Part shown: piece by piece, positions 1-64,000 of the stretch
Numbering within the stretch: position 1 is the stretch's first letter
Layout of the letters: each line of letters opens with the position of its first letter
Virus record (IMG/VR): IMGVR_UViG_3300028392_000030
Coordinates: 62,001 to 126,000 of that record
From: a virus
Reading direction: 5' to 3' (one strand)
DNA: 64,000 nucleotides
Made by a program: the position numbers and the translations under genes
Notes under the pieces: model-generated
Database searches by the model: none
The model's input: the letters and a program-made list of their open reading frames with translations, nothing else
Told to the model about the DNA's origin: nothing

Positions 1-210
1 ATAGATCAAATTGTCAGCACAACCGGAGAGGAATTCCAGTTGATTGATGAAATTGTTATGCCATTGTATACCTGGGTGTATGCCGATGTAAGAATTCTTC
101 ATCAGGCCACCAACCATCAAGGCCAACGCATTGCCATACATGTGAGTTTCAATGAAGATGTGTTTGGCCTGTTTGATCGTACCGACAAAACAAACAAGGA
201 AGTGGTATGA
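1..210 (+). CDS. 2OG-Fe(II) oxygenase-like protein, C-terminal fragment (5' end outside window)
   Basis: The frame is open from base 1 to a TGA at 208-210, giving the last 69 codons of a gene that starts upstream of the window. The protein end matches the C-terminus of the next gene almost residue for residue, including the distal His of RILHQ and the Arg eight residues after it, which in that gene complete an HxD...H...R pattern. The family call is therefore by comparison with the neighbours. The stop overlaps the next ATG (ATGA at 207-210), so the genes are probably translationally coupled. Confidence 0.7.
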   Translation: MDQIVSTTGEEFQLIDEIVMPLYTWVYADVRILHQATNHQGQRIAIHVSFNEDVFGLFDRTDKTNKEVV

Positions 211-869
211 TTAAATGCCATCATGTCATGGATCATTTACCAGCTGTTCCTAAGCATTTTGTTCAGCAGTCCATATCAATTGCTGAAAATTGGCAAGAAA
301 ATCTTGTGGATCACCCTGTATTAAATTCTACCTTGGAACCCAGTATCAATCCCAGATTGATAGTCAACAACAACGGGGATTACGAAACATTGAGATGGAT
401 TCCAAGATTTCAACTTGACAACGAATGGGAACAATGGGTTGGAGAAAATATTTCAGATAAATTCACCGACACCGGAGTGGCATCTAGTGTGGTAGTTCCT
501 AGCGACGCATATAAAGATTCTGGCCTATCATCAATTCACAGTGACAAAAATAGAAAATTCGCATTGTTCTACACAATAAAGCAAGGCAATGCTGATCAAT
601 GGACTCGATGGTATCATCAGTCAGGCCAACCATTGCGTAGACCGCTTGCTATCACATTGACCGGTCAGCAAGGCATAGAGAAAATTGACCAGGCCTACAT
701 GCCATTGGTAGAGAAAATCGACCAAGCCTACATGCCATTGAACTCATGGGTATATTGTGAAACCGGTATACTACACCAAACTGGTAACCATCAAGGCGAA
801 CGCATTGCCATACATGTGAGTTTCAATGAAGATGTGTTTGGCCTGTTTGAACACAACAATCAACCCTAA
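207..869 (+). CDS. 2OG-Fe(II) oxygenase-like protein, second tandem copy
   Basis: The 220-residue protein has the pattern H111-x-D113 ... H190-x8-R199, which fits the iron- and 2-oxoglutarate-binding residues of the double-stranded beta-helix oxygenases; the assignment rests on this pattern only and a related cupin fold is possible. The N-terminus (CHHVMDHLPAVPKHFVQQ) is closely similar to that of the following gene, so these are tandem paralogues. An 11-residue segment beginning EKIDQAYMPL is duplicated in tandem (residues about 158-178). The start is fixed by overlap with the upstream stop. The substrate is unknown; in this context a small metabolite, sugar or protein side chain is conceivable. 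Confidence 0.65.
   Translation: MIKCHHVMDHLPAVPKHFVQQSISIAENWQENLVDHPVLNSTLEPSINPRLIVNNNGDYETLRWIPRFQLDNEWEQWVGENISDKFTDTGVASSVVVPSDAYKDSGLSSIHSDKNRKFALFYTIKQGNADQWTRWYHQSGQPLRRPLAITLTGQQGIEKIDQAYMPLVEKIDQAYMPLNSWVYCETGILHQTGNHQGERIAIHVSFNEDVFGLFEHNNQP
678..743 (+). repeat. 33-bp in-frame tandem duplication inside oxygenase-like gene
   Basis: Bases 678-710 and 711-743 are two adjacent copies of a 33-base unit that encode EKIDQAYMPL plus one further residue. The copies differ at a few third positions and in the last codon. The insertion lies between the proximal HxD and the distal His of the predicted oxygenase and is absent from the paralogue at 880-1521, so it is an extension of a loop or helix specific to this copy. 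Confidence 0.85.
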
Positions 870-879
870 AAGGACACAT

Positions 880-1521
880 ATGACTAAATGCTATCAAATC
901 ATGGACCAACTGCCGGCAGTGCCCGAGCATTTGGTACAGCAGGCTCTGACTGCAGCTCGCAAGGCCAAACAGGATTGGTACGATCCAGACAAAAGACCAC
1001 CTGTGGTCAATACCGGCGGTTCCGGCATTGTGTTTGGTACCAAAATAGTGTATGATCAAGATGATCAACCAATTGTTACCAGAAGCAATCCGAGATTTCC
1101 TCTAGACGATGAATGGAACACCTGGGTGCGAGACAACATTGCGCCAGTAGTGGTCGAGTCTGGAGTCAGTGTGTGTCTCATGCCCAGAGCCGACGACACA
1201 GAAACCACCATGGGCGGGCCACACACAGATACCACTAGAAATTTTGCCTTGTTGTATCTAATAGAAAAAGGCAACGATGATCAATGGACTGAATTCTATC
1301 AAGAAACAGGAGAGGATGTATACCGACCTTACAACTGTAGGCCAACCCAATTGGCCAAGTTGACCTTGATCGACCGAGTATGTGCCCCACTACACAAATG
1401 GCTCATGATCGATGGTAGAATTTTACACGCACAAAAAAATATCTCCAAGGATCGTATTGCCTTGCAAGTCAGTCTTGCGTATGATCCATACAATGTGTTT
1501 GACCGTCCAGTAGTGGATTAA
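880..1521 (+). CDS. 2OG-Fe(II) oxygenase-like protein, third tandem copy
   Basis: I start this gene at the ATG at 880, preceded by AAAAGGA, rather than at an upstream in-frame ATG at 826 that lies inside the previous gene, because the protein then begins MTKCYQIMDQLPAVPEHLVQQ, aligned with the second copy. The 213-residue product keeps H115-x-D117 ... H183-x8-R192, the putative metal and 2-oxoglutarate ligands. It is more diverged in the middle than the first two copies. Function is inferred from the residue pattern; the substrate cannot be read from sequence. Confidence 0.68.
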   Translation: MTKCYQIMDQLPAVPEHLVQQALTAARKAKQDWYDPDKRPPVVNTGGSGIVFGTKIVYDQDDQPIVTRSNPRFPLDDEWNTWVRDNIAPVVVESGVSVCLMPRADDTETTMGGPHTDTTRNFALLYLIEKGNDDQWTEFYQETGEDVYRPYNCRPTQLAKLTLIDRVCAPLHKWLMIDGRILHAQKNISKDRIALQVSLAYDPYNVFDRPVVD

Positions 1522-1540
1522 CATTTAAAAAGGAAAACGT

Positions 1541-2452
1541 ATGAACTTGAGAATTTTGTTTGCAACTGTATTGTTTTGTGTTTCTCTCAATGCTTTGGCC
1601 GCAGAATATCGTGCCATGCTGCCGTGGCCAGTTGGCTCACTGTCTGATACCGTGCTGAGAAAAATTGCCGAAACATTCAAGAACAACACTGGCGATACCA
1701 TTGTGGTAGAAAACGTACCAGGTGCCAGTGGATTGATCGGAACCGAACGCTGGAAAAGCAGCAGAGATATAGAAATATATCTAACTACAACCTCGTCACT
1801 GGTTGCAGACCCGGTGATACGACCTGAACAATTGACTTACACCGACGATGATTTTGACCTAGTGCTAAACATCTTCACTGGAACAGGAGTATGGGTAACT
1901 AGGCCCGATACCAATATCAAACGTCCAGCAGACTTGATAACTCGCATGCCAGATCTAGTCGGCGGCTACAGTCCATACTGGGATTTAAATACGCAGGCCA
2001 TGGCCCAACATACACGTCAGCCGATAGAGATAGTGAACTACAAAGGTACACCCGAAATCCTAAGAGCAATTATGGGCAAAGAAATAGACCTGGCCTTGAT
2101 AAGCAATGGTCCTAATGTAATGTCGTTAGTCAAGGCTGGAAAAATACACATTGTAGGCAGCACTTACCACACCGATCTAGTGCTGGATGGAATACCATTG
2201 CTGTCTGTGAGTAAGCACACAGGAGCCCCAGGATTCAACAGTTTTGTTGGACTAGCCCTTAAACCCACACTGGACCCAGTGAAAAGTGCTTATCTTAAAC
2301 GAGAACTATGGCGAGCTGTAAATACTGCTGAGATGAAAACCACTATAGAATCTTTTGCCGGAGTAGCCGATTCAACCAACAACAAGCAACAAATGTGGCA
2401 ACAAATTACCTCGTTGAGAGAACGTGTTAAAAAATTCAACGTTAAAAAATAA
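1541..2452 (+). CDS. Bug/TctC-family periplasmic substrate-binding protein
   Basis: The 303-residue protein starts with a clear Sec signal peptide (MNLRILFATVLFCVSLNALA, cleavage likely before AEY). The mature part shows features of the Bug family, the extracytoplasmic receptors of tripartite tricarboxylate transporters: an early WPVGSLSD segment, VVENVPGASGLIGTERW (family form: NRPGAGG.IG), and NYKGTPEILRAIMGKEIDLALI. Such proteins bind carboxylates in the periplasm. No transporter membrane subunits are nearby, so if it acts in transport it must use host subunits. The start has an AAGGA ribosome site, and the next gene begins immediately after the stop. It is slightly shorter than typical Bug proteins (about 320). 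Confidence 0.85.
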   Translation: MNLRILFATVLFCVSLNALAAEYRAMLPWPVGSLSDTVLRKIAETFKNNTGDTIVVENVPGASGLIGTERWKSSRDIEIYLTTTSSLVADPVIRPEQLTYTDDDFDLVLNIFTGTGVWVTRPDTNIKRPADLITRMPDLVGGYSPYWDLNTQAMAQHTRQPIEIVNYKGTPEILRAIMGKEIDLALISNGPNVMSLVKAGKIHIVGSTYHTDLVLDGIPLLSVSKHTGAPGFNSFVGLALKPTLDPVKSAYLKRELWRAVNTAEMKTTIESFAGVADSTNNKQQMWQQITSLRERVKKFNVKK

Positions 2453-3604
2453 ATGATAATTTTAGAAAACGACAAAAATTATTATGAGCAAATAATTGCC
2501 AGTGAGTCGTCTACTGCTGATGTGGCATATACTATAAATGGTCAACGTGCAACCAATCGTCTCGAAGCAATAGAACTGGCCAACTATGATACTGGTAAGA
2601 TAACTTATAGCTGGTTAGAAAATAGATTTGATCAAGTCAACTGGACTGTGGAGCCTGAAACATGCCTGAATGATCTTGTGGACCGTCATGTAATGAGCAT
2701 ACGAGGTCTATATGATCATGTGGCTCTGCATTGGAGTGGTGGGTACGACAGCTATACTATACTAAAGGCTTTTTTAAGAAACAATGTCAAGATTGATGAA
2801 TTGATAATTTATTCAAGAGATTGGTGGAACAAAGGTCAATTGAACTTTGATAATCAAATGGCCATCGACTCGGCAAATTTTGTAAAGACACACTGGATGC
2901 CCGATTTAAAAATCACCCAGATTCGATGGGGTGATAAAAACATGTTGGTCAAGCACTTTAACAAGAACAAACTGGACTGGATCTACAACAATGGTGGCCA
3001 GTCAAAAATAAATCAAAATAGTCGTGCTATTTTAGGCACACAAAACGATGATGTGCGGAGGACCCAGGACCGGACCGGTCGCAGTATACAATTAAATGGC
3101 ATTGATAAACCTCGTGTTAATCTCAGAGATGGCCAATGGTACTCTGTGAGGAGTGATTCATGTGTGTTCCAAGAAGCTGACGACTGGAGTTTACATTTTT
3201 GGTATCTACCAGACCTATACCTAAAACAAACTTGGATGATGATACGTTGGCTAGAAACTCTCAAACAAACGTCTCATGAATTTGTGCATCAATTACAAGG
3301 ACACGGAATAGATGATTTTCTATATATGCAATGGAATTTGGCATTGGACAGAGAATTACCACTGTTTCCATATCTACGCGGGCTCACTGCAAAAAACTTA
3401 TTTGTTGGCTCTAGGGCCGAAGAAACCACAGATCTAATTAACAATATACAACTGTCTGACCCAGAAGTATATCATTGCTGGCTCACCGGTGTTGAGCAAA
3501 TTGAAACAATATTAGCCCGGGTAAAAAGTATAGGAAAGCCAAATGTGATCATGAGCAAAGAATACTTTGTAAAACCTTTTGATCTGCAAGCAACAGCACC
3601 GTAA
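2453..3604 (+). CDS. PP-loop (N-type ATP pyrophosphatase) superfamily protein
   Basis: The 383-residue protein contains LHWSGGYDSYTILKAFLR around residues 92-109, a PP-loop SGGxDS motif as in asparagine synthetase B, ExsB/QueC and tRNA-modifying enzymes. These enzymes adenylate a substrate and release pyrophosphate before nucleophilic substitution. A second PP-loop gene of similar size lies at 8286-9422. No glutaminase domain is visible, so any nitrogen donor would come from elsewhere. The ATG abuts the preceding stop codon (TAAATG). The substrate is unknown. Confidence 0.7.
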   Translation: MIILENDKNYYEQIIASESSTADVAYTINGQRATNRLEAIELANYDTGKITYSWLENRFDQVNWTVEPETCLNDLVDRHVMSIRGLYDHVALHWSGGYDSYTILKAFLRNNVKIDELIIYSRDWWNKGQLNFDNQMAIDSANFVKTHWMPDLKITQIRWGDKNMLVKHFNKNKLDWIYNNGGQSKINQNSRAILGTQNDDVRRTQDRTGRSIQLNGIDKPRVNLRDGQWYSVRSDSCVFQEADDWSLHFWYLPDLYLKQTWMMIRWLETLKQTSHEFVHQLQGHGIDDFLYMQWNLALDRELPLFPYLRGLTAKNLFVGSRAEETTDLINNIQLSDPEVYHCWLTGVEQIETILARVKSIGKPNVIMSKEYFVKPFDLQATAP

Positions 3605-3613
3605 GAACTCCGG

Positions 3614-3642
3614 TTGACCATTAATGCCCGTTCAGCTATAAT
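3614..3642 (+). promoter_or_regulatory. Sigma70-type promoter, predicted leaderless
   Basis: TTGACC (3614-3619) and TATAAT (3637-3642) are separated by exactly 17 bp. The ATG at 3649 lies 6 nt after the -10 box, where transcription should start, so the mRNA should begin at or next to the start codon. The core closely resembles the promoter at 3879-3907 (29 of 32 bases identical from the GG before the -35 box). Confidence 0.85.
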
Positions 3643-3648
3643 ATGGGT

Positions 3649-3882
3649 ATGAACTTAAAAACAGACGATATTTTACAGTGGACTGGAGCAGTGTTTATCA
3701 TAGCAGGGCATGGTCTCAATGCCGTGGGTCCTGCGGCTTATCCTTACAATATACTTGCCTTCTTTTTAGGCACAATCCTGTTCATGGCATGGAGCATCCG
3801 TGTTGCAAATAAACCACAGTTGTTGGTCAATATTGTAGCCCTTGCAATTGGGTTTACAGGGCTGGTAAAAGCATTTGGTTGA
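3649..3882 (+). CDS. Small three-helix membrane protein
   Basis: The product is about 77 residues (MNLKTDDILQ...) and hydrophobic, with three probable transmembrane segments: around AVFIIAGHGLNAVG, NILAFFLGTILFMAWSI and LLVNIVALAIGFTGLV. An ATG at 3643 is also in frame, but it would lie upstream of the predicted transcription start, so I prefer 3649. Small membrane proteins of this form occur in phages; no function is known to me. Its stop codon TGA is part of the -35 box of the next promoter. Confidence 0.7.
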   Translation: MNLKTDDILQWTGAVFIIAGHGLNAVGPAAYPYNILAFFLGTILFMAWSIRVANKPQLLVNIVALAIGFTGLVKAFG

Positions 3883-3907
3883 CCATTAATGCCCGATTCG
3901 CTATAAT
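3879..3907 (+). promoter_or_regulatory. Sigma70-type promoter
   Basis: TTGACC (3879-3884), a 17-bp spacer and TATAAT (3902-3907). The TGA stop of the membrane protein gene lies inside the -35 hexamer. Transcription should start near 3914, giving a leader of about 23 nt with the ribosome site AAAGGAG before the GTG at 3937. Confidence 0.85.
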
Positions 3908-3936
3908 ACTTGTATAGAAACTAAAAAGGAGCAGAC

Positions 3937-4203
3937 GTGAACATCAGCACACTAGAAGCCTATGTGGCCCAAAAGAATACCTGGGCTAAGATTTGGAATA
4001 AACGCGAATTGAGCCTACTCAATGCCAAAGATCGCCAGACCATTGCCAACAGTATCGACAGCGACATGAGTCCTGAAAATCTTACCTGTGATGGCGAACT
4101 GCCTCCTGCAATGGTGCGTGACAAGATGCGCCGTTTGACCCGTTGTGCCGAAGAATTGCTCAGACTTGATCCTACTGTCAGTTTCTACGAAATGGGTGTA
4201 TAA
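3937..4203 (+). CDS. Hypothetical phage protein, 88 aa
   Basis: The gene uses a GTG start with AAAAAGGAG seven bases upstream and has its own promoter. The product is charged and probably all-helical (MNISTLEAYVAQKNTWAKIW...). I recognise no domain. The next gene starts one base after its stop, so the two form a transcription unit. Confidence 0.65.
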   Translation: MNISTLEAYVAQKNTWAKIWNKRELSLLNAKDRQTIANSIDSDMSPENLTCDGELPPAMVRDKMRRLTRCAEELLRLDPTVSFYEMGV

Positions 4204-4204
4204 C

Positions 4205-4414
4205 ATGGCCTATACCGTTTTCAAGCACAACCAAGAATATGGTCCACGCAAGGGCCTGGAAGGTCCGTTCCACTACCCTAGTGGCGCCGTCTTGTATTAC
4301 GATCCCAAAGCTGGAGAGTATTACGACCCACGCACTGATTTTTATGTGGATCGTGATGATGTTGCTGTTTTGCAACAACAAATCATTGACAGATTGACGC
4401 AGAAGTCTGTTTAA
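4205..4414 (+). CDS. Hypothetical phage protein, 69 aa
   Basis: I place the start at the ATG at 4205, one base after the previous stop, rather than at 4145 inside the upstream gene. The protein is rich in Tyr, Asp and Pro, with paired YYDP/YYDPRTDFYVDRDD segments suggesting a short beta-hairpin repeat. No known domain is seen. The promoter of the MoxR gene starts within its last codons. Confidence 0.6.
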   Translation: MAYTVFKHNQEYGPRKGLEGPFHYPSGAVLYYDPKAGEYYDPRTDFYVDRDDVAVLQQQIIDRLTQKSV

Positions 4415-4422
4415 TATACAAT
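4394..4422 (+). promoter_or_regulatory. Sigma70-type promoter for MoxR gene
   Basis: TTGACG (4394-4399), 17-bp spacer, TACAAT (4417-4422). The expected start near 4429 leaves a leader of about 38 nt with AAGGA before the ATG at 4467. Confidence 0.7.
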
Positions 4423-4466
4423 AGCCATATAGCAATTAATTTTAACCGTAACCTAAGGACACAGCC

Positions 4467-5555
4467 ATGTCAGAAACAAGAACCGTCACTTCAGTGCAAG
4501 CTCGCAAGAGTCTGCTCAAAGCATTTAAAAAACAACGACCCTTATTCCTTTGGGGTCCTCCTGGCATCGGCAAGTCGGAATTGGTAGCCGACATCACTGC
4601 CGAGCTTGGCGGCTATATGATTGACCTGCGTTTGGGTCAGATGGAGCCTACAGACATTCGTGGTATTCCTTTTTACAACAAAGACATGGGCAAGATGGAT
4701 TGGGCTCCTCCAATTGAACTGCCCGATGAAGAACTTGCTGAACAGTATCCGCTGGTGGTGCTGTTCTTGGACGAACTTAATAGTGCCGCACCCAGTGTTC
4801 AAGCCGCGGCTTATCAGTTGATCCTGAATCGACGTATTGGCAAGTATGCACTGCCAAAAAATGTTGTAATGGTTGCCGCAGGCAATCGTGAAAGCGACAA
4901 AGGTGTTACTTATCGTATGCCAACTCCGCTGGCAAATCGTTTCATCCACCAAGAGATGAAAGTGGATTTTGCCAGTTACCAAGAGTGGGCAGTGAACAAC
5001 AATATCCACAAGGACGTGGTGGGTTACTTGAGTTTTGCCAAACAGGACCTGTACGACTTTGACGCCAAGAGTGCAAGCCGTGCATTTGCCACCCCACGCT
5101 CGTGGACCTTTGTGAGTGAATTGCTTGAAGACGAAGACAGCGACGACGACACCTTGATGAACTTGGTTGCTGGTACTATCGGTGAGGGCCTTGCTGTGAA
5201 GTTTATGGCACATCGTAAGATTGCCGGACGTATGCCCAAGCCCGAAGATATCTTGGCTGGCAAAGAAAAAGAACTCAATGTCAAAGAAGTGTCAGCCATG
5301 TATAGTTTAGTGATCTCCATGTGCTACGAGCTCAAAGGTGCTATTGAGCGCAAGACATCCGATAAACAGTTCCATGAAATGGCCGATAACTTCTTTGCTT
5401 ACATGATGAAGAACTTTGAAACTGAGTTGGTTGTTATGGGTGCTAGAATTGCACTTACCACATACAACCTACCGTTCCAGCCAACCAAGCTGAAGAACTT
5501 TGACGAGTTCCATCAGCGTTATGGCAAGTATATTTTACAGGCCAGCGACAAGTAA
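4467..5555 (+). CDS. MoxR-type AAA+ ATPase
   Basis: The 362-residue protein has Walker A GPPGIGKS (30-37), Walker B VVLFLDEL (97-104), a sensor-1 type VAAGN (136-140) and LANRF with a candidate arginine finger (R158), the order of a MoxR/CbbQ AAA+ module. Such ATPases act with VWA-domain partners as chaperones that insert metals or remodel complexes. A matching VWA protein is encoded at 11861-13150 under a similar promoter, so I infer a functional pair although 6 kb separates them. The gene is followed by a strong terminator. Confidence 0.88.
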   Translation: MSETRTVTSVQARKSLLKAFKKQRPLFLWGPPGIGKSELVADITAELGGYMIDLRLGQMEPTDIRGIPFYNKDMGKMDWAPPIELPDEELAEQYPLVVLFLDELNSAAPSVQAAAYQLILNRRIGKYALPKNVVMVAAGNRESDKGVTYRMPTPLANRFIHQEMKVDFASYQEWAVNNNIHKDVVGYLSFAKQDLYDFDAKSASRAFATPRSWTFVSELLEDEDSDDDTLMNLVAGTIGEGLAVKFMAHRKIAGRMPKPEDILAGKEKELNVKEVSAMYSLVISMCYELKGAIERKTSDKQFHEMADNFFAYMMKNFETELVVMGARIALTTYNLPFQPTKLKNFDEFHQRYGKYILQASDK

Positions 5556-5564
5556 AATGGTTTA

Positions 5565-5619
5565 AAGAGGGTGGTGTTTTAATAACACGGGCTGTGTTCT
5601 CACCGCCCTCTTATCTTTT
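5565..5619 (+). terminator. Rho-independent terminator after MoxR gene
   Basis: A 12-bp stem (arms 5565-5576 and 5601-5612, one G-T pair) carries a second small hairpin (AACAC/GTGTT) in its loop and is followed by TTATCTTTT. It lies directly after the ATPase stop codon and ends that transcription unit. Confidence 0.8.
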
Positions 5620-5629
5620 AAAATTCATC

Positions 5630-6313
5630 ATGATAGATAAATTTCAATCTCAATGCATTATTGTATATTATCCCAATGGCGCCGGCGGAAAATTTATTAT
5701 CAATAGTTTAGGGTTGAGCCAATATTGTGTGCCACATCATCCACAATTGGCTGTCTGGGATATGCAACAGACAATATTTAACGATACATATTATCAAAAA
5801 AAACTCGATCAGATTTTAAAGACTATTCCACCAATACATGATTTAAATAAGTGGCAAAAATACGAATTAGGTGTTGGTAATGAATGGGGTCCGTACGGTG
5901 CACAGACCGTGAATATGTCCTCGGCATTAATTGACATAGTTAATGCTAATAGACATTTTTGTTTAATTGTTCATAGCCCTGAAGAATTAAAACAAGCCAC
6001 AATGCAACATCCCAATCTTAATGTAATTAAATTAACAAACTACAGCCAATGGTTGGCAAGATCAAGTTTTAAAATGCTAGGTTTAGCAAACGATCTTGAT
6101 AATAAAGTAAATTATTGGAGTTTTATTGATCAACAGGAATTGAAAAATCCACAAATACCATATATACTAATAGATATAGATTCGACGATTGACGACCATA
6201 ATGCTATGCGAAATCAAATTGAAAATTTATATGATAGATTAAAATTTAATGATTTTAATAGTGGCCTTTGGGATCAATATTATCAAAAATATATTTCTGT
6301 TCATCCAAAATGA
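5630..6313 (+). CDS. Putative P-loop (sulfotransferase/kinase-like) protein
   Basis: Starting at the ATG at 5630 the product is 227 residues and begins with a beta strand and glycine-rich loop, CIIVYYPNGAGGKFIINSLG, resembling the nucleotide-binding loop of sulfotransferase-like P-loop proteins. The N-terminus resembles that of the 44329-45009 protein (SYLGGTFGNALASAI), suggesting distant paralogy. The rest of the sequence is unfamiliar. Its stop overlaps the next start. Confidence 0.5.
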   Translation: MIDKFQSQCIIVYYPNGAGGKFIINSLGLSQYCVPHHPQLAVWDMQQTIFNDTYYQKKLDQILKTIPPIHDLNKWQKYELGVGNEWGPYGAQTVNMSSALIDIVNANRHFCLIVHSPEELKQATMQHPNLNVIKLTNYSQWLARSSFKMLGLANDLDNKVNYWSFIDQQELKNPQIPYILIDIDSTIDDHNAMRNQIENLYDRLKFNDFNSGLWDQYYQKYISVHPK

Positions 6314-6564
6314 AATATACAGTTGAAGATACTGTTCCTAATGCACATTTTAAATATATAATTGACGTGGCACAAGTGTTAGAATTTCACAATGCCCGTA
6401 AATGGATGAGTGAAACGTATGGCTACAGTGAAGATCTAAAAAAGGACCGACCCGATACCAATCCAAATTGGGCATTTACTATCAATTGGCGCAATCATAA
6501 AATCTATCTTCGAGGCGATGAAGAATTATCGTGGTTTAAAATACGTTACGGTGATCCACTATAA
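6310..6564 (+). CDS. Hypothetical protein, 84 aa
   Basis: The gene starts in an ATGA overlap with the previous stop. The C-terminal third (NHKIYLRGDEELSWFKIRYGDPL) is beta-rich and resembles in pattern the ends of the small proteins at 8091, 10741 and 11016 (VFVLKFSR, WFVLKYLNL), suggesting one family of small phage proteins. No function is recognised. Confidence 0.6.
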   Translation: MKYTVEDTVPNAHFKYIIDVAQVLEFHNARKWMSETYGYSEDLKKDRPDTNPNWAFTINWRNHKIYLRGDEELSWFKIRYGDPL

Positions 6565-6576
6565 GTATAATGATCT

Positions 6577-8094
6577 ATGTTTAATAAAAAAATCCTATGC
6601 ATCGGCAATGAGACCGAACTGACAGATCAGTTGACCGGCACACTTGCTGCCAAAGACGCCACAACCAACTATGGACTGATATCCGCTGACAATTTTTCTC
6701 CTATCAAAGTTGGTTACTATCACACCAGTATAGTTGATATACCCATTGGTAGCATTGTTTTAAATTTGGCGCCAAAATTTGATCAAATTGTAATGCTAGA
6801 TCAAGGTATAGATTCTTATCCGCATTGGAAAAGTTTTGTAAACACTTTCAGGCTTATGTTAGAGCTAGAAGAAAAAGGATACAATACTGTATTCAGAAAT
6901 AATGCCAATAATAAAGACATTCTTTACTGGCATAACACGCTGAGAAATAACAAGGCGCTATGTGTGTTGCCGTTTATAAATTTAATAAACGATTACGGCT
7001 CAGCAGTCATGTGCATGAAATGTCCAGATCCTATTACTCAAATTGATCAAATTGATGATTGGTCAACCGATCCAGCCTTTGCTCCTATTAGAAATAACAT
7101 GCTGGCCGGAATTCAAATGCCTAATAAATGCAATATCTGCTACGAGAGAGAACAACACCATGGAGAAAGTGCCAGACAATTTGAGTCTTTAGAATGGGCC
7201 ATGGATCTCAGACTAACTAACGAGGACGATTTAAAAAATATAAAATATCCCGTTAGTTACGAAATACGTCCCAGTAATAAGTGCAATATCATGTGTCGCA
7301 TGTGTGACGATAAACACAGTCATTTGATTGAAGAAGAAAATATACGTCTCGGTATTCCTGTAGTAACTGACACTTGGAAATTTCAAGAGTTTCCATATGA
7401 TAAGATTGATTTTGACACTGCCAAAAGAATATATTGGGCCGGTGGCGAGCCTACTATTTTTCCTGAATTTTATGCGTTTCTACGACGTTGTATCAAACAA
7501 AATCAAACCGACTTTGATTTGAACATTGGAACTAATGCACAAAAAATCAGCAACACTTTGTTGGATCTGTTGAAAGAATTTCCTCGAGTAACTTTTAGTG
7601 TTAGTTTTGATGGCTACAAAAAAGTCAATGACTACATTCGATGGGGTAGTAACTTTGATACTATGAGAGACAATTGTTTCCGCATATTAGATCAAGGACA
7701 TGTATTGGCATTTCAAACGGTAATTAGTATGTGGAATGCTACCCGTGTTCATGAGATCTATGAATTTTATGATAGAGATTTTCCAGGGTGTAATACCCTA
7801 GTTCAACCAGCCGGTGATATCACCTCGCTGTTGGGGCCTTGGCATAACCCATTGCGTGAACAGGTAGTGGAATCAATGTATCGTTGCCAAGAAACTAAAG
7901 TTTATTACAATGTTGGAAGAAATACCAATCATATTATAAATGAAATTATTGATCGATTTAAAAATTACAATTATGATCCTAACATCTTAATTGAATTTTT
8001 TCGATATAACGATCGTTTAGATCAAGCTCGTAACAGTCAATTAGTTGATTACATTCCAGAACTAGAACAAGCAAGGCTATTGGTACTCCAATGA
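6577..8094 (+). CDS. Radical SAM protein with extra N-terminal domain
   Basis: The 505-residue protein carries the radical SAM 4Fe-4S motif CNIMCRMC (C236, C240, C243) followed by WAGGEPTIFPEF, the SAM-binding GGEP motif. Before the core lie cysteines C129, C146, C149, C185 and C188 that may hold an auxiliary cluster, as in other radical SAM proteins of this phage. About 120 N-terminal residues are absent from the seven paralogues and start with a Rossmann-like strand (KKILCIGN). It stands alone, 23 kb from the main radical SAM operon. The substrate is unknown; related twitch/SPASM enzymes often act on peptides. Confidence 0.88.
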   Translation: MFNKKILCIGNETELTDQLTGTLAAKDATTNYGLISADNFSPIKVGYYHTSIVDIPIGSIVLNLAPKFDQIVMLDQGIDSYPHWKSFVNTFRLMLELEEKGYNTVFRNNANNKDILYWHNTLRNNKALCVLPFINLINDYGSAVMCMKCPDPITQIDQIDDWSTDPAFAPIRNNMLAGIQMPNKCNICYEREQHHGESARQFESLEWAMDLRLTNEDDLKNIKYPVSYEIRPSNKCNIMCRMCDDKHSHLIEEENIRLGIPVVTDTWKFQEFPYDKIDFDTAKRIYWAGGEPTIFPEFYAFLRRCIKQNQTDFDLNIGTNAQKISNTLLDLLKEFPRVTFSVSFDGYKKVNDYIRWGSNFDTMRDNCFRILDQGHVLAFQTVISMWNATRVHEIYEFYDRDFPGCNTLVQPAGDITSLLGPWHNPLREQVVESMYRCQETKVYYNVGRNTNHIINEIIDRFKNYNYDPNILIEFFRYNDRLDQARNSQLVDYIPELEQARLLVLQ

Positions 8095-8282
8095 AAGTGG
8101 CTAGTGTTATGGCACCCATAGTAAATTCTGATCCGATATCAGGACATAGATATCAAGGGTGGACTCCTTGTATTGAATGGTGTGATACCAACTGCGAAGG
8201 ACCGTGGTTGTTTGTCTCAGAAGGTGTGTTTGAATTCGAGTGGGACTCTGATTATATCATATTTATGTTGAGATGGGTCTAA
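8091..8282 (+). CDS. Hypothetical protein, 63 aa
   Basis: A short gene overlapping the radical SAM stop by four bases (ATGA). The product contains three cysteines (TPCIEWCDTNCEG) and ends in a beta-rich tail. Translational coupling suggests a link to the radical SAM enzyme, either as partner or as a substrate-like peptide; this is inference. It ends 3 nt before the convergent minus-strand gene. Confidence 0.55.
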   Translation: MKVASVMAPIVNSDPISGHRYQGWTPCIEWCDTNCEGPWLFVSEGVFEFEWDSDYIIFMLRWV

Positions 8283-8285
8283 ACA

Positions 8286-9422
8286 TCAGCAGTTAAAAAG
8301 ATAATCAAGTGTGTTGCTATACTGTTTTTCAAATTCAATTTGGCTAAACAATGGTAAATTTTTAGTGCGTATTCTTGTTCCATCACGTAACAACATTATA
8401 TAATTAGAAGATTTTAAAGCTGAGTATTTGGATGCATACCAGGCCAACTGCTGACTCCCTACCTTTTGTTTGTGTATTTGGTAATTTGAATCTTTGTCAT
8501 AACTGTAAATGAAGTCTTTGAGAAACTGTTTATAGGTGTTGTAGTTCTTGGATTTGATTATTGTATCCATGCGGTAGTAGGTGTAGGTTTCAAATTCTTC
8601 TGTGTCAAAAAATCCCACTGCCAATGGTTGATTATCATTCAACACTTTGGCATGACCTGGTGGGTATTTTTGTATTTTACACATGACATAAAACCACCAG
8701 CGGGCCTGTATCACTGTGTCAATAGGCAGTTGGCTAGTAGAAAAATACTGCTCGCAATAGTTGACAAAGTTCAAATTGTTTGTTTTTTTATAAAACAAAT
8801 CTTTCCAAGAATCGTGCAATCCTTTGAAGCCTACTTCATCAAAAAAACTCTGATCTAAACTGGCAGTTATATCATCTGCAACGTCAGCACTGACAAATAG
8901 GCCATCAAATGTTTGATTCATATACACGTCACCACCAAACTCAACCATTTCAATTTGAGAAATCTGCAATAAATCTAAAAAGAATCTAGGGTGTTCTTTC
9001 ACACTGTGGGAACTGTATATTATGCGTATCTGGTCTAAATTTTTACAATATTTCAAAAATCCCACAACCATTGCAGTTGAGTCTATTCCACCGCTCCATA
9101 ACAAATTTAATTTTTTATTATAAGTTGTTAAATCTGTTACACGTAGTTGAAAACATTCATCAAGCTCTACAGACTTGGATTTAGTAGACCATGGCCGATC
9201 AATGTGGAAATTAAACGGCATAGGTACCCGGCAGGTTCGGTCAATTATGTCACCACTGGGTCTAGTGGAAAAACACGAATTCATTTCGACCAAATAGTTG
9301 TATTCGTCAAAACCAGAAATTTTGTATTGATGTTCACCCACTGTGGTAAAGTTGATACCTCGATAGGTCAACAATGGTTTAAAAAATCCAGTCTGAGTTT
9401 GATACAGTAATGATTGACTCAT
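8286..9422 (-). CDS. PP-loop (N-type ATP pyrophosphatase) superfamily protein
   Basis: The 378-residue protein has LNLLWSGGIDSTAMVVGFL, a textbook PP-loop SGGxDS motif preceded by a hydrophobic strand, followed by IRIIYSSHS as the next strand. It shares organisation with the protein at 2453-3604. No amidotransferase domain is present. Its ATG overlaps the stop of the upstream 89-aa gene (ATGA), so both are transcribed from the promoter at 9694-9724. The reaction could be adenylation-dependent amidation or thiolation; the substrate is unknown. Confidence 0.7.
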   Translation of the reverse strand: MSQSLLYQTQTGFFKPLLTYRGINFTTVGEHQYKISGFDEYNYLVEMNSCFSTRPSGDIIDRTCRVPMPFNFHIDRPWSTKSKSVELDECFQLRVTDLTTYNKKLNLLWSGGIDSTAMVVGFLKYCKNLDQIRIIYSSHSVKEHPRFFLDLLQISQIEMVEFGGDVYMNQTFDGLFVSADVADDITASLDQSFFDEVGFKGLHDSWKDLFYKKTNNLNFVNYCEQYFSTSQLPIDTVIQARWWFYVMCKIQKYPPGHAKVLNDNQPLAVGFFDTEEFETYTYYRMDTIIKSKNYNTYKQFLKDFIYSYDKDSNYQIHKQKVGSQQLAWYASKYSALKSSNYIMLLRDGTRIRTKNLPLFSQIEFEKQYSNTLDYLFNC

Positions 9423-9688
9423 GCTGATGTGTTGGTTATGGCAAGAATTTCGTTTGTGATGTTGGCCAATGCATAATCAAAATCAGAAGTAGTATCGGAT
9501 TCAAAATTATCAATTTTGGCAATCAAATCCTGTTCGTATTGACTCAACTGGGTAATCATTCGAATCCTTCGTGCATATCGAACTGGGTCTGCAGTATAGG
9601 CAACTAAATCTTGTAACAGCTCTGTTCGTTTTTCACTAGCTAATGTCAGACTTTGATAAATTAATCGAGTCTTGTAAAAATTGTTCAT
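9419..9688 (-). CDS. Hypothetical helical protein, 89 aa
   Basis: A charged, probably helical protein (MNNFYKTRLIYQSLTLASEK...) without a recognised domain. It is the first gene of a two-gene minus-strand unit with the PP-loop gene. The ATG lies only 7 nt after the TATAAA box, so the transcript is probably leaderless or nearly so. Confidence 0.6.
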   Translation of the reverse strand: MNNFYKTRLIYQSLTLASEKRTELLQDLVAYTADPVRYARRIRMITQLSQYEQDLIAKIDNFESDTTSDFDYALANITNEILAITNTSA

Positions 9689-9693
9689 GCAAC

Positions 9694-9724
9694 TATTTAT
9701 AGACCAGTGCTGTTGACTTGTTAA
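9694..9724 (-). promoter_or_regulatory. Minus-strand promoter (sigma70-like and TATAAATA late-like)
   Basis: On the minus strand TTAACA (9724-9719), a 17-bp spacer and TATAAA (9701-9696) form a sigma70-like promoter. The same -10 region reads TATAAATA (9701-9694), the T4 late-promoter consensus. The -35 hexamer directly abuts the -35 hexamer of the divergent promoter. Confidence 0.7.
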
Positions 9725-9741
9725 AAGTAGAATGCTATAAT
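9713..9741 (+). promoter_or_regulatory. Sigma70-type promoter, predicted leaderless
   Basis: TTGACT (9713-9718), 17-bp spacer, TATAAT (9736-9741). The ATG of the amidinotransferase at 9747 is only 5 nt downstream and no Shine-Dalgarno sequence can fit, so a leaderless mRNA is predicted. Confidence 0.85.
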
Positions 9742-9746
9742 ACGAT

Positions 9747-10748
9747 ATGACTTATTCAGTGTATCAACATTGGGATACTCTCAAAACTTGTGTAGTTGGG
9801 CGAAGCTATCCAGCCGAATTTTACAGTTTTATAAAAAATTCCAAAGCTCGTTCGGTAATGGAACGTATTGCCATAGAAACCGAAGAAGACTATCAACGAC
9901 TAGTCAACTTGTTGCAGGGTTTTGGTGTGGATACCTTCCGAATTTCGTTTGATGGTGATATCGAATCTTACCGCACAGGCGATAGGTATTTGCCTCCGCC
10001 TATGTGTCCTAGAGATTACATGAGTATGGTCGGTGATACATTTTATTTTGAGGAATCTCATTTCCGTCACGAGTATAGACACATACTGGATTGGATAAAA
10101 TTACAAGGCAATTCTATAGTATACAATCAAGGTATCAACGGTGCAGCAACTACCCGTATCGGACAGGACTTGTATTTTGGCACTACTCTTGGTACCACAG
10201 TAGTTAATCATGGCCAATATGCCAAACAGTTTCCAACCTATCGTACTCATGTGATTGACACACAAGGTCATAGCGATGCTACATTCTGTCCGGTTAAGCC
10301 TGGCTTGATTGTGAGCCTATATGATGTGCCCACCTATGCTGACACATTCCCAGACTGGGAGGTTGTGTATTTGCCAGGACAAAGTTGGTCGGCTATTCCT
10401 GAATTCCAAAAATTAAAACAACGGAATCAAGGACGGTGGTGGGTACCAGGTGAAGAGCTCAATGATGACTTTACTGACTATGTGGAAAGTTGGATGAATC
10501 ATTGGGTTGGCTATGTAGAAGAAACTGTGTTCGATGTAAATATGTTAGTGATTGATGAGAAAAATGTTGTGTGTAACAACTATAACCAACAGGTATTTGC
10601 GGCATTTGAACGGCACGGTATTACTCCACACGTGATAAACTTTAGACATAGATACTTTTGGGATGGTGGTTTGCATTGCATTACTTCTGACATTGACCGA
10701 GCCGGCATTTTAAAAGATTATTTTCCAAATAGAAATCTGCATGAGTAA
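9747..10748 (+). CDS. Glycine/inosamine amidinotransferase-like protein
   Basis: The 333-residue protein matches the L-arginine:amine amidinotransferase fold (AGAT, StrB1). It has TQGHSD with catalytic His175 and C-terminal WDGGLHCITSD with nucleophile Cys311, plus PPPMCPRDYM and WEVVYLPG segments typical of the propeller. These enzymes move the amidino group of arginine through a Cys intermediate to an amine, forming a guanidino product. Two paralogues are at 22458 and 27432; all three retain the Cys and the GHxD motif. The acceptor is unknown; the aminotransferase next to the second copy suggests an amino sugar or cyclitol. Confidence 0.85.
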   Translation: MTYSVYQHWDTLKTCVVGRSYPAEFYSFIKNSKARSVMERIAIETEEDYQRLVNLLQGFGVDTFRISFDGDIESYRTGDRYLPPPMCPRDYMSMVGDTFYFEESHFRHEYRHILDWIKLQGNSIVYNQGINGAATTRIGQDLYFGTTLGTTVVNHGQYAKQFPTYRTHVIDTQGHSDATFCPVKPGLIVSLYDVPTYADTFPDWEVVYLPGQSWSAIPEFQKLKQRNQGRWWVPGEELNDDFTDYVESWMNHWVGYVEETVFDVNMLVIDEKNVVCNNYNQQVFAAFERHGITPHVINFRHRYFWDGGLHCITSDIDRAGILKDYFPNRNLHE

Positions 10749-11016
10749 AGACGAATACTACCGTGACCCCGCAGCTCGATTGGACACTATTATTGGAGGC
10801 GACACTCAACACTTCCTCAGACTACAACGAGTCAAGGATGAATACGATGAACTGGCGCATGCCGTACCCATTGGTCAAGGATTCCTGACCTTCTATGATT
10901 ATGTAAAAGAATACTACGGCATCAAATTGACCATGGACGGCGATAATATCAATTTGGATTATGCTGTCGTAGATGAAAAGAAGTATACCGTGTTTGTGCT
11001 AAAATTCAGTCGGTAA
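10741..11016 (+). CDS. Hypothetical protein, 91 aa
   Basis: The start overlaps the amidinotransferase stop by 8 nt. The product is acidic and ends in VDEKKYTVFVLKFSR, similar to the end of the next protein. No domain recognised. Confidence 0.6.
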   Translation: MSKDEYYRDPAARLDTIIGGDTQHFLRLQRVKDEYDELAHAVPIGQGFLTFYDYVKEYYGIKLTMDGDNINLDYAVVDEKKYTVFVLKFSR

Positions 11017-11315
11017 TGAAAACCACAGTTAAAAAAAACTTGATCATATTCCATAGGCCCAGCGAGTGGGCTGAGTTGGCTGAACGTCTCAGGACCGAGT
11101 ATGGCCCAAGTGTGATGATTTCATTTACGTGCAAACGAAAACTGGGATTTACAGTGCGTCATCACAAAGGTTTGGTGCCACACGATGCGGTACAATGGGT
11201 ACAGCTAAAGGAAGAAGGATGGACACATCGTTACCATTATGAAGATCAAGTGCATCTGGATTTTTATAACGAAGCCCAACAGACTTGGTTTGTGCTAAAA
11301 TACTTGAATCTTTAG
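11016..11315 (+). CDS. Hypothetical protein, 99 aa
   Basis: The ATG overlaps the previous TAA by one base. The product is basic at the N-terminus and ends NEAQQTWFVLKYLNL, resembling the preceding protein, so the two may be distant paralogues. No function recognised. Confidence 0.6.
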   Translation: MKTTVKKNLIIFHRPSEWAELAERLRTEYGPSVMISFTCKRKLGFTVRHHKGLVPHDAVQWVQLKEEGWTHRYHYEDQVHLDFYNEAQQTWFVLKYLNL

Positions 11316-11318
11316 CGG

Positions 11319-11347
11319 TTGACCAGAAAATGTCTTTGTTGTATAAT
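11319..11347 (+). promoter_or_regulatory. Sigma70-type promoter for HExxH gene
   Basis: TTGACC (11319-11324), 17-bp spacer, TATAAT (11342-11347). It is very similar to the promoter at 11804-11832 across the spacer (GTCTTTGTTG versus GGCCTTTGTTG). Confidence 0.87.
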
Positions 11348-11372
11348 ATAGACTTAAACACTAAGGAATCTG

Positions 11373-11807
11373 ATGCAGTATCAAATTGAATGTCGTAGTA
11401 AAGCTCGTCAAGTTCTCATTGATTCACTGGTGCGAGTATTAATACCCGAACTCCGACTCACTCGCAGTCGTTTTAATCTATTGATCCGGACCGATCGCGG
11501 CTTGGCCCGACGTGATGGCATGCGTGGTGTTGTTGGACCAGATCCAGACAATCCAATGAGTATCATAATGCTGTTGGATTCTGCATTGGCTAGCGAGTCA
11601 TTGATTGACACGTTATGTCATGAGATGGTACATGTCAAGCAATTTGCCCTGGGCCAAGCACAGGTTAAATACCGTGGCGAAAAACCCACATTCTATTGGC
11701 TGGGGCGCAGAGTCCGAGCAGATTATTGGGACCAACCTTGGGAGCAAGAAGCATGGCGCAGAGAACGAGTGCTGGCCAGCAGAATTTACAAGATTCTTGC
11801 TGGTTGA
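11373..11807 (+). CDS. Small HExxH metallopeptidase-like protein
   Basis: The 144-residue protein has LCHEMVHVKQ (H83-E84-x-x-H87), a zincin zinc-binding motif, and a downstream WEQEAW segment whose Glu could be the third ligand or support it. The size and layout recall SprT-like or other minimal phage metallopeptidases. It has its own promoter and an AAGGA site before the ATG. Its TGA stop is embedded in the -35 box of the next promoter. The target is unknown; proximity to the VWA protein suggests a shared role. Confidence 0.72.
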   Translation: MQYQIECRSKARQVLIDSLVRVLIPELRLTRSRFNLLIRTDRGLARRDGMRGVVGPDPDNPMSIIMLLDSALASESLIDTLCHEMVHVKQFALGQAQVKYRGEKPTFYWLGRRVRADYWDQPWEQEAWRRERVLASRIYKILAG

Positions 11808-11832
11808 CCGGAAAAGGCCTTTGTTGTATAAT
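11804..11832 (+). promoter_or_regulatory. Sigma70-type promoter for VWA gene
   Basis: TTGACC (11804-11809), 17-bp spacer, TATAAT (11827-11832). The leader of about 22 nt contains AAAAGGA before the ATG at 11861. Confidence 0.87.
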
Positions 11833-11860
11833 TGTAGTATAAGTTAATAAAAGGATCACG

Positions 11861-13150
11861 ATGAGCACAGCCACTACAGCAAATAAAAAAGAATCCGACA
11901 AGTTTAAAAACCTGTTGGGTGCAACAGATCCTAAACTGGATCGCGAAGTGCGCGAAATACTGATAACTGCTCGTGTGGGCCTGTTGCTCCGTGCCAGCTT
12001 TTTTGGTAACTTGGCCACCCGTCTTAAATTAGTAAACGCCGACGAATGGTGTCCTACTGCCGCAACAGACGGTCGCAATTTCTATTACAATACCCGTTTT
12101 ATTAAAATGCTCAAGCCCAAAGAGGTTGAGTTCTTGTTTGGACACGAGGTTTTGCATTGTGTTTACGATCACTTTGGACGCAGAGGCGATAGAGACCCGC
12201 AACTGTTCAACATTGCCAATGACTATTGTGTTAACGCAGACTTGAAAAAACACCGTGTTGGCGAGTTTATTACTTCGGTTCCATGCTTGTACGATCCCAA
12301 GTATCAAGACATGAGTTCGGAAGAGATCTACGACATCTTGTATGAGAACGCAGAAAAGATCGACATTGGCAGTTTGATTGACAAAATGCTGGATGAGCAC
12401 TTGGATGGTGAAGGTGATGGTGAAGGGTCTGGCAAAGACGGTGACAAAGAAGGCAACGGCAATGGCCGTCCTAAATACAGTGCAGAAGAAAAACAAAAAA
12501 TCCGTGACGAGATCAAAGAAGCGGTATTAGCGGCCGCGGCTGCAAGTGATGGTGCAGGTAACTTGCCCGCTGGTGTCAAACGCATTATCCAGGACATGAC
12601 TGCACCTAAAATGAATTGGCGTGAGCTTATTCGTATGCAATTAGAGAGCACTATCAAAAGTGACTACACCTGGTTACGAAGCAGTCGTCGAGGCTGGCAC
12701 ATGGATGCTGTTATGCCCGGCATGAAACTGGATCCTATGATTGATATTGCCATCAGTATCGATGCGTCAGGTTCAATGGGCGAGGACATCCTGAAAGATG
12801 TGTTGGGCGAGGTAGCAGGTATTATGGAACAGTTCCCTAACTATCGTATCCATGTGGTATCGTTCGATACTGAAGTGTATAACCCACAACAATTTGACAG
12901 TGAAAACTTAGACGACATTACTGAGTATGAAGTAATGGGCGGCGGTGGCACTGACTTTGATTGTGTGTTTAACTATTTCAAAGCCAACGAAATCGAACCC
13001 AAGCGTCATATTATGTTTACAGATGGATACCCATGTGGTTCGTGGGGTGATGAGCAGTATTGCGATACAGTTTTTATCATGCACGGTACCACAACAATTG
13101 TTCCACCATTTGGTCAGTTTGCTTATTATGAAGAAGAAAAGAGCCACTAA
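11861..13150 (+). CDS. VWA-domain protein with HExxH N-terminal domain (DUF2201-like)
   Basis: The 429-residue protein has an N-terminal zincin-like region with GHEVLHCVYDH (H95, E96, H99) and DYCVN, an acidic Gly/Asp/Glu linker (about 182-202), and a C-terminal VWA domain with a complete MIDAS: DASGS (301-305), GGGTD (T364) and FTDGYP (D388). This arrangement is known as the putative metallopeptidase DUF2201 plus VWA-like pair, which usually works with a MoxR ATPase. The MoxR gene is at 4467-5555. Its stop overlaps the next small ORF by one base. Confidence 0.88.
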   Translation: MSTATTANKKESDKFKNLLGATDPKLDREVREILITARVGLLLRASFFGNLATRLKLVNADEWCPTAATDGRNFYYNTRFIKMLKPKEVEFLFGHEVLHCVYDHFGRRGDRDPQLFNIANDYCVNADLKKHRVGEFITSVPCLYDPKYQDMSSEEIYDILYENAEKIDIGSLIDKMLDEHLDGEGDGEGSGKDGDKEGNGNGRPKYSAEEKQKIRDEIKEAVLAAAAASDGAGNLPAGVKRIIQDMTAPKMNWRELIRMQLESTIKSDYTWLRSSRRGWHMDAVMPGMKLDPMIDIAISIDASGSMGEDILKDVLGEVAGIMEQFPNYRIHVVSFDTEVYNPQQFDSENLDDITEYEVMGGGGTDFDCVFNYFKANEIEPKRHIMFTDGYPCGSWGDEQYCDTVFIMHGTTTIVPPFGQFAYYEEEKSH

Positions 13151-13326
13151 TGCAACAAGAAGTAAACAGTTTCGATCGTATGCTTGTGGTACACGATTTG
13201 ATTAGACAAGGTATTGAAAACTACAGCATACAACCTGGGAACAATTGTGTTTGGGTCACGTATGGTCGTGTCAATTGCTACTATATCATCCGCGAAGGAC
13301 GTATAGTAGAAGTGCAGTTTGACTAA
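13150..13326 (+). CDS. Small hypothetical protein, 58 aa
   Basis: An ATG at 13150 overlaps the last base of the VWA stop (TAATG) and opens a 58-codon frame to TAA at 13324-13326. The product (MQQEVNSFDRMLVVHDLIRQ...) has a helical first half and a beta second half with an NCVWVTYGRVNCYYIIREG segment. The overlap supports translation; function unknown. Confidence 0.6.
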   Translation: MQQEVNSFDRMLVVHDLIRQGIENYSIQPGNNCVWVTYGRVNCYYIIREGRIVEVQFD

Positions 13327-13336
13327 GGAAATTAAA

Positions 13337-13978
13337 ATGACCTGTAAAACTCATCCAGACGCACCACATGGGTTTATGAGAGATGCTTCTCATTCAGCCG
13401 GAGAATATGTGTGCGAGTGTGCATTTTGGGAAGAACCTGTAGATGAAAGCAAATATATGATTACCGTAAAAGAATTTTTTGAAACATTTGGGCACCGCAT
13501 TACCGAAGGCAGCAATTACGGCTGGACCTGTTATGGCCCTGACAGTTACTCATTGAGCTACTGGAATGGCATTCACGGCGCGGGTGGTTTTGCTGGCAGC
13601 GTGGTATTTGATACTCATACACAAACTGTGTATGAGGCGGAAGTGTGCGATTACACCCGTGATCGTGCTTATCGTTTGATCAATCCTGCGTATCTTGAGG
13701 CGCATCGCAAAGAAGCCAAACAACTCAATGTCAACATGAGTCAAGCATGGGACGATGTGAACTTTGTTGATCTAGATGTCAAAGAAGATTGGTTGGAAAA
13801 GGCCCAGGCCATTGTGGCTGGCAAAGATTACGATGATCGTGTTCAGATGCCGTTGGATCTGGACAATGAGTTGCTGTTTGATTTGATGAAACGAGCACAC
13901 GAACAGGACATCACGCTGAATCAAATGATTGAACAGGTTCTTAGAGCCGCAATTGAACAGCATGAGAAAAATGGTTGA
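13337..13978 (+). CDS. Hypothetical protein with ribbon-helix-helix-like C-terminus
   Basis: I start at the ATG at 13337, which has AAGGAAA upstream, rather than at a TTG at 13319. The 213-residue protein has an N-terminal part with His and Cys pairs (CKTHPDAPHG, YVCECAF) and a mixed middle domain. The C-terminal region (MPLDLDNELLFDLMKRAHEQ, then NQMIEQVLRAAIEQ) has the strand-helix-helix spacing of Arc/MetJ-type ribbon-helix-helix proteins. DNA binding is therefore possible but not proven. Confidence 0.6.
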   Translation: MTCKTHPDAPHGFMRDASHSAGEYVCECAFWEEPVDESKYMITVKEFFETFGHRITEGSNYGWTCYGPDSYSLSYWNGIHGAGGFAGSVVFDTHTQTVYEAEVCDYTRDRAYRLINPAYLEAHRKEAKQLNVNMSQAWDDVNFVDLDVKEDWLEKAQAIVAGKDYDDRVQMPLDLDNELLFDLMKRAHEQDITLNQMIEQVLRAAIEQHEKNG

Positions 13979-14090
13979 GTGGTTGGTGATTGTTGGTATG
14001 TTCGTGGCACTGTATATCAACTGGACTGACTTTCCTCGACAGCGACAAATCGTAAGAGGACCGCTGATTAAAATTGAGATTGAAAAATGA
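13971..14090 (+). CDS. Small single-span membrane protein, about 39 aa
   Basis: An ATG at 13971 (or 13962, in the same frame) opens a short ORF overlapping the preceding gene. The product starts with one transmembrane helix (MVEWLVIVGMFVALYINW) followed by a basic tail. Its TGA overlaps the next ATG (ATGA at 14087-14090). The tight overlap on both sides supports it as a real gene. Confidence 0.55.
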   Translation: MVEWLVIVGMFVALYINWTDFPRQRQIVRGPLIKIEIEK

Positions 14091-14272
14091 TCAAAGGCTT
14101 TGAACATGTCGGAACAGATCATCGGTGCAATGTATGTGCTTGTGACTTCACCGAAGACGAAGGTGGAGTCGTAGGTTACTTTGGTATTCTGCCTGTGGCT
14201 TTTTGTCCTACATGTTATAGCAGCATGGTGGATATGGTCTCGCAAGATTTAGACATTGGAGTTAAAGAATGA
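14087..14272 (+). CDS. Small zinc-ribbon-like protein, 61 aa
   Basis: The product has two cysteine pairs, CNVCAC near the N-terminus and CPTC near residue 41, spaced as in a small zinc ribbon. It overlaps both neighbours by four bases (ATGA), so it is part of a translationally coupled string. Function unknown. Confidence 0.6.
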   Translation: MIKGFEHVGTDHRCNVCACDFTEDEGGVVGYFGILPVAFCPTCYSSMVDMVSQDLDIGVKE

Positions 14273-14619
14273 GCGGTTGGAACACAATTGAAAGAATTCG
14301 ACGCATTGAAAAGCAAATCGATGCACTTGGCTTTAAGTTTAGCAAAGGTAACACCGCTTATAGCGATCACAGTACCGTGAGTCTTGTTCCAAAGGACTTA
14401 GAGTCATTGTCCATCTACAGTCGCGATGCTGAACTGTATATTGGCAGTTTGGAACAACTTGAAACATGGTTGCACGGTGTCGAATGGGCTCGCAACTATG
14501 ATCGTATGTTAAAAGTCAGCAATGATAAAAAACGATCCCAGGCTGAACAAAAAGAACGCAATCGCCAATTGATGCAGACCATTAAAACAGGTAAGCGTGT
14601 AGAAGGAACAATACGATGA
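14269..14619 (+). CDS. Hypothetical protein, 116 aa
   Basis: A charged protein (MSGWNTIERIRRIEKQIDAL...) with a helical N-terminus, a mixed middle and a basic helical end. It resembles phage proteins of unknown function and has no recognised catalytic motif. ATGA overlaps on both sides. Confidence 0.6.
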   Translation: MSGWNTIERIRRIEKQIDALGFKFSKGNTAYSDHSTVSLVPKDLESLSIYSRDAELYIGSLEQLETWLHGVEWARNYDRMLKVSNDKKRSQAEQKERNRQLMQTIKTGKRVEGTIR

Positions 14620-14837
14620 ACGAACGAATTAGGCGACTTATGGAACAGGCTGTTACGTCAATTGACGGACAAACTTTTGGTAAGACTCATATACCAGATG
14701 CTTTTACAGAAAAATTCGCTGAGTTGATTGTGCGGGAATGTGCCGCAGAGGCTGACCGGCAAACCATCTACTGTAGAGGTATTCCTTGGGGTCGATGGAT
14801 TCGAGAACATTTTGGAGTTGACTCAAAATTTGAATAA
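14616..14837 (+). CDS. Small protein of the FAxLIVREC family, 73 aa
   Basis: The product contains EKFAELIVREC and ends IREHFGVDSKFE, the same two blocks seen in the 17231-17494 protein (EKFARLIVREC, LKEHFGVEP). These short helical proteins recur in phages; the function is unknown. The -35 box of the next promoter overlaps the 3' end of this gene. Confidence 0.65.
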   Translation: MNERIRRLMEQAVTSIDGQTFGKTHIPDAFTEKFAELIVRECAAEADRQTIYCRGIPWGRWIREHFGVDSKFE

Positions 14838-14846
14838 TGCTATAAT
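14818..14846 (+). promoter_or_regulatory. Sigma70-type promoter for SF2 ATPase gene
   Basis: TTGACT (14818-14823), 17-bp spacer, TATAAT (14841-14846). The leader to the ATG at 14876 is about 23 nt with an AAAGA site. Confidence 0.83.
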
Positions 14847-14875
14847 AACTTATACAAACACAAAGAAAGATTATA

Positions 14876-16816
14876 ATGTCTAAAATTTTTAAGGATTTCC
14901 GAACAAGACGCAACTCCTCTGCAGGAGATTTAATTGAGCTTCAAAGGACTCGAGTAATTGGTAATTGGCCTAATTTTAAACATTGTATCCAAAATAAATT
15001 ACCAATCTATGCGTTAGCGGATACCCAGTCTGGAAAAACTTTCTTCAAATTCTGGTTAGCAGATCAGGCATTAAAAGATGGTATTGTGGATAATGTTATC
15101 ATTAGCACTACAAATCTAACAGGGGCTATGACACAGATGTTTGATCGAGCGGTGGATTGGGGGAAAATGCACGGTCGCCAAATTAAAGGCACTACTGATA
15201 AAAATGCCTATATGGTTAAAGGCGACATCTTTATCAATATGACCAATGTAAATAGAACAAATCGAATTGATGCTATTGTTAATGATGCTGAAAAAACAGC
15301 AAAAAAACTTAATAAATCTGCTCCGAGGATTCTTGTAATAATGGACGAGGGGGAAGAATTTCATGAACTAACCGAAACAAGCCTGTGCGACACTGCACTA
15401 GGAAATTTATTAATCCACAGTCGGCATAATATCAGCAAAGTTTCTGTTAGTGCTACTTTGTTGAGCCATCTTCTTATTCACGGAAAATATAGTTCAGATC
15501 TTGGATATATCACTAAAGAACAAATCTATCAAATCCCAAATCACCCGGACTACAAAGGAATAACAAATTCAACTTTACAAAATCCGTTTATTGAACCTGT
15601 GCTTGTGTCAGAGGCAAACTTTAGCGGAGATTGCTATACTAAAAAGGCAAATCTCCGTAATACATCTAATATCAAGATTACAGTTGATCAAATTGAAACT
15701 TTAATTGCTGGACAAAAGCACATCGGAGACGATGCTCAGACTAAATCTTTGGTACAAATTGGAAATGTAGTATTTGGTCGTGTGAGAAGCGGACATTTAC
15801 AAGTTGCCGATATGTTTAGTAGGGCTTTTCAAAATAAAGGTAGGACAGTGTCATTATGGGATGGTGAAGATTTTAATCAACTTAATCATTCGTCAAATAT
15901 TGTTATTATGATTCATAACGGTCACGCCAAAGATCTTACAGTATCAGAAAAATTAACAGCAATTGCTCACGGCTGGAATCGAAATAACTTAAAGGCAATT
16001 ATTATTATTAGTAAAATGATGACTGGCAAAAGTATTACTGTAGAATGCGATAATTGGTACGAGCCGTCTAGTCCAGAATTTGGATTTTATGCTAATTTTA
16101 CAGCATACTACGGCCCACCAAAAGAAAATATTACTACCGGCATTCAAGCAATGCGGTGTACCGGCATTCGACCTTCTATTAAAAAAAATGTTATGTGGAC
16201 CACTGATGATACAAAGCAAGACATTGAAAACTACAAAGATCAAATTACAAGATTTATTGCTCATTTGAATACAGTAGGTACTATAAATCAGACACAGATT
16301 ATTGATTGGGTTATGGGAAATCGACCTGTTACTAAAGCTGCCGTACAGAAAAAACTAGGAATACTCAACGGCAGTAGTAATCGGAGTGCTAGTGAATTAA
16401 TAAATGATTCTGAAAGACATATAAGTGTAAAAGCAGATATGTTAATTAAAGTTTCCAATATAATATACAATAAAATACATACCAATGGAGCAGCAATTTG
16501 TCAGTTTGTTATTCAACAAGGGTTTAGCCCTGCAAGCACCAACTTAACTGAATGGGAAATTCGACAGGATAGACACTATCCTACTGATAACAGTGCCCGA
16601 CATGCTTTTAAAAATCACACAAGTGGCAAGATGGTTAAAGCACACTGGGTCAAAGAATCAAAAGGTTGGTTACTTTATGTTAAAAATAATATGAATGCTT
16701 TTCCCCGCGTAGAGCATGTTATCCATGCTATTAATAACATAGGTCGCCCTGTATTTAAAAATAGCCGATTCTATACAGGACATGATAAAGGTGCATACAC
16801 ATTCAAGGTGTCATAA
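14876..16816 (+). CDS. Superfamily II helicase/ATPase-like protein
   Basis: The 646-residue protein has a P-loop ADTQSGKT (near residue 50), a Walker B ILVIMDEGEEF, a motif III-like VSVSATLL, and a helicase-like C-terminal lobe with QAMRCTGIRPSI, a plausible motif VI. The segment AIIIISKMMTGKSITV resembles the Z1-domain signature found beside restriction-like ATPases. The motif order fits an SF2 ATPase. The C-terminal third (about 480-646) is unassigned and may bind DNA. It could serve replication, recombination or an anti-host function. It has its own promoter. Confidence 0.72.
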   Translation: MSKIFKDFRTRRNSSAGDLIELQRTRVIGNWPNFKHCIQNKLPIYALADTQSGKTFFKFWLADQALKDGIVDNVIISTTNLTGAMTQMFDRAVDWGKMHGRQIKGTTDKNAYMVKGDIFINMTNVNRTNRIDAIVNDAEKTAKKLNKSAPRILVIMDEGEEFHELTETSLCDTALGNLLIHSRHNISKVSVSATLLSHLLIHGKYSSDLGYITKEQIYQIPNHPDYKGITNSTLQNPFIEPVLVSEANFSGDCYTKKANLRNTSNIKITVDQIETLIAGQKHIGDDAQTKSLVQIGNVVFGRVRSGHLQVADMFSRAFQNKGRTVSLWDGEDFNQLNHSSNIVIMIHNGHAKDLTVSEKLTAIAHGWNRNNLKAIIIISKMMTGKSITVECDNWYEPSSPEFGFYANFTAYYGPPKENITTGIQAMRCTGIRPSIKKNVMWTTDDTKQDIENYKDQITRFIAHLNTVGTINQTQIIDWVMGNRPVTKAAVQKKLGILNGSSNRSASELINDSERHISVKADMLIKVSNIIYNKIHTNGAAICQFVIQQGFSPASTNLTEWEIRQDRHYPTDNSARHAFKNHTSGKMVKAHWVKESKGWLLYVKNNMNAFPRVEHVIHAINNIGRPVFKNSRFYTGHDKGAYTFKVS

Positions 16817-17052
16817 TGAACCAGATTAGTCAGTATCTTGTCAGCATTGATCGGCCACCCTATGTGAATGGTAGGCGGGTAGGACAAGCGATCCCGTGTA
16901 CCAGTTATGGCGAGCCTGCTTGGTCCATCTCGTTCTATAATGGTTATACTATTACCAACAATCCTGTATTCACAGACGAAGACGGACTGAATGAAGCACC
17001 ATCAATTATAGAATTTGCAAACAACTTAGGATATAAACCATGTACCAATTAA
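16816..17052 (+). CDS. Hypothetical protein, 78 aa
   Basis: The ATG overlaps the preceding TAA by one base. The product is beta-rich with Pro/Gly turns (SIDRPPYVNGRRVGQAIPCT). No domain recognised. Confidence 0.55.
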   Translation: MNQISQYLVSIDRPPYVNGRRVGQAIPCTSYGEPAWSISFYNGYTITNNPVFTDEDGLNEAPSIIEFANNLGYKPCTN

Positions 17053-17237
17053 TCTTTACATTTTTGGTTGTGACCAAAGCAGGGCTTCCGGGCTTTAATA
17101 TAGAACACATCAGTCAGTTTCGTGAAATAGAGGACTGTGAAAAGACCAAGACCGCCATGGTTGCATACATGGATCGGTTAGTGCGAGAGAACAAAATGTT
17201 TCCCGGCGTATTCGAATGTCAAAAGGTACAGCGATGA
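17040..17237 (+). CDS. Small secreted two-cysteine protein, 65 aa
   Basis: The N-terminus (MYQLIFTFLVVTKAGLPGF) is a hydrophobic signal-like segment. The remainder holds two cysteines (EDCEKTK and FECQKV) that could form a disulfide after export. The layout matches that of the 17491-17667 protein. Function unknown. Confidence 0.55.
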   Translation: MYQLIFTFLVVTKAGLPGFNIEHISQFREIEDCEKTKTAMVAYMDRLVRENKMFPGVFECQKVQR

Positions 17238-17494
17238 ACAAACAGATAGAACAATTTGCACTTGAATCGGGTGCTTGGAATCAAGTGTATGGCAACAGGA
17301 TGTTTATGATTGACGAACACTTTGATATTGAAAAGTTCGCCCGGTTGATTGTTCGGGAATGTATTGACAAGATTACAACCTATGATTTGGTTCCTGGACA
17401 TTCTGCCAAGTGGGAAGATATCTACGATATCCACACCAGATTGCTACAAGACTTGGGTGAAGAATTGAAAGAACATTTCGGAGTTGAACCGTGA
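17231..17494 (+). CDS. Small protein of the FAxLIVREC family, 87 aa
   Basis: Beginning at MNKQIEQFALESGAWNQ (ATG near 17234; an in-frame ATG further upstream lies inside the previous gene), the product carries EKFARLIVREC and ends LKEHFGVEP, blocks shared with the 14616-14837 protein. The pair is a dispersed duplication within the window. Function unknown. Confidence 0.6.
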   Translation, partial: AMNKQIEQFALESGAWNQVYGNRMFMIDEHFDIEKFARLIVRECIDKITTYDLVPGHSAKWEDIYDIHTRLLQDLGEELKEHFGVEP

Positions 17495-17667
17495 ATGAAA
17501 TACTATTGGTGGCAATACTGACTTTGCCCAATACCGGACATGTGGTATACGAAGTGGCAGGTGCTTACCCCGATCGTCGAGCCTGCGAAACGGCCCGTCG
17601 TGAACAACAACGAATTCCACACGCAGTCAGAACTGGTTACATGTGCTTGCCCAGAGATCGAGTATAA
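17491..17667 (+). CDS. Small secreted two-cysteine protein, 58 aa
   Basis: A GTG at 17491 overlaps the previous TGA (GTGA) and opens a 58-codon frame. The product has a hydrophobic N-terminus (NEILLVAILTLPNTG) followed by cysteines in RRACETAR and YMCLPR, like the 17040 protein. It is followed by a strong terminator. Confidence 0.6.
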   Translation: MNEILLVAILTLPNTGHVVYEVAGAYPDRRACETARREQQRIPHAVRTGYMCLPRDRV

Positions 17668-17692
17668 AGGTTAATACAGTATCAGTTTAGCC

Positions 17693-17719
17693 AAAACACC
17701 TCTAAATGAGGTGTTTTTG
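17693..17719 (+). terminator. Rho-independent terminator
   Basis: A perfect 10-bp stem (arms 17693-17702 and 17708-17717) with a 5-nt loop ends in TTTTTGTTTGT. It closes the transcription unit that begins at the promoter at 14818. Confidence 0.9.
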
Positions 17720-17764
17720 TTTGTGAAAATAAATCAACCTCACATATCGGTGTTAAATATCTAT

Positions 17765-17974
17765 ATGGAAAATAACACAATTACAATCTCTGATCTTGAC
17801 ACCGTCAAGAACATTATCAATTTGGCCTCCACACGTGGTGCATTCCGCGGTGAAGAACTCAGTATGGTGGGCACTGTGTATGACAAGCTCACTGCGTTTT
17901 TAGAAGCAGTAATCGAACAGGCGAAAGCCCAAGAAGCAAACAACGCTGTAGCCGGCGAAACTCAAGGAGAATAA
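17765..17974 (+). CDS. Conserved small phage protein, 69 aa
   Basis: Starting at the ATG at 17765 the product is a mostly helical protein (MENNTITISDLDTVKNIINL...) of a type seen in T4-like aquatic phages; its role is not known to me. It is the first gene after the terminator. TTAAAT lies 6 nt before the ATG without a good -35 box, so a leaderless start from a late-type promoter is possible but weakly supported. Confidence 0.65.
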   Translation: MENNTITISDLDTVKNIINLASTRGAFRGEELSMVGTVYDKLTAFLEAVIEQAKAQEANNAVAGETQGE

Positions 17975-17975
17975 A

Positions 17976-18731
17976 ATGGCATTTATGAAACACGTAGGAA
18001 AACATGGAGACCGCAAAGTCTGCATCCTGTTCCGTCAGGTACCAGGCGAAGATCACATGTGCTTATGCATTTATCCAGAAGTATTGCCAGCACACTGGCA
18101 AGACTCAATTCAACGAGCACTGGAAAGTGAAGTGGCACAGCAGAGTGAAGAATTGGCCGATGCACTGCATCGCAGTTTCTTGCCAGATGGTCGACCAGTG
18201 CTGGAAACGCTACACCAAGAGCGTATGATCAAGAAGTTGCGTACCAGCGATGTTATTGTTACTCCAACCAACGAAGCCAAAATTCGCCTGGATGAACTCA
18301 ACAAGATGTTGAACGAAATGAAGCAAGGCGAAGCTGCTATCAAGAAGATGGCCGAGAACGATGCCAGTCGTGGCATGGTTGCTCCAGAAGTCAAACGCAA
18401 AGCCGAAGCTGCATACAAAGCTGGGCAGGTGGCCAAAGCCAATCCTGCTTATGTTGCACCCCCCACACTCAAGGCCGGTCAAGATGGTGCCCTAAGTGAC
18501 CGTGACATTGCGGCCAACATGTTGGCACAGGCCAAGACTATGGAAGTGAATGCCCGTGCTATGGTTGCCGAAGCAGCCCGTATGAAGAAGGATGCTGAGC
18601 GCATGGATCCTACTGTCACAGCTCGAGCCACTGCAACTGCTCCTGCAACTGAGTCTTTTGAAGCACCAAAAAAACGCACTCGTGGTCCTAACAAACCCAA
18701 AACTGTAACGGCAGATGCAACACACGGATGA
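17976..18731 (+). CDS. Conserved phage protein with basic C-terminal tail
   Basis: The 251-residue protein has an N-terminal alpha/beta region (FMKHVGKHGDRKVCILFR...), a long Ala/Glu/Lys-rich helical or coiled-coil middle (about 105-215), and a basic tail KKRTRGPNKPK with an AT-hook-like core. It may bind nucleic acid or serve in the virion; I do not recognise a proven function. AAGGAG precedes the ATG. Confidence 0.65.
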   Translation: MAFMKHVGKHGDRKVCILFRQVPGEDHMCLCIYPEVLPAHWQDSIQRALESEVAQQSEELADALHRSFLPDGRPVLETLHQERMIKKLRTSDVIVTPTNEAKIRLDELNKMLNEMKQGEAAIKKMAENDASRGMVAPEVKRKAEAAYKAGQVAKANPAYVAPPTLKAGQDGALSDRDIAANMLAQAKTMEVNARAMVAEAARMKKDAERMDPTVTARATATAPATESFEAPKKRTRGPNKPKTVTADATHG

Positions 18732-19017
18732 TTTTATAAGCCAATGGGAACTGATTCTTGCCGACGTAAACAAAACTGATGTACCACTAGAGTGCATTAA
18801 AAAAGTTGTGATCAAGCTGGCCGGCGGCAAGCAGAAAACCATCAACGTGCATACACTACTTAAACAAGGTCTGGACCTAGAAGAAGTCGAAAGCATGCTG
18901 ACTCGCTACTTTGGTGAGAATGACCATAACATTCGAGATGTGGACTTTGTGATAGATGTCTCGGCTGTGGCCAATCTCGTTCAACCCGAAACTGATAAAT
19001 TACTTGGAAAACTCTAA
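18715..19017 (+). CDS. Conserved hypothetical phage protein, 100 aa
   Basis: The start overlaps the previous gene by 17 nt. The product has CIKKVVIKLAGGKQKTINVHTL, then helices and a DVDFVIDVSAVAN end, a pattern I associate with small conserved proteins of T4-like aquatic phages. Function unknown. Confidence 0.6.
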   Translation: MQHTDDFISQWELILADVNKTDVPLECIKKVVIKLAGGKQKTINVHTLLKQGLDLEEVESMLTRYFGENDHNIRDVDFVIDVSAVANLVQPETDKLLGKL

Positions 19018-20026
19018 CCAGTTGTCTACGGCCGAGCAGGCATTAAACACACATGTTGGCGCACATTCTAATAAAAAATGGGCCCAACTCTGTGTTAAAT
19101 CAATAGGACAAGATCGAATATTTGACAAGACCAAATGGAATTGGCCCGTTGATGTTGACTCTGTTACAGCAGAATTAAAAAAAGGCCCATTGGTCGTGTT
19201 GATGGCTCAGGATCCTTTTAACAATCACGAAGAAAATACTGCTAAACAACTGTCACAAATAACCGATGATTTTGTAATACTGTCAGGCAATGCCAAACAT
19301 TTTTTAAATCCAAAAAAACACATTTGCTATTTGCCCTATTGGTATCTGACGCAAAAATCAAGATTCAACCCGGTACCGGCCGACAGCTATCAAAAACAGT
19401 ATATCGTATCTTCGTTAAATGGCCAATCTAAATATCATCGCATCGAAAACTTTATCAAGTTGAGAGCTAAACCATACTTCAATAAAATACTGTTTACAAT
19501 GCACAACAACTTTGACCTAGAAAGATGCAAACTAGAAACACAGGAAGAATTTTGGAACAGCGACATAGTCAAACAGTTTGAATCGTTGCTAGACTCTGAA
19601 GAATTGCAACAGGGATATACCAACGATCATTCGGCCGTTCATCCGGCCTACAGCGATGCTTATGTGAATTATGTAACAGAAACATCTATTAGAACTAGTG
19701 AAATTTTTTGCAGTGAAAAAACATGGAAACCCGTTATGACTGGACAATTTGGTATCTGGTTATCAAATCCCGGTCATGTAGAGTTTTTAAGAGCCATCGG
19801 ATTGGATGTGTTTGATGATGTATTTGCGAGACATGCCTATGATAGTAAACCCAATTTGAATCAAAGAATAGATTCTATTCATACATTAATTGACAGCATT
19901 ATGTCAACGGATCTAACATCTATATACCAAGACACCCTAGGAAGAAGACAAGCCAATATAAACTTATTATACAGCGACGAGTTTGAAAATTTATTAACTA
20001 AACAATGTGAAGAGTATCAATTATGA
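18956..20026 (+). CDS. GT10/GT-B-like glycosyltransferase paralogue
   Basis: Near residue 235 the protein has TETSIRTSEIFCSEKTWKPV followed by FLRAIGLDVFDDVF. This is the [TV]ET...[ST]EKx[FW]K[PA]...L...GF signature shared with the proteins at 26317, 33569 and 39722, and it resembles the nucleotide-binding end of fucosyltransferase-like enzymes. The start is uncertain: ATG 18956 overlaps the previous gene by 62 nt, while TTG at 19004 or 19022 would overlap little or not at all. The stop overlaps thyX (ATGA). Confidence 0.6.
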   Translation: MSRLWPISFNPKLINYLENSNQLSTAEQALNTHVGAHSNKKWAQLCVKSIGQDRIFDKTKWNWPVDVDSVTAELKKGPLVVLMAQDPFNNHEENTAKQLSQITDDFVILSGNAKHFLNPKKHICYLPYWYLTQKSRFNPVPADSYQKQYIVSSLNGQSKYHRIENFIKLRAKPYFNKILFTMHNNFDLERCKLETQEEFWNSDIVKQFESLLDSEELQQGYTNDHSAVHPAYSDAYVNYVTETSIRTSEIFCSEKTWKPVMTGQFGIWLSNPGHVEFLRAIGLDVFDDVFARHAYDSKPNLNQRIDSIHTLIDSIMSTDLTSIYQDTLGRRQANINLLYSDEFENLLTKQCEEYQL

Positions 20027-20691
20027 AAGCGACCCTAGTTTCGTCCAGCCAACCTAGCGCAGAATTAGCAGCCCAGGGCATAGTCAATGCTCAAGAATTG
20101 GTTGCTTACTGCGCTAGGGTTAGCAATCCTGCCAATCAAACCAATACTGACACCAGCGAGAAGCTGATACGTTATCTTATCAAACATGCTCATTGGAGCC
20201 CACTTGAAATGGTTTCGGCCTGCATAGAAATTGAAACCACTAGAGATATTGCTAGACAGATCCTTAGACATCGTAGTTTCAGCTTCCAAGAGTTCAGTCA
20301 ACGATATGCTGTAGCAGATCTTGGGTTTGAGTTCAAAGAAACTCGCTTACAAGATACCAAGAACAGACAAAACAGTTTGGCCACAGATGATCCAGAATTG
20401 GATCAATGGTGGCAAGCACAACAGGGATTTGTTAGCACTCATATAAATATGATATACAACAAAGCCATTGAGCTGGGCATTGCCAAAGAACAAGCTAGAG
20501 CTATCTTACCCGAGGGTATCACTACCAGCAGACTTTATATGCAAGGTACACTACGTAGCTGGTTACACTATATTGAATTGCGATCTGGGCCGGAAACCCA
20601 AAAAGAACATAGACTGGTAGCTCAAGCCTGCGCCGCTGCTTTAGAAAGAATCTTTCCAATGGTTAAAGAATTCGTTGCAAACGATCAATAA
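20023..20691 (+). CDS. thyX: Flavin-dependent thymidylate synthase ThyX
   Basis: The 222-residue protein contains the ThyX signature RHRSFSFQEFSQRY (form RHRxxSxxExSxR) that binds FAD and dUMP, preceded by HAHWSPLEM and followed by RLYMQGTLRSWLHYIELR. ThyX makes dTMP from dUMP with methylene-tetrahydrofolate and FAD. Phages often carry it to raise thymidine supply. It is translationally coupled to the glycosyltransferase-like gene upstream, an unusual neighbour, which leaves open a link to base modification. Confidence 0.95.
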   Translation: MKATLVSSSQPSAELAAQGIVNAQELVAYCARVSNPANQTNTDTSEKLIRYLIKHAHWSPLEMVSACIEIETTRDIARQILRHRSFSFQEFSQRYAVADLGFEFKETRLQDTKNRQNSLATDDPELDQWWQAQQGFVSTHINMIYNKAIELGIAKEQARAILPEGITTSRLYMQGTLRSWLHYIELRSGPETQKEHRLVAQACAAALERIFPMVKEFVANDQ

Positions 20692-20703
20692 ACCTGTTAT
20701 ACT
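20675..20703 (+). promoter_or_regulatory. Sigma70-type promoter inside thyX end, predicted leaderless
   Basis: TTGCAA (20675-20680), 17-bp spacer, TATACT (20698-20703). The ATG at 20710 is 6 nt downstream of the -10 box, at the expected +1, with no room for a ribosome site. Confidence 0.72.
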
Positions 20704-20709
20704 ACTAGT

Positions 20710-21183
20710 ATGATATTCAACCACATACGTAAACTCAAAGAAGATGGTAAGAAAATCGGTATCACCTTTTCTACCTTTGACATGCTCCACGCAGGCCACA
20801 TTGCCATGTTAGCCGAAGCTAAGAATCATTGCGATTATTTGATCTGTGGCTTGCAAACAGATCCTACAATTGATAGACCCGACACTAAGAACAAACCGGT
20901 TCAGAGTATTGTAGAACGACAAATTCAATTGGCTGCTTGTCGTTATGTAGATGAAGTAGTAGTGTATCAAACAGAACAAGACTTAGTTGACTTGTTGTTA
21001 ATACTTCCTTTAGACATACGAGTGCTAGGAGTGGAATATCAAGACAAAGAGTTCACTGGCAGAGAAGAATGTTATATGCGTAACATTGAACTGGTGTTTA
21101 ACGGCCGTGACCATAGTTTCAGTTCTAGCAGTCTACGTAAACGTGTAGTAGAAGCAGAAACTGTCAAGCTACTTAAACAATAG
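20710..21183 (+). CDS. Cytidylyltransferase-family nucleotidyltransferase (TagD/RfaE-C-like)
   Basis: The 157-residue protein has the HxGH motif (TFSTFDMLHAGHIAML), a KKPV-like NKPVQSIVERQ segment and SSSSLRKRV, as in glycerol-3-phosphate cytidylyltransferase and the HldE nucleotidyltransferase domain. It should join CTP, or another NTP, to a phosphorylated sugar or polyol to give an activated donor. It begins the sugar-type part of the operon and is followed by an SDR epimerase gene. Confidence 0.87.
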   Translation: MIFNHIRKLKEDGKKIGITFSTFDMLHAGHIAMLAEAKNHCDYLICGLQTDPTIDRPDTKNKPVQSIVERQIQLAACRYVDEVVVYQTEQDLVDLLLILPLDIRVLGVEYQDKEFTGREECYMRNIELVFNGRDHSFSSSSLRKRVVEAETVKLLKQ

Positions 21184-21184
21184 C

Positions 21185-21514
21185 ATGAGTTTGACTCAAC
21201 CCGACGAGGATAATAAGTTATTTCAAGCACCTGAATGGAAGTTGATTGATGGTAAAGTAGTAAAAATATCCGATGTTAAAGTCCACGAATTTAATATGGG
21301 CGATGTTGAAGATCCAGACTTATATGCCGCCCAACCCTTGTACGAATGGCAACAAAGCGAAGCTGGTAAGTGGGTAATGGAGAATGCTGTCGTAACTCCG
21401 TTCTGGCACCGTACGACAGATCTGTATAATTATGGATACAAATACTATGTCATTGCTCGTTTAAAAGAGCAAGATCAAACTTATTGGACATTAAAATGGC
21501 AAAAAAAATCTTAG
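21185..21514 (+). CDS. Hypothetical protein, 109 aa
   Basis: The start is one base after the preceding stop, and the end overlaps the SDR gene by 19 nt. The product is acidic and aromatic-rich (LYEWQQSEAGKWVMENA, WHRTTDLYNYGYKYYV). No domain recognised. Confidence 0.6.
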   Translation: MSLTQPDEDNKLFQAPEWKLIDGKVVKISDVKVHEFNMGDVEDPDLYAAQPLYEWQQSEAGKWVMENAVVTPFWHRTTDLYNYGYKYYVIARLKEQDQTYWTLKWQKKS

Positions 21515-22461
21515 TAACCGGAGGCTTAGGCCTTATTGGACACAACATTGTTCAGCGTCTTGAAGCGCAAGGACACGAAGTCTATATAACAGATATAAAG
21601 ACCAACTACGGACTGGTTCCACAAGAGGAACTGGATTATTTGTTAGTGGAACGGCGTAAAAAGATCGCAACAACCAGAATTCATGCAGTCGACATTGCAG
21701 ATCGAGACGGTATTGATTGGTTAGTCAATCACTACAAGCCAGATACTATACTACATTTGGCCAGTTTCCCAAGACAGAAAGTAGTTAATGTAAATCCGCA
21801 GATAGGCAGTAGAACAATGAGTGAAGGCCTACTTAACCTGCTGGAAGCCGCAAAGAAACACGCAGTAGGTAAATTTGTCTACATCAGTAGTTCAATGGTG
21901 TATGGTGACTTTGATAATGATGTTACGGAAGACGCGGCATGTCGGCCACAAGGTCAGTATGGTATTATGAAATTAGCTGGAGAATGGTTGGTCAAAGACT
22001 ATGCTCGTAGAACCGACATGAGCTACATGATCATACGACCCAGTGCTGTTTACGGTCCGCTTGATGTGGAGGATCGTGTTATTAGCAAATTCATTCTTGC
22101 TGCCATGCGTGATGGAGTAATACGAGTAAACGGTGCAAATGAAACCCTGGACTTTACCTATGTGGATGATGCTGCTGATGGCATTGTTGCGGCCACCGTA
22201 AGTGAACATAAGAACAAAACATATAACATTACCAAGAGCCATTCCAAGACCCTGTTAGAAGCCGCTCAATTGGCTGTTAAAATTGTGGGTCAAGGTACAA
22301 TAGAAGTGCGTGACAAAGATGCAGACTTTCCTAGTCGTGGAGCATTAAACATCAATGCGGCACGACAAGACTTAGGATTCAACCCTAAGGTTGATATCGA
22401 CGAAGGATTTCAAATATACTACAAATGGCTTAAAAATAGCGTTTACTGGAGCAATAAATGA
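21496..22461 (+). CDS. NAD-dependent epimerase/dehydratase (extended SDR)
   Basis: I start at ATG 21496, which gives MAKKILVTGGLGLIGHNIVQ with the NAD-binding GxxGxxG at the N-terminus. A YISSSMVYGD strand and QYGIMK (catalytic YxxxK) follow. The 321-residue length and motif order match nucleotide-sugar epimerases and dehydratases. The exact reaction cannot be read; with the cytidylyltransferase it likely edits an activated sugar. ATGA overlap with the next gene. Confidence 0.88.
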   Translation: MAKKILVTGGLGLIGHNIVQRLEAQGHEVYITDIKTNYGLVPQEELDYLLVERRKKIATTRIHAVDIADRDGIDWLVNHYKPDTILHLASFPRQKVVNVNPQIGSRTMSEGLLNLLEAAKKHAVGKFVYISSSMVYGDFDNDVTEDAACRPQGQYGIMKLAGEWLVKDYARRTDMSYMIIRPSAVYGPLDVEDRVISKFILAAMRDGVIRVNGANETLDFTYVDDAADGIVAATVSEHKNKTYNITKSHSKTLLEAAQLAVKIVGQGTIEVRDKDADFPSRGALNINAARQDLGFNPKVDIDEGFQIYYKWLKNSVYWSNK

Positions 22462-23477
22462 TCAATTCAAACTTTGGATTTACACCTCTTCGTGAAGTAT
22501 GGCTAGGCGACTGTTACCCTGAATCGTATTACGATCATTTACCAAATGAAATTGCCGACCCATTTAGACAAATAACTGCATGGACCAAAGAAGATACCGG
22601 CCGGTTACAGACATTCTTAGAGTCCAGAGGAATTGTAGTCAGGCGCCCTGTGTTTGACAGCATAGATAATCATGTCACCGATAATGGTACTTTGTCAAAA
22701 CCGCCAGTGACTCCGAGAGATGATTATTTGGTGTTAGATAAAACTCTATATAGTTTACATAATAAATTAAAAATTGATCCATGGAATCATTGGCTAAACT
22801 ATTATAAAGAACAAGGATTTGATATAAAAAAACCCAAGCATAAACCTATAAATTGTTTGTCTCCGCCATCGCTAGTGCGACTAGGAAAAGATATAATTGT
22901 AGATGCCGACACTCATAAACATGTTTGGGGGTATGTTTGTGAATGTTTAGTCAGTCAGTTTGGACGTAAATATAGAGTTAATATATGCAACACTAACGGA
23001 CACAGTGATGGCGTTTTTTGTCCGGTTGCACCTGGATTGATTGCATCAACGCATTATAAAACTGATTATAGTCAAAGTTTTCCTGGGTGGGAAGTGTTTA
23101 AAATTCCCGAAACTTTAGGTAATTGGGGTCATCCAAAAAATTGGTTGGCCGACGATGCTGCCATAGACGGAAATAAAGCATTTGACCAACATCTACAAAC
23201 AACGGCAAAAGATTGGGTGGGTAATTTTAAAGAAACAGTATTTGAAGTTAATATGCTAGTGCTGGATGAAAAGAATGTTGTGGCCATGAAAGACTATCCT
23301 CCATTAACTCAGTGGCTAGACGAACGTGGTATTACTGTTCATTTTTTTGACCTACGAACTAGAAGTTTCTGGGATGGCGGGTGGCATTGCTTTACATTAG
23401 ATATACACAGAGAAGATACTCAAACAGATTTATTTCCTGAACGTGGTGAAAACGGTGTATATTGGAGGTTGAGTTGA
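22458..23477 (+). CDS. Glycine/inosamine amidinotransferase-like protein, second paralogue
   Basis: The 339-residue protein has NGHSDGVFCPV with catalytic His182 and WDGGWHCFTLDI with nucleophile Cys311, as in AGAT/StrB1 enzymes. Its N-terminal LREVWLGDCYPESYYDHL is the family's first strand and loop. It lies between an epimerase and a DegT-type aminotransferase, an order that suggests amine formation followed by amidino transfer on a sugar or cyclitol (inference). The stop TGA overlaps the TTG start of the next gene. Confidence 0.86.
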   Translation: MINSNFGFTPLREVWLGDCYPESYYDHLPNEIADPFRQITAWTKEDTGRLQTFLESRGIVVRRPVFDSIDNHVTDNGTLSKPPVTPRDDYLVLDKTLYSLHNKLKIDPWNHWLNYYKEQGFDIKKPKHKPINCLSPPSLVRLGKDIIVDADTHKHVWGYVCECLVSQFGRKYRVNICNTNGHSDGVFCPVAPGLIASTHYKTDYSQSFPGWEVFKIPETLGNWGHPKNWLADDAAIDGNKAFDQHLQTTAKDWVGNFKETVFEVNMLVLDEKNVVAMKDYPPLTQWLDERGITVHFFDLRTRSFWDGGWHCFTLDIHREDTQTDLFPERGENGVYWRLS

Positions 23478-24559
23478 ATGGCTTAAAGATTCCGTTCACT
23501 GGTCTCAAAAAGCAGTATAACACACTACGAACAGAAATACTGGATGTTACAGATGAAGTCCTGCGTAGTGGACAACTCATGCAGGGCAATTATACCGCTG
23601 AGTTTGAAGCGTGGTTGGCCAAACGAAATCATTCTAGTTATGCCGTAACTTGTCACTCAGGTAGTCAAGCATTAGAAATAATTGCTGAGTTTTATCGAGT
23701 CCAATCCAGTGTAAACCCACCCAGAGTAGTTGTTCCGTCAATGACCTATGTGGCCACGGCCAATGCATTTATACGTGCCGGGTGGGAAGTATACATTGCT
23801 GACACTGACTCGCACGGTATTTTAAACACGCAAAAGATACCACAGGATCTCAGTGTGCAGGCCACAGTGTTGGTTGGTCTATACGGTGCCGCAGTCAATG
23901 CCAATCAATTCTGGGCTACAGACCTTGTGATCGAAGATGGCGCCCAACATTGGCTCAGCAACAAGTGTGCTAGAATTGGTTCAGCCACAGCTATCAGTTT
24001 CGATCCAATGAAAAATCTCAATGCTTACGGCAATGGTGGTGCTGTGGTCACTGATGACCAAGCGTTAGCATGGTTTGCACGAGAGTGGATCAATAATGGC
24101 AAACCCGGACATGCCACGATAGGAACCAACAGTAGAATGAGTGAGACCGAGTGCGGCCAAATGATGGTCAAGACTCGTTACATAGATGCATGGCAACTGC
24201 GTCGTAAGACCATTGCGGCTTATTGGATAGAACGACTAAAGAAGTCCGGCATTAGAACACTAATCAATGACAGCAATTTTGAAACACATTGCTACCACAA
24301 GTTTGTTATCGATGTAGACAATCGTGACATCGTAGCACGTAACCTAGCCATCAAAGGTATCGAAACAAAGGTACATTACAAAGAGCCCTTGCACGAGTTG
24401 CCTGCTTATACTCGTTATCCCGGACCCGACCTGTTGAGTTCTGCCAGTGCCCTGGCACGTAGAGTATTGAGTTTGCCTATCTATCCCGAGCTAACGGATC
24501 TAGAAGTTGAATACGTTATTGATGCTGTGTTAGATTGCGCTTCAGCAAAGCATAGCTAG
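23474..24559 (+). CDS. DegT/DnrJ/EryC1/StrS-family aminotransferase
   Basis: The best start is TTG 23474, with GGAGG five bases upstream and TTGA overlap with the previous stop. The roughly 361-residue protein begins NGLKIPFTGLKKQYNTL and has VTCHSGSQALEI, IEDGAQHWL, and ISFDPMKNLNAYGNGGAVVTD containing the PLP lysine. These enzymes transfer an amino group from glutamate to a keto-sugar (StsC and DesV types). Location directly after an amidinotransferase is reminiscent of guanidino-cyclitol pathways. The last 44 bases overlap the convergent minus-strand gene. Confidence 0.9.
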   Translation: MNGLKIPFTGLKKQYNTLRTEILDVTDEVLRSGQLMQGNYTAEFEAWLAKRNHSSYAVTCHSGSQALEIIAEFYRVQSSVNPPRVVVPSMTYVATANAFIRAGWEVYIADTDSHGILNTQKIPQDLSVQATVLVGLYGAAVNANQFWATDLVIEDGAQHWLSNKCARIGSATAISFDPMKNLNAYGNGGAVVTDDQALAWFAREWINNGKPGHATIGTNSRMSETECGQMMVKTRYIDAWQLRRKTIAAYWIERLKKSGIRTLINDSNFETHCYHKFVIDVDNRDIVARNLAIKGIETKVHYKEPLHELPAYTRYPGPDLLSSASALARRVLSLPIYPELTDLEVEYVIDAVLDCASAKHS

Positions 24560-26318
24560 CCAACCAGGCCCAGTCGTAGCTCTTTTTAAGCTCGGCAAAA
24601 TCTCCACCAACCGCATCATAATACTCAAGAGCATCTTGGGCACCTATACTGCTCCACTGAGCATTGGCTCCTTCACCATTGGTGCACCAACGATTGAGTC
24701 TATATTGACTTTCAACGTCATCGCTACTTTTTAACTTTAACACTTCACGGAACGCCGTGCGCCACGCCATCCATGGTGTATCGGCGTATTCAGCTGTGCC
24801 GCTTAATACAGGAACTACTTCATGGGCGCTATCCAATGTAAAGTCTAGACCTACACCAGTATTGCTCAATACCAATTCTCGATTATAAGCAATCATTGCC
24901 TGGTGACCGTATGTCAGACCATTGGTAGGATTAAATGCGTGGAATATATAATGCTTGGGCTCCTGTAGTCGGTCTGGTTGCCATGCCCAATCAAACGTTG
25001 GATTTACTCGTAATTTAGCAAACACAGCAAAGAACCAAGGTGTTTGACTTAATTCTGCGGCTGCTTGGTATGCAGCAACACGACCGTTGACGCCGCTACT
25101 GCGATGCACCCTGTTTAGTAAATTGTAGGTCTCACTGTTAAGGTGTGTAAAGTTAACCTCGGCTCGTGGTTCTCCGTTGTCGATAAACACAATATCTAAA
25201 GGCTCGTCTGTTGACATATGACGCTGTGTGCGATCTATGTAGGGATAATCGTAAGCCTGCGTCTTTATATATGGAACTGCTGTCTTGGGCACAACGACTC
25301 GGCTGGCACCGGCGCTTAAAGGCACAATGGTCTTGGTCTTTTCTCGCCATAGCGGAACTGTAGGTATCTCCCCTACGCTATCGTCTGTGCTGAACACTGC
25401 CAGTGGACCTGGCCAGTCCATAGTTTTAATTGCCGCCACATGAGTATCATATGTATGTTGTATAACGGGCAAGGGTCTGCGTGGCACACCAGGACCAACA
25501 AAGTTTACATCATACCAATCCAACAGTTCAAATTGTCCTATACGACGTTTAAAGCTGGGCACATGCATATAGAATGTATCACCAAACTTTTCTCCAGAAC
25601 TGGCAAATACATGTAACATGGTATTTTGCCATAGCTCTGGATGCCAGCTAAAATCAAACGTGGTATAATCACAACAGCTACTTACAATCCAAATATACTC
25701 GTGTTCCGAAGTATTGGCAATTCTAGTTAGGATATCTTTGTAGTTGTCAAAGTAACGCACAGTGGCAACAACACCTGGCACTTGGCCAGCATTGCCATCC
25801 ATATGGTTAATTTCAACTATGGGCGTTGCGTTTGATTTAGCACTGCCCTTGACTTGATCGCAAAATTTTAAATCTGTTGCTCCAGGTAAAATATACTGTG
25901 GGCCACCGGTACGTTGATGCTGTGTGCCAAATTGGTATATGTAACCGGGTTCAGTAGGGTCCGGGTGCCACGACCAATCAAAACTGCCGGTATCAAAGTT
26001 GTCAGGAACTTTCCACGAATATAAATCCGGCAGTCGTTTTAGTATCGAGTCTTTTCTGTAGTTAGTTTCTGTATAGCCCGATTTAGGAACTAGATATGTT
26101 TCTGCATCCTTTTGCCACTGACTAGGCCATGCATGACGTTGGTGCGATTCCCAGGGCACAGGCTCATATAAAAAATCAAACTCTGTATAGTCAGTTAAAT
26201 AGTTGGTCCACCAAAAATACCTAGTACGACTCAACTCCCTAGCATGATCAATACTATCAGCCTGTTGCTCATGAGCAAATCGATTTGGTTTTGTTCCAGA
26301 ATAAAATACGTCAAACAT
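24516..26318 (-). CDS. Repeat-built glycosyltransferase-like protein, 600 aa
   Basis: The protein contains at least three copies of a unit with an aromatic strand, then TxFD[FW]xWxPxxW: RYFWWTNYLTDYTEFDFLYEP, HEYIWIVSSCCDYTTFDFSWHP and TPWFFAVFAKLRVNPTFDWA. A further SFDWSWHPDPTEPGYIYQFG block is related. The C-terminal WMAWRTAFREVLKL is shared with the DGDN-containing protein at 45009-45941 (FHAWRAGFREGVKM). I infer a tandem array of degenerate GT-A-like units. The gene is antisense inside a plus-strand operon; its ATG overlaps the ATG of the divergent gene. Confidence 0.6.
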   Translation of the reverse strand: MFDVFYSGTKPNRFAHEQQADSIDHARELSRTRYFWWTNYLTDYTEFDFLYEPVPWESHQRHAWPSQWQKDAETYLVPKSGYTETNYRKDSILKRLPDLYSWKVPDNFDTGSFDWSWHPDPTEPGYIYQFGTQHQRTGGPQYILPGATDLKFCDQVKGSAKSNATPIVEINHMDGNAGQVPGVVATVRYFDNYKDILTRIANTSEHEYIWIVSSCCDYTTFDFSWHPELWQNTMLHVFASSGEKFGDTFYMHVPSFKRRIGQFELLDWYDVNFVGPGVPRRPLPVIQHTYDTHVAAIKTMDWPGPLAVFSTDDSVGEIPTVPLWREKTKTIVPLSAGASRVVVPKTAVPYIKTQAYDYPYIDRTQRHMSTDEPLDIVFIDNGEPRAEVNFTHLNSETYNLLNRVHRSSGVNGRVAAYQAAAELSQTPWFFAVFAKLRVNPTFDWAWQPDRLQEPKHYIFHAFNPTNGLTYGHQAMIAYNRELVLSNTGVGLDFTLDSAHEVVPVLSGTAEYADTPWMAWRTAFREVLKLKSSDDVESQYRLNRWCTNGEGANAQWSSIGAQDALEYYDAVGGDFAELKKSYDWAWLASYALLKRNLTQHQ

Positions 26319-27435
26319 GATTAGAATAGATGAAATTTACAACCATACATTTTGGCCTTGGTTTAGAGACAACCGGCCCGGAACCAGACTGTTCTTTTGT
26401 GATCCACCTGGCAATACCAGCCCAGACGCTTTATTTAACTTGGGCACAGACAGCATAGTAGAAAACGACTATGTGTTTATGCATGATCAAGAACCGATAC
26501 ATTTGGATACGTTTGAGTCATTATTCAATGAGGTAATGAGGAGAAATACCGATGTTTGGTGGCCAAATAAACCAACTCCTTTTGGGCACATTGTAGTAAG
26601 CGAACGCGGCGAGTATGTGGAAGAACTTTGTAAAAAATATGAGTGGACTCCGCATTATTATTTCTATCACGGGTGGGCATGTTTGGATTGGTTTCGCGGG
26701 TATGACCGAACATTTTTAATTGCCAGAGCACGTGATCGTCGGCCTACTAGAACTTTCATGAGTCCCAATCGTATTGTGGCAGGCAAGCGTGATCATCGTG
26801 TGTTGTTTTTATACAATGTCTTTAAACAAGGACTAGGAAACAATCATATTAGCGCACCCAGGATATGCCAATACGAACGTGTGGATATATCTAGTATAGC
26901 ACAAAAATATAAGAATGTATACCAGGACATTGCCGATGTGTTTGATCGTGCAGAACTTCCTAGACTATTTGCCGGAGAAGCTCAACAGGAAATGCACAGT
27001 TATCAATTGGGTAATTTTGTTGAGGCTCAAGATAGTTTAGTATATGTGCCAACCGAAACTGTTTACTTTGGGCGTAGGACTCATTTGACTGAAAAGACAT
27101 TCAAGGCCATAGCGTTGGAAATGCCGTTTGTGTTGGTAGCTCCGGCAGAGAGTTTGAGTTATCTTAGAGAATATGGCTTTCGAACATTTGCAGATGTATT
27201 TGATGAAAGCTATGACATCGAAACTGATGATATTCGCCGCATTGAAAAAGTTACACAGTTACTAAAAGACTTAAATAATTTGTCTCTGGCAGAAAGACAA
27301 CGAATACATCAGGCCTGTTTGCCCATAGTTGAGCATAATTATAATCATTTTTATTCAGGTGCATTTGCTAATCGATTATGGACGGAATTAAATCAAATGT
27401 TAACAAAATTTACCATACAAAAAGGACCACAATGA
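26317..27435 (+). CDS. GT10/GT-B-like glycosyltransferase paralogue
   Basis: The 372-residue protein has ETVYFGRRTHLTEKTFKAI followed by LREYGFRTFADVFDESYD, the strongest form of the EKxFK...GFxTF...DESYD signature found in four proteins here. The sequence resembles fucosyltransferase/exostosin-type C-terminal lobes. The N-terminus (MIRIDEIYNHTFWPWFRD) starts at an ATG that overlaps, on the opposite strand, the start of the 600-aa gene. The stop overlaps the next start. Confidence 0.65.
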   Translation: MIRIDEIYNHTFWPWFRDNRPGTRLFFCDPPGNTSPDALFNLGTDSIVENDYVFMHDQEPIHLDTFESLFNEVMRRNTDVWWPNKPTPFGHIVVSERGEYVEELCKKYEWTPHYYFYHGWACLDWFRGYDRTFLIARARDRRPTRTFMSPNRIVAGKRDHRVLFLYNVFKQGLGNNHISAPRICQYERVDISSIAQKYKNVYQDIADVFDRAELPRLFAGEAQQEMHSYQLGNFVEAQDSLVYVPTETVYFGRRTHLTEKTFKAIALEMPFVLVAPAESLSYLREYGFRTFADVFDESYDIETDDIRRIEKVTQLLKDLNNLSLAERQRIHQACLPIVEHNYNHFYSGAFANRLWTELNQMLTKFTIQKGPQ

Positions 27436-28451
27436 TCAGCAGTTATACCAGTTGGCAACCACTTGAAGAAGTCATAGTAGGACGAGCCTATACTCCAGAC
27501 TATTTTGATTTTATTGACAACGCACAAGTGCGTAATCAGTTACAACAAATATTAGCCGAGACTGATGAAGATCTTAACAACCTCCAACGCACTATAGAAC
27601 AATACGGTGCAAAGGTCCTTAGACCTACACTGATGTCCAAACAAAATTTTGAACGCCTACAGATTACCGACGACGGTGCACCGTTGCCGCCGCTGACTCC
27701 AAGAGATTGGCAAATTAGTTTAGGACAAAAATTATTGCGTGTCCTTGAAATGCAGGAACTAGACGAAATTTGCGACAAATACTCAGACCAAGTTGTTAAC
27801 CCGCACAAAAACAATTATGATTCAGACTGTATCTTAAACGGCGCCAGTGCCAGTTGTATTGTGCGTGTAGGACGTGATGTGTTCTTTGACAACAGTGATT
27901 ACTTGCGACCCGAGCAAACACGCTGGATCGTAGATAACGTATTAGGACCAGACTATCGCATACACGAAGCTGTGACAGATGGTCACGGTGATGCTGTATT
28001 TGCTATCCTTAAGCCCGGAGTTATATTAAGCAGCAAACACGACATGCATTTACACTTAGCCGAGGACTTTCCGGGTTGGGAAGTTTGTAAAGTTTGGGAT
28101 TCAAGCATCTGGGCTGCAATGGAAGTGGGCAAATTTAAATACACTGCCAATCCTGGCGCTTGGTATGTTCAGGGACAAACTCCTACAGCAGAGTTTACCA
28201 GTTTTGTAGATACCTACTTGAACAAATGGACAGGGTTTGTAGCCGAAACAGTGTTTGATGTCAACTGTTTGGTACTGGATGAAGAAAATGTTATCTTCAG
28301 TGCGTATAATAAACCCGTGTTTGATTTTTGTAAAAAGCACCGAATCAATCCTATCATAAGTGAACTACGACACAGTTACTTTTGGGATGGTGGTATCAGT
28401 TGTTGCACACAAGACCTGCGACGCAGAGGCGGATTAGAAACTTATCTATGA
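27432..28451 (+). CDS. Glycine/inosamine amidinotransferase-like protein, third paralogue
   Basis: I start at ATG 27432, preceded by AAAGGA and overlapping the previous TGA, giving 339 residues (MISSYTSWQPLEEVIVGRAY). The family residues are TDGHGDAVF with His184, and WDGGISCCTQD in which Cys324 aligns with the nucleophile of the other copies. The His before the Cys is replaced by Ser (SC rather than HC), a difference that may change acceptor choice. It is coupled to the downstream radical SAM gene (ATGA). Confidence 0.85.
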   Translation: MISSYTSWQPLEEVIVGRAYTPDYFDFIDNAQVRNQLQQILAETDEDLNNLQRTIEQYGAKVLRPTLMSKQNFERLQITDDGAPLPPLTPRDWQISLGQKLLRVLEMQELDEICDKYSDQVVNPHKNNYDSDCILNGASASCIVRVGRDVFFDNSDYLRPEQTRWIVDNVLGPDYRIHEAVTDGHGDAVFAILKPGVILSSKHDMHLHLAEDFPGWEVCKVWDSSIWAAMEVGKFKYTANPGAWYVQGQTPTAEFTSFVDTYLNKWTGFVAETVFDVNCLVLDEENVIFSAYNKPVFDFCKKHRINPIISELRHSYFWDGGISCCTQDLRRRGGLETYL

Positions 28452-29695
28452 CCGTCGACAAGTTATATGCGACATATGGAGAAAAGATGTGTCTTGCTCC
28501 ATTTGTCAATAGCTTTTATTCTACCTGCGGAGTAGTCGATCCAGACCAAACTGTTGCAAACTTTGTGCGTCCTTGTAGTGTTATACAGGCTGGTCCTGAA
28601 TGGAACGTTCAAGATTCGAACATTACTGCGACAAGAAATACTCGGGTTTGGAAAGACCTACGTCAATCTTTTTTAGATGGCCGTATGCCTATGTCATGTG
28701 GCACATGTATCAACGCAGAACGAGTAGGAGCAAGTAGTCCCAGACAACTCAATAACGCATATCTGTTTGAGCATTTAGATATAGATATACTGGAAGAAGT
28801 TCAACGTATAGTTGACGCAGAGTTAACGGCCAACAGCATATATGCATTGGACTACATGCCCAGTAACTACTGTAATTATGCTTGTGTGATGTGTTATTCA
28901 GGCGCCAGTAGTCAACGATATACATTTGACCTTCAACAAGGAAGAAAAATAAAGTATGAAATCAACTCAGTTGATCATGACTTTTTTGATATAATTAAAG
29001 ACGTAAAGATCCTGGGCTTTACCGGCGGTGAAACTATCCTACAGCCCGAAGTCAATCGCTTAATTGATTATGTAATTGAACACGATTTAGCCAAGGACAT
29101 GATTATAACTATCTTAACTAATGCAAGTGACTTTCCTGACCGATTAGTTGAAAAGTTCAAACAGTTTAAACGAGTATTGTATACCGTAAGTATTGATGGT
29201 GTAGGTGCAGTGATAGAATATCAACGCCGCGGAGCACGATGGGACTCTATTGTAGAGAATGTAGCAAAGATACAAGCAAGTCCTGTCCACGAGGTAGTTA
29301 ATCATGTGGTCACTGCTGTTAATATACTCGGTGCCATGGACTTTGTTGATTGGTGCTATAGCAACAATTTAAAGTATACCAGTATCAGTCATGTGTTCCA
29401 AGAACATTTGGGCATCTGTGCCTTGCCACCTGAATTAAAAGCTGTGGCATTAGAAAGATTACATGCCGGCAGGAAACGGTACGAGCATTGGGCAATGCCG
29501 GAATATAGTAATCATGAAAAGGGCCATTATGTGCAGACTATAGATAGACTGATTAGCACTGTAGAAAGCATTGAGTTTAAACCTGCGGCATTAGCAAAGT
29601 TTATCGAGCATATTCGAACAGAAGACTCAGTCAGTAAACGACCACTTTGCAAAGTGGTTCCGGAATGGGCACCTTGGTTTAACTACAAACTTTAA
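28448..29695 (+). CDS. Radical SAM protein
   Basis: The 415-residue protein has CNYACVMC (C142, C146, C149) for the SAM cluster, then FTGGETILQPEV (GGET in place of GGEP), and N-terminal cysteines including MCLAPF, TCGVV, RPC and SCGTC that may form a second site. It is the last gene of the plus operon and overlaps the convergent carbamoyltransferase by 17 nt. It is diverged from the six minus-operon enzymes. An 18-bp palindrome lies near its 3' end. Confidence 0.88.
   Translation: MTVDKLYATYGEKMCLAPFVNSFYSTCGVVDPDQTVANFVRPCSVIQAGPEWNVQDSNITATRNTRVWKDLRQSFLDGRMPMSCGTCINAERVGASSPRQLNNAYLFEHLDIDILEEVQRIVDAELTANSIYALDYMPSNYCNYACVMCYSGASSQRYTFDLQQGRKIKYEINSVDHDFFDIIKDVKILGFTGGETILQPEVNRLIDYVIEHDLAKDMIITILTNASDFPDRLVEKFKQFKRVLYTVSIDGVGAVIEYQRRGARWDSIVENVAKIQASPVHEVVNHVVTAVNILGAMDFVDWCYSNNLKYTSISHVFQEHLGICALPPELKAVALERLHAGRKRYEHWAMPEYSNHEKGHYVQTIDRLISTVESIEFKPAALAKFIEHIRTEDSVSKRPLCKVVPEWAPWFNYKL
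29641..29658. repeat. 18-bp perfect palindrome near convergent operon ends
   Basis: ACCACTTTGCAAAGTGGT is its own reverse complement. It lies inside the radical SAM coding sequence, about 40 bp from its stop and 20 bp from the convergent stop. It could fold as a hairpin in either transcript or serve as a dimeric protein site; no T-tract follows it. Confidence 0.8.
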
Positions 29696-31157
29696 CGCCA
29701 TATAACTGTTCAAAACGATCAGCATCTGCTCTATCATTGACCATGGGCTCACCACGTATGTTCAAACTGGTGTTGAGCAACATAGGGCACCCTGTTAACA
29801 CATACCATTTTTCTAACAATTCTCTTATGCCCGAACCGTCTTTCGCCACAGTTTGCACTCGACTGGTGCCATCAACATGACATATAGCAGGAGTAAGGTC
29901 AGGCTGGCGACACTTAGCGACTGACTGCATATAAGGACTATGATGCCAACCCACTGGCATATCAAAATAGTCATTAGCCACCTCAGCCAATATGACCGGG
30001 GCAAACGGCCTAAACTGTTGTCTACGTTTGATCGCATTCACTTTCTCCTTGATCTCGCAGCCTCTAGGGTCTGCAAGGAGGCTACGGTTTCCAAGTGCGC
30101 GGGGGCCGAACTCGGCTCTTCCTGATGCCACTCCGACAATTTTGTCACTAAGAAGCCGGTCCAACAACTCATTAACAGGATAAACACCTGGAATGCAATG
30201 GCCGAGATAACTGTTGTGCCAGTTAATTCTACGCCCAAAAGCCAAAGCGGCAGCACCGAGACTGCTACCAGCGTCACCGGGGCAAGGCATAATCCAGATT
30301 TTGTCAAAGTAATCTCCTAACATACGGTTGGCTGTGCAATTTAAAGCCACCCCACCCATATATACCAGATTATGACTAAATTCAAAGTTTCTAGCACGAA
30401 TCATCACCTGCTTTATAAGATCCTCTGCTACTAATTGTCCAGCAGCTGCAATGTTTTCATTACTAGAACCCTTTAGAAAATCTGCACTCATACCTGTGTG
30501 GAAGTTTTGCTTTAGTCTTATATCACGATCGTTGGCAATCACATGCTTGCGCATGTCGTGATACCATGTGTTGCGACCCCAAGCAGCCATGCCCATGGTA
30601 ATGTATTCTTCGTCTAAGGGATGTAGGCCAACTCGTTCTGTGACAGCACTGTAGAACAACCCTATGCTGTGCGGATAAACCTGTCTCCATAATCTTTTAT
30701 ACCGAGCCACGCCTTTTCGATCATATTCTGCACCCCATATTGATATTGTGTCCCATTCGCCTATTGCATCTATTACTACCACTGTGGCATGATCAAACGG
30801 GCTTGTTTGAAAGCCTGCGGCAGCGTGGCTCAAATGATGATTAAAACTATGCACCTTTGTGGGTTCAATCTGTCCTCCCAGTTGCTTGTGCAGTATTTGC
30901 CGGGTAGTAAGTTTTGACCATTCAATGCCTTGACCTGCGTACCATTGTCTAAATTGTTTGTTCCAAGGACGTTCATAATAGGCCACAATCTCAGGACCAT
31001 ACTCTGCAACTTCGTCTAGCAAACCCTGACAAAAGTCAGCGTCATTTTTCCGTTTACTATAACGTTCTGAATGGCCGGCGAACAATATCTCGCCGCGAGG
31101 ATCGATCACTGTGGCCGCGGCGTCATGAAAGCCGGCACTAATACCTAGGATATTCAT
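29679..31157 (-). CDS. NodU/TobZ-family carbamoyltransferase
   Basis: The 492-residue protein starts MNILGISAGFHDAAATVID (Kae1/actin-like ATPase fold), has VHSFNHHLSHAAAGF with metal-binding His, GRAEFGPRALGNRSLLADPR and NTSLNIRGEP, all diagnostic of NodU/CmcH/TobZ O-carbamoyltransferases. These use carbamoyl phosphate and ATP to make carbamoyl-AMP and transfer the carbamoyl group to a sugar hydroxyl. It is the last gene of the 18.7-kb minus operon and overlaps the 33-aa gene stop (ATGA). Confidence 0.93.
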   Translation of the reverse strand: MNILGISAGFHDAAATVIDPRGEILFAGHSERYSKRKNDADFCQGLLDEVAEYGPEIVAYYERPWNKQFRQWYAGQGIEWSKLTTRQILHKQLGGQIEPTKVHSFNHHLSHAAAGFQTSPFDHATVVVIDAIGEWDTISIWGAEYDRKGVARYKRLWRQVYPHSIGLFYSAVTERVGLHPLDEEYITMGMAAWGRNTWYHDMRKHVIANDRDIRLKQNFHTGMSADFLKGSSNENIAAAGQLVAEDLIKQVMIRARNFEFSHNLVYMGGVALNCTANRMLGDYFDKIWIMPCPGDAGSSLGAAALAFGRRINWHNSYLGHCIPGVYPVNELLDRLLSDKIVGVASGRAEFGPRALGNRSLLADPRGCEIKEKVNAIKRRQQFRPFAPVILAEVANDYFDMPVGWHHSPYMQSVAKCRQPDLTPAICHVDGTSRVQTVAKDGSGIRELLEKWYVLTGCPMLLNTSLNIRGEPMVNDRADADRFEQLYGVKVCS

Positions 31158-31255
31158 TTGTAGATAAATGGATCTCGTTTACGTAGTTCTTTTAGCTTTT
31201 TACGATAGCGTATTTCTAGACGAATTCGATTGTATAAGTTTTTGATCCAGTTCAT
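31154..31255 (-). CDS. Small basic peptide, 33 aa
   Basis: A 34-codon frame exactly fills the gap between two operon genes: its ATG is one base after the upstream stop and its TGA overlaps the carbamoyltransferase ATG. The product begins MNWIKNLYNRIRLEIRYRKK and ends RKRDPFIYK, and is strongly basic and helical. I recognise similar short ORFs from aquatic phages. It could bind RNA or be a substrate of a modifying enzyme (inference). Confidence 0.65.
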   Translation of the reverse strand: MNWIKNLYNRIRLEIRYRKKLKELRKRDPFIYK

Positions 31256-31256
31256 G

Positions 31257-32309
31257 TCAGTTTCCTTGTTGTAATACTGCTATTTGTTGCGCCATATAGT
31301 CTGAATCGTTCCAACGATATGGATATGTAACTTCTGCATCGCTGGTGCGAATTGCTGTTACATTGAGTCGTGTATTTAACTGGGTCCATATGTCATGATA
31401 ATCTTCTGTGCCAAAACTTTTGAGCAATTTAACTTGACCTACTTGTGGATGTCCAATAGTAAGAGACTTGTCCTCTGGATCAAACCCATTGTTGATTAAC
31501 CAAGTTCTAAAATTGGTCAAGTTACGAGTTTGCCACGGCGCACCAGCTGGATTTTGCGCCCATTCTATATCAAAGTCCCCAGCAGCTTCTGTTTGTGGTT
31601 TTAAGGTTGATGTAGTCAATGAGTCTGTGCGATGCTCAGGGTTGTAATGAGCTTCGTCGACAAATACTTCCCAATGATGTTTGCCCACTGCTTTGTTGAC
31701 TCCTACAAATACCCCGCCGGTTGGTCGGTTGATACTTTCTATGCCAAACAGTTCATAATCATCGTCGTCTAACACAAAGCGTGGACTGTTTAACCAGCAC
31801 ATGAGTTGACTAGGTCGCATCCATTCTGGTGCGGTGTGTTTTTTATTCCAACTCTGGGCCCAACTTTCAAACTCATGACACAGTCCATTTAGTTGCCTGA
31901 TATGCCAGCGTGTTTCACTGTTGGCCTTTGTATAAAATGGGCTCATTTTTCCGCTGACGCCTTGAAGGTCTTCGAAATAACTGTGTAGTCGATTAAAACG
32001 GTCGTGAACAATTTTGCGATTATTATCTAACACTGAGTCTAGTGTAAAGTGATCATCAATTTGATATCCTATGTTTTCAGCATTAATAGCCAAAATACTG
32101 GCATTAATTTGATCTATTAAATAATTACCGTTACGAACACTGTCAGCAAACCCAAAAAAACAGTAGTTCTTTTCCAAGTGATAGTTGTTGGCAACAAGCG
32201 TGTTTAGGCTGGCCAACCATTTGCGACTTAAACTGGAGTCGTATACATCTACGTATACCGTTAGATCTTCTAGGTCTATTTCTACTACATCAAGTAACAA
32301 TCGATTCAT
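31257..32309 (-). CDS. Hypothetical protein, 350 aa
   Basis: I prefer ATG 32309 (MNRLLLDVVEIDLEDLTVYVD) over a GTG at 32336. The protein is acidic with many Asp, Trp and Asn residues. It has VLDDDDYELFGIES followed by GGVFVGVNKAVGKHHWEVFVDE in the second half, which looks like a beta-rich domain. No motif I know is present. It lies between a radical SAM gene and the carbamoyltransferase and overlaps the former by 20 nt. Confidence 0.65.
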   Translation of the reverse strand: MNRLLLDVVEIDLEDLTVYVDVYDSSLSRKWLASLNTLVANNYHLEKNYCFFGFADSVRNGNYLIDQINASILAINAENIGYQIDDHFTLDSVLDNNRKIVHDRFNRLHSYFEDLQGVSGKMSPFYTKANSETRWHIRQLNGLCHEFESWAQSWNKKHTAPEWMRPSQLMCWLNSPRFVLDDDDYELFGIESINRPTGGVFVGVNKAVGKHHWEVFVDEAHYNPEHRTDSLTTSTLKPQTEAAGDFDIEWAQNPAGAPWQTRNLTNFRTWLINNGFDPEDKSLTIGHPQVGQVKLLKSFGTEDYHDIWTQLNTRLNVTAIRTSDAEVTYPYRWNDSDYMAQQIAVLQQGN

Positions 32310-33585
32310 ACCATTCCAATAGTTCGTTGTCTGCACTCAGTATGTCTTTGAGAGTATAAGTATCACCACGCACCTGTTCTAGTCGCAACACACGTTCTTT
32401 TCCTTTGACTAACCCCGCCGGATATTCCTCAGGCCACTGTTCTGCAAACGTCGGACGATTCTTTAACTGTAACAGTATATCTCTGAGCGCACCTGTATTT
32501 AAGTTGGCTACCAGAGCATCGACCTTTTTATCTAGCAATTGTCTAGGCAGGGCCAACGGACTCATTATAATGTCCGGAGTAAACCCAAATACAACTTTGG
32601 CCAATACGTCTACACCAAGCTCGTGAGCCAATGCTTGTATGTTGGCCACTTCAAATAGTCCAGGCAACGTAAGTGTAAAGTCTATACGCATTTGTCTACG
32701 ATTGGTGGCAACAGCTACACCTTGACGGAAATTCTCTTGCCATTGTTGGTAGTTGAGCCCAGTTCGAATATACTCGCCTACAGCGCCTGTGCCATCCAGA
32801 CTGGCACAAACTTGCCAGTCCCGCAAATGCGCCAAGATGTCACGATAAAGATTAACACCTCGATAATCAACCCTGCTGAGATTAGTATTGTATCTTGCAT
32901 AGACACGCCGACCATCACCTTGATCTACTATTTGTTTCATGTAGCGCCAATGCTGTTCAAACATTAGCGGCTCTCCACCTACCCAGTATATTTCTTCTAC
33001 GCGATGTTCTGCCACTGCTTGGGCAAATTCTGCTTCAATTTGTGTGTCTTGGAACTGACTTATTTCTTCTCGGACTGCAGGTCGCATCCAGTTGTTTTTG
33101 GGATTAGCCCAGTTGATCATGTTGTTGGCACGTTGCTCTGATTCCCAACTACTACTCAGCATATCCCCGCAGGTGCGACATTTAAAGTTACATAAATTAC
33201 TAAAGCGATAATCCCAACTAACTGGCTTGACAGTAGTTGAGCCATCTGCTGCAGTATTTGCCATTGCATCCGCATACTTGTGTGCAAATAGTCGATTAAA
33301 GTAACTACGGTAAACATCTGTGTTCAACAGCTTGTTGTTACATACGTCACATTCTGGTAATGTTTCTCCAGCCATCATTCTACGTCGAACACTTTTCATG
33401 TGTTCACTGTTCCAATGTTGGTCCAGCGAAACTGGATTATACTTACCAGTTCCGGAACTGGTATCTATATACTGTTCAAAACTTTGTGCAGGCTCACGGC
33501 TAGCACAGCACATTCTACGCTCGGTCTGTGGGGAGAGATAGGTATGCGTCCATGGCGCCATGCATAGGTTATCTGGTTTCTGCAT
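32290..33585 (-). CDS. Radical SAM protein (twitch-type, subgroup A)
   Basis: The 431-residue protein has CNFKCRTC (C132, C136, C139), YWVGGEPLMFEQHW, and N-terminal cysteine sites LCMAPW, RMCCASREP and ECDVCNN, which suggest an auxiliary cluster built from N-terminal residues. It shares subgroup A features (xCxxPW...CC at the N-terminus) with the proteins at 34486, 35715 and 43232. The chemistry is radical SAM, generating a 5'-deoxyadenosyl radical; the substrate is unknown. Confidence 0.9.
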   Translation of the reverse strand: MQKPDNLCMAPWTHTYLSPQTERRMCCASREPAQSFEQYIDTSSGTGKYNPVSLDQHWNSEHMKSVRRRMMAGETLPECDVCNNKLLNTDVYRSYFNRLFAHKYADAMANTAADGSTTVKPVSWDYRFSNLCNFKCRTCGDMLSSSWESEQRANNMINWANPKNNWMRPAVREEISQFQDTQIEAEFAQAVAEHRVEEIYWVGGEPLMFEQHWRYMKQIVDQGDGRRVYARYNTNLSRVDYRGVNLYRDILAHLRDWQVCASLDGTGAVGEYIRTGLNYQQWQENFRQGVAVATNRRQMRIDFTLTLPGLFEVANIQALAHELGVDVLAKVVFGFTPDIIMSPLALPRQLLDKKVDALVANLNTGALRDILLQLKNRPTFAEQWPEEYPAGLVKGKERVLRLEQVRGDTYTLKDILSADNELLEWYESIVT

Positions 33586-34489
33586 ACGCTAATAAAGGGT
33601 TGATAATTTCTTCTTGTATGCGTTGACAAACTAATGTGCTGTCAAAAAATCTAGCACGATTGTGTTCAATACGTTCCAAAGTTTCAGCTGTATACGGTTC
33701 TTGTGCAAACTCACGCAAATTCTGTTGTATCTTTAGTAAACGATCGGCACCGGCCAATAGGTCATACGATTCATCAAACATGTTATTGTAAGTTACGAAT
33801 CCCTGCGCTTGTATATACTGCAAGGTACCAGGTGCACCTTGTATCTGAAATGGGTGTTGAAAGGCCATGGGTTTAAATGACTTTTCAGTTACAAATGGTA
33901 TGCCGCTGGCCGGCAATTCTTCTGTTGTTTCGACCACTAGACTAAAATAAGTTGAGTTGTACCAGTCTGGACAAAAATATCTTTGCCAATGTATATGATT
34001 GCGTGGAAGATCATTGGGCAATATCTTGTTTCGGTAACTGTAGAGAATACTGTGTAGGTCAGGTGTCATCTGTTCGATCACTCGATCTCTACAGTCATTG
34101 GGTCTGTTAATAGGCATAAATGCCAGGTGTTGATATGTTCTATCGGGTTGGTAGTTTCGATAGCCCAGTTGGTCGTACCACAACGACTCATTATACCAAA
34201 ACCAGTTGGTGTTTAACAAGCAATAGGCCCAGTCGTAATCAGTATCCACTCTTTCCCAAAGATTATTGATCACTACCCGGTGTCCAGATTTAGATAATTG
34301 TTGTGCCCATTGCCGAATAGTTGTGTTGTTTAAATCCACAACATCGATTACGTAAATGTCATTTAGATCTTCTACGCCATTGAATCTACAAGTCTGAAAA
34401 TACGTTTCAAACAACGGTTGTATGTAGTTTGGCCATATCGAGCGCCGAAACGATGGATGCGTGACTAGTTTTACACGATTCATTGTCAT
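33569..34489 (-). CDS. GT10/GT-B-like glycosyltransferase paralogue
   Basis: The 306-residue protein has VETTEELPASGIPFVTEKSF then KPMAFQHPF and GFVTYNNMFDESYDLL, the shared signature of four glycosyltransferase-like proteins in this window. It lies between two radical SAM genes and is coupled to the upstream one by an ATGA overlap. The donor and acceptor are unknown. Confidence 0.65.
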   Translation of the reverse strand: MTMNRVKLVTHPSFRRSIWPNYIQPLFETYFQTCRFNGVEDLNDIYVIDVVDLNNTTIRQWAQQLSKSGHRVVINNLWERVDTDYDWAYCLLNTNWFWYNESLWYDQLGYRNYQPDRTYQHLAFMPINRPNDCRDRVIEQMTPDLHSILYSYRNKILPNDLPRNHIHWQRYFCPDWYNSTYFSLVVETTEELPASGIPFVTEKSFKPMAFQHPFQIQGAPGTLQYIQAQGFVTYNNMFDESYDLLAGADRLLKIQQNLREFAQEPYTAETLERIEHNRARFFDSTLVCQRIQEEIINPLLAYAETR

Positions 34490-35718
34490 TGCCCGTGTGG
34501 GTTCTCTGGGCTGATATAACCAATCAATTTAGCAAACTCGGGCTGAACTGCGACCAAGTTTTGGCTGCGTCTACGATCTAAGTTGCCAACTTCTCTACGT
34601 AATTGTTCGCCATCTAGACTGGCTCCACGATTCATAAAATCTGCCACACGTCGAAATTCTTCTTGAACGTGGTTTGGAACATCAGCTGCAAGAAGTCGTT
34701 CGGTAATCACTTGTTTAGCATGTTCTGGCAGGCTACTGATACTAAAGAAGTATGCATCGTGCATCATATTCCAGTAGATAAAATCCATCTGTTGTTCTAA
34801 AATCCACAGTGCTACAGTTTCTAAATAGTAAACGTTAAACACATTTATAGTGCAACAAATTTGTAAACGAATATTCTTGTGTTGGCCACGTAGCTCACGG
34901 AACCGAGCAACGTTGTTGACCACTTCGATCCATACTGCATTTGATCTTTGATATTCAAAGCGTTCACCTACATCGTCGATACTGAATGCTATTTCTACTA
35001 TCTTAAAATGCCGCCAAATCTCTTCGGCGTTGTCGGGCCACTGAGTACCGTTGGTGTTGTAATGTATTTCTATATTGCCAGCCAATCCACGATCAACCAG
35101 GCCTTGTAACATGTTAAAATGCTCTTGGATCATAAAAGGTTCGCCGCCGGTAAACTCTATATACTGTATTTGATCCGATATGCCGGCTATTTCGTTCCAA
35201 AACTTTTGATTTTCTCTGGGCCAAGCGCCTTGACGCAGCATATGATAATGATGATTATCTTTTCTATCTTCATTACGCATTAGATGCTGTAGTTCTTCAG
35301 CAGCATACGTGCTGGAACTCCACGAGCCGCAGATGCGACATTTAAGATTGCAAATATTACCCAATTTAAGATCAACAAACATCAAGGGTTTTGCATCCGC
35401 AGTCCAATCTTGATCGGGCAACATGTGTTTAAGACGATCTAATGTGTGCATACGTTTGCTGGTGCGGCCAGCACGTTCTTCCTTCCAACACTTGCGACAT
35501 GTGTTGGGTTGTTTGCCATCAACAAATTCCTGACGCAGTGCTCGCATGTTGGCACTGTTTTGTATTGCTTTAAAATCAGCAGTGGCCAAATTAAACTTGT
35601 CGCCAGCATCATCTACCAATTCATCGTCGGCTAAACAACAAGGACGCACAGTACCAATAGGACTGGCTTCTAAACTGACCCAAGGTAATACGCAAAATTT
35701 ATCGTGTGGTATTTTCAT
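34486..35718 (-). CDS. Radical SAM protein (twitch-type, subgroup A)
   Basis: The 410-residue protein has CNLKCRIC (C123, C127, C130), EFTGGEPFMIQEHF, and N-terminal FCVLPWVSLEASPIGTVRPC followed by a second Cys, plus TCRKCWKEE. The Cys pairs fit an auxiliary iron-sulfur site. It is in the middle of a run of three adjacent radical SAM genes joined by ATGA overlaps. Confidence 0.92.
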   Translation of the reverse strand: MKIPHDKFCVLPWVSLEASPIGTVRPCCLADDELVDDAGDKFNLATADFKAIQNSANMRALRQEFVDGKQPNTCRKCWKEERAGRTSKRMHTLDRLKHMLPDQDWTADAKPLMFVDLKLGNICNLKCRICGSWSSSTYAAEELQHLMRNEDRKDNHHYHMLRQGAWPRENQKFWNEIAGISDQIQYIEFTGGEPFMIQEHFNMLQGLVDRGLAGNIEIHYNTNGTQWPDNAEEIWRHFKIVEIAFSIDDVGERFEYQRSNAVWIEVVNNVARFRELRGQHKNIRLQICCTINVFNVYYLETVALWILEQQMDFIYWNMMHDAYFFSISSLPEHAKQVITERLLAADVPNHVQEEFRRVADFMNRGASLDGEQLRREVGNLDRRRSQNLVAVQPEFAKLIGYISPENPHGQ

Positions 35719-37043
35719 CTAAGCGGTATCCTTGTGTCTCGGGGTCGATATTCCGCAATGGCTGCCAGTTCTGGAACTACACTCAATAAACTTTCTGAGC
35801 GGCTCCAATCTAAATCATTGACAGTTTCCCAAAAGCGCGGCAACAAATGACTGTTGTCTGTGGCCATCATAAAGGCAATTGCACCTTCAAAACCGCCGAT
35901 AGCTCGGTGTATAGGATCTTTGTCTTGTAACCACGCAATATGCTGTTCAAACTCCTGTTTAAATTGCAATTTAATAGGCATAGGCAACAGATCAATTCTA
36001 TAATTATCTGGTCCTTGCAAGATGTTTAGATTAAAATCTTTGGCCTGAATAAAGCCAGACTCCACCATGTAACGATGGAATCGTGTAAAATTCCAAATGT
36101 TCATTATGCTGAGTGTGGGACTAATCATAAAGTCAATGTGCGGGCATTCGCGTTTGAGGTCTCGTATGTTTTGTTCTACCTGCGCCCAATCAGTGCCCGA
36201 GCGTATAATAGCTGCACGGTCGCCCATGTCATCCAAACTGGCTGCTACACAGATAGTAGGAAAATGCTTCCACAAGTCCAACACATTTTGTTTTTTAAAT
36301 TTAAGTTCAGTCAAATTGGTGTTGTAGACCAAACGCACACGAGTGTTGCCTTTTTTAATCAGCAATTTAAGTATGCGATTGTGTTCTTCCATGATCAAGG
36401 GTTCGCCGCCGGCAAAGTATATTTGATCCAGATGTGGCACATGCTCTTGCATTTGTTCCCAAACATCTTCTTCGTGACGCCCAGCAAATTGCACACGTGG
36501 GCGCAGTTCCTTACCCCACAGTCGAACATCATCGTCGTACCACCGGCTTGAGAATATGCTGCCACAACTGCGACATTTGAGATTGCATATATTACTGAAG
36601 CGCACATCCCAATAGTGTAACCGCATATCGGGCAAACTACCATCAGGCAAAGTATTGTTAATTTCTGCAACATGGTGACCGAAACTCTTGTTGCTGTTGT
36701 TGCGCATACTGGTAAAGCCAGCGGCTTCTTGTTCGTAACAGTCTCCACACTCTAAGCAAGGTTTGTCCTCCAGCATGTTTTGACGCATCAACCGCATAGG
36801 ATCATCATTCCATATTTCACGCATACTCTTTTCTTTAAAGTTACCCACCGGATGTTTAGCTCGACCCAAACAGCACGGATAAGCCCTACCATCCGGCCAA
36901 GCATGTAAATGTATCCAAGGTAACATACAGAAGTTTTCAGACTCCATTAACCGGTAACGTTGTTCTTCAGTTAGCTCTTCTAATTTGATATAATTAGGTA
37001 TGCGATCTTTCCAATTGTATTTGCCTATAATTTTATCAGTCAT
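35715..37043 (-). CDS. Radical SAM protein (twitch-type, subgroup A)
   Basis: The 442-residue protein has CNLKCRSC (C153, C157, C160), YFAGGEPLIMEEHN and the N-terminal FCMLPWIHLHAWPDG...PCCLG and CLECGDC sites. About 30 extra residues precede the first Cys region. It is related to the neighbour at 34486 in organisation. Coupled on both sides by ATGA overlaps. Confidence 0.92.
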   Translation of the reverse strand: MTDKIIGKYNWKDRIPNYIKLEELTEEQRYRLMESENFCMLPWIHLHAWPDGRAYPCCLGRAKHPVGNFKEKSMREIWNDDPMRLMRQNMLEDKPCLECGDCYEQEAAGFTSMRNNSNKSFGHHVAEINNTLPDGSLPDMRLHYWDVRFSNICNLKCRSCGSIFSSRWYDDDVRLWGKELRPRVQFAGRHEEDVWEQMQEHVPHLDQIYFAGGEPLIMEEHNRILKLLIKKGNTRVRLVYNTNLTELKFKKQNVLDLWKHFPTICVAASLDDMGDRAAIIRSGTDWAQVEQNIRDLKRECPHIDFMISPTLSIMNIWNFTRFHRYMVESGFIQAKDFNLNILQGPDNYRIDLLPMPIKLQFKQEFEQHIAWLQDKDPIHRAIGGFEGAIAFMMATDNSHLLPRFWETVNDLDWSRSESLLSVVPELAAIAEYRPRDTRIPLR

Positions 37044-38371
37044 AGTGTATCATACCAGGTTTTTAATACAGGAAAGGTTTCAACAAAATTTTTACCACGT
37101 CGTTGATCGTATTGTTGATGAAACTGTTTAAAGTCGTTGTGTAGTTTGGGCATTTCAAATGTGTCGCTGTGCGGGGTTTTAACACGATCCAAATACTCAA
37201 TCAGTCTGCTGAGATGATTGATTTCATGTTCGTGCATATATAATTGATCCTGGTGTTGGGTTACCCACATGATCAATCGATTGCGATAATACAGCAACAG
37301 GTGTTCTGGTAGAACCAATGGGCTTTGAAAACTAGGGAAACGCAGAATATTAAGAGTAAAACTCACACGCTCGCGTCCGTACATTTTCTTCAGTTCAACC
37401 AGTTTGTCTAACAGGGTATCTAGACTGTTGAGACACAGTGCATTGATGGTACACATACAATGCACCGCACGAATACAGTCAGACTCGAGTAATTTCTCTA
37501 CGTTCTGTAACCAAGCAGGGTAGTCCAGCCCATCTCGAATATACTCGGCTTGATCGTCAACAGCTTCCATGGATGTATAGATATCTACTTCTAAACCCGT
37601 GATGCTGTCTAACAAGCGGTCTACATCTACGTCTACACCTAAGTTGCTGTTGATAGCCAGGCGTGTTGTGCTCTTGCCTTGATTGTTTTTAAACCAATCC
37701 AGCAGTTTCCAAGTCTCGCCCGACATGAGTGGCTCACCGCCGGTGATTCTTAGCTCTTGGAGTGTTTGATGGAGGTCGGATTCCCACCACTTAAAGAACG
37801 CTTCAACATACGGATTTGTCTCACCAAACCGGTATAGTTGAGCACTATCGTGGCTGTGAGTAAAGTGGTTACGCCCATCAGACACCAGGCGCTCATAAGG
37901 GCCGTTTCGCTTGATATCGTTAACCCATGTGCTGCTGAAAGCAGGGTTACAATAGCTACAAGCAAATTGGCAAGTGCGGTCGAATGCGATTTCAAGCGTT
38001 CGAAGATTGACATCTTCTTGACTGGGTGTGTTGTATGCTTCATTTAATGACTCCAATGGATAAATTTTACTTTTGTATACACGGTCGCTGACGGCATCTA
38101 CGCCCATGTCTTCAATCTTCCAACAGTATTCACAACCTGCGGGACGATTACCAGCCTGCATCATAGCACGATCCAATTTTTTAGTTGGAGTATTGTGTAT
38201 GGCTCGAGGATTTGTTTTTAATGCTTCTCGATCTATTGCGTGTGCTGGAGGGTGATGACAACTGGTACTCTGTCCTGAGCCCAACCATATAGTAGCGTTG
38301 TACCATTTGGCCGCGCAAAAGCTGGCACTTTTAGTGTCAAGAACTTGTTGACGAAACTCTAGATCATTCAT
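37040..38371 (-). CDS. Radical SAM protein (subgroup B, SCHHPP type)
   Basis: The 443-residue protein has CQFACSYC (C134, C138, C141) and RITGGEPLMSGETW. The N-terminal region differs from subgroup A: FCAAKWYNATIWLGSG, STSCHHPPAHAI and CEYCWKIED. The same three blocks occur in the protein at 41827, so these two form a separate subgroup. The SCHHPP motif may contribute Cys/His ligands to an auxiliary cluster (inference). Confidence 0.9.
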   Translation of the reverse strand: MNDLEFRQQVLDTKSASFCAAKWYNATIWLGSGQSTSCHHPPAHAIDREALKTNPRAIHNTPTKKLDRAMMQAGNRPAGCEYCWKIEDMGVDAVSDRVYKSKIYPLESLNEAYNTPSQEDVNLRTLEIAFDRTCQFACSYCNPAFSSTWVNDIKRNGPYERLVSDGRNHFTHSHDSAQLYRFGETNPYVEAFFKWWESDLHQTLQELRITGGEPLMSGETWKLLDWFKNNQGKSTTRLAINSNLGVDVDVDRLLDSITGLEVDIYTSMEAVDDQAEYIRDGLDYPAWLQNVEKLLESDCIRAVHCMCTINALCLNSLDTLLDKLVELKKMYGRERVSFTLNILRFPSFQSPLVLPEHLLLYYRNRLIMWVTQHQDQLYMHEHEINHLSRLIEYLDRVKTPHSDTFEMPKLHNDFKQFHQQYDQRRGKNFVETFPVLKTWYDTL

Positions 38372-39129
38372 TGTGCGTAAGTCTCAGTATTTTCTATTTC
38401 TTTAACAACAATATCTGCCCATAATTTTCCTGCTCGAGCATCAGGGTGTATATTGTCGCTCCTGTATAAATTTCGATCTTTTGCAAGTTCAAAAATTCCA
38501 TTTTTTGCAGCGTCAGTGAATGTAAATTTGTCAAAATTAATTTTATCTATCAATACATCTAATTCTAAATTTTTAACACTTGGATATTCAAATCCATTTT
38601 CAAAATAACTATCGTTCCAATAGTTCATAAAACTCATAAATCTATAATTGATATTTTTTGATTCCAACCATGACTGTAGTTTCAACATGTTCAACAGCGA
38701 CTGAAACACCAGCTCTCTTATTCCACCAAATTTTATAATCGGTTTGGCTATGTCCGACATTGGAAATTTAGGATTATCTCCAATACCGCAGTGTCCATAA
38801 TACACGTCTAATTCATTACGATTTTTAAACTTCCAAAATTGTCCCCAGGTCATCTCATTGATTGCCATATCAATCCTGGTCAAGCCACTCCACATGATCA
38901 ACACCAAATCATAATCAAACTTTATGGTGTTTACTATGGTTGAATCACATATCCACTGGTTACCTGCAGCAAAACTGGCTATGTTTGTTACTTTCCAATC
39001 GGAAGGTAAATGTTCAGGCCAATTTTTATGACTGGATTGTGCATTGCCCTCTGAGGCAGTAAAACTACAACCGTTGACCAAAACTTTTTTTGTTTTAGGA
39101 AAATTTTGTTTAAACTCTAAACTATTCAT
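38368..39129 (-). CDS. SGNH/GDSL-type hydrolase-like protein
   Basis: The 253-residue protein starts with KKVLVNGCSFTASEG, a block I-like segment in which the Ser of GCSFT is the likely nucleophile, and ends with DNIHPDARAGKLWADIV, a DxxH block V. These features match SGNH hydrolases that add or remove acyl groups on carbohydrates. Its place between a sulfotransferase-like and a radical SAM gene supports a role in glycan tailoring. Confidence 0.72.
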   Translation of the reverse strand: MNSLEFKQNFPKTKKVLVNGCSFTASEGNAQSSHKNWPEHLPSDWKVTNIASFAAGNQWICDSTIVNTIKFDYDLVLIMWSGLTRIDMAINEMTWGQFWKFKNRNELDVYYGHCGIGDNPKFPMSDIAKPIIKFGGIRELVFQSLLNMLKLQSWLESKNINYRFMSFMNYWNDSYFENGFEYPSVKNLELDVLIDKINFDKFTFTDAAKNGIFELAKDRNLYRSDNIHPDARAGKLWADIVVKEIENTETYAQ

Positions 39130-39725
39130 ATTATTTCCCTTAGACGAGATAATACTTCATCGTATGCTGTAATTTTAGGAAAGCGATCAATATCAGATCC
39201 ACTTAAATCTGGTTCAATTTTTTCGTAAGACAAGGTAGTGTCAAAATATTCTTTGCAGTCATTCCACACAGCCAGAGTTTCGCGCACAGTTTGAACAAAT
39301 GGTAATAATTGCCCATTGGTCAACTGCAACGCAAAATCACGGCTGGCGAATACAGAATCGGCATTTCTATCCTGCTGCCATTTTCCTAAACGATACGATA
39401 TAGCGTAACTCAATGCTTGAGCCGCAATATCTTCTCGATACAATCCAATTATATAAGAGTTATTAAACAAAGAATCCCATTGGTCTTCTGGAGGCATATG
39501 ATTTGGCATAATTTTTACTATGCTCTGCTGAGCAGAATCATATACATGCGGCCTTGACGAGTGATTGTAATGAAACACTTCTCCTAAAAAAGGCAATCCA
39601 GTAATTTTACTCAACAGGTTTCCAAAGGCGGTGCTGCCAGTTCGGTAATTGGCCATTAACACTATACTCCAGTTGCCTGGAATTTCAAACTCGTGGTTGG
39701 TAAGTGTTATCTTAAAGTCGTTCAT
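39126..39725 (-). CDS. Stf0-like sulfotransferase
   Basis: The 199-residue protein has MANYRTGSTAFGNLLSKITG, resembling the PAPS 5'-phosphosulfate loop, and YREDIAAQALSYAISYRLGK W, resembling the 3'-phosphate-binding segment of Stf0-type sulfotransferases (RxDxxxQAVS). Such enzymes move a sulfonyl group from PAPS to a sugar hydroxyl. It is coupled by ATGA overlaps to the genes on both sides. Confidence 0.75.
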   Translation of the reverse strand: MNDFKITLTNHEFEIPGNWSIVLMANYRTGSTAFGNLLSKITGLPFLGEVFHYNHSSRPHVYDSAQQSIVKIMPNHMPPEDQWDSLFNNSYIIGLYREDIAAQALSYAISYRLGKWQQDRNADSVFASRDFALQLTNGQLLPFVQTVRETLAVWNDCKEYFDTTLSYEKIEPDLSGSDIDRFPKITAYDEVLSRLREII

Positions 39726-40906
39726 TTGATATATTGATTGATAAATTTGTGGAACTGATTGGGTAACTCTCTAGGAACTTGGTGCCGCATTTCGGTATAC
39801 AATGCTTGGTTGTATTTACATACATTATAACACTCTTTGTAGAAACTTGCAAGGTCTTGTTGACACAAGTCTTCAACCACTTTGGCTATACGTTCAATTC
39901 GATCTTGACTACTATCTATTAGATCAAACGATTCGTCTACCACATGACCAAATGTTCGAAATCCTAGATTCTGTATATCTCGATAAAAACCACGATTGGC
40001 CACAGCTATAAATGGATGTCCTACAGCAATGGGTTTCCAAATCTTTTCTGTTCTAAAACTGTATGGGTAATTGAACACTGTTTCGGTTACCAGACTAAAG
40101 TAAGTATCTCTATATGCCGAGCCATCAACTACAGCATCGCCCCAAGTATTGTTAAACAAGTTAAATTTAACAGTACCAGCAGAGGGCAAATGATCTATGT
40201 TGTTTCTAAATGCAGGTGTTTCATACTGTTTGGGTAACAAGTGTAGATCAATTGGCCGTTCCATGCGATCTGTACCATCTTGGTCAAACGTCAATTTGAT
40301 CACGTTCATGTTGTTAAAATTCTGCCAACGTGCCTGCGGCAAAGTTGTTACTAATCTAAGATCAGTGTCAAGGTTTGTCCATAGACTTTGGTCTAACAAG
40401 TTGTTTACTTGGAATCTTTCCAACAGATATTTTCTATGGCTACGCATACGGCCATTTAGAAACAAGAACTTGTATGGCTTATTGGTAATTGCAAAATATT
40501 CATCTATACGGTTGCCTGCCTCAACATTTTCGTCAAAGTCAAATATCTTAGGTAAAAAATATTCATAACTCATGTAGGGCCATTTTTCAGGATCCATGGC
40601 GCCGCCACCGATTAACAGTATTCGACCTTCTTCAATCAGATTGATTAGTCCTTTGACAAAGCACCAAGTGACCAGTGTTTCACTTCCTTCTGCAGCATTG
40701 TCTAATATCACTGTCACTTGTCCTGTGCGAGCTAGCTCTTGTATTTCATAATTATAGTTATTGACCTGTTCTCTGCACATGACATACACAGCACCTGGAA
40801 CTATTTTATGTTGCTTGATATCCCAAAACTCACCGTCGGCCCAAGGTAATAATTCTCTATATACTTCGCTGTGTGTGTCTAATATAAGTTTATGATTTCC
40901 TAGCAT
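39722..40906 (-). CDS. GT10/GT-B-like glycosyltransferase paralogue
   Basis: The 394-residue protein has VTETVFNYPYSFRTEKIWKP then GFRTFGHVVDESFDLI, the signature of this family. An N-terminal region has strands typical of a GT-B Rossmann half (GQVTVILDNA, GRILLIGGGA). It starts directly after the UDP-glucuronate decarboxylase stop, so it may use the UDP-xylose product (inference). Confidence 0.68.
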   Translation of the reverse strand: MLGNHKLILDTHSEVYRELLPWADGEFWDIKQHKIVPGAVYVMCREQVNNYNYEIQELARTGQVTVILDNAAEGSETLVTWCFVKGLINLIEEGRILLIGGGAMDPEKWPYMSYEYFLPKIFDFDENVEAGNRIDEYFAITNKPYKFLFLNGRMRSHRKYLLERFQVNNLLDQSLWTNLDTDLRLVTTLPQARWQNFNNMNVIKLTFDQDGTDRMERPIDLHLLPKQYETPAFRNNIDHLPSAGTVKFNLFNNTWGDAVVDGSAYRDTYFSLVTETVFNYPYSFRTEKIWKPIAVGHPFIAVANRGFYRDIQNLGFRTFGHVVDESFDLIDSSQDRIERIAKVVEDLCQQDLASFYKECYNVCKYNQALYTEMRHQVPRELPNQFHKFINQYIK

Positions 40907-41830
40907 TTATAATTGTTCTTTGAAATAATTAATGGTTTTGAGTAGCCCTTGGTCGAGATCAATCTCTGGGCGCCAACCCAATAAAGTGTTGGCTAAATTA
41001 ATGTCTGGCCGGCGTTGTTTAGGATCATCTGCGATAGGCGGCAAATGTATTATGCTACTCAAGGATTCTGTTAACTTGATTATTTTTTTAGCCATATCAA
41101 TCATTGTGTATTCACTAGGGTTGCCAATATTGACCGGACCTATTTCTCCTGAGTTCATTAGAGCTATTAGTCCTCTCACAGTGTCAGACACATAGCAAAA
41201 TGAACGAGTTTGCAATCCTTTGCCATAAACAGTTAAGTCCTGATTGGTCAATGCTTGCATAATAAAATTACTAATTACTCGGCCATCATTCTTTGACAAG
41301 TGTGGACCAAATGTATTGAATATCCTAGCAATTTTAATATCAACGTGGTGTTCTTTGTGATAGTTTATAAAAAGACTTTCAGCACAACGTTTGCCCTCGT
41401 CATAACAGCTCCTTATTCCTAAAGGATTTACATTTCCCCAATAATCCTCTGTTTGGGGCGATACCAGTGGATCTCCATAAACTTCGGAGGTGCTGGTTTG
41501 TAATATGCGAGCTCCGGTGTTGTGTGCCAATTTTAACATATTAATTGCACCTAACACACACGTCTGGATTGTATTAACTGGATCTTTTTGATACCACTTT
41601 GGGCTTGCCGGGCAGGCCAAATTATAAATTTGATCTACAGCAAGTGTTATGGGTTCTTTTACATCGTGTTTAATGAAATCAAATCTAGGATGGTCGCGCA
41701 GTAATTTAATATTGTCAAGACTGCTTGATAGTAAATTATCTAAACAATAAACAGTATGGTCCATTGCTAATAGTTCACGGCATAAATGACTTCCAATAAA
41801 CCCGCTACCACCAGTAACTAATATTTTCAT
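40907..41830 (-). CDS. UDP-glucuronate decarboxylase (UDP-xylose synthase)
   Basis: I start at ATG 41830 (MKILVTGGSGFIGSHLCREL), in an ATGA overlap with the radical SAM gene, giving 307 residues. Diagnostic UXS segments are IYNLACPASPKWYQKDPVNT, STSEVYGDP, a YWGNVNPLGIRSCYDEGKR block carrying the catalytic Tyr and Lys, RIFNTFGPHL and TRSFCYVSD. The enzyme converts UDP-glucuronate to UDP-xylose with bound NAD. This gives the most specific clue to a sugar used by the pathway. Confidence 0.93.
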   Translation of the reverse strand: MKILVTGGSGFIGSHLCRELLAMDHTVYCLDNLLSSSLDNIKLLRDHPRFDFIKHDVKEPITLAVDQIYNLACPASPKWYQKDPVNTIQTCVLGAINMLKLAHNTGARILQTSTSEVYGDPLVSPQTEDYWGNVNPLGIRSCYDEGKRCAESLFINYHKEHHVDIKIARIFNTFGPHLSKNDGRVISNFIMQALTNQDLTVYGKGLQTRSFCYVSDTVRGLIALMNSGEIGPVNIGNPSEYTMIDMAKKIIKLTESLSSIIHLPPIADDPKQRRPDINLANTLLGWRPEIDLDQGLLKTINYFKEQL

Positions 41831-43239
41831 TGCTGGCTCCAATAGCGACATTCTGCCCACCAAGCTGTCATCTCAGGAAATGTCTTTAAAAAATCAGTTC
41901 CGTGTCTACGATCCGCTTCAGCAAAGAAGCGATAAAAGTCTGCTTTGTTACGATTGATATGTGCAGGATCCAACCGTTGCCCGTCGCGCATCCATGCAAT
42001 GTCTCTATCCAGTCTGGCAATTTCATAATCCTTAAAACCTTGAAATCTTGTCTCTTCTGTTTCAATGTTCTTCATCATGAATGCCCAGACCAGTTCGAGT
42101 TGGTCTACATAACTTTCTGGCAATAGTTGTAGGCTTTGCCATGTGGGTTGACGCAATACCGGAGTATCAAACCATATGCGTTGATATGTCGTGCTGTAGA
42201 TTTTTCTAAGTCCCAAGATACCACTGAACAGTTTGCCTAGCCCTGTTACACTGAGATTATTCATGGTAACAATAAAGGTAATTGAATTACGTCCAGGAAT
42301 ATCTGTTAGAAATTGATTAACACGATCCCACAGTAAACCAAAATCTAACCCATGTCTGATGTATTCAGCCTGTTCCATCCACGAATCTAAACTAACAAAT
42401 TGCATGAAGTGTTCAATCTTTTCGCCTTCACATAATTCTTTAACATAGCCCTTATACTTCTGCCAACTTTTTTCATCTACACTGAAGTTTGACGTTACAT
42501 TTAGATGTAAGTCGGGTTTGGGATTGGCCAACACATAGTCAAATACACGATAGGTGTTCTTGTCTAACAAGGGCTCACCGCCGGTCATGCGGAAGTGTTG
42601 TAGTTCTAGATACAGGGTTGGCCACCACTCCCAGAAAGCATCTACATAAGGGTTGTCTTCACGAACTGGTATAGGCCTATTACGGCCAACAAAATGACTA
42701 GGATCGTTATGAGGAGATGAGGTAGGGTAAGCTCCAAATCTCTCGGTTTCCGCTTGCCAACTGCTACTAAATTGCGGACTACAGTAGGAACACACAAGAT
42801 TACAAGCGTGATTAAAATTAACTTCAACATAGCTAGGAATAACATCTTCATCTCCATTTGAATTTACTACAACATCAAAGTCTTTGGCGGCCCAAGGTTC
42901 GCCCGAACGATAGTGACGGTCGCTTAACTTATTATTGTCTTCCATGGTCCAGCAATAGCTACACTCGCTAGGACGTTCTTGCTTTAACATAATCTTACGT
43001 TGTTCTTTCTTGTAAGGAGTATTATGTAATGCTGACGGATTGTCCGTTAATAGTTCTGCTGGTATTGCATGTAAGGGCGGATGGTAACAACTGTTGTTCA
43101 GTCCTGTAGGCAAGTGTAGACTAACTTGTTTCCACTTGGCCAAGCAAAGTGCAGTACCAAGATTTGCCTTCATGAACTCTGCATCGCCTAGGAACTTTGA
43201 TTTAAAGTCGATTGCAACTTCATCGCCTTTGTTATTCAT
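41827..43239 (-). CDS. Radical SAM protein (subgroup B, SCYHPP type)
   Basis: Starting at ATG 43239, which overlaps the upstream stop by 8 nt, the product has 470 residues; a longer frame to 43341 would run inside the previous gene. It contains CNLVCSYC (C146, C150, C153), RMTGGEPLLDKNTY, and the subgroup B blocks LCLAKWKQVSLHLPTG, NSCYHPPLHAIP and CSYCWTMED. It is paired with the UDP-xylose synthase gene by an ATGA overlap. Confidence 0.9.
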   Translation of the reverse strand: MNNKGDEVAIDFKSKFLGDAEFMKANLGTALCLAKWKQVSLHLPTGLNNSCYHPPLHAIPAELLTDNPSALHNTPYKKEQRKIMLKQERPSECSYCWTMEDNNKLSDRHYRSGEPWAAKDFDVVVNSNGDEDVIPSYVEVNFNHACNLVCSYCSPQFSSSWQAETERFGAYPTSSPHNDPSHFVGRNRPIPVREDNPYVDAFWEWWPTLYLELQHFRMTGGEPLLDKNTYRVFDYVLANPKPDLHLNVTSNFSVDEKSWQKYKGYVKELCEGEKIEHFMQFVSLDSWMEQAEYIRHGLDFGLLWDRVNQFLTDIPGRNSITFIVTMNNLSVTGLGKLFSGILGLRKIYSTTYQRIWFDTPVLRQPTWQSLQLLPESYVDQLELVWAFMMKNIETEETRFQGFKDYEIARLDRDIAWMRDGQRLDPAHINRNKADFYRFFAEADRRHGTDFLKTFPEMTAWWAECRYWSQQ

Positions 43240-44332
43240 ATTCGTGATTTCGTAAAATGTTGTCAATGGCAAAAGATTTAAACGGCAATAATTTAAATAA
43301 TTTTTCGCCTCGTAAATTATCCAACAGCAATATGTGTGCAATGGTCTGTTGAAACAAAACTTGATTAATATTGTTGCTAATCAAATTTCTGATGTGCAAT
43401 ATTGTATTATTGTCAATGTTATGATTGTGTTCAAGTTGATCAACTTTATCCAAGGCCAATGATTTCAATGATTCAGGTATTACATCCAACGCCAGATAAT
43501 CTGGCCCTGTCAGTATAATCAAATTGATAGAGATATTATTTAATTTGGCATAATCGTACAAGTCGTTGATAAACCAAATATTTAAAATACTTAATACCGG
43601 ACTGAGAGTAACGTTAATATTTGAGTCGTGTGTGATTGTCAATAACTTTTGTAAATTTGAGTTTATTTTCTCCCAATTGGTTCCAGATCGAATATATTCC
43701 AATGGCTCGCCAACAGCATCTATACTGCACTGTATATTAACTTGTTTAAATTTTTTCCAGAGATCAATGATATTTTTATCTTTATATTTTATTGTAGTTA
43801 GATTGGTGTTATACATTAGTTCTATCTTGCTGGCTTGTCCGCTGTCAACCAGTTCGTCGAGCAATGCCCAGTGTTCGCTATTGATCAATGGTTCGCCGCC
43901 GGTAAAATACATCCATTGCAAGGAGCCAGTGAATAGTATGTCTTTGTAATTGGCCAGATCTTGATTTTCTATAATAGGAAATCTACCAAGCTCTTCAGCC
44001 CATTGGCTGCTAAAATGTGGCCCGCAATACCTACATTTTAAATTGCAAAGATTGGTATTCCTAATGTCAACAAATTGTAAGCCCGGAGCTGCTGTTACTT
44101 TTTTATTAAATCCATTTCTATAGCTGGATAATCCATGGTATTCTGCCACTGCACATTTATTACACGGGTGGTCTGGTGGGCAGTCTTGAGTTTTTAAATC
44201 TACGAATCTGTTTGGATTTGATAATTCAGATATGGGCTTGGAGTAACTGCTGTCAATTTGACAACAAGGACCAATTTTCCCATTGGGGAAAACGGTTACT
44301 CCGTGATCAATTGCCGCACAAGTCCAGGTCAC
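43232..44332 (-). CDS. Radical SAM protein (subgroup A, short)
   Basis: The 366-residue protein uses a GTG start in a GTGA overlap with the preceding stop. It has CNLKCRYC (C96, C100, C103), YFTGGEPLINSEHW and N-terminal cysteine sites TCAAID, GPCCQID and PCNKC. It is the first and shortest radical SAM protein of the operon. Fewer residues precede the core than in its paralogues. Confidence 0.9.
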   Translation of the reverse strand: MTWTCAAIDHGVTVFPNGKIGPCCQIDSSYSKPISELSNPNRFVDLKTQDCPPDHPCNKCAVAEYHGLSSYRNGFNKKVTAAPGLQFVDIRNTNLCNLKCRYCGPHFSSQWAEELGRFPIIENQDLANYKDILFTGSLQWMYFTGGEPLINSEHWALLDELVDSGQASKIELMYNTNLTTIKYKDKNIIDLWKKFKQVNIQCSIDAVGEPLEYIRSGTNWEKINSNLQKLLTITHDSNINVTLSPVLSILNIWFINDLYDYAKLNNISINLIILTGPDYLALDVIPESLKSLALDKVDQLEHNHNIDNNTILHIRNLISNNINQVLFQQTIAHILLLDNLRGEKLFKLLPFKSFAIDNILRNHEYE

Positions 44333-45009
44333 GACACAAACTCACTTGCCAAGTCGACAATAGGAGCATTCGGACCAACGTCGTTGAACATGTTCCAGGC
44401 AAACTCAAAGTTGGCATTTTTAATATAAAAGTTTTGCATGTGTTTTTGATAATGAATTGTATACACTTCTTTAGCTTCTTGTAAAAATTTTATTTTTAGA
44501 TAATCTTCGATTAATTTAAAATTGTCAATTACAGACTTAAAATCTAAACACAATACATTACAGTGCTGATTATTTCTACCAGACTCAGTATAATAGTTTA
44601 GGTTATAATCAATCCAATCCCATGCCGATAAAATACTAGCAATTGAAATTTCTGTTGTGTTTGTATTATTTACTAACCATTGTCTTTGTATTCCATAATA
44701 TTCATCGGCAGGATTACAATCTAACATGATACATTGACTATCAGGAAATTTATATGAGATTAATTCCGAGTTTAAACAATGCAATTGTATAATGTCGCTT
44801 GGCGTTATTTCTTTTGTGAACTTAATGGGATTATTTTTAGTTATTGTGCAATCGATACTCTCCAGTGGCCAATTGACCACATGAAACGTATTGTTTTTTG
44901 GCAATTTGACACGACCGGTCCTCGACGACTCAATCGCTGACGCTAAAGCGTTTCCGAATGTTCCTCCGAGATAAGATAATACAATACTTCCAGGAAAACT
45001 GTAAAACAT
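44329..45009 (-). CDS. Putative P-loop (sulfotransferase-like) protein
   Basis: I start at ATG 45009, which overlaps the upstream stop (TAATG) and has AAGG in front; a TTG at 45015 is an alternative. The 226-residue protein begins with a strand and Gly-rich loop SYLGGTFGNALASAIESS, like the loop in the 5630-6313 protein. The rest is low in known motifs. A nucleotide-dependent transferase is possible; the evidence is weak. Confidence 0.5.
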   Translation of the reverse strand: MFYSFPGSIVLSYLGGTFGNALASAIESSRTGRVKLPKNNTFHVVNWPLESIDCTITKNNPIKFTKEITPSDIIQLHCLNSELISYKFPDSQCIMLDCNPADEYYGIQRQWLVNNTNTTEISIASILSAWDWIDYNLNYYTESGRNNQHCNVLCLDFKSVIDNFKLIEDYLKIKFLQEAKEVYTIHYQKHMQNFYIKNANFEFAWNMFNDVGPNAPIVDLASEFVS

Positions 45010-45941
45010 TACCAACCTTCTTGCTGTCTGATTACATCCATTTCGCGGGTCATGACTCCGCGATTGTGCCAGTTACTACGATAGTGTTGTTTGAAAAATG
45101 CACTTTCGTTTTCTTGCATCATATTAACGGGCAGGTCTAATTGTGCGATCAGGTCTTCTGCAACACGGCCGGCTAACAGCTCTGGATCTGAATCTTTTAC
45201 TGTGTTCCAGAGTTGTTCTAGTTCAGCAAAGTCTTGCACCACACGATGATCCCATGTGGGAGTAATCATGGTCATGTAGGTGCCCATACGGCTGCCGGCT
45301 ATGGCCCAGATACCGTGTTCAACATCGCGGCCAACGTTATGCCATATGGTCAAGTGATCAAGGTTGCGTTGATGCACACGGTCACGGAATTCACTCACAG
45401 TGGGTCTAGTGCCACGATTCAAACACATCTTGACTCCTTCTCGGAATCCGGCACGCCAGGCATGGAATGCTGACCCATTGGGGTATGTGGTTGAATAGCA
45501 GTCATACATGGGCCAATATAAGGGATCAAAACAAAACTCCACTTCGGTTTCTGCTGAGCCGTTGGTGGCTTCGTGCGTTTTCATATTGTTTACAAATGCA
45601 CGAGTCCAGCTACTAAGTCCTCCGTTGCCATACATCAAGCCATTGACATGATTACGTGCTCGCCAGCGGAATACGGCATTTTCCCATTCACTGTCAGGAA
45701 ACTGCATTGTGAGGTTAAAGAATTTTGCATCTGGCATATTGTCGCCGTCGATTAGGATAAAGCGTTCAGTGTCACTGGCAGCAGCTGCGGCCTTGTGTGC
45801 GGCGTCCGACCCTTTAACTCCGTCTACTCGTTTGGCCCAAGGAATCATATTGCGTATCTTTACCCAAAATTCTTCCTTTTGCGGTTCGTCATATGTCAAG
45901 TAAATGCAGTCTAAATCTGCTATATCAATTTGTTTGGTCAT
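45009..45941 (-). CDS. GT-A glycosyltransferase-like protein with DGD motif
   Basis: The 310-residue protein has ERFILIDGDNMPDAKFFNL, a metal-binding DxD-like motif after a beta strand, typical of GT-A enzymes. It also has YGNGGLSSWTRAF and FHAWRAGFREGVKM, the latter shared with the 600-aa protein at 24516-26318. It probably transfers a sugar from a nucleotide donor. It overlaps the upstream gene by 17 nt. Confidence 0.72.
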   Translation of the reverse strand: MTKQIDIADLDCIYLTYDEPQKEEFWVKIRNMIPWAKRVDGVKGSDAAHKAAAAASDTERFILIDGDNMPDAKFFNLTMQFPDSEWENAVFRWRARNHVNGLMYGNGGLSSWTRAFVNNMKTHEATNGSAETEVEFCFDPLYWPMYDCYSTTYPNGSAFHAWRAGFREGVKMCLNRGTRPTVSEFRDRVHQRNLDHLTIWHNVGRDVEHGIWAIAGSRMGTYMTMITPTWDHRVVQDFAELEQLWNTVKDSDPELLAGRVAEDLIAQLDLPVNMMQENESAFFKQHYRSNWHNRGVMTREMDVIRQQEGW

Positions 45942-46296
45942 GTGGTGGGTCCTGATGTTTTAAACTCCATTTGGTGTGCGGCTGATCCGTGTCCACTACT
46001 ACACAAACATTCCTAGGATCGCAGGCCTGTCCGTATCCCACAGGCACTATTTTTTTGGCAAAATTGGTTTGATATACTACCAATTTTCCATTCAATACTC
46101 TGATGTGTTTAGGACTGTTAAGGTATGTTTCTTGATCAACAACTATGTAATTACCAGGCAACTGCTCCATACTGAAAAATAACGGAAATCCGTTTTCATC
46201 ATAGTATAATCGATACTCCGGAGCACCGTGAACAGCAGACACTTGGCTTTGCCATATACTGAAAAATTCCTCTTCAGTCATTGGGGTTGTCATCAT
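45925..46296 (-). CDS. Hypothetical protein, 123 aa
   Basis: The product is beta-rich (YRLYYDENGFPLFFSMEQLP, YIVVDQETYL, HIRVLNGKLVVYQ), like small conserved phage proteins. AAAAGG lies before the two possible ATG codons (46296 and 46293). No function recognised. Confidence 0.62.
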   Translation of the reverse strand: MMTTPMTEEEFFSIWQSQVSAVHGAPEYRLYYDENGFPLFFSMEQLPGNYIVVDQETYLNSPKHIRVLNGKLVVYQTNFAKKIVPVGYGQACDPRNVCVVVDTDQPHTKWSLKHQDPPHDQTN

Positions 46297-46549
46297 CGAC
46301 CTTTTGATTGTTACGTTTTTCTTGAATAGTTAACTTATCTTTATGTGTCTTACGAGGGTTTCCACATAGGTAACATTCAGGATTACCACAATCCATTGCG
46401 TGATGTTTGGCCAGACGGTGTGGTTCTGCTACTATAGGATCGTTTTTTGTGAGTCCGTGTGCCTTGGCTATTTTAATTTGTTTTTTTATAGCGTTTTCAT
46501 CTTTTAATAACCGTTTGCTATGTTTGATTTTATCTTCGTCTCGGCTCAT
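46274..46549 (-). CDS. Small CGNPxCxLCGNPR zinc-knuckle-like protein, 91 aa
   Basis: ATG 46549 has GGAGG five bases upstream and is preferred over 46561. The basic helical N-terminal half is followed by HHAMDCGNPECYLCGNPRKT and LTIQEKR, a conserved block I recognise from many small phage and bacterial proteins of unknown function. The cysteines may bind a metal. Confidence 0.68.
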   Translation of the reverse strand: MSRDEDKIKHSKRLLKDENAIKKQIKIAKAHGLTKNDPIVAEPHRLAKHHAMDCGNPECYLCGNPRKTHKDKLTIQEKRNNQKVDDDNPND

Positions 46550-47319
46550 GCTATCCTCCAATCCTTAATGTAATAATGGACAAATCCTGATTGTGCTACA
46601 GTATGTATCCTAAGCCCTGGATCAGTTGCTTCCCAAACTAGTTCTTGAGTCCAATCTTCTGTTAGAGTAGGTATAATATATCTTTTCATATGAGTAATCA
46701 TGGGGCCCATTCCTTTGGGTAGCGTAACGTTTTCTACGCCAATGATCGTTGCAGCCATGGCATAGACCACATCTGTTGTTGCCTGCTCGTCTGGAAATTT
46801 TAGTAAGGTTTTAAACAGATTCCAATTTTCAAATATGTTTCTTACTAAATCAAAAAACTCTTTGGCACGGGCACTGAGTCTCCAATATGTAACAGCGTTA
46901 TACACATCTGGTAAAGCATTGACATCAAATAGTTTACGATAGGTTCTATTATCACTGGGCTGATTGGTTAAATCTTTACATCCTTGACTAATCACAACAT
47001 CACGTTTTTCAAACAAGGTCCACCAATGGTCTATAGGCGTGGCCACCAACATATCAGCTTCTAATTTAATAGTTTGCCTATATGGACTAGCGGCAAAACA
47101 TTGCCAGTCGTTGGCAAAGCCACCTAGGTCACCATGTGGCAAAGGAACTACATGATCAAACACTGGATCGTCGCATCGCTTGACTGTAATCACAGCAATA
47201 TTGGCATCAGGATGCCACTGGCGAATTGACCCGGCAAGTTGTCGAGCACAAGCCAAATAGTCCACTGATTCTGTATCAATGGCCGGTATCAGATAACCGC
47301 GTTCAGCAAGGATTGGCAA
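46546..47319 (-). CDS. GT-A glycosyltransferase-like protein (EAD motif)
   Basis: The gene uses a TTG start (47319) with AGGAG six bases upstream and overlaps the previous gene by 17 nt. The 257-residue protein has QTIKLEADMLVATPIDHWW, in which EAD takes the place of DxD, and SGFVHYYIKDW at the end, as in GT8-like transferases with a C-terminal His. It resembles the neighbouring protein at 47303. Confidence 0.7.
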   Translation of the reverse strand: MPILAERGYLIPAIDTESVDYLACARQLAGSIRQWHPDANIAVITVKRCDDPVFDHVVPLPHGDLGGFANDWQCFAASPYRQTIKLEADMLVATPIDHWWTLFEKRDVVISQGCKDLTNQPSDNRTYRKLFDVNALPDVYNAVTYWRLSARAKEFFDLVRNIFENWNLFKTLLKFPDEQATTDVVYAMAATIIGVENVTLPKGMGPMITHMKRYIIPTLTEDWTQELVWEATDPGLRIHTVAQSGFVHYYIKDWRIA

Positions 47320-48112
47320 CTATTGCTCCTAATGCTTGTTTGCCCATGGCATGAAAGTCTTGCTGTTTTAACACAATCCATCTAGGTTTATCGTCGCCAG
47401 TGATATATTGTATTTTATATGTGTCTGGTCCAAGCTGAGTCAACGTAGCGTTGGCCGTAATACTGGCCAAATTCCATGGAATAGATGGTGTGCTTAATGT
47501 ATGACCGTCAACAATATTCATAGCAATACTTAATGCAAAATCATTACGGAATGTATTTTCACTCACACTGTATAATTGTCTGTAATGTGTCCAATTATCT
47601 CTAATCATTTGCATGGTATCAAATATCATTTGGGCTTTTTTACTTCGACGAAAACACATGACTGTGGCCCAACTCATTGGCATCTTGTATGTGCCAAACC
47701 AATTGTTATCGTGAAACGCAGTAAACCCAGTGACATCATATGCTATACGATGTGCAATAAAATCTTGATTAATATCAAATAATCTTTTTAACTGATCGGA
47801 TGCAACAACAAAGTCAGCGTCTAGCACCAATGTATGATCCCATGGGCTTAGGTCATGCACACTGGATCTATTTGTATTATGCCAAGTGGCACTGACTTTA
47901 TAATCGTAAAAATATCTATGTTGCTGTGTCAGTTGAGGTTCGGTTAAAACAACCTGGTCAAAATCAGCGGTGCGGGCAGTATCTGTTACGTCGGTAATTA
48001 CGCAAACTGGCAAATCTAAATGCCTGCGAATATTACTAGCTGACCAAGCGGCCATGGCCAGATAATCAATCCGCTCATTATTAAACGCAAATATTGTTAC
48101 ACCACGAGTCAT
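47303..48112 (-). CDS. GT-A glycosyltransferase-like protein (DAD motif)
   Basis: The 269-residue protein begins GVTIFAFNNERIDYLAMAAW and has DHTLVLDADFVVASDQLKRL, a DxD motif in GT-A context, and WATVMCFRRSKKAQMIFD, which fits the acceptor side of such folds. It forms an adjacent pair with the EAD-motif enzyme. The ATG overlaps the upstream stop. Confidence 0.73.
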   Translation of the reverse strand: MTRGVTIFAFNNERIDYLAMAAWSASNIRRHLDLPVCVITDVTDTARTADFDQVVLTEPQLTQQHRYFYDYKVSATWHNTNRSSVHDLSPWDHTLVLDADFVVASDQLKRLFDINQDFIAHRIAYDVTGFTAFHDNNWFGTYKMPMSWATVMCFRRSKKAQMIFDTMQMIRDNWTHYRQLYSVSENTFRNDFALSIAMNIVDGHTLSTPSIPWNLASITANATLTQLGPDTYKIQYITGDDKPRWIVLKQQDFHAMGKQALGAIVANPC

Positions 48113-48414
48113 CTTTTTTGATTCAACTCTTCATATTCTACTAACCAAGCATTCATCTGTTCTTGCCAGCGTTGTTGACTTAATGTCATTAGTTCTCTAG
48201 TATCAACTTTAACAGGGGTTTCATATAAGTCTAGCAATACTGCTTCTATGCCAGGGCAGGTCAATAATGTATTTTGTAATTCTGGTCCTGCTCGCCACAT
48301 GCCACCAGCATAAGTAAAAGTTAATTTGGCTTGATATTTTTCTTTGAGGGTAATGCGAGCTTGGTGATGGTCAAAGCGAGCACGGCTGTGGGAAATAAGT
48401 TCATCGGTATTCAT
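48109..48414 (-). CDS. Conserved phage protein, first gene of the minus operon, 101 aa
   Basis: The product (MNTDELISHSRARFDHHQAR...) is a helical protein with LTFTYAGGMWRAGPELQNTL and RWQEQMNAWLVEYEEL, of a type I associate with T4-like aquatic phages; function unknown. It is the first gene behind the operon promoter, and the ATG coincides with the expected transcription start. Confidence 0.65.
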   Translation of the reverse strand: MNTDELISHSRARFDHHQARITLKEKYQAKLTFTYAGGMWRAGPELQNTLLTCPGIEAVLLDLYETPVKVDTRELMTLSQQRWQEQMNAWLVEYEELNQKR

Positions 48415-48420
48415 AGATTT

Positions 48421-48449
48421 ATTATACTACAAAAAGCAGATAAGGTAAA
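48421..48449 (-). promoter_or_regulatory. Sigma70-type promoter of the 18.7-kb minus operon, predicted leaderless
   Basis: On the minus strand TTTACC (48449-48444), 17-bp spacer, TATAAT (48426-48421). Six bases separate the -10 box from the ATG at 48414. The -35 hexamer sits against the stem of the terminator of the upstream structural gene. Confidence 0.78.
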
Positions 48450-48470
48450 GGGGCCAACGCCCCTTTTGGT
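48447..48470 (-). terminator. Terminator after tail-protein gene
   Basis: An inverted repeat AAGGGGC-CAAC-GCCCCTTT gives a GC-rich 7-9 bp stem with a 4-nt loop, flanked by T-runs on both strands. It follows the stop of the minus-strand structural gene (48489) by about 20 nt. It separates virion genes from the biosynthetic operon. Confidence 0.75.
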
Positions 48471-48488
48471 AAGACTGAATGTTGTTAA

Positions 48489-49466
48489 TTAATATCCAGG
48501 TGAGCTTACGCTACTAGCAACGGTAGGTGTGCCCCAAGTATTGGTTAGATAAGTTGATTCTGGTGGGAAGTACGTGACTACTGTAGTTGGTGCTGTTCCA
48601 AATGTAATGCCCGTTGTAGCAGTTCCTCCACTGATGTAGCGACTTGATCCAGACGTGGCACGAGCCGCAGAGAACCAAGTGGTGACCAAGGTCAACACAG
48701 TGCTTGATGTTTTTGTTGCTGTGACCTGGACATAGTCACCGGTATAGGTATATCCAGTATCAAATTGTTGATAAATGGTTGTTGGGCTACCGGTTAATTG
48801 ATTCCAACCTGTGCCTGTTGCTACTGTGGTTGGTGTGCCTGACCCGCCGACTACCTTAGTGCCTAAATATGTAACGTTGGCAATAACTTTACTACTAGCA
48901 TCAGATGTAAAATACACCGTGCCACATACAGTGTTAATAAAGTTGTTCCAGTCTGGGTCTGCGTCTGATCCGGTGCTGGTTTTGCTAAATTGGATTTTCA
49001 TGTAACCACCACCACCCCAGAAGTTTGTGGCTGCAGTGGCATTAGGGAAAGTCACAGTGTCAGTGAATGTAATTGTCCAGGCAGTATTGGTATGTCCAGT
49101 TGCGCCAGTTTGGCTAGCTGTTCCAGTCCAACCTGTGTATTGTGAACCGCTAGCATAAGCATAATAACGATTGGTATAGCACGAAGTAATATCTGTGTTA
49201 AGATTACTTAAAATAGCGATGGTATTACCAGCACTGGGACTGGTACGGCTGGTAAGAGCAGTGGCTTGATGATTACCCAAGCTGGTCAAGGTATTATTCA
49301 GTGAGGCCCACTGTGTGGCAGTAACTGTGCCGCCTGTAGACACAGTTGACAATGCAGTTTGTCCGTATGTGCTACTCCAAGTGGCATTGATATTAGCGCC
49401 TACTGTTGTGCTAACAAACCCGTTGTAGTCTGTTGCCTGTATTAATCCACCTACTGAATAAGTCAT
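48489..49466 (-). CDS. Phage virion/tail-fibre-like protein, 325 aa
   Basis: The protein starts MTYSVGGLIQATDYNGFVST and is dominated by Ser, Thr, Gly and Ala, with TATQWASLNNTLTSLGNHQA and a beta-rich C-terminus, as in phage fibre or decoration proteins from aquatic metagenomes. No enzymatic motif. A terminator follows. Exact virion role unknown. Confidence 0.7.
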   Translation of the reverse strand: MTYSVGGLIQATDYNGFVSTTVGANINATWSSTYGQTALSTVSTGGTVTATQWASLNNTLTSLGNHQATALTSRTSPSAGNTIAILSNLNTDITSCYTNRYYAYASGSQYTGWTGTASQTGATGHTNTAWTITFTDTVTFPNATAATNFWGGGGYMKIQFSKTSTGSDADPDWNNFINTVCGTVYFTSDASSKVIANVTYLGTKVVGGSGTPTTVATGTGWNQLTGSPTTIYQQFDTGYTYTGDYVQVTATKTSSTVLTLVTTWFSAARATSGSSRYISGGTATTGITFGTAPTTVVTYFPPESTYLTNTWGTPTVASSVSSPGY

Positions 49467-49552
49467 TTTATTTTGTTTCCCTTTGTATTAGTTGATCAAT
49501 TTCAACGCAATTATTGTCAATAATCGCTGGGTGATTTTAATCCTGTCGTGCA

Positions 49553-49560
49553 TATTTATT
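49553..49560 (-). promoter_or_regulatory. Possible late promoter (AATAAATA)
   Basis: The minus strand reads AATAAATA at 49560-49553, one mismatch from the T4 late consensus TATAAATA. It lies 85 bp before the ATG at 49466. A 15-bp inverted repeat (ATTATTG-t-CAATAAT, 49510-49524) is in the leader. Confidence 0.4.
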
Positions 49561-50845
49561 TAATTGTAACAATAGCTTCGACGTAGGCTTCGCCTTCGTC
49601 TATTTTGTCTCGTAACGCACGGCCAATCACGTTGAATGCAGTGGCTTCACCGGACTTTGCTGCTCTGGCCAGGCCGTTACCTGCACTCACTAGTCTATCG
49701 CCTTTACGCACTTGACCAATGGTCCTAACAGGAACTCGTCCAGTCATTGCTACTGGAGGATGTGTGGCATTTGTTCCGGCAGCACCATTCATCATATATG
49801 CCGCTCTGGTACTTATGACTCCAAACACATTTTCGCTTAGATCCGAGTCGACTTGTGTGATTTCTGCTGAGCCGCCCAGTTCGACCACTGTGCCTGGACT
49901 CAATTCTGTATCTGACGCAAACCGTTCTGCCAAGTCAGCATAATTGGCATTGATTCCAGTTGCGCTACTAACAATTCCACTGGCGCCACTGATAGTCAAC
50001 ACTGTGGTAGGTGTTCCGGCAATGTTCGCGCCAAAGTTGATGTTGCCATTGGTGTCATTATTGCTGATGTTTATATCGGATCCTGCGACTGCAACAGTAA
50101 AGTCACCGTTTGATCCTACTGATAATCCTTGGTTGTTGGTGGTAGTTATTTTACCAGTGGTAGTTGCGGCAGCATCTGCTCGCATAAAGCTAGTGGCAGC
50201 AAGGCTAGAAGGTCCTAGAGTATCAGCATTGGTAATTGAGCCTTGGAATACGTAGGCCGCGCTGACTGTGCTGAGTTGTAAGCCAGGTTTAATGGTAGCA
50301 AATCCAGCGATAGCAGGACTAGGAGTAAATGCAGTGGTGTCTTTGCTCATGATACCCATCAAAACACCGCCAACATAAAGTTGTAAAATAGTATGTGCAA
50401 CAGCACTGTTATCTGTTACTGTGGCAGGAATAGCACCAGTAGTGCCTTGTGCATTGGTGAAAGCCGGACCGACCAAGATCCATGTTGTACCAGAATAAAC
50501 ATTTAATTGTTGGTTAGTGGTATCATACCACAAGTCGCCTTGGACATTTGAACTAGGTGCAGAAGCACTGGATGTTGCTGAACTGATTGTTTTCCAAACT
50601 GTGCCGTTCCACACACTCATTATTTTGTTCGTACTATTCCACCACAACTGACCAATCAATGGTGTTGTTGGCGCTGTGCTGTTGGAACTGTTTTCTAATA
50701 GATGGACAAAATTGTCATCTAAATATATGCCATAACCGGCGTAGTTTTTACCCGGTAAAGCCATGCTACAAGCGGTAGTATTAAGAGTACCATCTGCAAT
50801 GGTGGTTAATACTGATCCATTTGTTAAGTTAATTATGTATGACAT
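49556..50845 (-). CDS. Phage tail-fibre-like protein, 429 aa
   Basis: The protein has MALPGKNYAGYGIYLDDNFV, LIGQLWWNSTNKIMSVWNGT and DLWYDTTNQQLNVYSGTTWI, repeated W-N/D-T segments typical of phage fibre head domains. A Thr/Ser-rich shaft follows, then a C-terminal region (ASDTELSPGTVVELGGSAEI, VGVIS-like and GRVPVRTIGQVRKGDRLVSA) resembling the peptidase G2-type domains at the ends of fibres. It is a likely virion adhesin. Confidence 0.75.
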   Translation of the reverse strand: MSYIINLTNGSVLTTIADGTLNTTACSMALPGKNYAGYGIYLDDNFVHLLENSSNSTAPTTPLIGQLWWNSTNKIMSVWNGTVWKTISSATSSASAPSSNVQGDLWYDTTNQQLNVYSGTTWILVGPAFTNAQGTTGAIPATVTDNSAVAHTILQLYVGGVLMGIMSKDTTAFTPSPAIAGFATIKPGLQLSTVSAAYVFQGSITNADTLGPSSLAATSFMRADAAATTTGKITTTNNQGLSVGSNGDFTVAVAGSDINISNNDTNGNINFGANIAGTPTTVLTISGASGIVSSATGINANYADLAERFASDTELSPGTVVELGGSAEITQVDSDLSENVFGVISTRAAYMMNGAAGTNATHPPVAMTGRVPVRTIGQVRKGDRLVSAGNGLARAAKSGEATAFNVIGRALRDKIDEGEAYVEAIVTIK

Positions 50846-50868
50846 TCTTGTTCACTCCGTCCTATTCT

Positions 50869-50901
50869 TATTTATGCGACCTTAATATACTCATATTTAT
50901 G
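50869..50901 (-). promoter_or_regulatory. Two CATAAATA late-promoter-like boxes
   Basis: The minus strand has CATAAATA at 50876-50869 and again at 50901-50894, 25 bp apart, each one base off the T4 late consensus TATAAATA. The proximal box would start transcription near 50862, with GGACGGAG before the ATG at 50845. Confidence 0.5.
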
Positions 50902-51514
50902 CAGCACTTAGGTTAGTAAGTGTCTGAATACGTAGGGTATATTCAATTTGAATCTGGCGATTTAAACTCTTTTGCACAGGATGAAAAATCACATGAGTAA
51001 TCAACATTAAATCAGTTGCACTACCGGCCCAACTCTTGAGTCCCAGCTCATCAAATACGTATTCGCCATTAAAATTCGTACTGTTGTCAAATGCTTGTTG
51101 TCCAGCAGGTTCGCCGTAATCTAACAAACAAGTCACTAAAATATCTGTATAGGGCATGCCAGTGGTATGAATTACTGTCATATAGTTGTTTGCAGGATCT
51201 ACATCTGCTGCGCTGTTGTCGTCTACAACTTTGGCATAAGTTTCGTTATATAAGTCGGCATTTTGGCCAGTTATGTTGGGCGGCAAATATGTAATTACGC
51301 CAGTTGGATCCACGCTTGATCCACCATTGCCAAATGCCATTTCGTAAATCCAGCCGCCACCTTGGGCACTGGTGCGGTTGCTCAAAGTCTGAGCCATTGC
51401 AATACTGATATTCTCGTAATGAATTGCGTTCTTTTTATCTACTAGAACTTCGCCGGAGTTAGGGTCAGTTATTTTGACAAAACCTTCAATTTTGGCCAGG
51501 CCTGGTTGAATCAT
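50897..51514 (-). CDS. Phage virion-associated protein, 205 aa
   Basis: The protein begins AKIEGFVKITDPNSGEVLVD, then MAFGNGGSSVDPTGVITYLP and a beta-rich C-terminus, as in phage structural proteins. The ATG overlaps the stop of a 49-aa gene whose protein ends with the same short module (VEGFVKIFDPKTKETFVEK). It lies between fibre genes. Confidence 0.65.
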   Translation of the reverse strand: MIQPGLAKIEGFVKITDPNSGEVLVDKKNAIHYENISIAMAQTLSNRTSAQGGGWIYEMAFGNGGSSVDPTGVITYLPPNITGQNADLYNETYAKVVDDNSAADVDPANNYMTVIHTTGMPYTDILVTCLLDYGEPAGQQAFDNSTNFNGEYVFDELGLKSWAGSATDLMLITHVIFHPVQKSLNRQIQIEYTLRIQTLTNLSAA

Positions 51515-51660
51515 GCTCGTTTCTCCACAAATGTCTCTTTGGTTTTAGGATCAAATATTTTTACAAACCCTTCGACTGATATGGCACTGGTTTCGTTGGG
51601 CCGTTTGGGCTTAGTAGCCGTCGGCTTTTGTTGTGCGGATTGTTGGGTATTTTTTTCCAT
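51511..51660 (-). CDS. Small protein, 49 aa, sharing a module with the 205-aa virion protein
   Basis: An ATG at 51660 opens 49 codons ending in an ATGA overlap with the next gene. The first half is Gln/Lys/Pro-rich and the second half (SVEGFVKIFDPKTKETFVEK) is clearly related to the start of the downstream protein. TAAATA lies six bases before the ATG, so its transcript may be leaderless. Confidence 0.65.
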   Translation of the reverse strand: MEKNTQQSAQQKPTATKPKRPNETSAISVEGFVKIFDPKTKETFVEKRA

Positions 51661-51679
51661 GTATATTATTTACCTTGAA

Positions 51680-54600
51680 TTATCGTCCCTGTAAAAACCT
51701 TGCACATATAGTGTCAGTTTCATTGAGTGGCAAGTCTGGTGTTGCTAAATTATACCAAGTGTGTGCTCGTTTAACTAAAATAGCTACCTCGTAACCAGTA
51801 GGTGGTGCTGTGTTAAACTCCACAGTAACAGGATTATCAGCAGTGATCGTGTAGTCAGTATCAGGAATTCTGGTTCCACCTATGTATACTTCTACTGACT
51901 CATCACGTGTTGCACTGGGCTCTTGACTGATGTCAATGTCAGCGGTAAATTCAACAGTTGTTCCGTCACCTAGGTTTACACCAGACTCTAGCGGGTTGGT
52001 TATGTTTGATACAATATAATTCTGGCAAGTAAGTGGCATTAAGTTTTCACGTCCCATGTTGTAAACCGCTGTGCCCGCTGTATGGATAGTGATTGCTGTT
52101 CCTGCTGTTCCGCGTAATAATCCGCTGACTGTGTTGGCCACAGTGTCTCTATGACGATACATGATCCGTTCACCGTTGATGGTAAGAATTCCCCAGATGT
52201 TTGCAGCTCCGTCAGTTACGATCCAGTAATCAGTGTCGGTTGGCAAGTGGCCAACAGTAGGCTCAATGGCTTGGTAAAAACCATCACCATACATGACCAC
52301 ATCACCAACGACATAAGAAATGTTATTGTTGTAAGCTGTGGCAAGATTTGGGTCGCCCAATGCGGTTGCATCCTCTACATAGATAATGTCATCAAGAACT
52401 GCAACTGATTGAACTAAAGTGGTCGTAGTGCTGGGTGTTATTCTGTAGGTGGCTTGAACTTGACGCATGTCTTGGAATATGCGGAAAGCAGTTGGATTTG
52501 GTACTACCCTATTGGTAAACAGTGTAATGGCCAGCACATCTGTTGATATAATAGTCTGTCCTGAAATAGTTATACTAGTGCCGTTCAGTATGTAGTCGAT
52601 TCCGTTGAACAAGTAGTAACCATTTAGTGTCACTAACATTCGTGCTGGGTTGGTAATTTCACGTCCGATATCAAATGTATTATTGTTGATTGAGCCAGGG
52701 CCTACAAATACTTCGGTCAACAGGTCTTGTTCAGCAGTGTCGTTCCAAGTTATTATGTCAATACTGTCACCATCAGCTGGTATGCTGCCAGGTAAGAATG
52801 TTAACGAATTGTTGTATACTCGATATCCACAATCAGTTGCAACTGACAATAATATTTTAGATCCAGTTACTGGAGCAGTAGTAAATGTTATGGTTCTGTA
52901 ATTAGAGATCCCATCGTACGCATCAACAACATAATCTGTATCTTGAATTAATTTAATATTATCAACAAATACGAGTACGTCGTTATCAGACACTAGTGCA
53001 GGATTGTATCCATAGCTGTTGGGCAACTGATATACATCTGTAACTCCGTCGCCTAGGTATTCACTGCCTTGATAAGGGTTCATTCTATTGCCGTTAAACG
53101 ATACAACAAGATTAACTTGATTGGTTCCTTGCATACTGTTGATCAAATCAACAGTGGTAGTATTGCCATCGGATATAAAACTTTGATCCACGGGCAGGCT
53201 CCAACTATGAGTTATACCATCAACGGCATACCCAAGCACAGCCAAGTTAATACGAGCTGTATTATCGTATGTAGTAGCAAACGTGATAGTAGTTGACCCA
53301 CCACTGCTGGTAACAGTATAATCAGTTCCTACAATCAATTGATTCTCGCCGTTGTAAATCAATATCCCAGGGTAAGTCATAACGTCATTGACTATAGTTG
53401 TATAGATGACGGCACCTTTTGATATCAATGTCCATCCAACTAAATTAACTGGAAGATTACCAGTGGTCACTGCGGTAGCACGATAAAAATCATCACCATA
53501 AGAAACCACATCACCTTGAACGTATGTTGTGGCAATATTGTAAGCAGATGCCACTGCAAACGGCACTGTCACTTCATCAAGCATCTCTTGATTATATGTG
53601 TTGAGGTACAGTTGGTTGCCACCGCCAACTCCGGTCACATAAAGATCTATAATATCACCGTCAGTTTCAGTTAGGCCTAGTGTGACTTCATAGTTGACCC
53701 AATCAAAATTAACTGGTTGAATGGCCAAGCCCAGCGTTGTGTTAAACACAACAACTGTAAATGGGTACTCTAATAATCCAGCAAAGCTCGATACAGGGGC
53801 TGCTGAATTGTATACATATCTCTGAGAAACGGCTGGGAACCCGTGTCCAAGACCAGTGTTATCAAATCCTGGAGCGGTGTAAACACGGAAATCTAAAGTG
53901 TCAAACTCACTGCCCGGAACCAACTCTTCTGGTGCGTAACTGCTGAATACATCAATGTATCCACCACCATCGACATTGATATCAGTGGGTCTAGTTCCTA
54001 AGAATACGTCATCAAACGAACTTGAATAGGCAGCATCTAACAGGGCAGGATCATAGGTTGGAAAACCTTCTGGGCTAATGCTGATATTATCAAAAGGATT
54101 GATATCATAATTGCCCACATCATATCCAGTGTTGTATGAAAAGTCCAAGGCATACACTTGAACACCTGGGTAGTTAAGACCATCTATTAACAATGGCAAA
54201 CTACGACCAGGCTGGTTAACTGTGGGCAGATAAAAACCTTGTGTTCGGTCGATACCACTCAACGTGCTGGCCGACACTCTGTTCCATTCTTCAATGATAA
54301 ATGGGTTGTAGAAATTCACAGGTTCCAAGTTGATCGACTGTAATACTGCACGACTAATTGTTACAACGTTGTCAACATCGTTGATTAAAGTAACAGTTGT
54401 GTCTGCTGGTATTCCAAGGCCGGTTACGATCATACCTGTGGTCAATCCTGTAGTCGACGGCACAGTTAATGTGTATGCTACGGCCGTTCCTATTGAATCA
54501 AGCACAATTGGTGTATTAGTTACTGTATCAATTGCTTGCCACACAGTATTTGCAAATCGAACTTGAGTGTTGGCAGGATAACTAGCTACCAAATAGTCCC

Positions 54601-57600
54601 AGTCAGTGATGGTGCTCAAGTATTCATAGCGGTCATACTTAATAGTCATGTTGAATTCGCGCACAAGCGGATTGCCCATGTTTGCTCGGGCTTGTGCCCC
54701 TATGCCAGTATCACTTACAAATGTTATCACAGGGTTTGTAGTATACCCAGAACCTTCATTGACGACATTGACTGCTATTACTTGTAATGAAGAATTAATA
54801 ACTGCCACTGCGGTAGCTGGTGTTCCAACATAGGCCAAAGTAGCTGTTCCGACCAGTTGACTACCTGTTGTAAATTCTGGCGGGATATCAGCAGAAGTTC
54901 CAGATATGGTCACTGAATATAAATTAGATCCGTAAAATACCTGTTGGCCCACGGTGTATGCTGTATCAGCTGTCCACTTGGTTCCAATCACCACTTCTGG
55001 TTCTGCAGCATAACCTGATCCGGTTGCAGTAACACTAACTGACATTAAACTCAACAAATAATTGTTAAACCATTCTTGCCAAGGTGTTGTTGCCCAAATT
55101 TCTGCATCCGCCGGAGTGTCTGCAATGTCGCTGGCCTTGCCAGTTCCTGTTGCAGTGCTCTTGGTATACGGTAATAAAATTGGACTGACAAACTGCGGTA
55201 TTTCCAGTGCAGTATCGTAATAAGATGGGTTGTCAAAGTCAGTAGCAAATCCCGGATAGTCATCTTGTCCTTTATACACTAGATTAAACTGTTTGACCTG
55301 CACATGGTATGGCTTGACTTCTTGCAAGTAATCAGACACAAAGTCTTGATTGTCTCGACGATAGGTCGGAAACGGCAACAATGATCTAATGTCGTGACGA
55401 ACATTAATAAAGCTGGTCTTCATTAGCCAATCTGGCGCTTGTTCTTCAGTCAATATAAATTTGAACATGAGAATCAACAGTTGATTCTTAAAGATGGCTA
55501 GATCATTTATAAACAATTCAGTGTTGATTGCTTGTATGATATTGCGTGTTTCTATTGCTGGTTCTTGGTCATAGTATTGAGCGTCATATACTTCTGCATC
55601 AAACCCATAACGTCCTGCAGCATAATCCCACAATGTGTTATCAAAAGCAATGGTACCGTCTTGTAGCCCAACACGCTCCCATCCGGTGGCGGTCTTAACA
55701 TAAATTTCCCATTTATTTTGTGCATTAGCTGTGACTTTGACACTGGCTCCTACAGACACATCAAGTGTTACAAGACTAGAATAATTTGGAACTTGAGCAA
55801 CCGGTACGGTCGATGAGTTATAACCTAGTTTGTACCAGTCAATGTAATTCCAGTAATTTTTTGTATTGAAATTCTGAATTCTAACCAACTGCGGAACTCT
55901 AGGTGCTGCCGAAGCATTGGATTCCAACACAACCTCATAAATTGTCCAAGCGCCATTGTAGGTGCTGTCCGACAAAATCAAATACTTGTATCCCAATGGA
56001 ACTTGATAGAAGTTTTGGTAACTCAACTGTTCAATATTGTCCAATACTTTGTTGTATTGTTCACTGCCAGCGGCTGGAATAGGTTCGCTAGAATTTAACA
56101 ATATAAATCTGCGTTGTTCGACAATGGGCAAATACTTTAGTATTTCGTTGGTTCTTGTCAAATAGTTTTCTAATGCCATTAAGCGATCAACAAACAAACT
56201 TTGACGAGGACTAAATGCTACCCCATACTGTTCAGGAGGACTCAAGAATGGATCTGGAACCTGTGCACCATTTTGATTGTATCCACAGAAACTGTCTTGT
56301 AACTTTTGATAAAGATTATCGGCAAGGAAACTGGTTGGATCACCATCAGCAATCAATTGGAATTCAGTATGAATATTGGCATCTGATAATTCTTGTGAAA
56401 AATCTACATGCAGGATAGTGTCAGAAGCCGAAAGATATTGCGACCCATTATAGATTGCCACTGTGCTGGCATCAAGCGCCGCAATATAAGGTATACCACT
56501 ACTGCGTGGCTCTTCGACGTATCTGGCAATACCAGTTGTGCTGAGAGTTTTCCCTTCGTTGACAGCAATGGTTGTGATTCCTGAAACCCAGAAATAATAA
56601 ACAGTTTCAAATGTGCCAGTGGCGTTTAAATGTGCTCTTACTGAATAGCTGGTAGTGTTTAATGGTTGACCTTCGCTGGCGTAACCAGCTGGCGGTGTTG
56701 AGCTAGCAACCCATTGATAAATGTCTACTGTGCTGCCAGGAAATAACTGTCCCCAGCGACGGCTAGCATACACAATATCATCTTGATTGGGATCAATAAA
56801 TCGTGCATTTGTTGTATCCCACCAAATTGTTCCCACACGTTCGGATCCCCAGAAGTTACCAATATTGTTGATTGGCCCAAAATTATATTGAGCTGGATTT
56901 ACTTGACTGATAAAATCAATATTTTGTCTAGCAACTCCTAATATTTTACCTTGCAACGGATCAATGAAATCAAAGAAATAAGTTTCTTGACTTTGTAACT
57001 TGTTATACATGTATACACTGTTCAACAACTCAACATCGACCACTGGTTGTTGTTGACGCAATATTTTCCAAGCAGGCAATCGATCTAAGTTAACAAATTG
57101 TCCAACCCGGCCGTAGTTGTCTGCGCCAGTTGGACTTCCTATCAGTAGTTTACCTGTGGTATAATTAACAGCTGAGCCCCATTGGTCTAGTGGGTCTGTC
57201 AAGTTATCGTATATTTGTTGGCCAAAGACAAAATTTCCAGGATTTGTCACTGAGTCAGTGGCACTGGGTAAGTAATCAAAAGTATATACTACACCACTTT
57301 CTACAATACCGTTAAAGAATGTAGTGCTACGGTCATCAAAATATGTAGTTCCGTTGTCAAAAATTACAGCTTCGTATAAATCACCACGTGGTGCACCAAC
57401 AACCAATGTCAATGCTGTTGTATCAATGTTTAATGCGGCACCAAAGTTTGCACTGGCAGTAGGATTTGGACTGGTTATAGTCTGGGTATAGGCGTACGAG
57501 TTAAATCCAAGATCAGCAAATGCTGTACCAGTAATACCTGGCCACACTGTTAATCTATTATAGGCGTCGGCGGCCGCAACATTAACTATGCTGATAGTCA

Positions 57601-60600
57601 ACAATCCATTAGACGCAGAGGCTGTAACATTGGGTATAGCCGCATCAATGATAGCTTGCGCCAAGCCTTCGACAGTATTGTCTGGACCGGCAGGAACTGC
57701 CACCGGCATATTATTGACACGTATAGTGTTGCCTGCGGTCAATGTAGGATTGCTATTAGTAGACGTTGTTGTTCCATAAACACGAGCCTGGTTAACATTT
57801 CGTTGCACCGAACCAGCTGCTACAAGAATTGTTCCGTCTACTGGGGCACCTGTATAGATACTACAATTGTTTGGGCAAACATCAACTGCGGTGCCAAATG
57901 CGGATTCGTCATACGGCGTATCAGGTACTATCTTTTGCACTTGAGTAAAGATATTGCTTTCAATTTCTAATATATCGCCTACATTCAACACCACATCTAA
58001 TACTACATCGCCACCGGTTACTGCAAATTGCCCATTGATATATTGAGCACTATTGGTCAAGTATACATTATTTAAAACTACTGCCACAGGATCTTGGTAG
58101 CCCGCTGGTAATGTATAGGTGAGTTGTGAGGTATCGCTTATGATGTAACGTGTTACGCTGCGATCAAATACATACACGGCTCCACAATGTGCAACAGGTG
58201 CAGATGAGTCGTTGTTGGCACCAATGATAATTTGACGACCATCTGTTGTGGTATGAATGCTAGAGCCAAATCTTGCGCTTGCAGGACCTTCAATGGCCGC
58301 CATTGGTTGCCAATAAGTTCCAGATATTATTTTAATTGCACTGTCAAGATCTGGAGCGGTTGCAAATGTTATTGGGCTATTGCCCGAGGTAGAGAATGTA
58401 TAATCAACATCTGGAACTTGTATCACGTCATTGACATACACAATAAAACTATAGATATTGTCAGCAGTGTATAGATACGGTCCTAGATCAAACACAGTTT
58501 CAACTCCGTCACCAACATAATCTTGTTGGACTTTACGAGTTACAAATAATTTTTCGTTAGCTGGCGGTATTCCTGCCAGGTTAATTACAGTGCCGCCTAC
58601 AGTATAATCGACACCAATGGTCAACAGATTGTTGTTTAGCACCACTGCTAACTGTAATTCGTTGTCAAATTCAATTATACCACCCACATTATAAACTTGG
58701 TAAACACCCGGAGTAATAAATTCTGCTTGTTGACGTGGTATTGTGATACGACCATATGGATATACTTTGTTTTGACCCGGAGCCGACACATACATCCATT
58801 GCTCGTCCTGACTTATGGTTACACTATATCCAAATTCAGCATTGCTAAAATCACCATCAGGCGAAGTTAATAATTGACGTTCTTCAAATGCTGTGCTGCC
58901 TGTGGCTCGATATATTGCCACAGCATAACCTTGATTACCATTGCTTGCACTGGCACCGACTACTGCCCAGTTTTGGTATCCTATCTGCATAGCATTACCG
59001 AAGCCGAGTGTGTCAGCAGCGCTCAATGATAAGATAGAATTTTCAGAATAGTTGTCGTTGACATCTTTAACATAGGTATAGATGGCACCGGTAGCATCGT
59101 CGCCTCCTGTTGGGGCTCCTATCATAGCAATAATATTTTGATATCCTTGTGCGACAGAGCTGCCATAACCTGAATTAACTACCGGAACTTTTGGTGTTAT
59201 TGCTCCAGCATCAGTAAAAGGGTCAGTCTTTTCTAAAACTTCCCAAAGTCCAGATCCGTTATTATCTACCCAAACTTTAGCACCCGGTACCAGTGCATCC
59301 GCATAAGGAAGCGTTATCACATCGCTGGCCTGACTTACACGCATGGTTTGCAGACTAAATCCTAGACCAGAACCAGTTACAGCATTTGTTATAGTTAATG
59401 CGATAGCTACTGACGTTAACCCTGGCAATGCCAGCACACGATATACACCATCAACTGTGGTGTCTAAGAATCTGATTATAACTATGTCACCTACCACCAA
59501 TCCAGGTGGGCGTGTAAATGTTACGATTGTGGTACCATTGAGGTTCGGCGTAGCAGAACTTATATACCCAGGTACTTCGGTGCATCTATAAACATTCCAA
59601 TCGTAGGCATTGCTTTTTGCTGCCCAGACTGTGGTCCCAATACCAATTGTGTTTAAAACGCCAGTGGCCAAGCCCAGTTGACCCTCAAGATCAAATACTG
59701 TTATATCTACATCTTGTAAATTTACATATCCTGCGCTGGGCAATGCAGAATCTGCCACTGGCATAACGGCAGTCGGAAAGATATCTGGACTGGTTACATT
59801 GTAGCTTTCTCTCCACAAGTCTGCATACAGTATAGTCTGATCAGCTATACTAGATTCTTGAGGAGCAATGATTTGCACCGTTCCTGGGTTTGCAGTCAAC
59901 AATGCTTCGTTGAGTCGCATCTCAACAAACCGACGGTTGGCATTGGCACCATATATACCACGCTGGATTCCCCAGTTTTCGTATATCTGATACTGTGCAG
60001 TTTCTTTGTTAAGATTAGCATTGGTCAACAAACGCACACTGTTGAGCGTGCCTTTGTCCTGAATCAACTGTTGATACAAGTTGACTTGACTTATATCGCC
60101 TAGGTTCAAATCAACCATATACTGACGTGGCCTGAATCCAATCAAGCCAAAGGCAAACAAATCTTGTTCAAGTTGTAGATTGGCTTGATTGACATCGTAA
60201 CTGTTGGCCAATTGGTTGGACAACAATGGAATATTTTGTAATAGGCCGCCTTGTATTTTGGTGTAATTGCTCTGCGACCAAAGAGATTGATTCCATTGGG
60301 CAGAAGGTTGCACAATGTCAAGGGCTTGCCAATAGTTATTTTTGTAAATAACAATTTCGCCTTTGGTGTATTTCTGCAAAGGTTGCCATTCTTTTACTGT
60401 TTGTGTATTGTTGTTTATAAATCCTTGTGCATCCAGCTGGCCGTTCCAGTCAGCAGCAACTGTTGCTATGACCGTGACACGACTTTGTCTTGCACCTGTG
60501 GCAGGATCATACAATAGATCACCAAACACACTGACATTGTCTAATATGACCAAGCTCTCGTAACTGGTTTGACGTAGCGCAATATAACTTATAGTTTGTT

Positions 60601-63600
60601 CATTTAAACTGTTTACTCTAAACGTGTTTTCATAACGATCTATCACCAACTGAGCTGTAGGAATTGTAGTTCTGTTTTGATCTAGAATTAAATTTTCTGG
60701 AGTTTGTGTAACAATCGAATCAACCACTGCTTCAGCGGTAACCAAGGTCAACTGTTGAGCTGTAGGATTTAAACTGATCACACTGCCGGTCATCCATCCT
60801 TGGTTAGCCCAATACAAGTATTCTTGAACCATTTGATTCCAGTCCAAGGTTTTACCGTTCTCTCTAGCATCAAACACTAGTCCTTGACTTTCTAATAAGG
60901 CTCCGTAGCTCAACAAGAAGTCAGCCACAACCGTTTGATTGGTAAACACATATCCATACGGCACCTGCACAATGTTTTGACTGTATGTAGTTGGCACCGT
61001 AACTCGAGTGCCACCAGCGGTAATAACCCGTGTTGGTCCTCCAGTACGACTGGCTAATATTTCAAAGTATGGGTTGGTTAAACTATACCCAGTAACTGAC
61101 CAGCCGCCCGCAACCACTTGAACAATAACAGCACTGTATAAAGTCTGACTGAATGGTTGGTTCTTGTATACCAATAGATTGTAACTGTTGTCTGGTATCA
61201 ATAGACTACTATTTGTGCTGTCAGGGCTGGCAGTTTCTGCGACAATCTCAAGATATTGTTTGTCTGTAAACGTGCCCATTCTGTAGCACAGTCTTACATC
61301 AAGCAAAGACAGATCTGCTGTTAGTTTGTCAGTGGAGTTTATGCCCAACTGACGGTTATAGTCAACAATCCAATCAATATAGCTGGCTTTACTGAGTCCG
61401 TTGCCGTATACCTCTACACCATTGGCATCTAGTCTATAACGTTGATTATATAAGAATTGTTCAAGATCTGCATCATACTTGTAAAGGTCTCTGTCAGCAA
61501 ATAAACTAAAGAATTTAGCAGGGCGTGTAAGTGCCAACAATCGCATGACCGCAAACGGAAATGCAGAACTGGTGCGCCAGCTGTATTCAACCGGGCCTTC
61601 ATCACCAAACACCCAGCTCTTTTGCCATTGACTTGAATCATATTGTCCTACTACACTGATAAACGGACTTAATAATTGGCCTTCACTGTCAACGGGAATT
61701 ACTTGGGCCAAGCCCGGGCGAGCATATTTAGGTCTGTAGTATGTGCCTGCAGGATCTGCGACTTTTCCAGCAGCTAGGTCATCCCATAACACCAAGTTGC
61801 CCGAGGTATAAGGAGCAGGACCATACACTTCAGTCCACCAGGTAGGCTCTTGACTGAAGCCTAGCATTTCCCATGGTGTGGCCTGTGGAGTTGGTGTGTC
61901 GTAGAAATATTGATAGATGCCACGCCAGGCGCCAACCGGCATAGGCGATTCGCTACTAGTAGTTGACCCTGTGAGCTTGTTGCCTGCGGCACTGTAATTC
62001 CATGTAAATTGATTTGCGGAATTGTAAGTTTGTTCTGAATAGGTCAGCTTATTCCAGCCCAGCCAGTTTAAAAAGCTAGGTGCTAGTATTTGATTAATTT
62101 CAGCAAGACTATATCCAGTAGATCTAAACTGTCCAGGAGTGACATCAGTTATGGTCAATGGTATTTCAGATTTAATTTTTAAGTTGTTGAAAATTCTAGT
62201 TTCAAACTCCAACAGCAGTTGATCTCTAAAATCACCAAATGCCAATGTTAAACTTCCGTCGTGTCCCTGAATTACCCAGGCGGGATTAACATAAGTTGTA
62301 TCATAATATATCTTGGGTTGGAACGCAGGATACAGTCCTAACTTGGTAGGAGTATTAGGAACGAATGTTCCATAGGTAGTGGCATATTCCTGAATAACAA
62401 TCACATCGCCTGCTGACAGTGGCACGGTTATAGTCAATGTAGGAGTGTCGGTGCTGACAACATAGTCATAGCCAGACTGTAAAAGAACATCATTGACATA
62501 GACCAATACACTCTGATAATTTGAACTGGTAAAGTTGTAGGTGGTATTAAGATTAAATGTCGGTGTTGAAATCTGTGAATAAGTTGTAGTGGTTGTAGTA
62601 TACACCGGATTAGCCGGCAACATATCTGTCCAATAGAACGGATTCGTTTGGGTGCGTCCAGCAACCAGCTGCGTAACAATAGCTGTCAACATTGCTGGAA
62701 CTGTATAATTTGTATAATCCGTAGTCACAGCCGCATTTAGCAATTGTGCTTTATACTGTTCATATTCTCTACTGCTGTAGGCCAATGAATCAAAAATATT
62801 ATATTGCTTTGACCTCATGAAATAACCAGCCAGGGTCATTGGCGAACTATTTTGTATAATGTTGGTGCCGTAAGGTATGATATTACCTAGGTCTCGAGTA
62901 TTATTATTTCCATTGATTGGGCCAACTAATCCCAACAAGTTTTCACAAATTGATTCGTAGTGTGTTCTTGCAGTGCCTACAGTAAAGTATGGACTATTAA
63001 CATTGAGTGGATTATTTTCAAGGTTAATAGGAACTTGATAGAATGCCACTTTGCTCGATTGATCACTCAGCACAAGAACTTCGACAACGTCGCCGGCGGC
63101 AAATACTGTGCCATTGTTGTATTTTGCGTCTACCCAGGTTATTGTGGTACTGTTGTCTGTTGTCGCTACTGAATATTTGTAGGATTCTTGGAATTCACTG
63201 CTTACATATAATTGAATGCCCGGAACTGTAGTATCTGGCAAAGCGGCAACATCGAGTTGCAACGGGCGCCCATCATAGCTAAACTGAAACTGCTGTCTTG
63301 CGCGACTTGGAACCGCTGCTGTTTGCCATCCTAATTCACGCTTATAAGCAAGTCGATCCAGATATTCTCGAACAAAACCCAAACTGATATTTTTAGTATA
63401 CCCTACACTATCTATAGTATAGTTAAAAGTGTCGGTATATAAGTTGTTGTCAAACACTATGTCGCCAATGTTTGATAGGCTTAGATACTTGATGGCAAAT
63501 CCCAATACAGGATCTTTGCCGTTGCTAGACGGAGCATAGGAAAATAACTTAGATCCTCTAAAATTGCTACTGGGATACACAACAGGATCAGAAAAACTTA

Positions 63601-64000
63601 CACCGTTGGCGTCATATATATTGAACAGAGGTGCTTGGTTAGTTGAAGTTTTTTGCTGAGCGGCGATCCAACTAACTCCGTTGAACCAAAAACTTTTACC
63701 TTGTAATGTAAGTCCACTGAGACATACTACACTATTATCAACTACTATGTTACCATTGGTGGCTGGTACCAAATTGATCACTGGTTCGGCCAGCAACGGA
63801 GGCACAGTGTCAGGTGTGATAAATTCCACTACATATATTTTATCACGCACATCCGGATCGTCATCTACTGCAAATATAATACGACTACCGTTTATTAAAT
63901 TGTAGCCATCAACACCATACCCAGTGGCTCCGTTGACTGTGCTGAGCGCATCTGTATTTGAAAAGTCAATAATATCTACTGGTTGTTTGCTTTTTGTACC
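51680..64000 (-). CDS. Giant virion/adhesin-like protein, at least 4,106 residues, N-terminus outside window
   Basis: The frame runs from the TAA at 51680 to the right edge with no stop; a GTG at 63850 is only an internal codon, and the codons to its right (reading GYGVDGYNLINGSRIIFAVD) continue the protein. Recognisable parts are seven FG-GAP-like blades (about 57.1-59.2 kb), eight or more beta modules of the form VYVNxxLLxxGxDYTVxxxxITFxTAPxxGxxI, and at least four carbohydrate-binding-like units (GDVVxYxxxFYxAxxxxxxxxPxxxxxW) near 52.3, 53.5, 54.9 and 60.3 kb. It is probably a giant fibre or baseplate-attached adhesin. Confidence 0.8.
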   Translation of the reverse strand, partial: GTKSKQPVDIIDFSNTDALSTVNGATGYGVDGYNLINGSRIIFAVDDDPDVRDKIYVVEFITPDTVPPLLAEPVINLVPATNGNIVVDNSVVCLSGLTLQGKSFWFNGVSWIAAQQKTSTNQAPLFNIYDANGVSFSDPVVYPSSNFRGSKLFSYAPSSNGKDPVLGFAIKYLSLSNIGDIVFDNNLYTDTFNYTIDSVGYTKNISLGFVREYLDRLAYKRELGWQTAAVPSRARQQFQFSYDGRPLQLDVAALPDTTVPGIQLYVSSEFQESYKYSVATTDNSTTITWVDAKYNNGTVFAAGDVVEVLVLSDQSSKVAFYQVPINLENNPLNVNSPYFTVGTARTHYESICENLLGLVGPINGNNNTRDLGNIIPYGTNIIQNSSPMTLAGYFMRSKQYNIFDSLAYSSREYEQYKAQLLNAAVTTDYTNYTVPAMLTAIVTQLVAGRTQTNPFYWTDMLPANPVYTTTTTTYSQISTPTFNLNTTYNFTSSNYQSVLVYVNDVLLQSGYDYVVSTDTPTLTITVPLSAGDVIVIQEYATTYGTFVPNTPTKLGLYPAFQPKIYYDTTYVNPAWVIQGHDGSLTLAFGDFRDQLLLEFETRIFNNLKIKSEIPLTITDVTPGQFRSTGYSLAEINQILAPSFLNWLGWNKLTYSEQTYNSANQFTWNYSAAGNKLTGSTTSSESPMPVGAWRGIYQYFYDTPTPQATPWEMLGFSQEPTWWTEVYGPAPYTSGNLVLWDDLAAGKVADPAGTYYRPKYARPGLAQVIPVDSEGQLLSPFISVVGQYDSSQWQKSWVFGDEGPVEYSWRTSSAFPFAVMRLLALTRPAKFFSLFADRDLYKYDADLEQFLYNQRYRLDANGVEVYGNGLSKASYIDWIVDYNRQLGINSTDKLTADLSLLDVRLCYRMGTFTDKQYLEIVAETASPDSTNSSLLIPDNSYNLLVYKNQPFSQTLYSAVIVQVVAGGWSVTGYSLTNPYFEILASRTGGPTRVITAGGTRVTVPTTYSQNIVQVPYGYVFTNQTVVADFLLSYGALLESQGLVFDARENGKTLDWNQMVQEYLYWANQGWMTGSVISLNPTAQQLTLVTAEAVVDSIVTQTPENLILDQNRTTIPTAQLVIDRYENTFRVNSLNEQTISYIALRQTSYESLVILDNVSVFGDLLYDPATGARQSRVTVIATVAADWNGQLDAQGFINNNTQTVKEWQPLQKYTKGEIVIYKNNYWQALDIVQPSAQWNQSLWSQSNYTKIQGGLLQNIPLLSNQLANSYDVNQANLQLEQDLFAFGLIGFRPRQYMVDLNLGDISQVNLYQQLIQDKGTLNSVRLLTNANLNKETAQYQIYENWGIQRGIYGANANRRFVEMRLNEALLTANPGTVQIIAPQESSIADQTILYADLWRESYNVTSPDIFPTAVMPVADSALPSAGYVNLQDVDITVFDLEGQLGLATGVLNTIGIGTTVWAAKSNAYDWNVYRCTEVPGYISSATPNLNGTTIVTFTRPPGLVVGDIVIIRFLDTTVDGVYRVLALPGLTSVAIALTITNAVTGSGLGFSLQTMRVSQASDVITLPYADALVPGAKVWVDNNGSGLWEVLEKTDPFTDAGAITPKVPVVNSGYGSSVAQGYQNIIAMIGAPTGGDDATGAIYTYVKDVNDNYSENSILSLSAADTLGFGNAMQIGYQNWAVVGASASNGNQGYAVAIYRATGSTAFEERQLLTSPDGDFSNAEFGYSVTISQDEQWMYVSAPGQNKVYPYGRITIPRQQAEFITPGVYQVYNVGGIIEFDNELQLAVVLNNNLLTIGVDYTVGGTVINLAGIPPANEKLFVTRKVQQDYVGDGVETVFDLGPYLYTADNIYSFIVYVNDVIQVPDVDYTFSTSGNSPITFATAPDLDSAIKIISGTYWQPMAAIEGPASARFGSSIHTTTDGRQIIIGANNDSSAPVAHCGAVYVFDRSVTRYIISDTSQLTYTLPAGYQDPVAVVLNNVYLTNSAQYINGQFAVTGGDVVLDVVLNVGDILEIESNIFTQVQKIVPDTPYDESAFGTAVDVCPNNCSIYTGAPVDGTILVAAGSVQRNVNQARVYGTTTSTNSNPTLTAGNTIRVNNMPVAVPAGPDNTVEGLAQAIIDAAIPNVTASASNGLLTISIVNVAAADAYNRLTVWPGITGTAFADLGFNSYAYTQTITSPNPTASANFGAALNIDTTALTLVVGAPRGDLYEAVIFDNGTTYFDDRSTTFFNGIVESGVVYTFDYLPSATDSVTNPGNFVFGQQIYDNLTDPLDQWGSAVNYTTGKLLIGSPTGADNYGRVGQFVNLDRLPAWKILRQQQPVVDVELLNSVYMYNKLQSQETYFFDFIDPLQGKILGVARQNIDFISQVNPAQYNFGPINNIGNFWGSERVGTIWWDTTNARFIDPNQDDIVYASRRWGQLFPGSTVDIYQWVASSTPPAGYASEGQPLNTTSYSVRAHLNATGTFETVYYFWVSGITTIAVNEGKTLSTTGIARYVEEPRSSGIPYIAALDASTVAIYNGSQYLSASDTILHVDFSQELSDANIHTEFQLIADGDPTSFLADNLYQKLQDSFCGYNQNGAQVPDPFLSPPEQYGVAFSPRQSLFVDRLMALENYLTRTNEILKYLPIVEQRRFILLNSSEPIPAAGSEQYNKVLDNIEQLSYQNFYQVPLGYKYLILSDSTYNGAWTIYEVVLESNASAAPRVPQLVRIQNFNTKNYWNYIDWYKLGYNSSTVPVAQVPNYSSLVTLDVSVGASVKVTANAQNKWEIYVKTATGWERVGLQDGTIAFDNTLWDYAAGRYGFDAEVYDAQYYDQEPAIETRNIIQAINTELFINDLAIFKNQLLILMFKFILTEEQAPDWLMKTSFINVRHDIRSLLPFPTYRRDNQDFVSDYLQEVKPYHVQVKQFNLVYKGQDDYPGFATDFDNPSYYDTALEIPQFVSPILLPYTKSTATGTGKASDIADTPADAEIWATTPWQEWFNNYLLSLMSVSVTATGSGYAAEPEVVIGTKWTADTAYTVGQQVFYGSNLYSVTISGTSADIPPEFTTGSQLVGTATLAYVGTPATAVAVINSSLQVIAVNVVNEGSGYTTNPVITFVSDTGIGAQARANMGNPLVREFNMTIKYDRYEYLSTITDWDYLVASYPANTQVRFANTVWQAIDTVTNTPIVLDSIGTAVAYTLTVPSTTGLTTGMIVTGLGIPADTTVTLINDVDNVVTISRAVLQSINLEPVNFYNPFIIEEWNRVSASTLSGIDRTQGFYLPTVNQPGRSLPLLIDGLNYPGVQVYALDFSYNTGYDVGNYDINPFDNISISPEGFPTYDPALLDAAYSSSFDDVFLGTRPTDINVDGGGYIDVFSSYAPEELVPGSEFDTLDFRVYTAPGFDNTGLGHGFPAVSQRYVYNSAAPVSSFAGLLEYPFTVVVFNTTLGLAIQPVNFDWVNYEVTLGLTETDGDIIDLYVTGVGGGNQLYLNTYNQEMLDEVTVPFAVASAYNIATTYVQGDVVSYGDDFYRATAVTTGNLPVNLVGWTLISKGAVIYTTIVNDVMTYPGILIYNGENQLIVGTDYTVTSSGGSTTITFATTYDNTARINLAVLGYAVDGITHSWSLPVDQSFISDGNTTTVDLINSMQGTNQVNLVVSFNGNRMNPYQGSEYLGDGVTDVYQLPNSYGYNPALVSDNDVLVFVDNIKLIQDTDYVVDAYDGISNYRTITFTTAPVTGSKILLSVATDCGYRVYNNSLTFLPGSIPADGDSIDIITWNDTAEQDLLTEVFVGPGSINNNTFDIGREITNPARMLVTLNGYYLFNGIDYILNGTSITISGQTIISTDVLAITLFTNRVVPNPTAFRIFQDMRQVQATYRITPSTTTTLVQSVAVLDDIIYVEDATALGDPNLATAYNNNISYVVGDVVMYGDGFYQAIEPTVGHLPTDTDYWIVTDGAANIWGILTINGERIMYRHRDTVANTVSGLLRGTAGTAITIHTAGTAVYNMGRENLMPLTCQNYIVSNITNPLESGVNLGDGTTVEFTADIDISQEPSATRDESVEVYIGGTRIPDTDYTITADNPVTVEFNTAPPTGYEVAILVKRAHTWYNLATPDLPLNETDTICARFLQGR

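Follow-up and report, generated by a model that had tools for sequence, protein, structure and literature searches.

The analyzed window is a 64,000-nucleotide stretch (positions 62,001 to 126,000) of the IMG/VR virus record IMGVR_UViG_3300028392_000030, a 197-kb record of a large uncultured T4-like phage (T4-type major capsid protein, PF07068, E 2e-98). Directly behind its tail genes, the window contains a chain of 21 minus-strand genes (48414-29679), which are listed below in the order of transcription together with their occurrence in 80 viral loci fetched through the g19 gene. Assignments made "by eye" rest on motifs seen in the translations alone.

48489..51514 (-): neighbouring tail/virion genes t1 (48489-49466), t2 (49556-50845) and t3 (50897-51514); the large t4 (51680-63850) precedes them
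48421..48463 (-): hairpin (GGGGC-GTTG-GCCCC) followed by TTTACC-17-TATAAT, 6 nt before the g01 start
48109..48414 (-): g01, 101 aa, no family found, first gene after the tail module
47303..48112 (-): g02, possible GT-A/GT8-like transferase (by eye), conserved behind g01
46546..47319 (-): g03, possible GT-A/GT8-like transferase (by eye)
46274..46549 (-): g04, 91 aa (start 46549 or 46561), matching phrog_4499 of unknown function (E 1.8e-6)
45925..46296 (-): g05, 123 aa, no family found
45009..45941 (-): g06, 310 aa, possible GT-A transferase (by eye), core gene, in 35 of 80 loci at 40% identity or more (loci often stop before it)
44329..45009 (-): g07, 226 aa, P-loop-like protein (by eye), no family found, 0 of 80 loci
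43232..44332 (-): g08, N-twitch radical SAM, subgroup I, accessory, 2 of 80 loci
41827..43239 (-): g09, N-twitch radical SAM, subgroup II (C.HPP.H), core, 67 of 80 loci
40907..41830 (-): g10, UDP-xylose synthase (UDP-glucuronate decarboxylase; UXS), accessory, 2 of 80 loci
39722..40906 (-): g11, predicted GT-B fold glycosyltransferase, GT10-like, core, 65 of 80 loci at 30% identity or more
39126..39725 (-): g12, Stf0-like sulfotransferase by motif only, accessory, 3 of 80 loci
38368..39129 (-): g13, SGNH-like hydrolase by motif only, accessory, 1 of 80 loci
37040..38371 (-): g14, N-twitch radical SAM, subgroup II, core, 76 of 80 loci
35715..37043 (-): g15, N-twitch radical SAM, subgroup I, core, 75 of 80 loci
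34486..35718 (-): g16, N-twitch radical SAM, subgroup I, core, 75 of 80 loci
33569..34489 (-): g17, GT10-like transferase (by similarity to g11), optional, 22 of 80 loci at 30% identity or more
32290..33585 (-): g18, N-twitch radical SAM, subgroup I, core, 80 of 80 loci
31257..32336 (-): g19, 359 aa, predicted cyclophilin-like barrel with insertions, query gene of the 80 loci
31154..31255 (-): g20, 33-aa "DPFIY" peptide, last 20 residues nearly invariant, 76 of 80 loci, median identity 88%
29679..31157 (-): g21, NodU/TobZ-type O-carbamoyltransferase (CarbT) lacking the end of its C-terminal domain, core, 73 of 80 loci

Conserved gene order and the promoter region

The sequence-only reading had described this region as one gapless operon with six radical SAM (rSAM) enzymes in two subgroups and a set of glycan-modifying enzymes behind a single promoter, and our analysis confirmed that observation, although not every enzyme label. 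Of the 20 junctions, 18 are overlaps, one is abutting and one is a gap of 1 nt. Ten of the overlaps were counted as 4 nt, and the g20/g21 junction, when g20 is taken with its stop, is also one of 4 nt. The 21st gene is the 33-aa ORF, which is missed in a list of ORFs of 60 aa or more. Comparison with relatives revealed that the arrangement exceeds chance: core gene order is kept in 79 of the 80 viral loci (of which one, L012, is a near-identical copy and 15 repeat a g19 sequence), with median identities of 46-74% for the core enzymes and g19. The tail module keeps its order and is followed by g01 in six of six relatives read, five of them on one stretch and the remaining one (G032) on two overlapping stretches. 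Within the tail module, t2 matches virion-structural and tail-fibre PHROGs, t3 matches one of unknown function, and t1 matches none.

A promoter had been proposed at 48421-48449. A consensus scan of such promoters is at chance level (61 found, 55.4 expected), but TTTAC[CT] and TATAAT are kept at the t1/g01 junction in 5 of 6 relatives, and the preceding hairpin in 4 of 6, whereby two of these junctions, in loci L331 and L334, are nearly identical. In contrast, t2 has CATAAATA motifs upstream, which are T4-late-like.

Support for the encoded enzymes

All six rSAM proteins score over the curated N_Twi_rSAM (NF033640) cut-off of 170 bits, which 11 proteins in the whole record exceed. Each of the six carries CxxxCxxC and GGEP, with 4 to 6 Cys ahead of the core motif, and g09 and g14 form a distinct subgroup that carries C.HPP.H. 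The g10 protein matches human UDP-glucuronate decarboxylase over residues 2-307 (E 2.5e-107), which supports its assignment as UDP-xylose synthase, and a UDP-glucose dehydrogenase (UGD) is encoded elsewhere in the record. Of the two proteins labelled GT10-like, g11 has no Pfam family at E 0.1, but its AF2 model (pLDDT 93.6) has a GT-B fold, and an alpha1,3-fucosyltransferase (2nzw, Z 12.2, rmsd 4.6, 268 residues aligned) is among its nearest structures. The top row is another glucosyltransferase (Z 13.3), and further GT-B families lie at Z 12.0 and below. The g17 protein has no Pfam family, and its label rests on similarity only.

The remaining labels of the sequence-only reading were not confirmed. 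The GT-A-like g02, g03 and g06 have no Pfam family; g02 and g03 match phrog_1903, a family of unknown function, weakly (E 9.9e-4 and 4.7e-8, respectively), and g03 has no PDB match up to E 5. For the Stf0-like g12, no Pfam family was found and PDB matches appear only at E 1 or worse, whereas the SGNH-like g13 gave only a sub-cut-off match to DUF6071. The g19 protein has no sequence family. In a structural comparison with VIA-align, most of 50 rows are cyclophilins by title (some titles name only a complex), at Z 9.2-10.4 and rmsd 3.3-4.8 over 132-150 aligned residues, while Foldseek returned nothing at E 0.001 and a sequence search gave no match.

The g21 protein contains both carbamoyltransferase domains, PF02543 and PF16861, over their cut-offs, and is closest in PDB to NovN, GdmN and TobZ, which modify antibiotic hydroxyls. 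Its C-terminal domain aligns to that of NovN and GdmN, but the 492-aa protein ends at position 151 of 170 of PF16861, leaving the last 19 positions unmatched. Four other short-tail CarbTs end at 152-158 and five long-tail ones at 169-170. Against the NodU equivalog model (NF041651) g21 reaches 138.3 bits, below the cut-off of 1000 bits.

The DPFIY peptide and its association with CarbT

The most unusual part of the operon, which the sequence-only reading did not name, is g20, an unannotated 33-aa peptide ending LRKRDPFIYK. Its last 20 residues evolve at pN/pS 0.06, and the Asp-Pro is invariant in the 58 versions compared. A search with a DNA pattern for RKRDPFIY found at least 120 viral loci, in all of which the pattern lies near a C-terminus, and one clear case in 84,980 cellular genomes. 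An amphipathic character of the variable, mostly basic N-terminus is not significant (median shuffle p 0.25).

The peptide goes with CarbT: 60 loci contain both, 2 neither, 1 the peptide only and none CarbT only. The two loci with neither, L059 and L068, keep g18 and g19, and their records (46 and 29 kb) have no CarbT or DPFIY pattern elsewhere either. Of the 120 peptide loci, 97 have CarbT downstream, 75 of them within 200 bp, and 4 have it upstream. Of the other 20 (the remaining 19 plus locus L052), 15 records were searched and 8 have CarbT elsewhere. The peptide-linked CarbTs mostly have a shortened C-terminal domain, but a complete one occurs with the peptide in 4 adjacent loci and in 3 records where the two lie apart, and in 13 loci the peptide-linked CarbT-like protein is only 312-317 aa, without the LNTSxN part of the C-terminal domain. 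So the peptide does not simply replace a lost strand, and some partners may not transfer carbamoyl at all. In another lineage, peptide and CarbT sit beside primase and helicase genes, not glycan genes.

Possible functions and relation to described phage systems

Taken together, these results suggest, tentatively, that the operon is a dedicated biosynthetic unit of a large freshwater T4-like phage group, read from a promoter of its own rather than only with the tail genes before it. In this view, UDP-glucose would be converted to UDP-glucuronate by the phage's own UDP-glucose dehydrogenase and then to UDP-xylose by g10 where present, and these nucleotide sugars would feed GT-B and perhaps GT-A transferases that build or extend a glycan. 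The N-twitch rSAM enzymes would carry out radical chemistry on the sugar or its carrier, and the carbamoyltransferase would cap a hydroxyl. The DPFIY peptide would be a small partner of that enzyme: its conserved tail would bind the N-terminal Kae1-like domain, the one CarbT part present in all peptide-linked forms seen, and its N-terminus may place the enzyme. The most likely target would be the host envelope glycan, changed during infection to block competing phages or free progeny. Gene order, protein families, partial promoter conservation, selection on the peptide, its co-occurrence with CarbT and the shortened CarbT are direct results of the analysis. That the genes form one pathway, the binding role, the timing, the target and the benefit are inferred from sequence without experimental data, as would be any PPIase activity of g19 and any post-translational modification of the peptide. 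The timing argument rests on motifs, without a chance estimate for TATAAT near starts, and the preference for the host envelope over the virion rests on the operon's own promoter, which is itself inference.

The interpretation given by the sequence-only reading is partly supported. A single operon is supported by comparative gene order and by the partly conserved promoter region, and a single pathway is now more likely, since about ten genes travel together while UXS, Stf, SGNH and g08 are rare. Of its three proposed products, a decorated virion protein, a modified host surface glycan or hypermodified DNA, pyrimidine-hydroxymethyl DNA modification is disfavoured.

Other readings appear less likely, the strongest being a RiPP-like pathway, which is not excluded. 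Here, the peptide would be a ribosomal precursor whose invariant C-terminus is cross-linked or otherwise modified by the rSAM enzymes, then glycosylated and carbamoylated, giving a phage-made cofactor, signal or inhibitor comparable to PQQ or mycofactocin, which likewise combine a short conserved peptide with rSAM and glycosyltransferase genes. The short ORF lies 1 nt after g19 and two genes after the rSAM gene g18, its C-terminal 20 residues are near-invariant, N_Twi_rSAM genes occur in 25 of 28 peptide-bearing records (13 of the 16 without g19 in the fetched stretch), and a cyclophilin-like g19 could, in a more speculative and improbable form of this reading, handle the Asp-Pro of a peptide that the core rSAM enzymes, glycosyltransferases and CarbT turn into a modified glycopeptide. 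If true, this would be a virus-encoded RiPP or cofactor pathway carried by a large uncultured freshwater phage group. However, the peptide tracks CarbT more tightly than the rSAM operon, as seen in L059 and L068 and in the loci beside replication genes; of 12 capsid-matched records, 11 have N_Twi_rSAM genes but 5 the exact peptide pattern; and no protease or leader-binding protein was recognised in the operon among the families searched.

Glycosylation of the phage's own tail fibres or other virion proteins, suggested by the position directly behind the tail module and the plentiful glycan genes, seems unlikely given the operon's own TATAAT promoter, unlike the CATAAATA motif ahead of t2, and because tail-adjacent glycan clusters in related phages are read as envelope-directed (PMC7029224). 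Similarly unlikely is a plastic cargo island without a common pathway: UXS, Stf, SGNH, g08 and g07 are in 2, 3, 1, 2 and 0 of 80 loci, and plastic host-recognition regions are known in pelagimyophages (PMC7029224), but the core order and identities argue against it. Least likely is that part of the set hypermodifies phage DNA, with CarbT acting on a hydroxymethylated base like the 5-hydroxymethylcytosine carbamoyltransferase of metaviromes (PMC8670742). That enzyme shows that a phage CarbT can do this, and in one lineage CarbT lies between primase and helicase. However, its contigs also carry thymidylate synthase homologues, whereas no PF00303 homologue was found in the 197-kb record, which may be incomplete. 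PF00303 is present in 12 of 28 peptide-bearing records, where the hydroxymethylase subtype was not told apart from ordinary thymidylate synthase. No DNA-modification gene was recognised inside the operon, although the record also has QueE and a DpdA-like gene (by eye), so that DNA modification of another type is plausible in this phage.

The claim that no phage system with this set has been described needs qualifying. The T4-like phage TARA_ERS488813_N000010 with 12 rSAM genes has been described in the context of Fe-S proteins, in a passage that mentions no operon, peptide or CarbT link (PMC5332604), and rSAM plus glycosyltransferase enrichment has been reported in Tasman Sea phage contigs (PMC7150976). 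The host recognition cluster of pelagimyophages, also T4-like, combines a tail fibre region with many glycosyltransferases, read by the authors as envelope modification, and rSAM cassettes that come and go (PMC7029224). There, the rSAM genes are mentioned as variable cassettes, whereas here five are core genes in fixed order with a DPFIY peptide, a cyclophilin-like protein and CarbT. The two pelagiphages checked, HTVC008M and Mosig, have no N_Twi_rSAM match and no exact peptide pattern. Compared with NovN, GdmN, TobZ and NodU, g21 differs in its shortened C-terminal domain and in the peptide gene overlapping its start. We found no paper on the whole set in the searches made.

Multi-rSAM phages have been noted in print without a functional unit to test. 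Our analysis defines a conserved ten-gene core (g06, g09, g11, g14, g15, g16, g18, g19, g20 and g21), separates it from accessory genes, and isolates a peptide-carbamoyltransferase pair small enough to clone. It also makes the question of what phage envelope-glycan genes do during infection testable with a promoter and a defined gene set. The operon looks like a new way for phages to remodel a glycan or peptide during infection, and either outcome would be new to us: a carbamoyltransferase with a peptide partner, or a virus-made modified peptide.

Gene content and conservation of the operon

The 197,025-base IMG/VR virus record that includes the window (bases 62001-126000) carries a T4-type major capsid protein (PF07068, E 2e-98). 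The chain of 21 minus-strand genes described in the sequence-only reading is real: of its 20 junctions, 18 overlap, one abuts, and one has a gap of 1 nt. The 21st gene is a 33-codon ORF at 31154-31255 (minus strand), termed g20, which encodes the DPFIY peptide.

All six radical SAM (rSAM) genes of the chain exceed the N_Twi_rSAM cut-off, and the complete record has 11 such genes. Two of the six form a second subgroup with a C.HPP.H motif in the N-terminal part. The g10 gene product is a UDP-xylose synthase (E 2.5e-107), and the record also encodes UDP-glucose dehydrogenase (phrog_9148, E 1.9e-87), so that the route from UDP-glucose to UDP-xylose is covered. The carbamoyltransferase g21 (CarbT) has both carbamoyltransferase domains. 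For g11, the AF2 model (pLDDT 93.6) compared by VIA-align has a predicted GT-B fold, with the fucosyltransferase 2nzw at Z 12.2 beside other GT-B families. In contrast, the labels GT-A (g02, g03, and g06), Stf0 (g12), and SGNH (g13) rest on motifs seen by eye and were not confirmed.

To assess conservation, IMG/VR was scanned with g19, which gave 190 relatives, of which the best 80 were fetched. Genes on the same strand were counted at 40% identity or more (30% for g11 and g17). Without identity limits, distant paralogues were mixed into the counts for g06 (50) and g10 (34). As the loci are cut at their ends, the outer genes are undercounted, and one locus (L012) is a near-identical copy of the window.

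Operon genes recovered among the 80 fetched loci
g18, N-twitch rSAM: 80
g14, N-twitch rSAM: 76
g20, DPFIY peptide: 76
g15, N-twitch rSAM: 75
g16, N-twitch rSAM: 75
g21, CarbT: 73
g09, N-twitch rSAM: 67
g11, predicted GT-B glycosyltransferase: 65
g06, GT-A-like by eye: 35
g17, similar to g11: 22
g12, Stf0-like by motif only: 3
g10, UDP-xylose synthase: 2
g08, N-twitch rSAM: 2
g13, SGNH-like by motif only: 1
g07, P-loop-like by eye: 0

The order of the core genes is kept in 79 of the 80 loci; the exception, L052, has g19 ahead of g18. Median identity to the window is 88% for the peptide and 46-74% for the other core genes. Six relatives were read upstream of the operon, and all six have the tail genes t4-t3-t2-t1 in this order, followed by g01, the first gene of the operon (in the relative G032 across the overlapping stretches L318 and L329). 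The large protein t4 is a 4,056-codon ORF at 51680-63850 (minus strand), ahead of the tail-fibre-like genes. At the t1/g01 junction, TTTAC[CT] and TATAAT are kept in the window and in five of the six relatives, and a stable hairpin in the window and in four; L333 lacks the hairpin and L329 lacks both. A generic promoter and terminator scan was at chance level. Upstream of t2 lie CATAAATA motifs, which resemble T4 late promoters, whereas TATAAT lies within 80 nt ahead of ten gene starts of the window, g01 among them, a raw count without a chance expectation. In the isolate collection, we found no similar DNA and no relative of g14 or g19.

The DPFIY peptide and its association with CarbT

Among 58 distinct DNA versions of the peptide gene, codon columns 14-33 show pS 0.75 and pN 0.047 (ratio 0.063), so selection acts on the amino acids; the last codon is also held by the overlapping start of g21. 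A DNA pattern for RKRDPFIY in IMG/VR gave at least 120 loci, and in all 120 the motif lies within 25 residues of a stop. The same pattern in 84,980 cellular genomes gave 16 stretches, of which 10 were shown in frame and one is a clear peptide, on an 11-kb contig of an archaeal MAG. The peptide matches no Pfam or NCBIfam family. A tblastn search of isolate phages returned nothing, although the low-complexity filter may hide a short basic peptide, and one single-cell marine virus has a variant. Three loci (L016, L076, and L077) contain a second, diverged peptide copy with other ends (PFIYF, PFIYW) just before the usual one.

CarbT lies downstream of the peptide in 97 of the 120 loci, within 200 bp in 75, and upstream in 4. 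Some loci put an SGNH-like gene between the two. In another phage lineage (L110, L117, L141, and L151), the pair sits between primase and replicative helicase genes. In the locus L149, the DPFIY tail is found at the C-terminus of a 355-aa protein, encoded upstream of CarbT, that by eye resembles a tagatose-bisphosphate aldolase subunit. To test the coupling, we examined 81 loci, namely the 80 fetched with g19 plus L317, which was fetched otherwise. After removal of 15 duplicates and 3 short loci, 60 have both peptide and CarbT, 1 only the peptide, 0 only CarbT, and 2 neither (Fisher p 0.0015, relatedness ignored). The records of the two loci with neither have no CarbT or DPFIY pattern elsewhere. 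Of 15 peptide records searched that had no adjacent CarbT, 8 have one elsewhere, and the other 7 are fragments of 13-83 kb.

Most CarbT proteins found with the peptide have a shortened C-terminal tail. Five short-tail CarbTs, four linked to the peptide plus that of phage C48C1 with no recognized peptide, match PF16861 to position 151-158 of 170, whereas five long-tail ones reach 169-170. Of 131 short-tail CarbTs, 129 have the peptide within 2.5 kb, the exceptions being L214 (phage C48C1) and L001, a fragment of the record itself; of seven long-tail CarbTs, four have it. These counts come mostly from loci fetched through the peptide or g19 and include related and overlapping loci. Among 12 isolate or single-cell CarbTs with tails of 39-52 aa (three shared with the seven), none has the peptide in the fetched flanks. 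Four adjacent loci and three further records pair the peptide with a complete domain. A further 15 CarbT-like ORFs fell outside these two classes: one of 372 aa, one isolate protein with FNTSFN, and 13 of only 312-317 aa (L096, L102, L106, L137, L151, L162, L183, L186, L189, L190, L199, L206, and L210). The 13 are linked to the peptide, 12 of them overlapping its gene by 4 nt; they lack the C-terminal transferase domain, ending before the LNTSxN segment, and in the three looked at are followed directly by the helicase gene. The N-terminal Kae1-like part is therefore what peptide-linked CarbTs share, and a docking site at the C-terminal end is not supported.

We also considered that the peptide might replace a lost CarbT strand. 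Its last ten residues score above 99.7% of 49,953 background 10-mers and above 460 of 461 C-terminal ones against nine hand-aligned long tails. However, the register was chosen after seeing the peptide, three of the nine tails come from phages that carry the peptide, seven full-length CarbTs coexist with it, and 13 peptide-linked CarbT-like proteins have lost the C-terminal domain. This idea was therefore dropped. Similarly, a membrane-binding amphipathic N-terminus of the peptide was rejected, as its moments were no better than those of shuffles (median p 0.25; 10% of 107 below 0.05); the mean net charge is about +6, and five of the 107 are negative.

Radical SAM genes, g19, and other genes of the record

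N_Twi_rSAM genes are present in 25 of 28 peptide-bearing records, with up to 21 matches per record, and in 13 of the 16 that have no g19 in the fetched stretch. We picked these 28 records from about 200 loci, mostly for size. Against a specific link, 11 of 12 capsid-matched records have a match over the cut-off, but only 5 have the exact peptide pattern; one of the other seven, G029, has a one-residue variant in the usual place. These are 12 of the 13 capsid-matched records of 60 kb or more, with one left out as a repeat of a phage already included, and one of the 12 is the contig of L075. Five named phage genomes have no match over the cut-off and no exact pattern.

The AF2 model of g19 (pLDDT 89.8, pTM 0.87) has no Foldseek match in PDB at E 0.001, and no PDB match was found by sequence. 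Most of the 50 best VIA-align rows are cyclophilins by title (Z 9.2-10.4). Nine predicted phage proteins, one from Agrobacterium phage Atu_ph07, match the model at E below 1e-5.

Outside the operon, the record encodes the following genes, for which assignments by eye are marked as such:
window 1541-2452 (+): Bug/TctC-like periplasmic binding protein with signal peptide (by eye; no PHROG match), hinting at a betaproteobacterial host
window 2453-3604 (+) and 8286-9422 (-): two PP-loop (SGGxDS) ATPase-like genes among rSAM and amidinotransferase genes (by eye; no Pfam match)
window 9747-10748, 22458-23477, and 27378-28451 (+): three related amidinotransferase-like genes (by eye), the second matching arginine:glycine amidinotransferase at E 2.6e-8; a relative lies near peptide and CarbT in Marine virus AG-345-D19 (locus L217)
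stretch L010 4319-5176 (about 40.3 kb in the record): QueE (phrog_2076)
stretch L009 11533-13215 (about 21.5 kb in the record): DpdA/Tgt-like protein (DSGGFQ motif by eye; no PDB, Pfam, or PHROG match)
QueE and the DpdA/Tgt-like protein suggest 7-deazaguanine in the phage DNA.

Interpretation of the operon

The observation of a continuous operon with six rSAM genes was confirmed, while the interpretation given in the sequence-only reading is supported in part. Multi-rSAM T4-like phages (PMC5332604) and tail-linked glycan clusters with rSAM cassettes (PMC7029224) are already known, as are rSAM plus glycosyltransferase enrichment in Tasman Sea phage contigs (PMC7150976) and a 5-hydroxymethylcytosine carbamoyltransferase of metaviromes (PMC8670742). 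We met the peptide family and its pairing with CarbT in none of the literature searches made. These returned no paper with DPFIY, none on virus-encoded RiPPs as judged by title or the start of the abstract, and, among the titles listed, none on a split carbamoyltransferase.

Of the alternatives, a RiPP-type pathway acting on the peptide seems unlikely but remains the strongest competitor, followed by glycosylation of the virion and, slightly behind, by a plastic collection of cargo genes. Modification of the phage DNA appears least likely, and carbamoylation by the hydroxymethyl route was rejected because no PF00303 match was found in the record, which may be incomplete. The existence of full-length and strongly truncated CarbT forms beside the peptide, once all loci were recounted, slightly lowered our confidence in the preferred reading. 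Gene order, selection on the peptide, and its co-occurrence with CarbT come directly from the sequences compared, whereas a common pathway, its target, and a role of the peptide as partner are inferred. On present evidence, we tentatively read the operon as an envelope-glycan pathway in which the peptide is a partner of CarbT.
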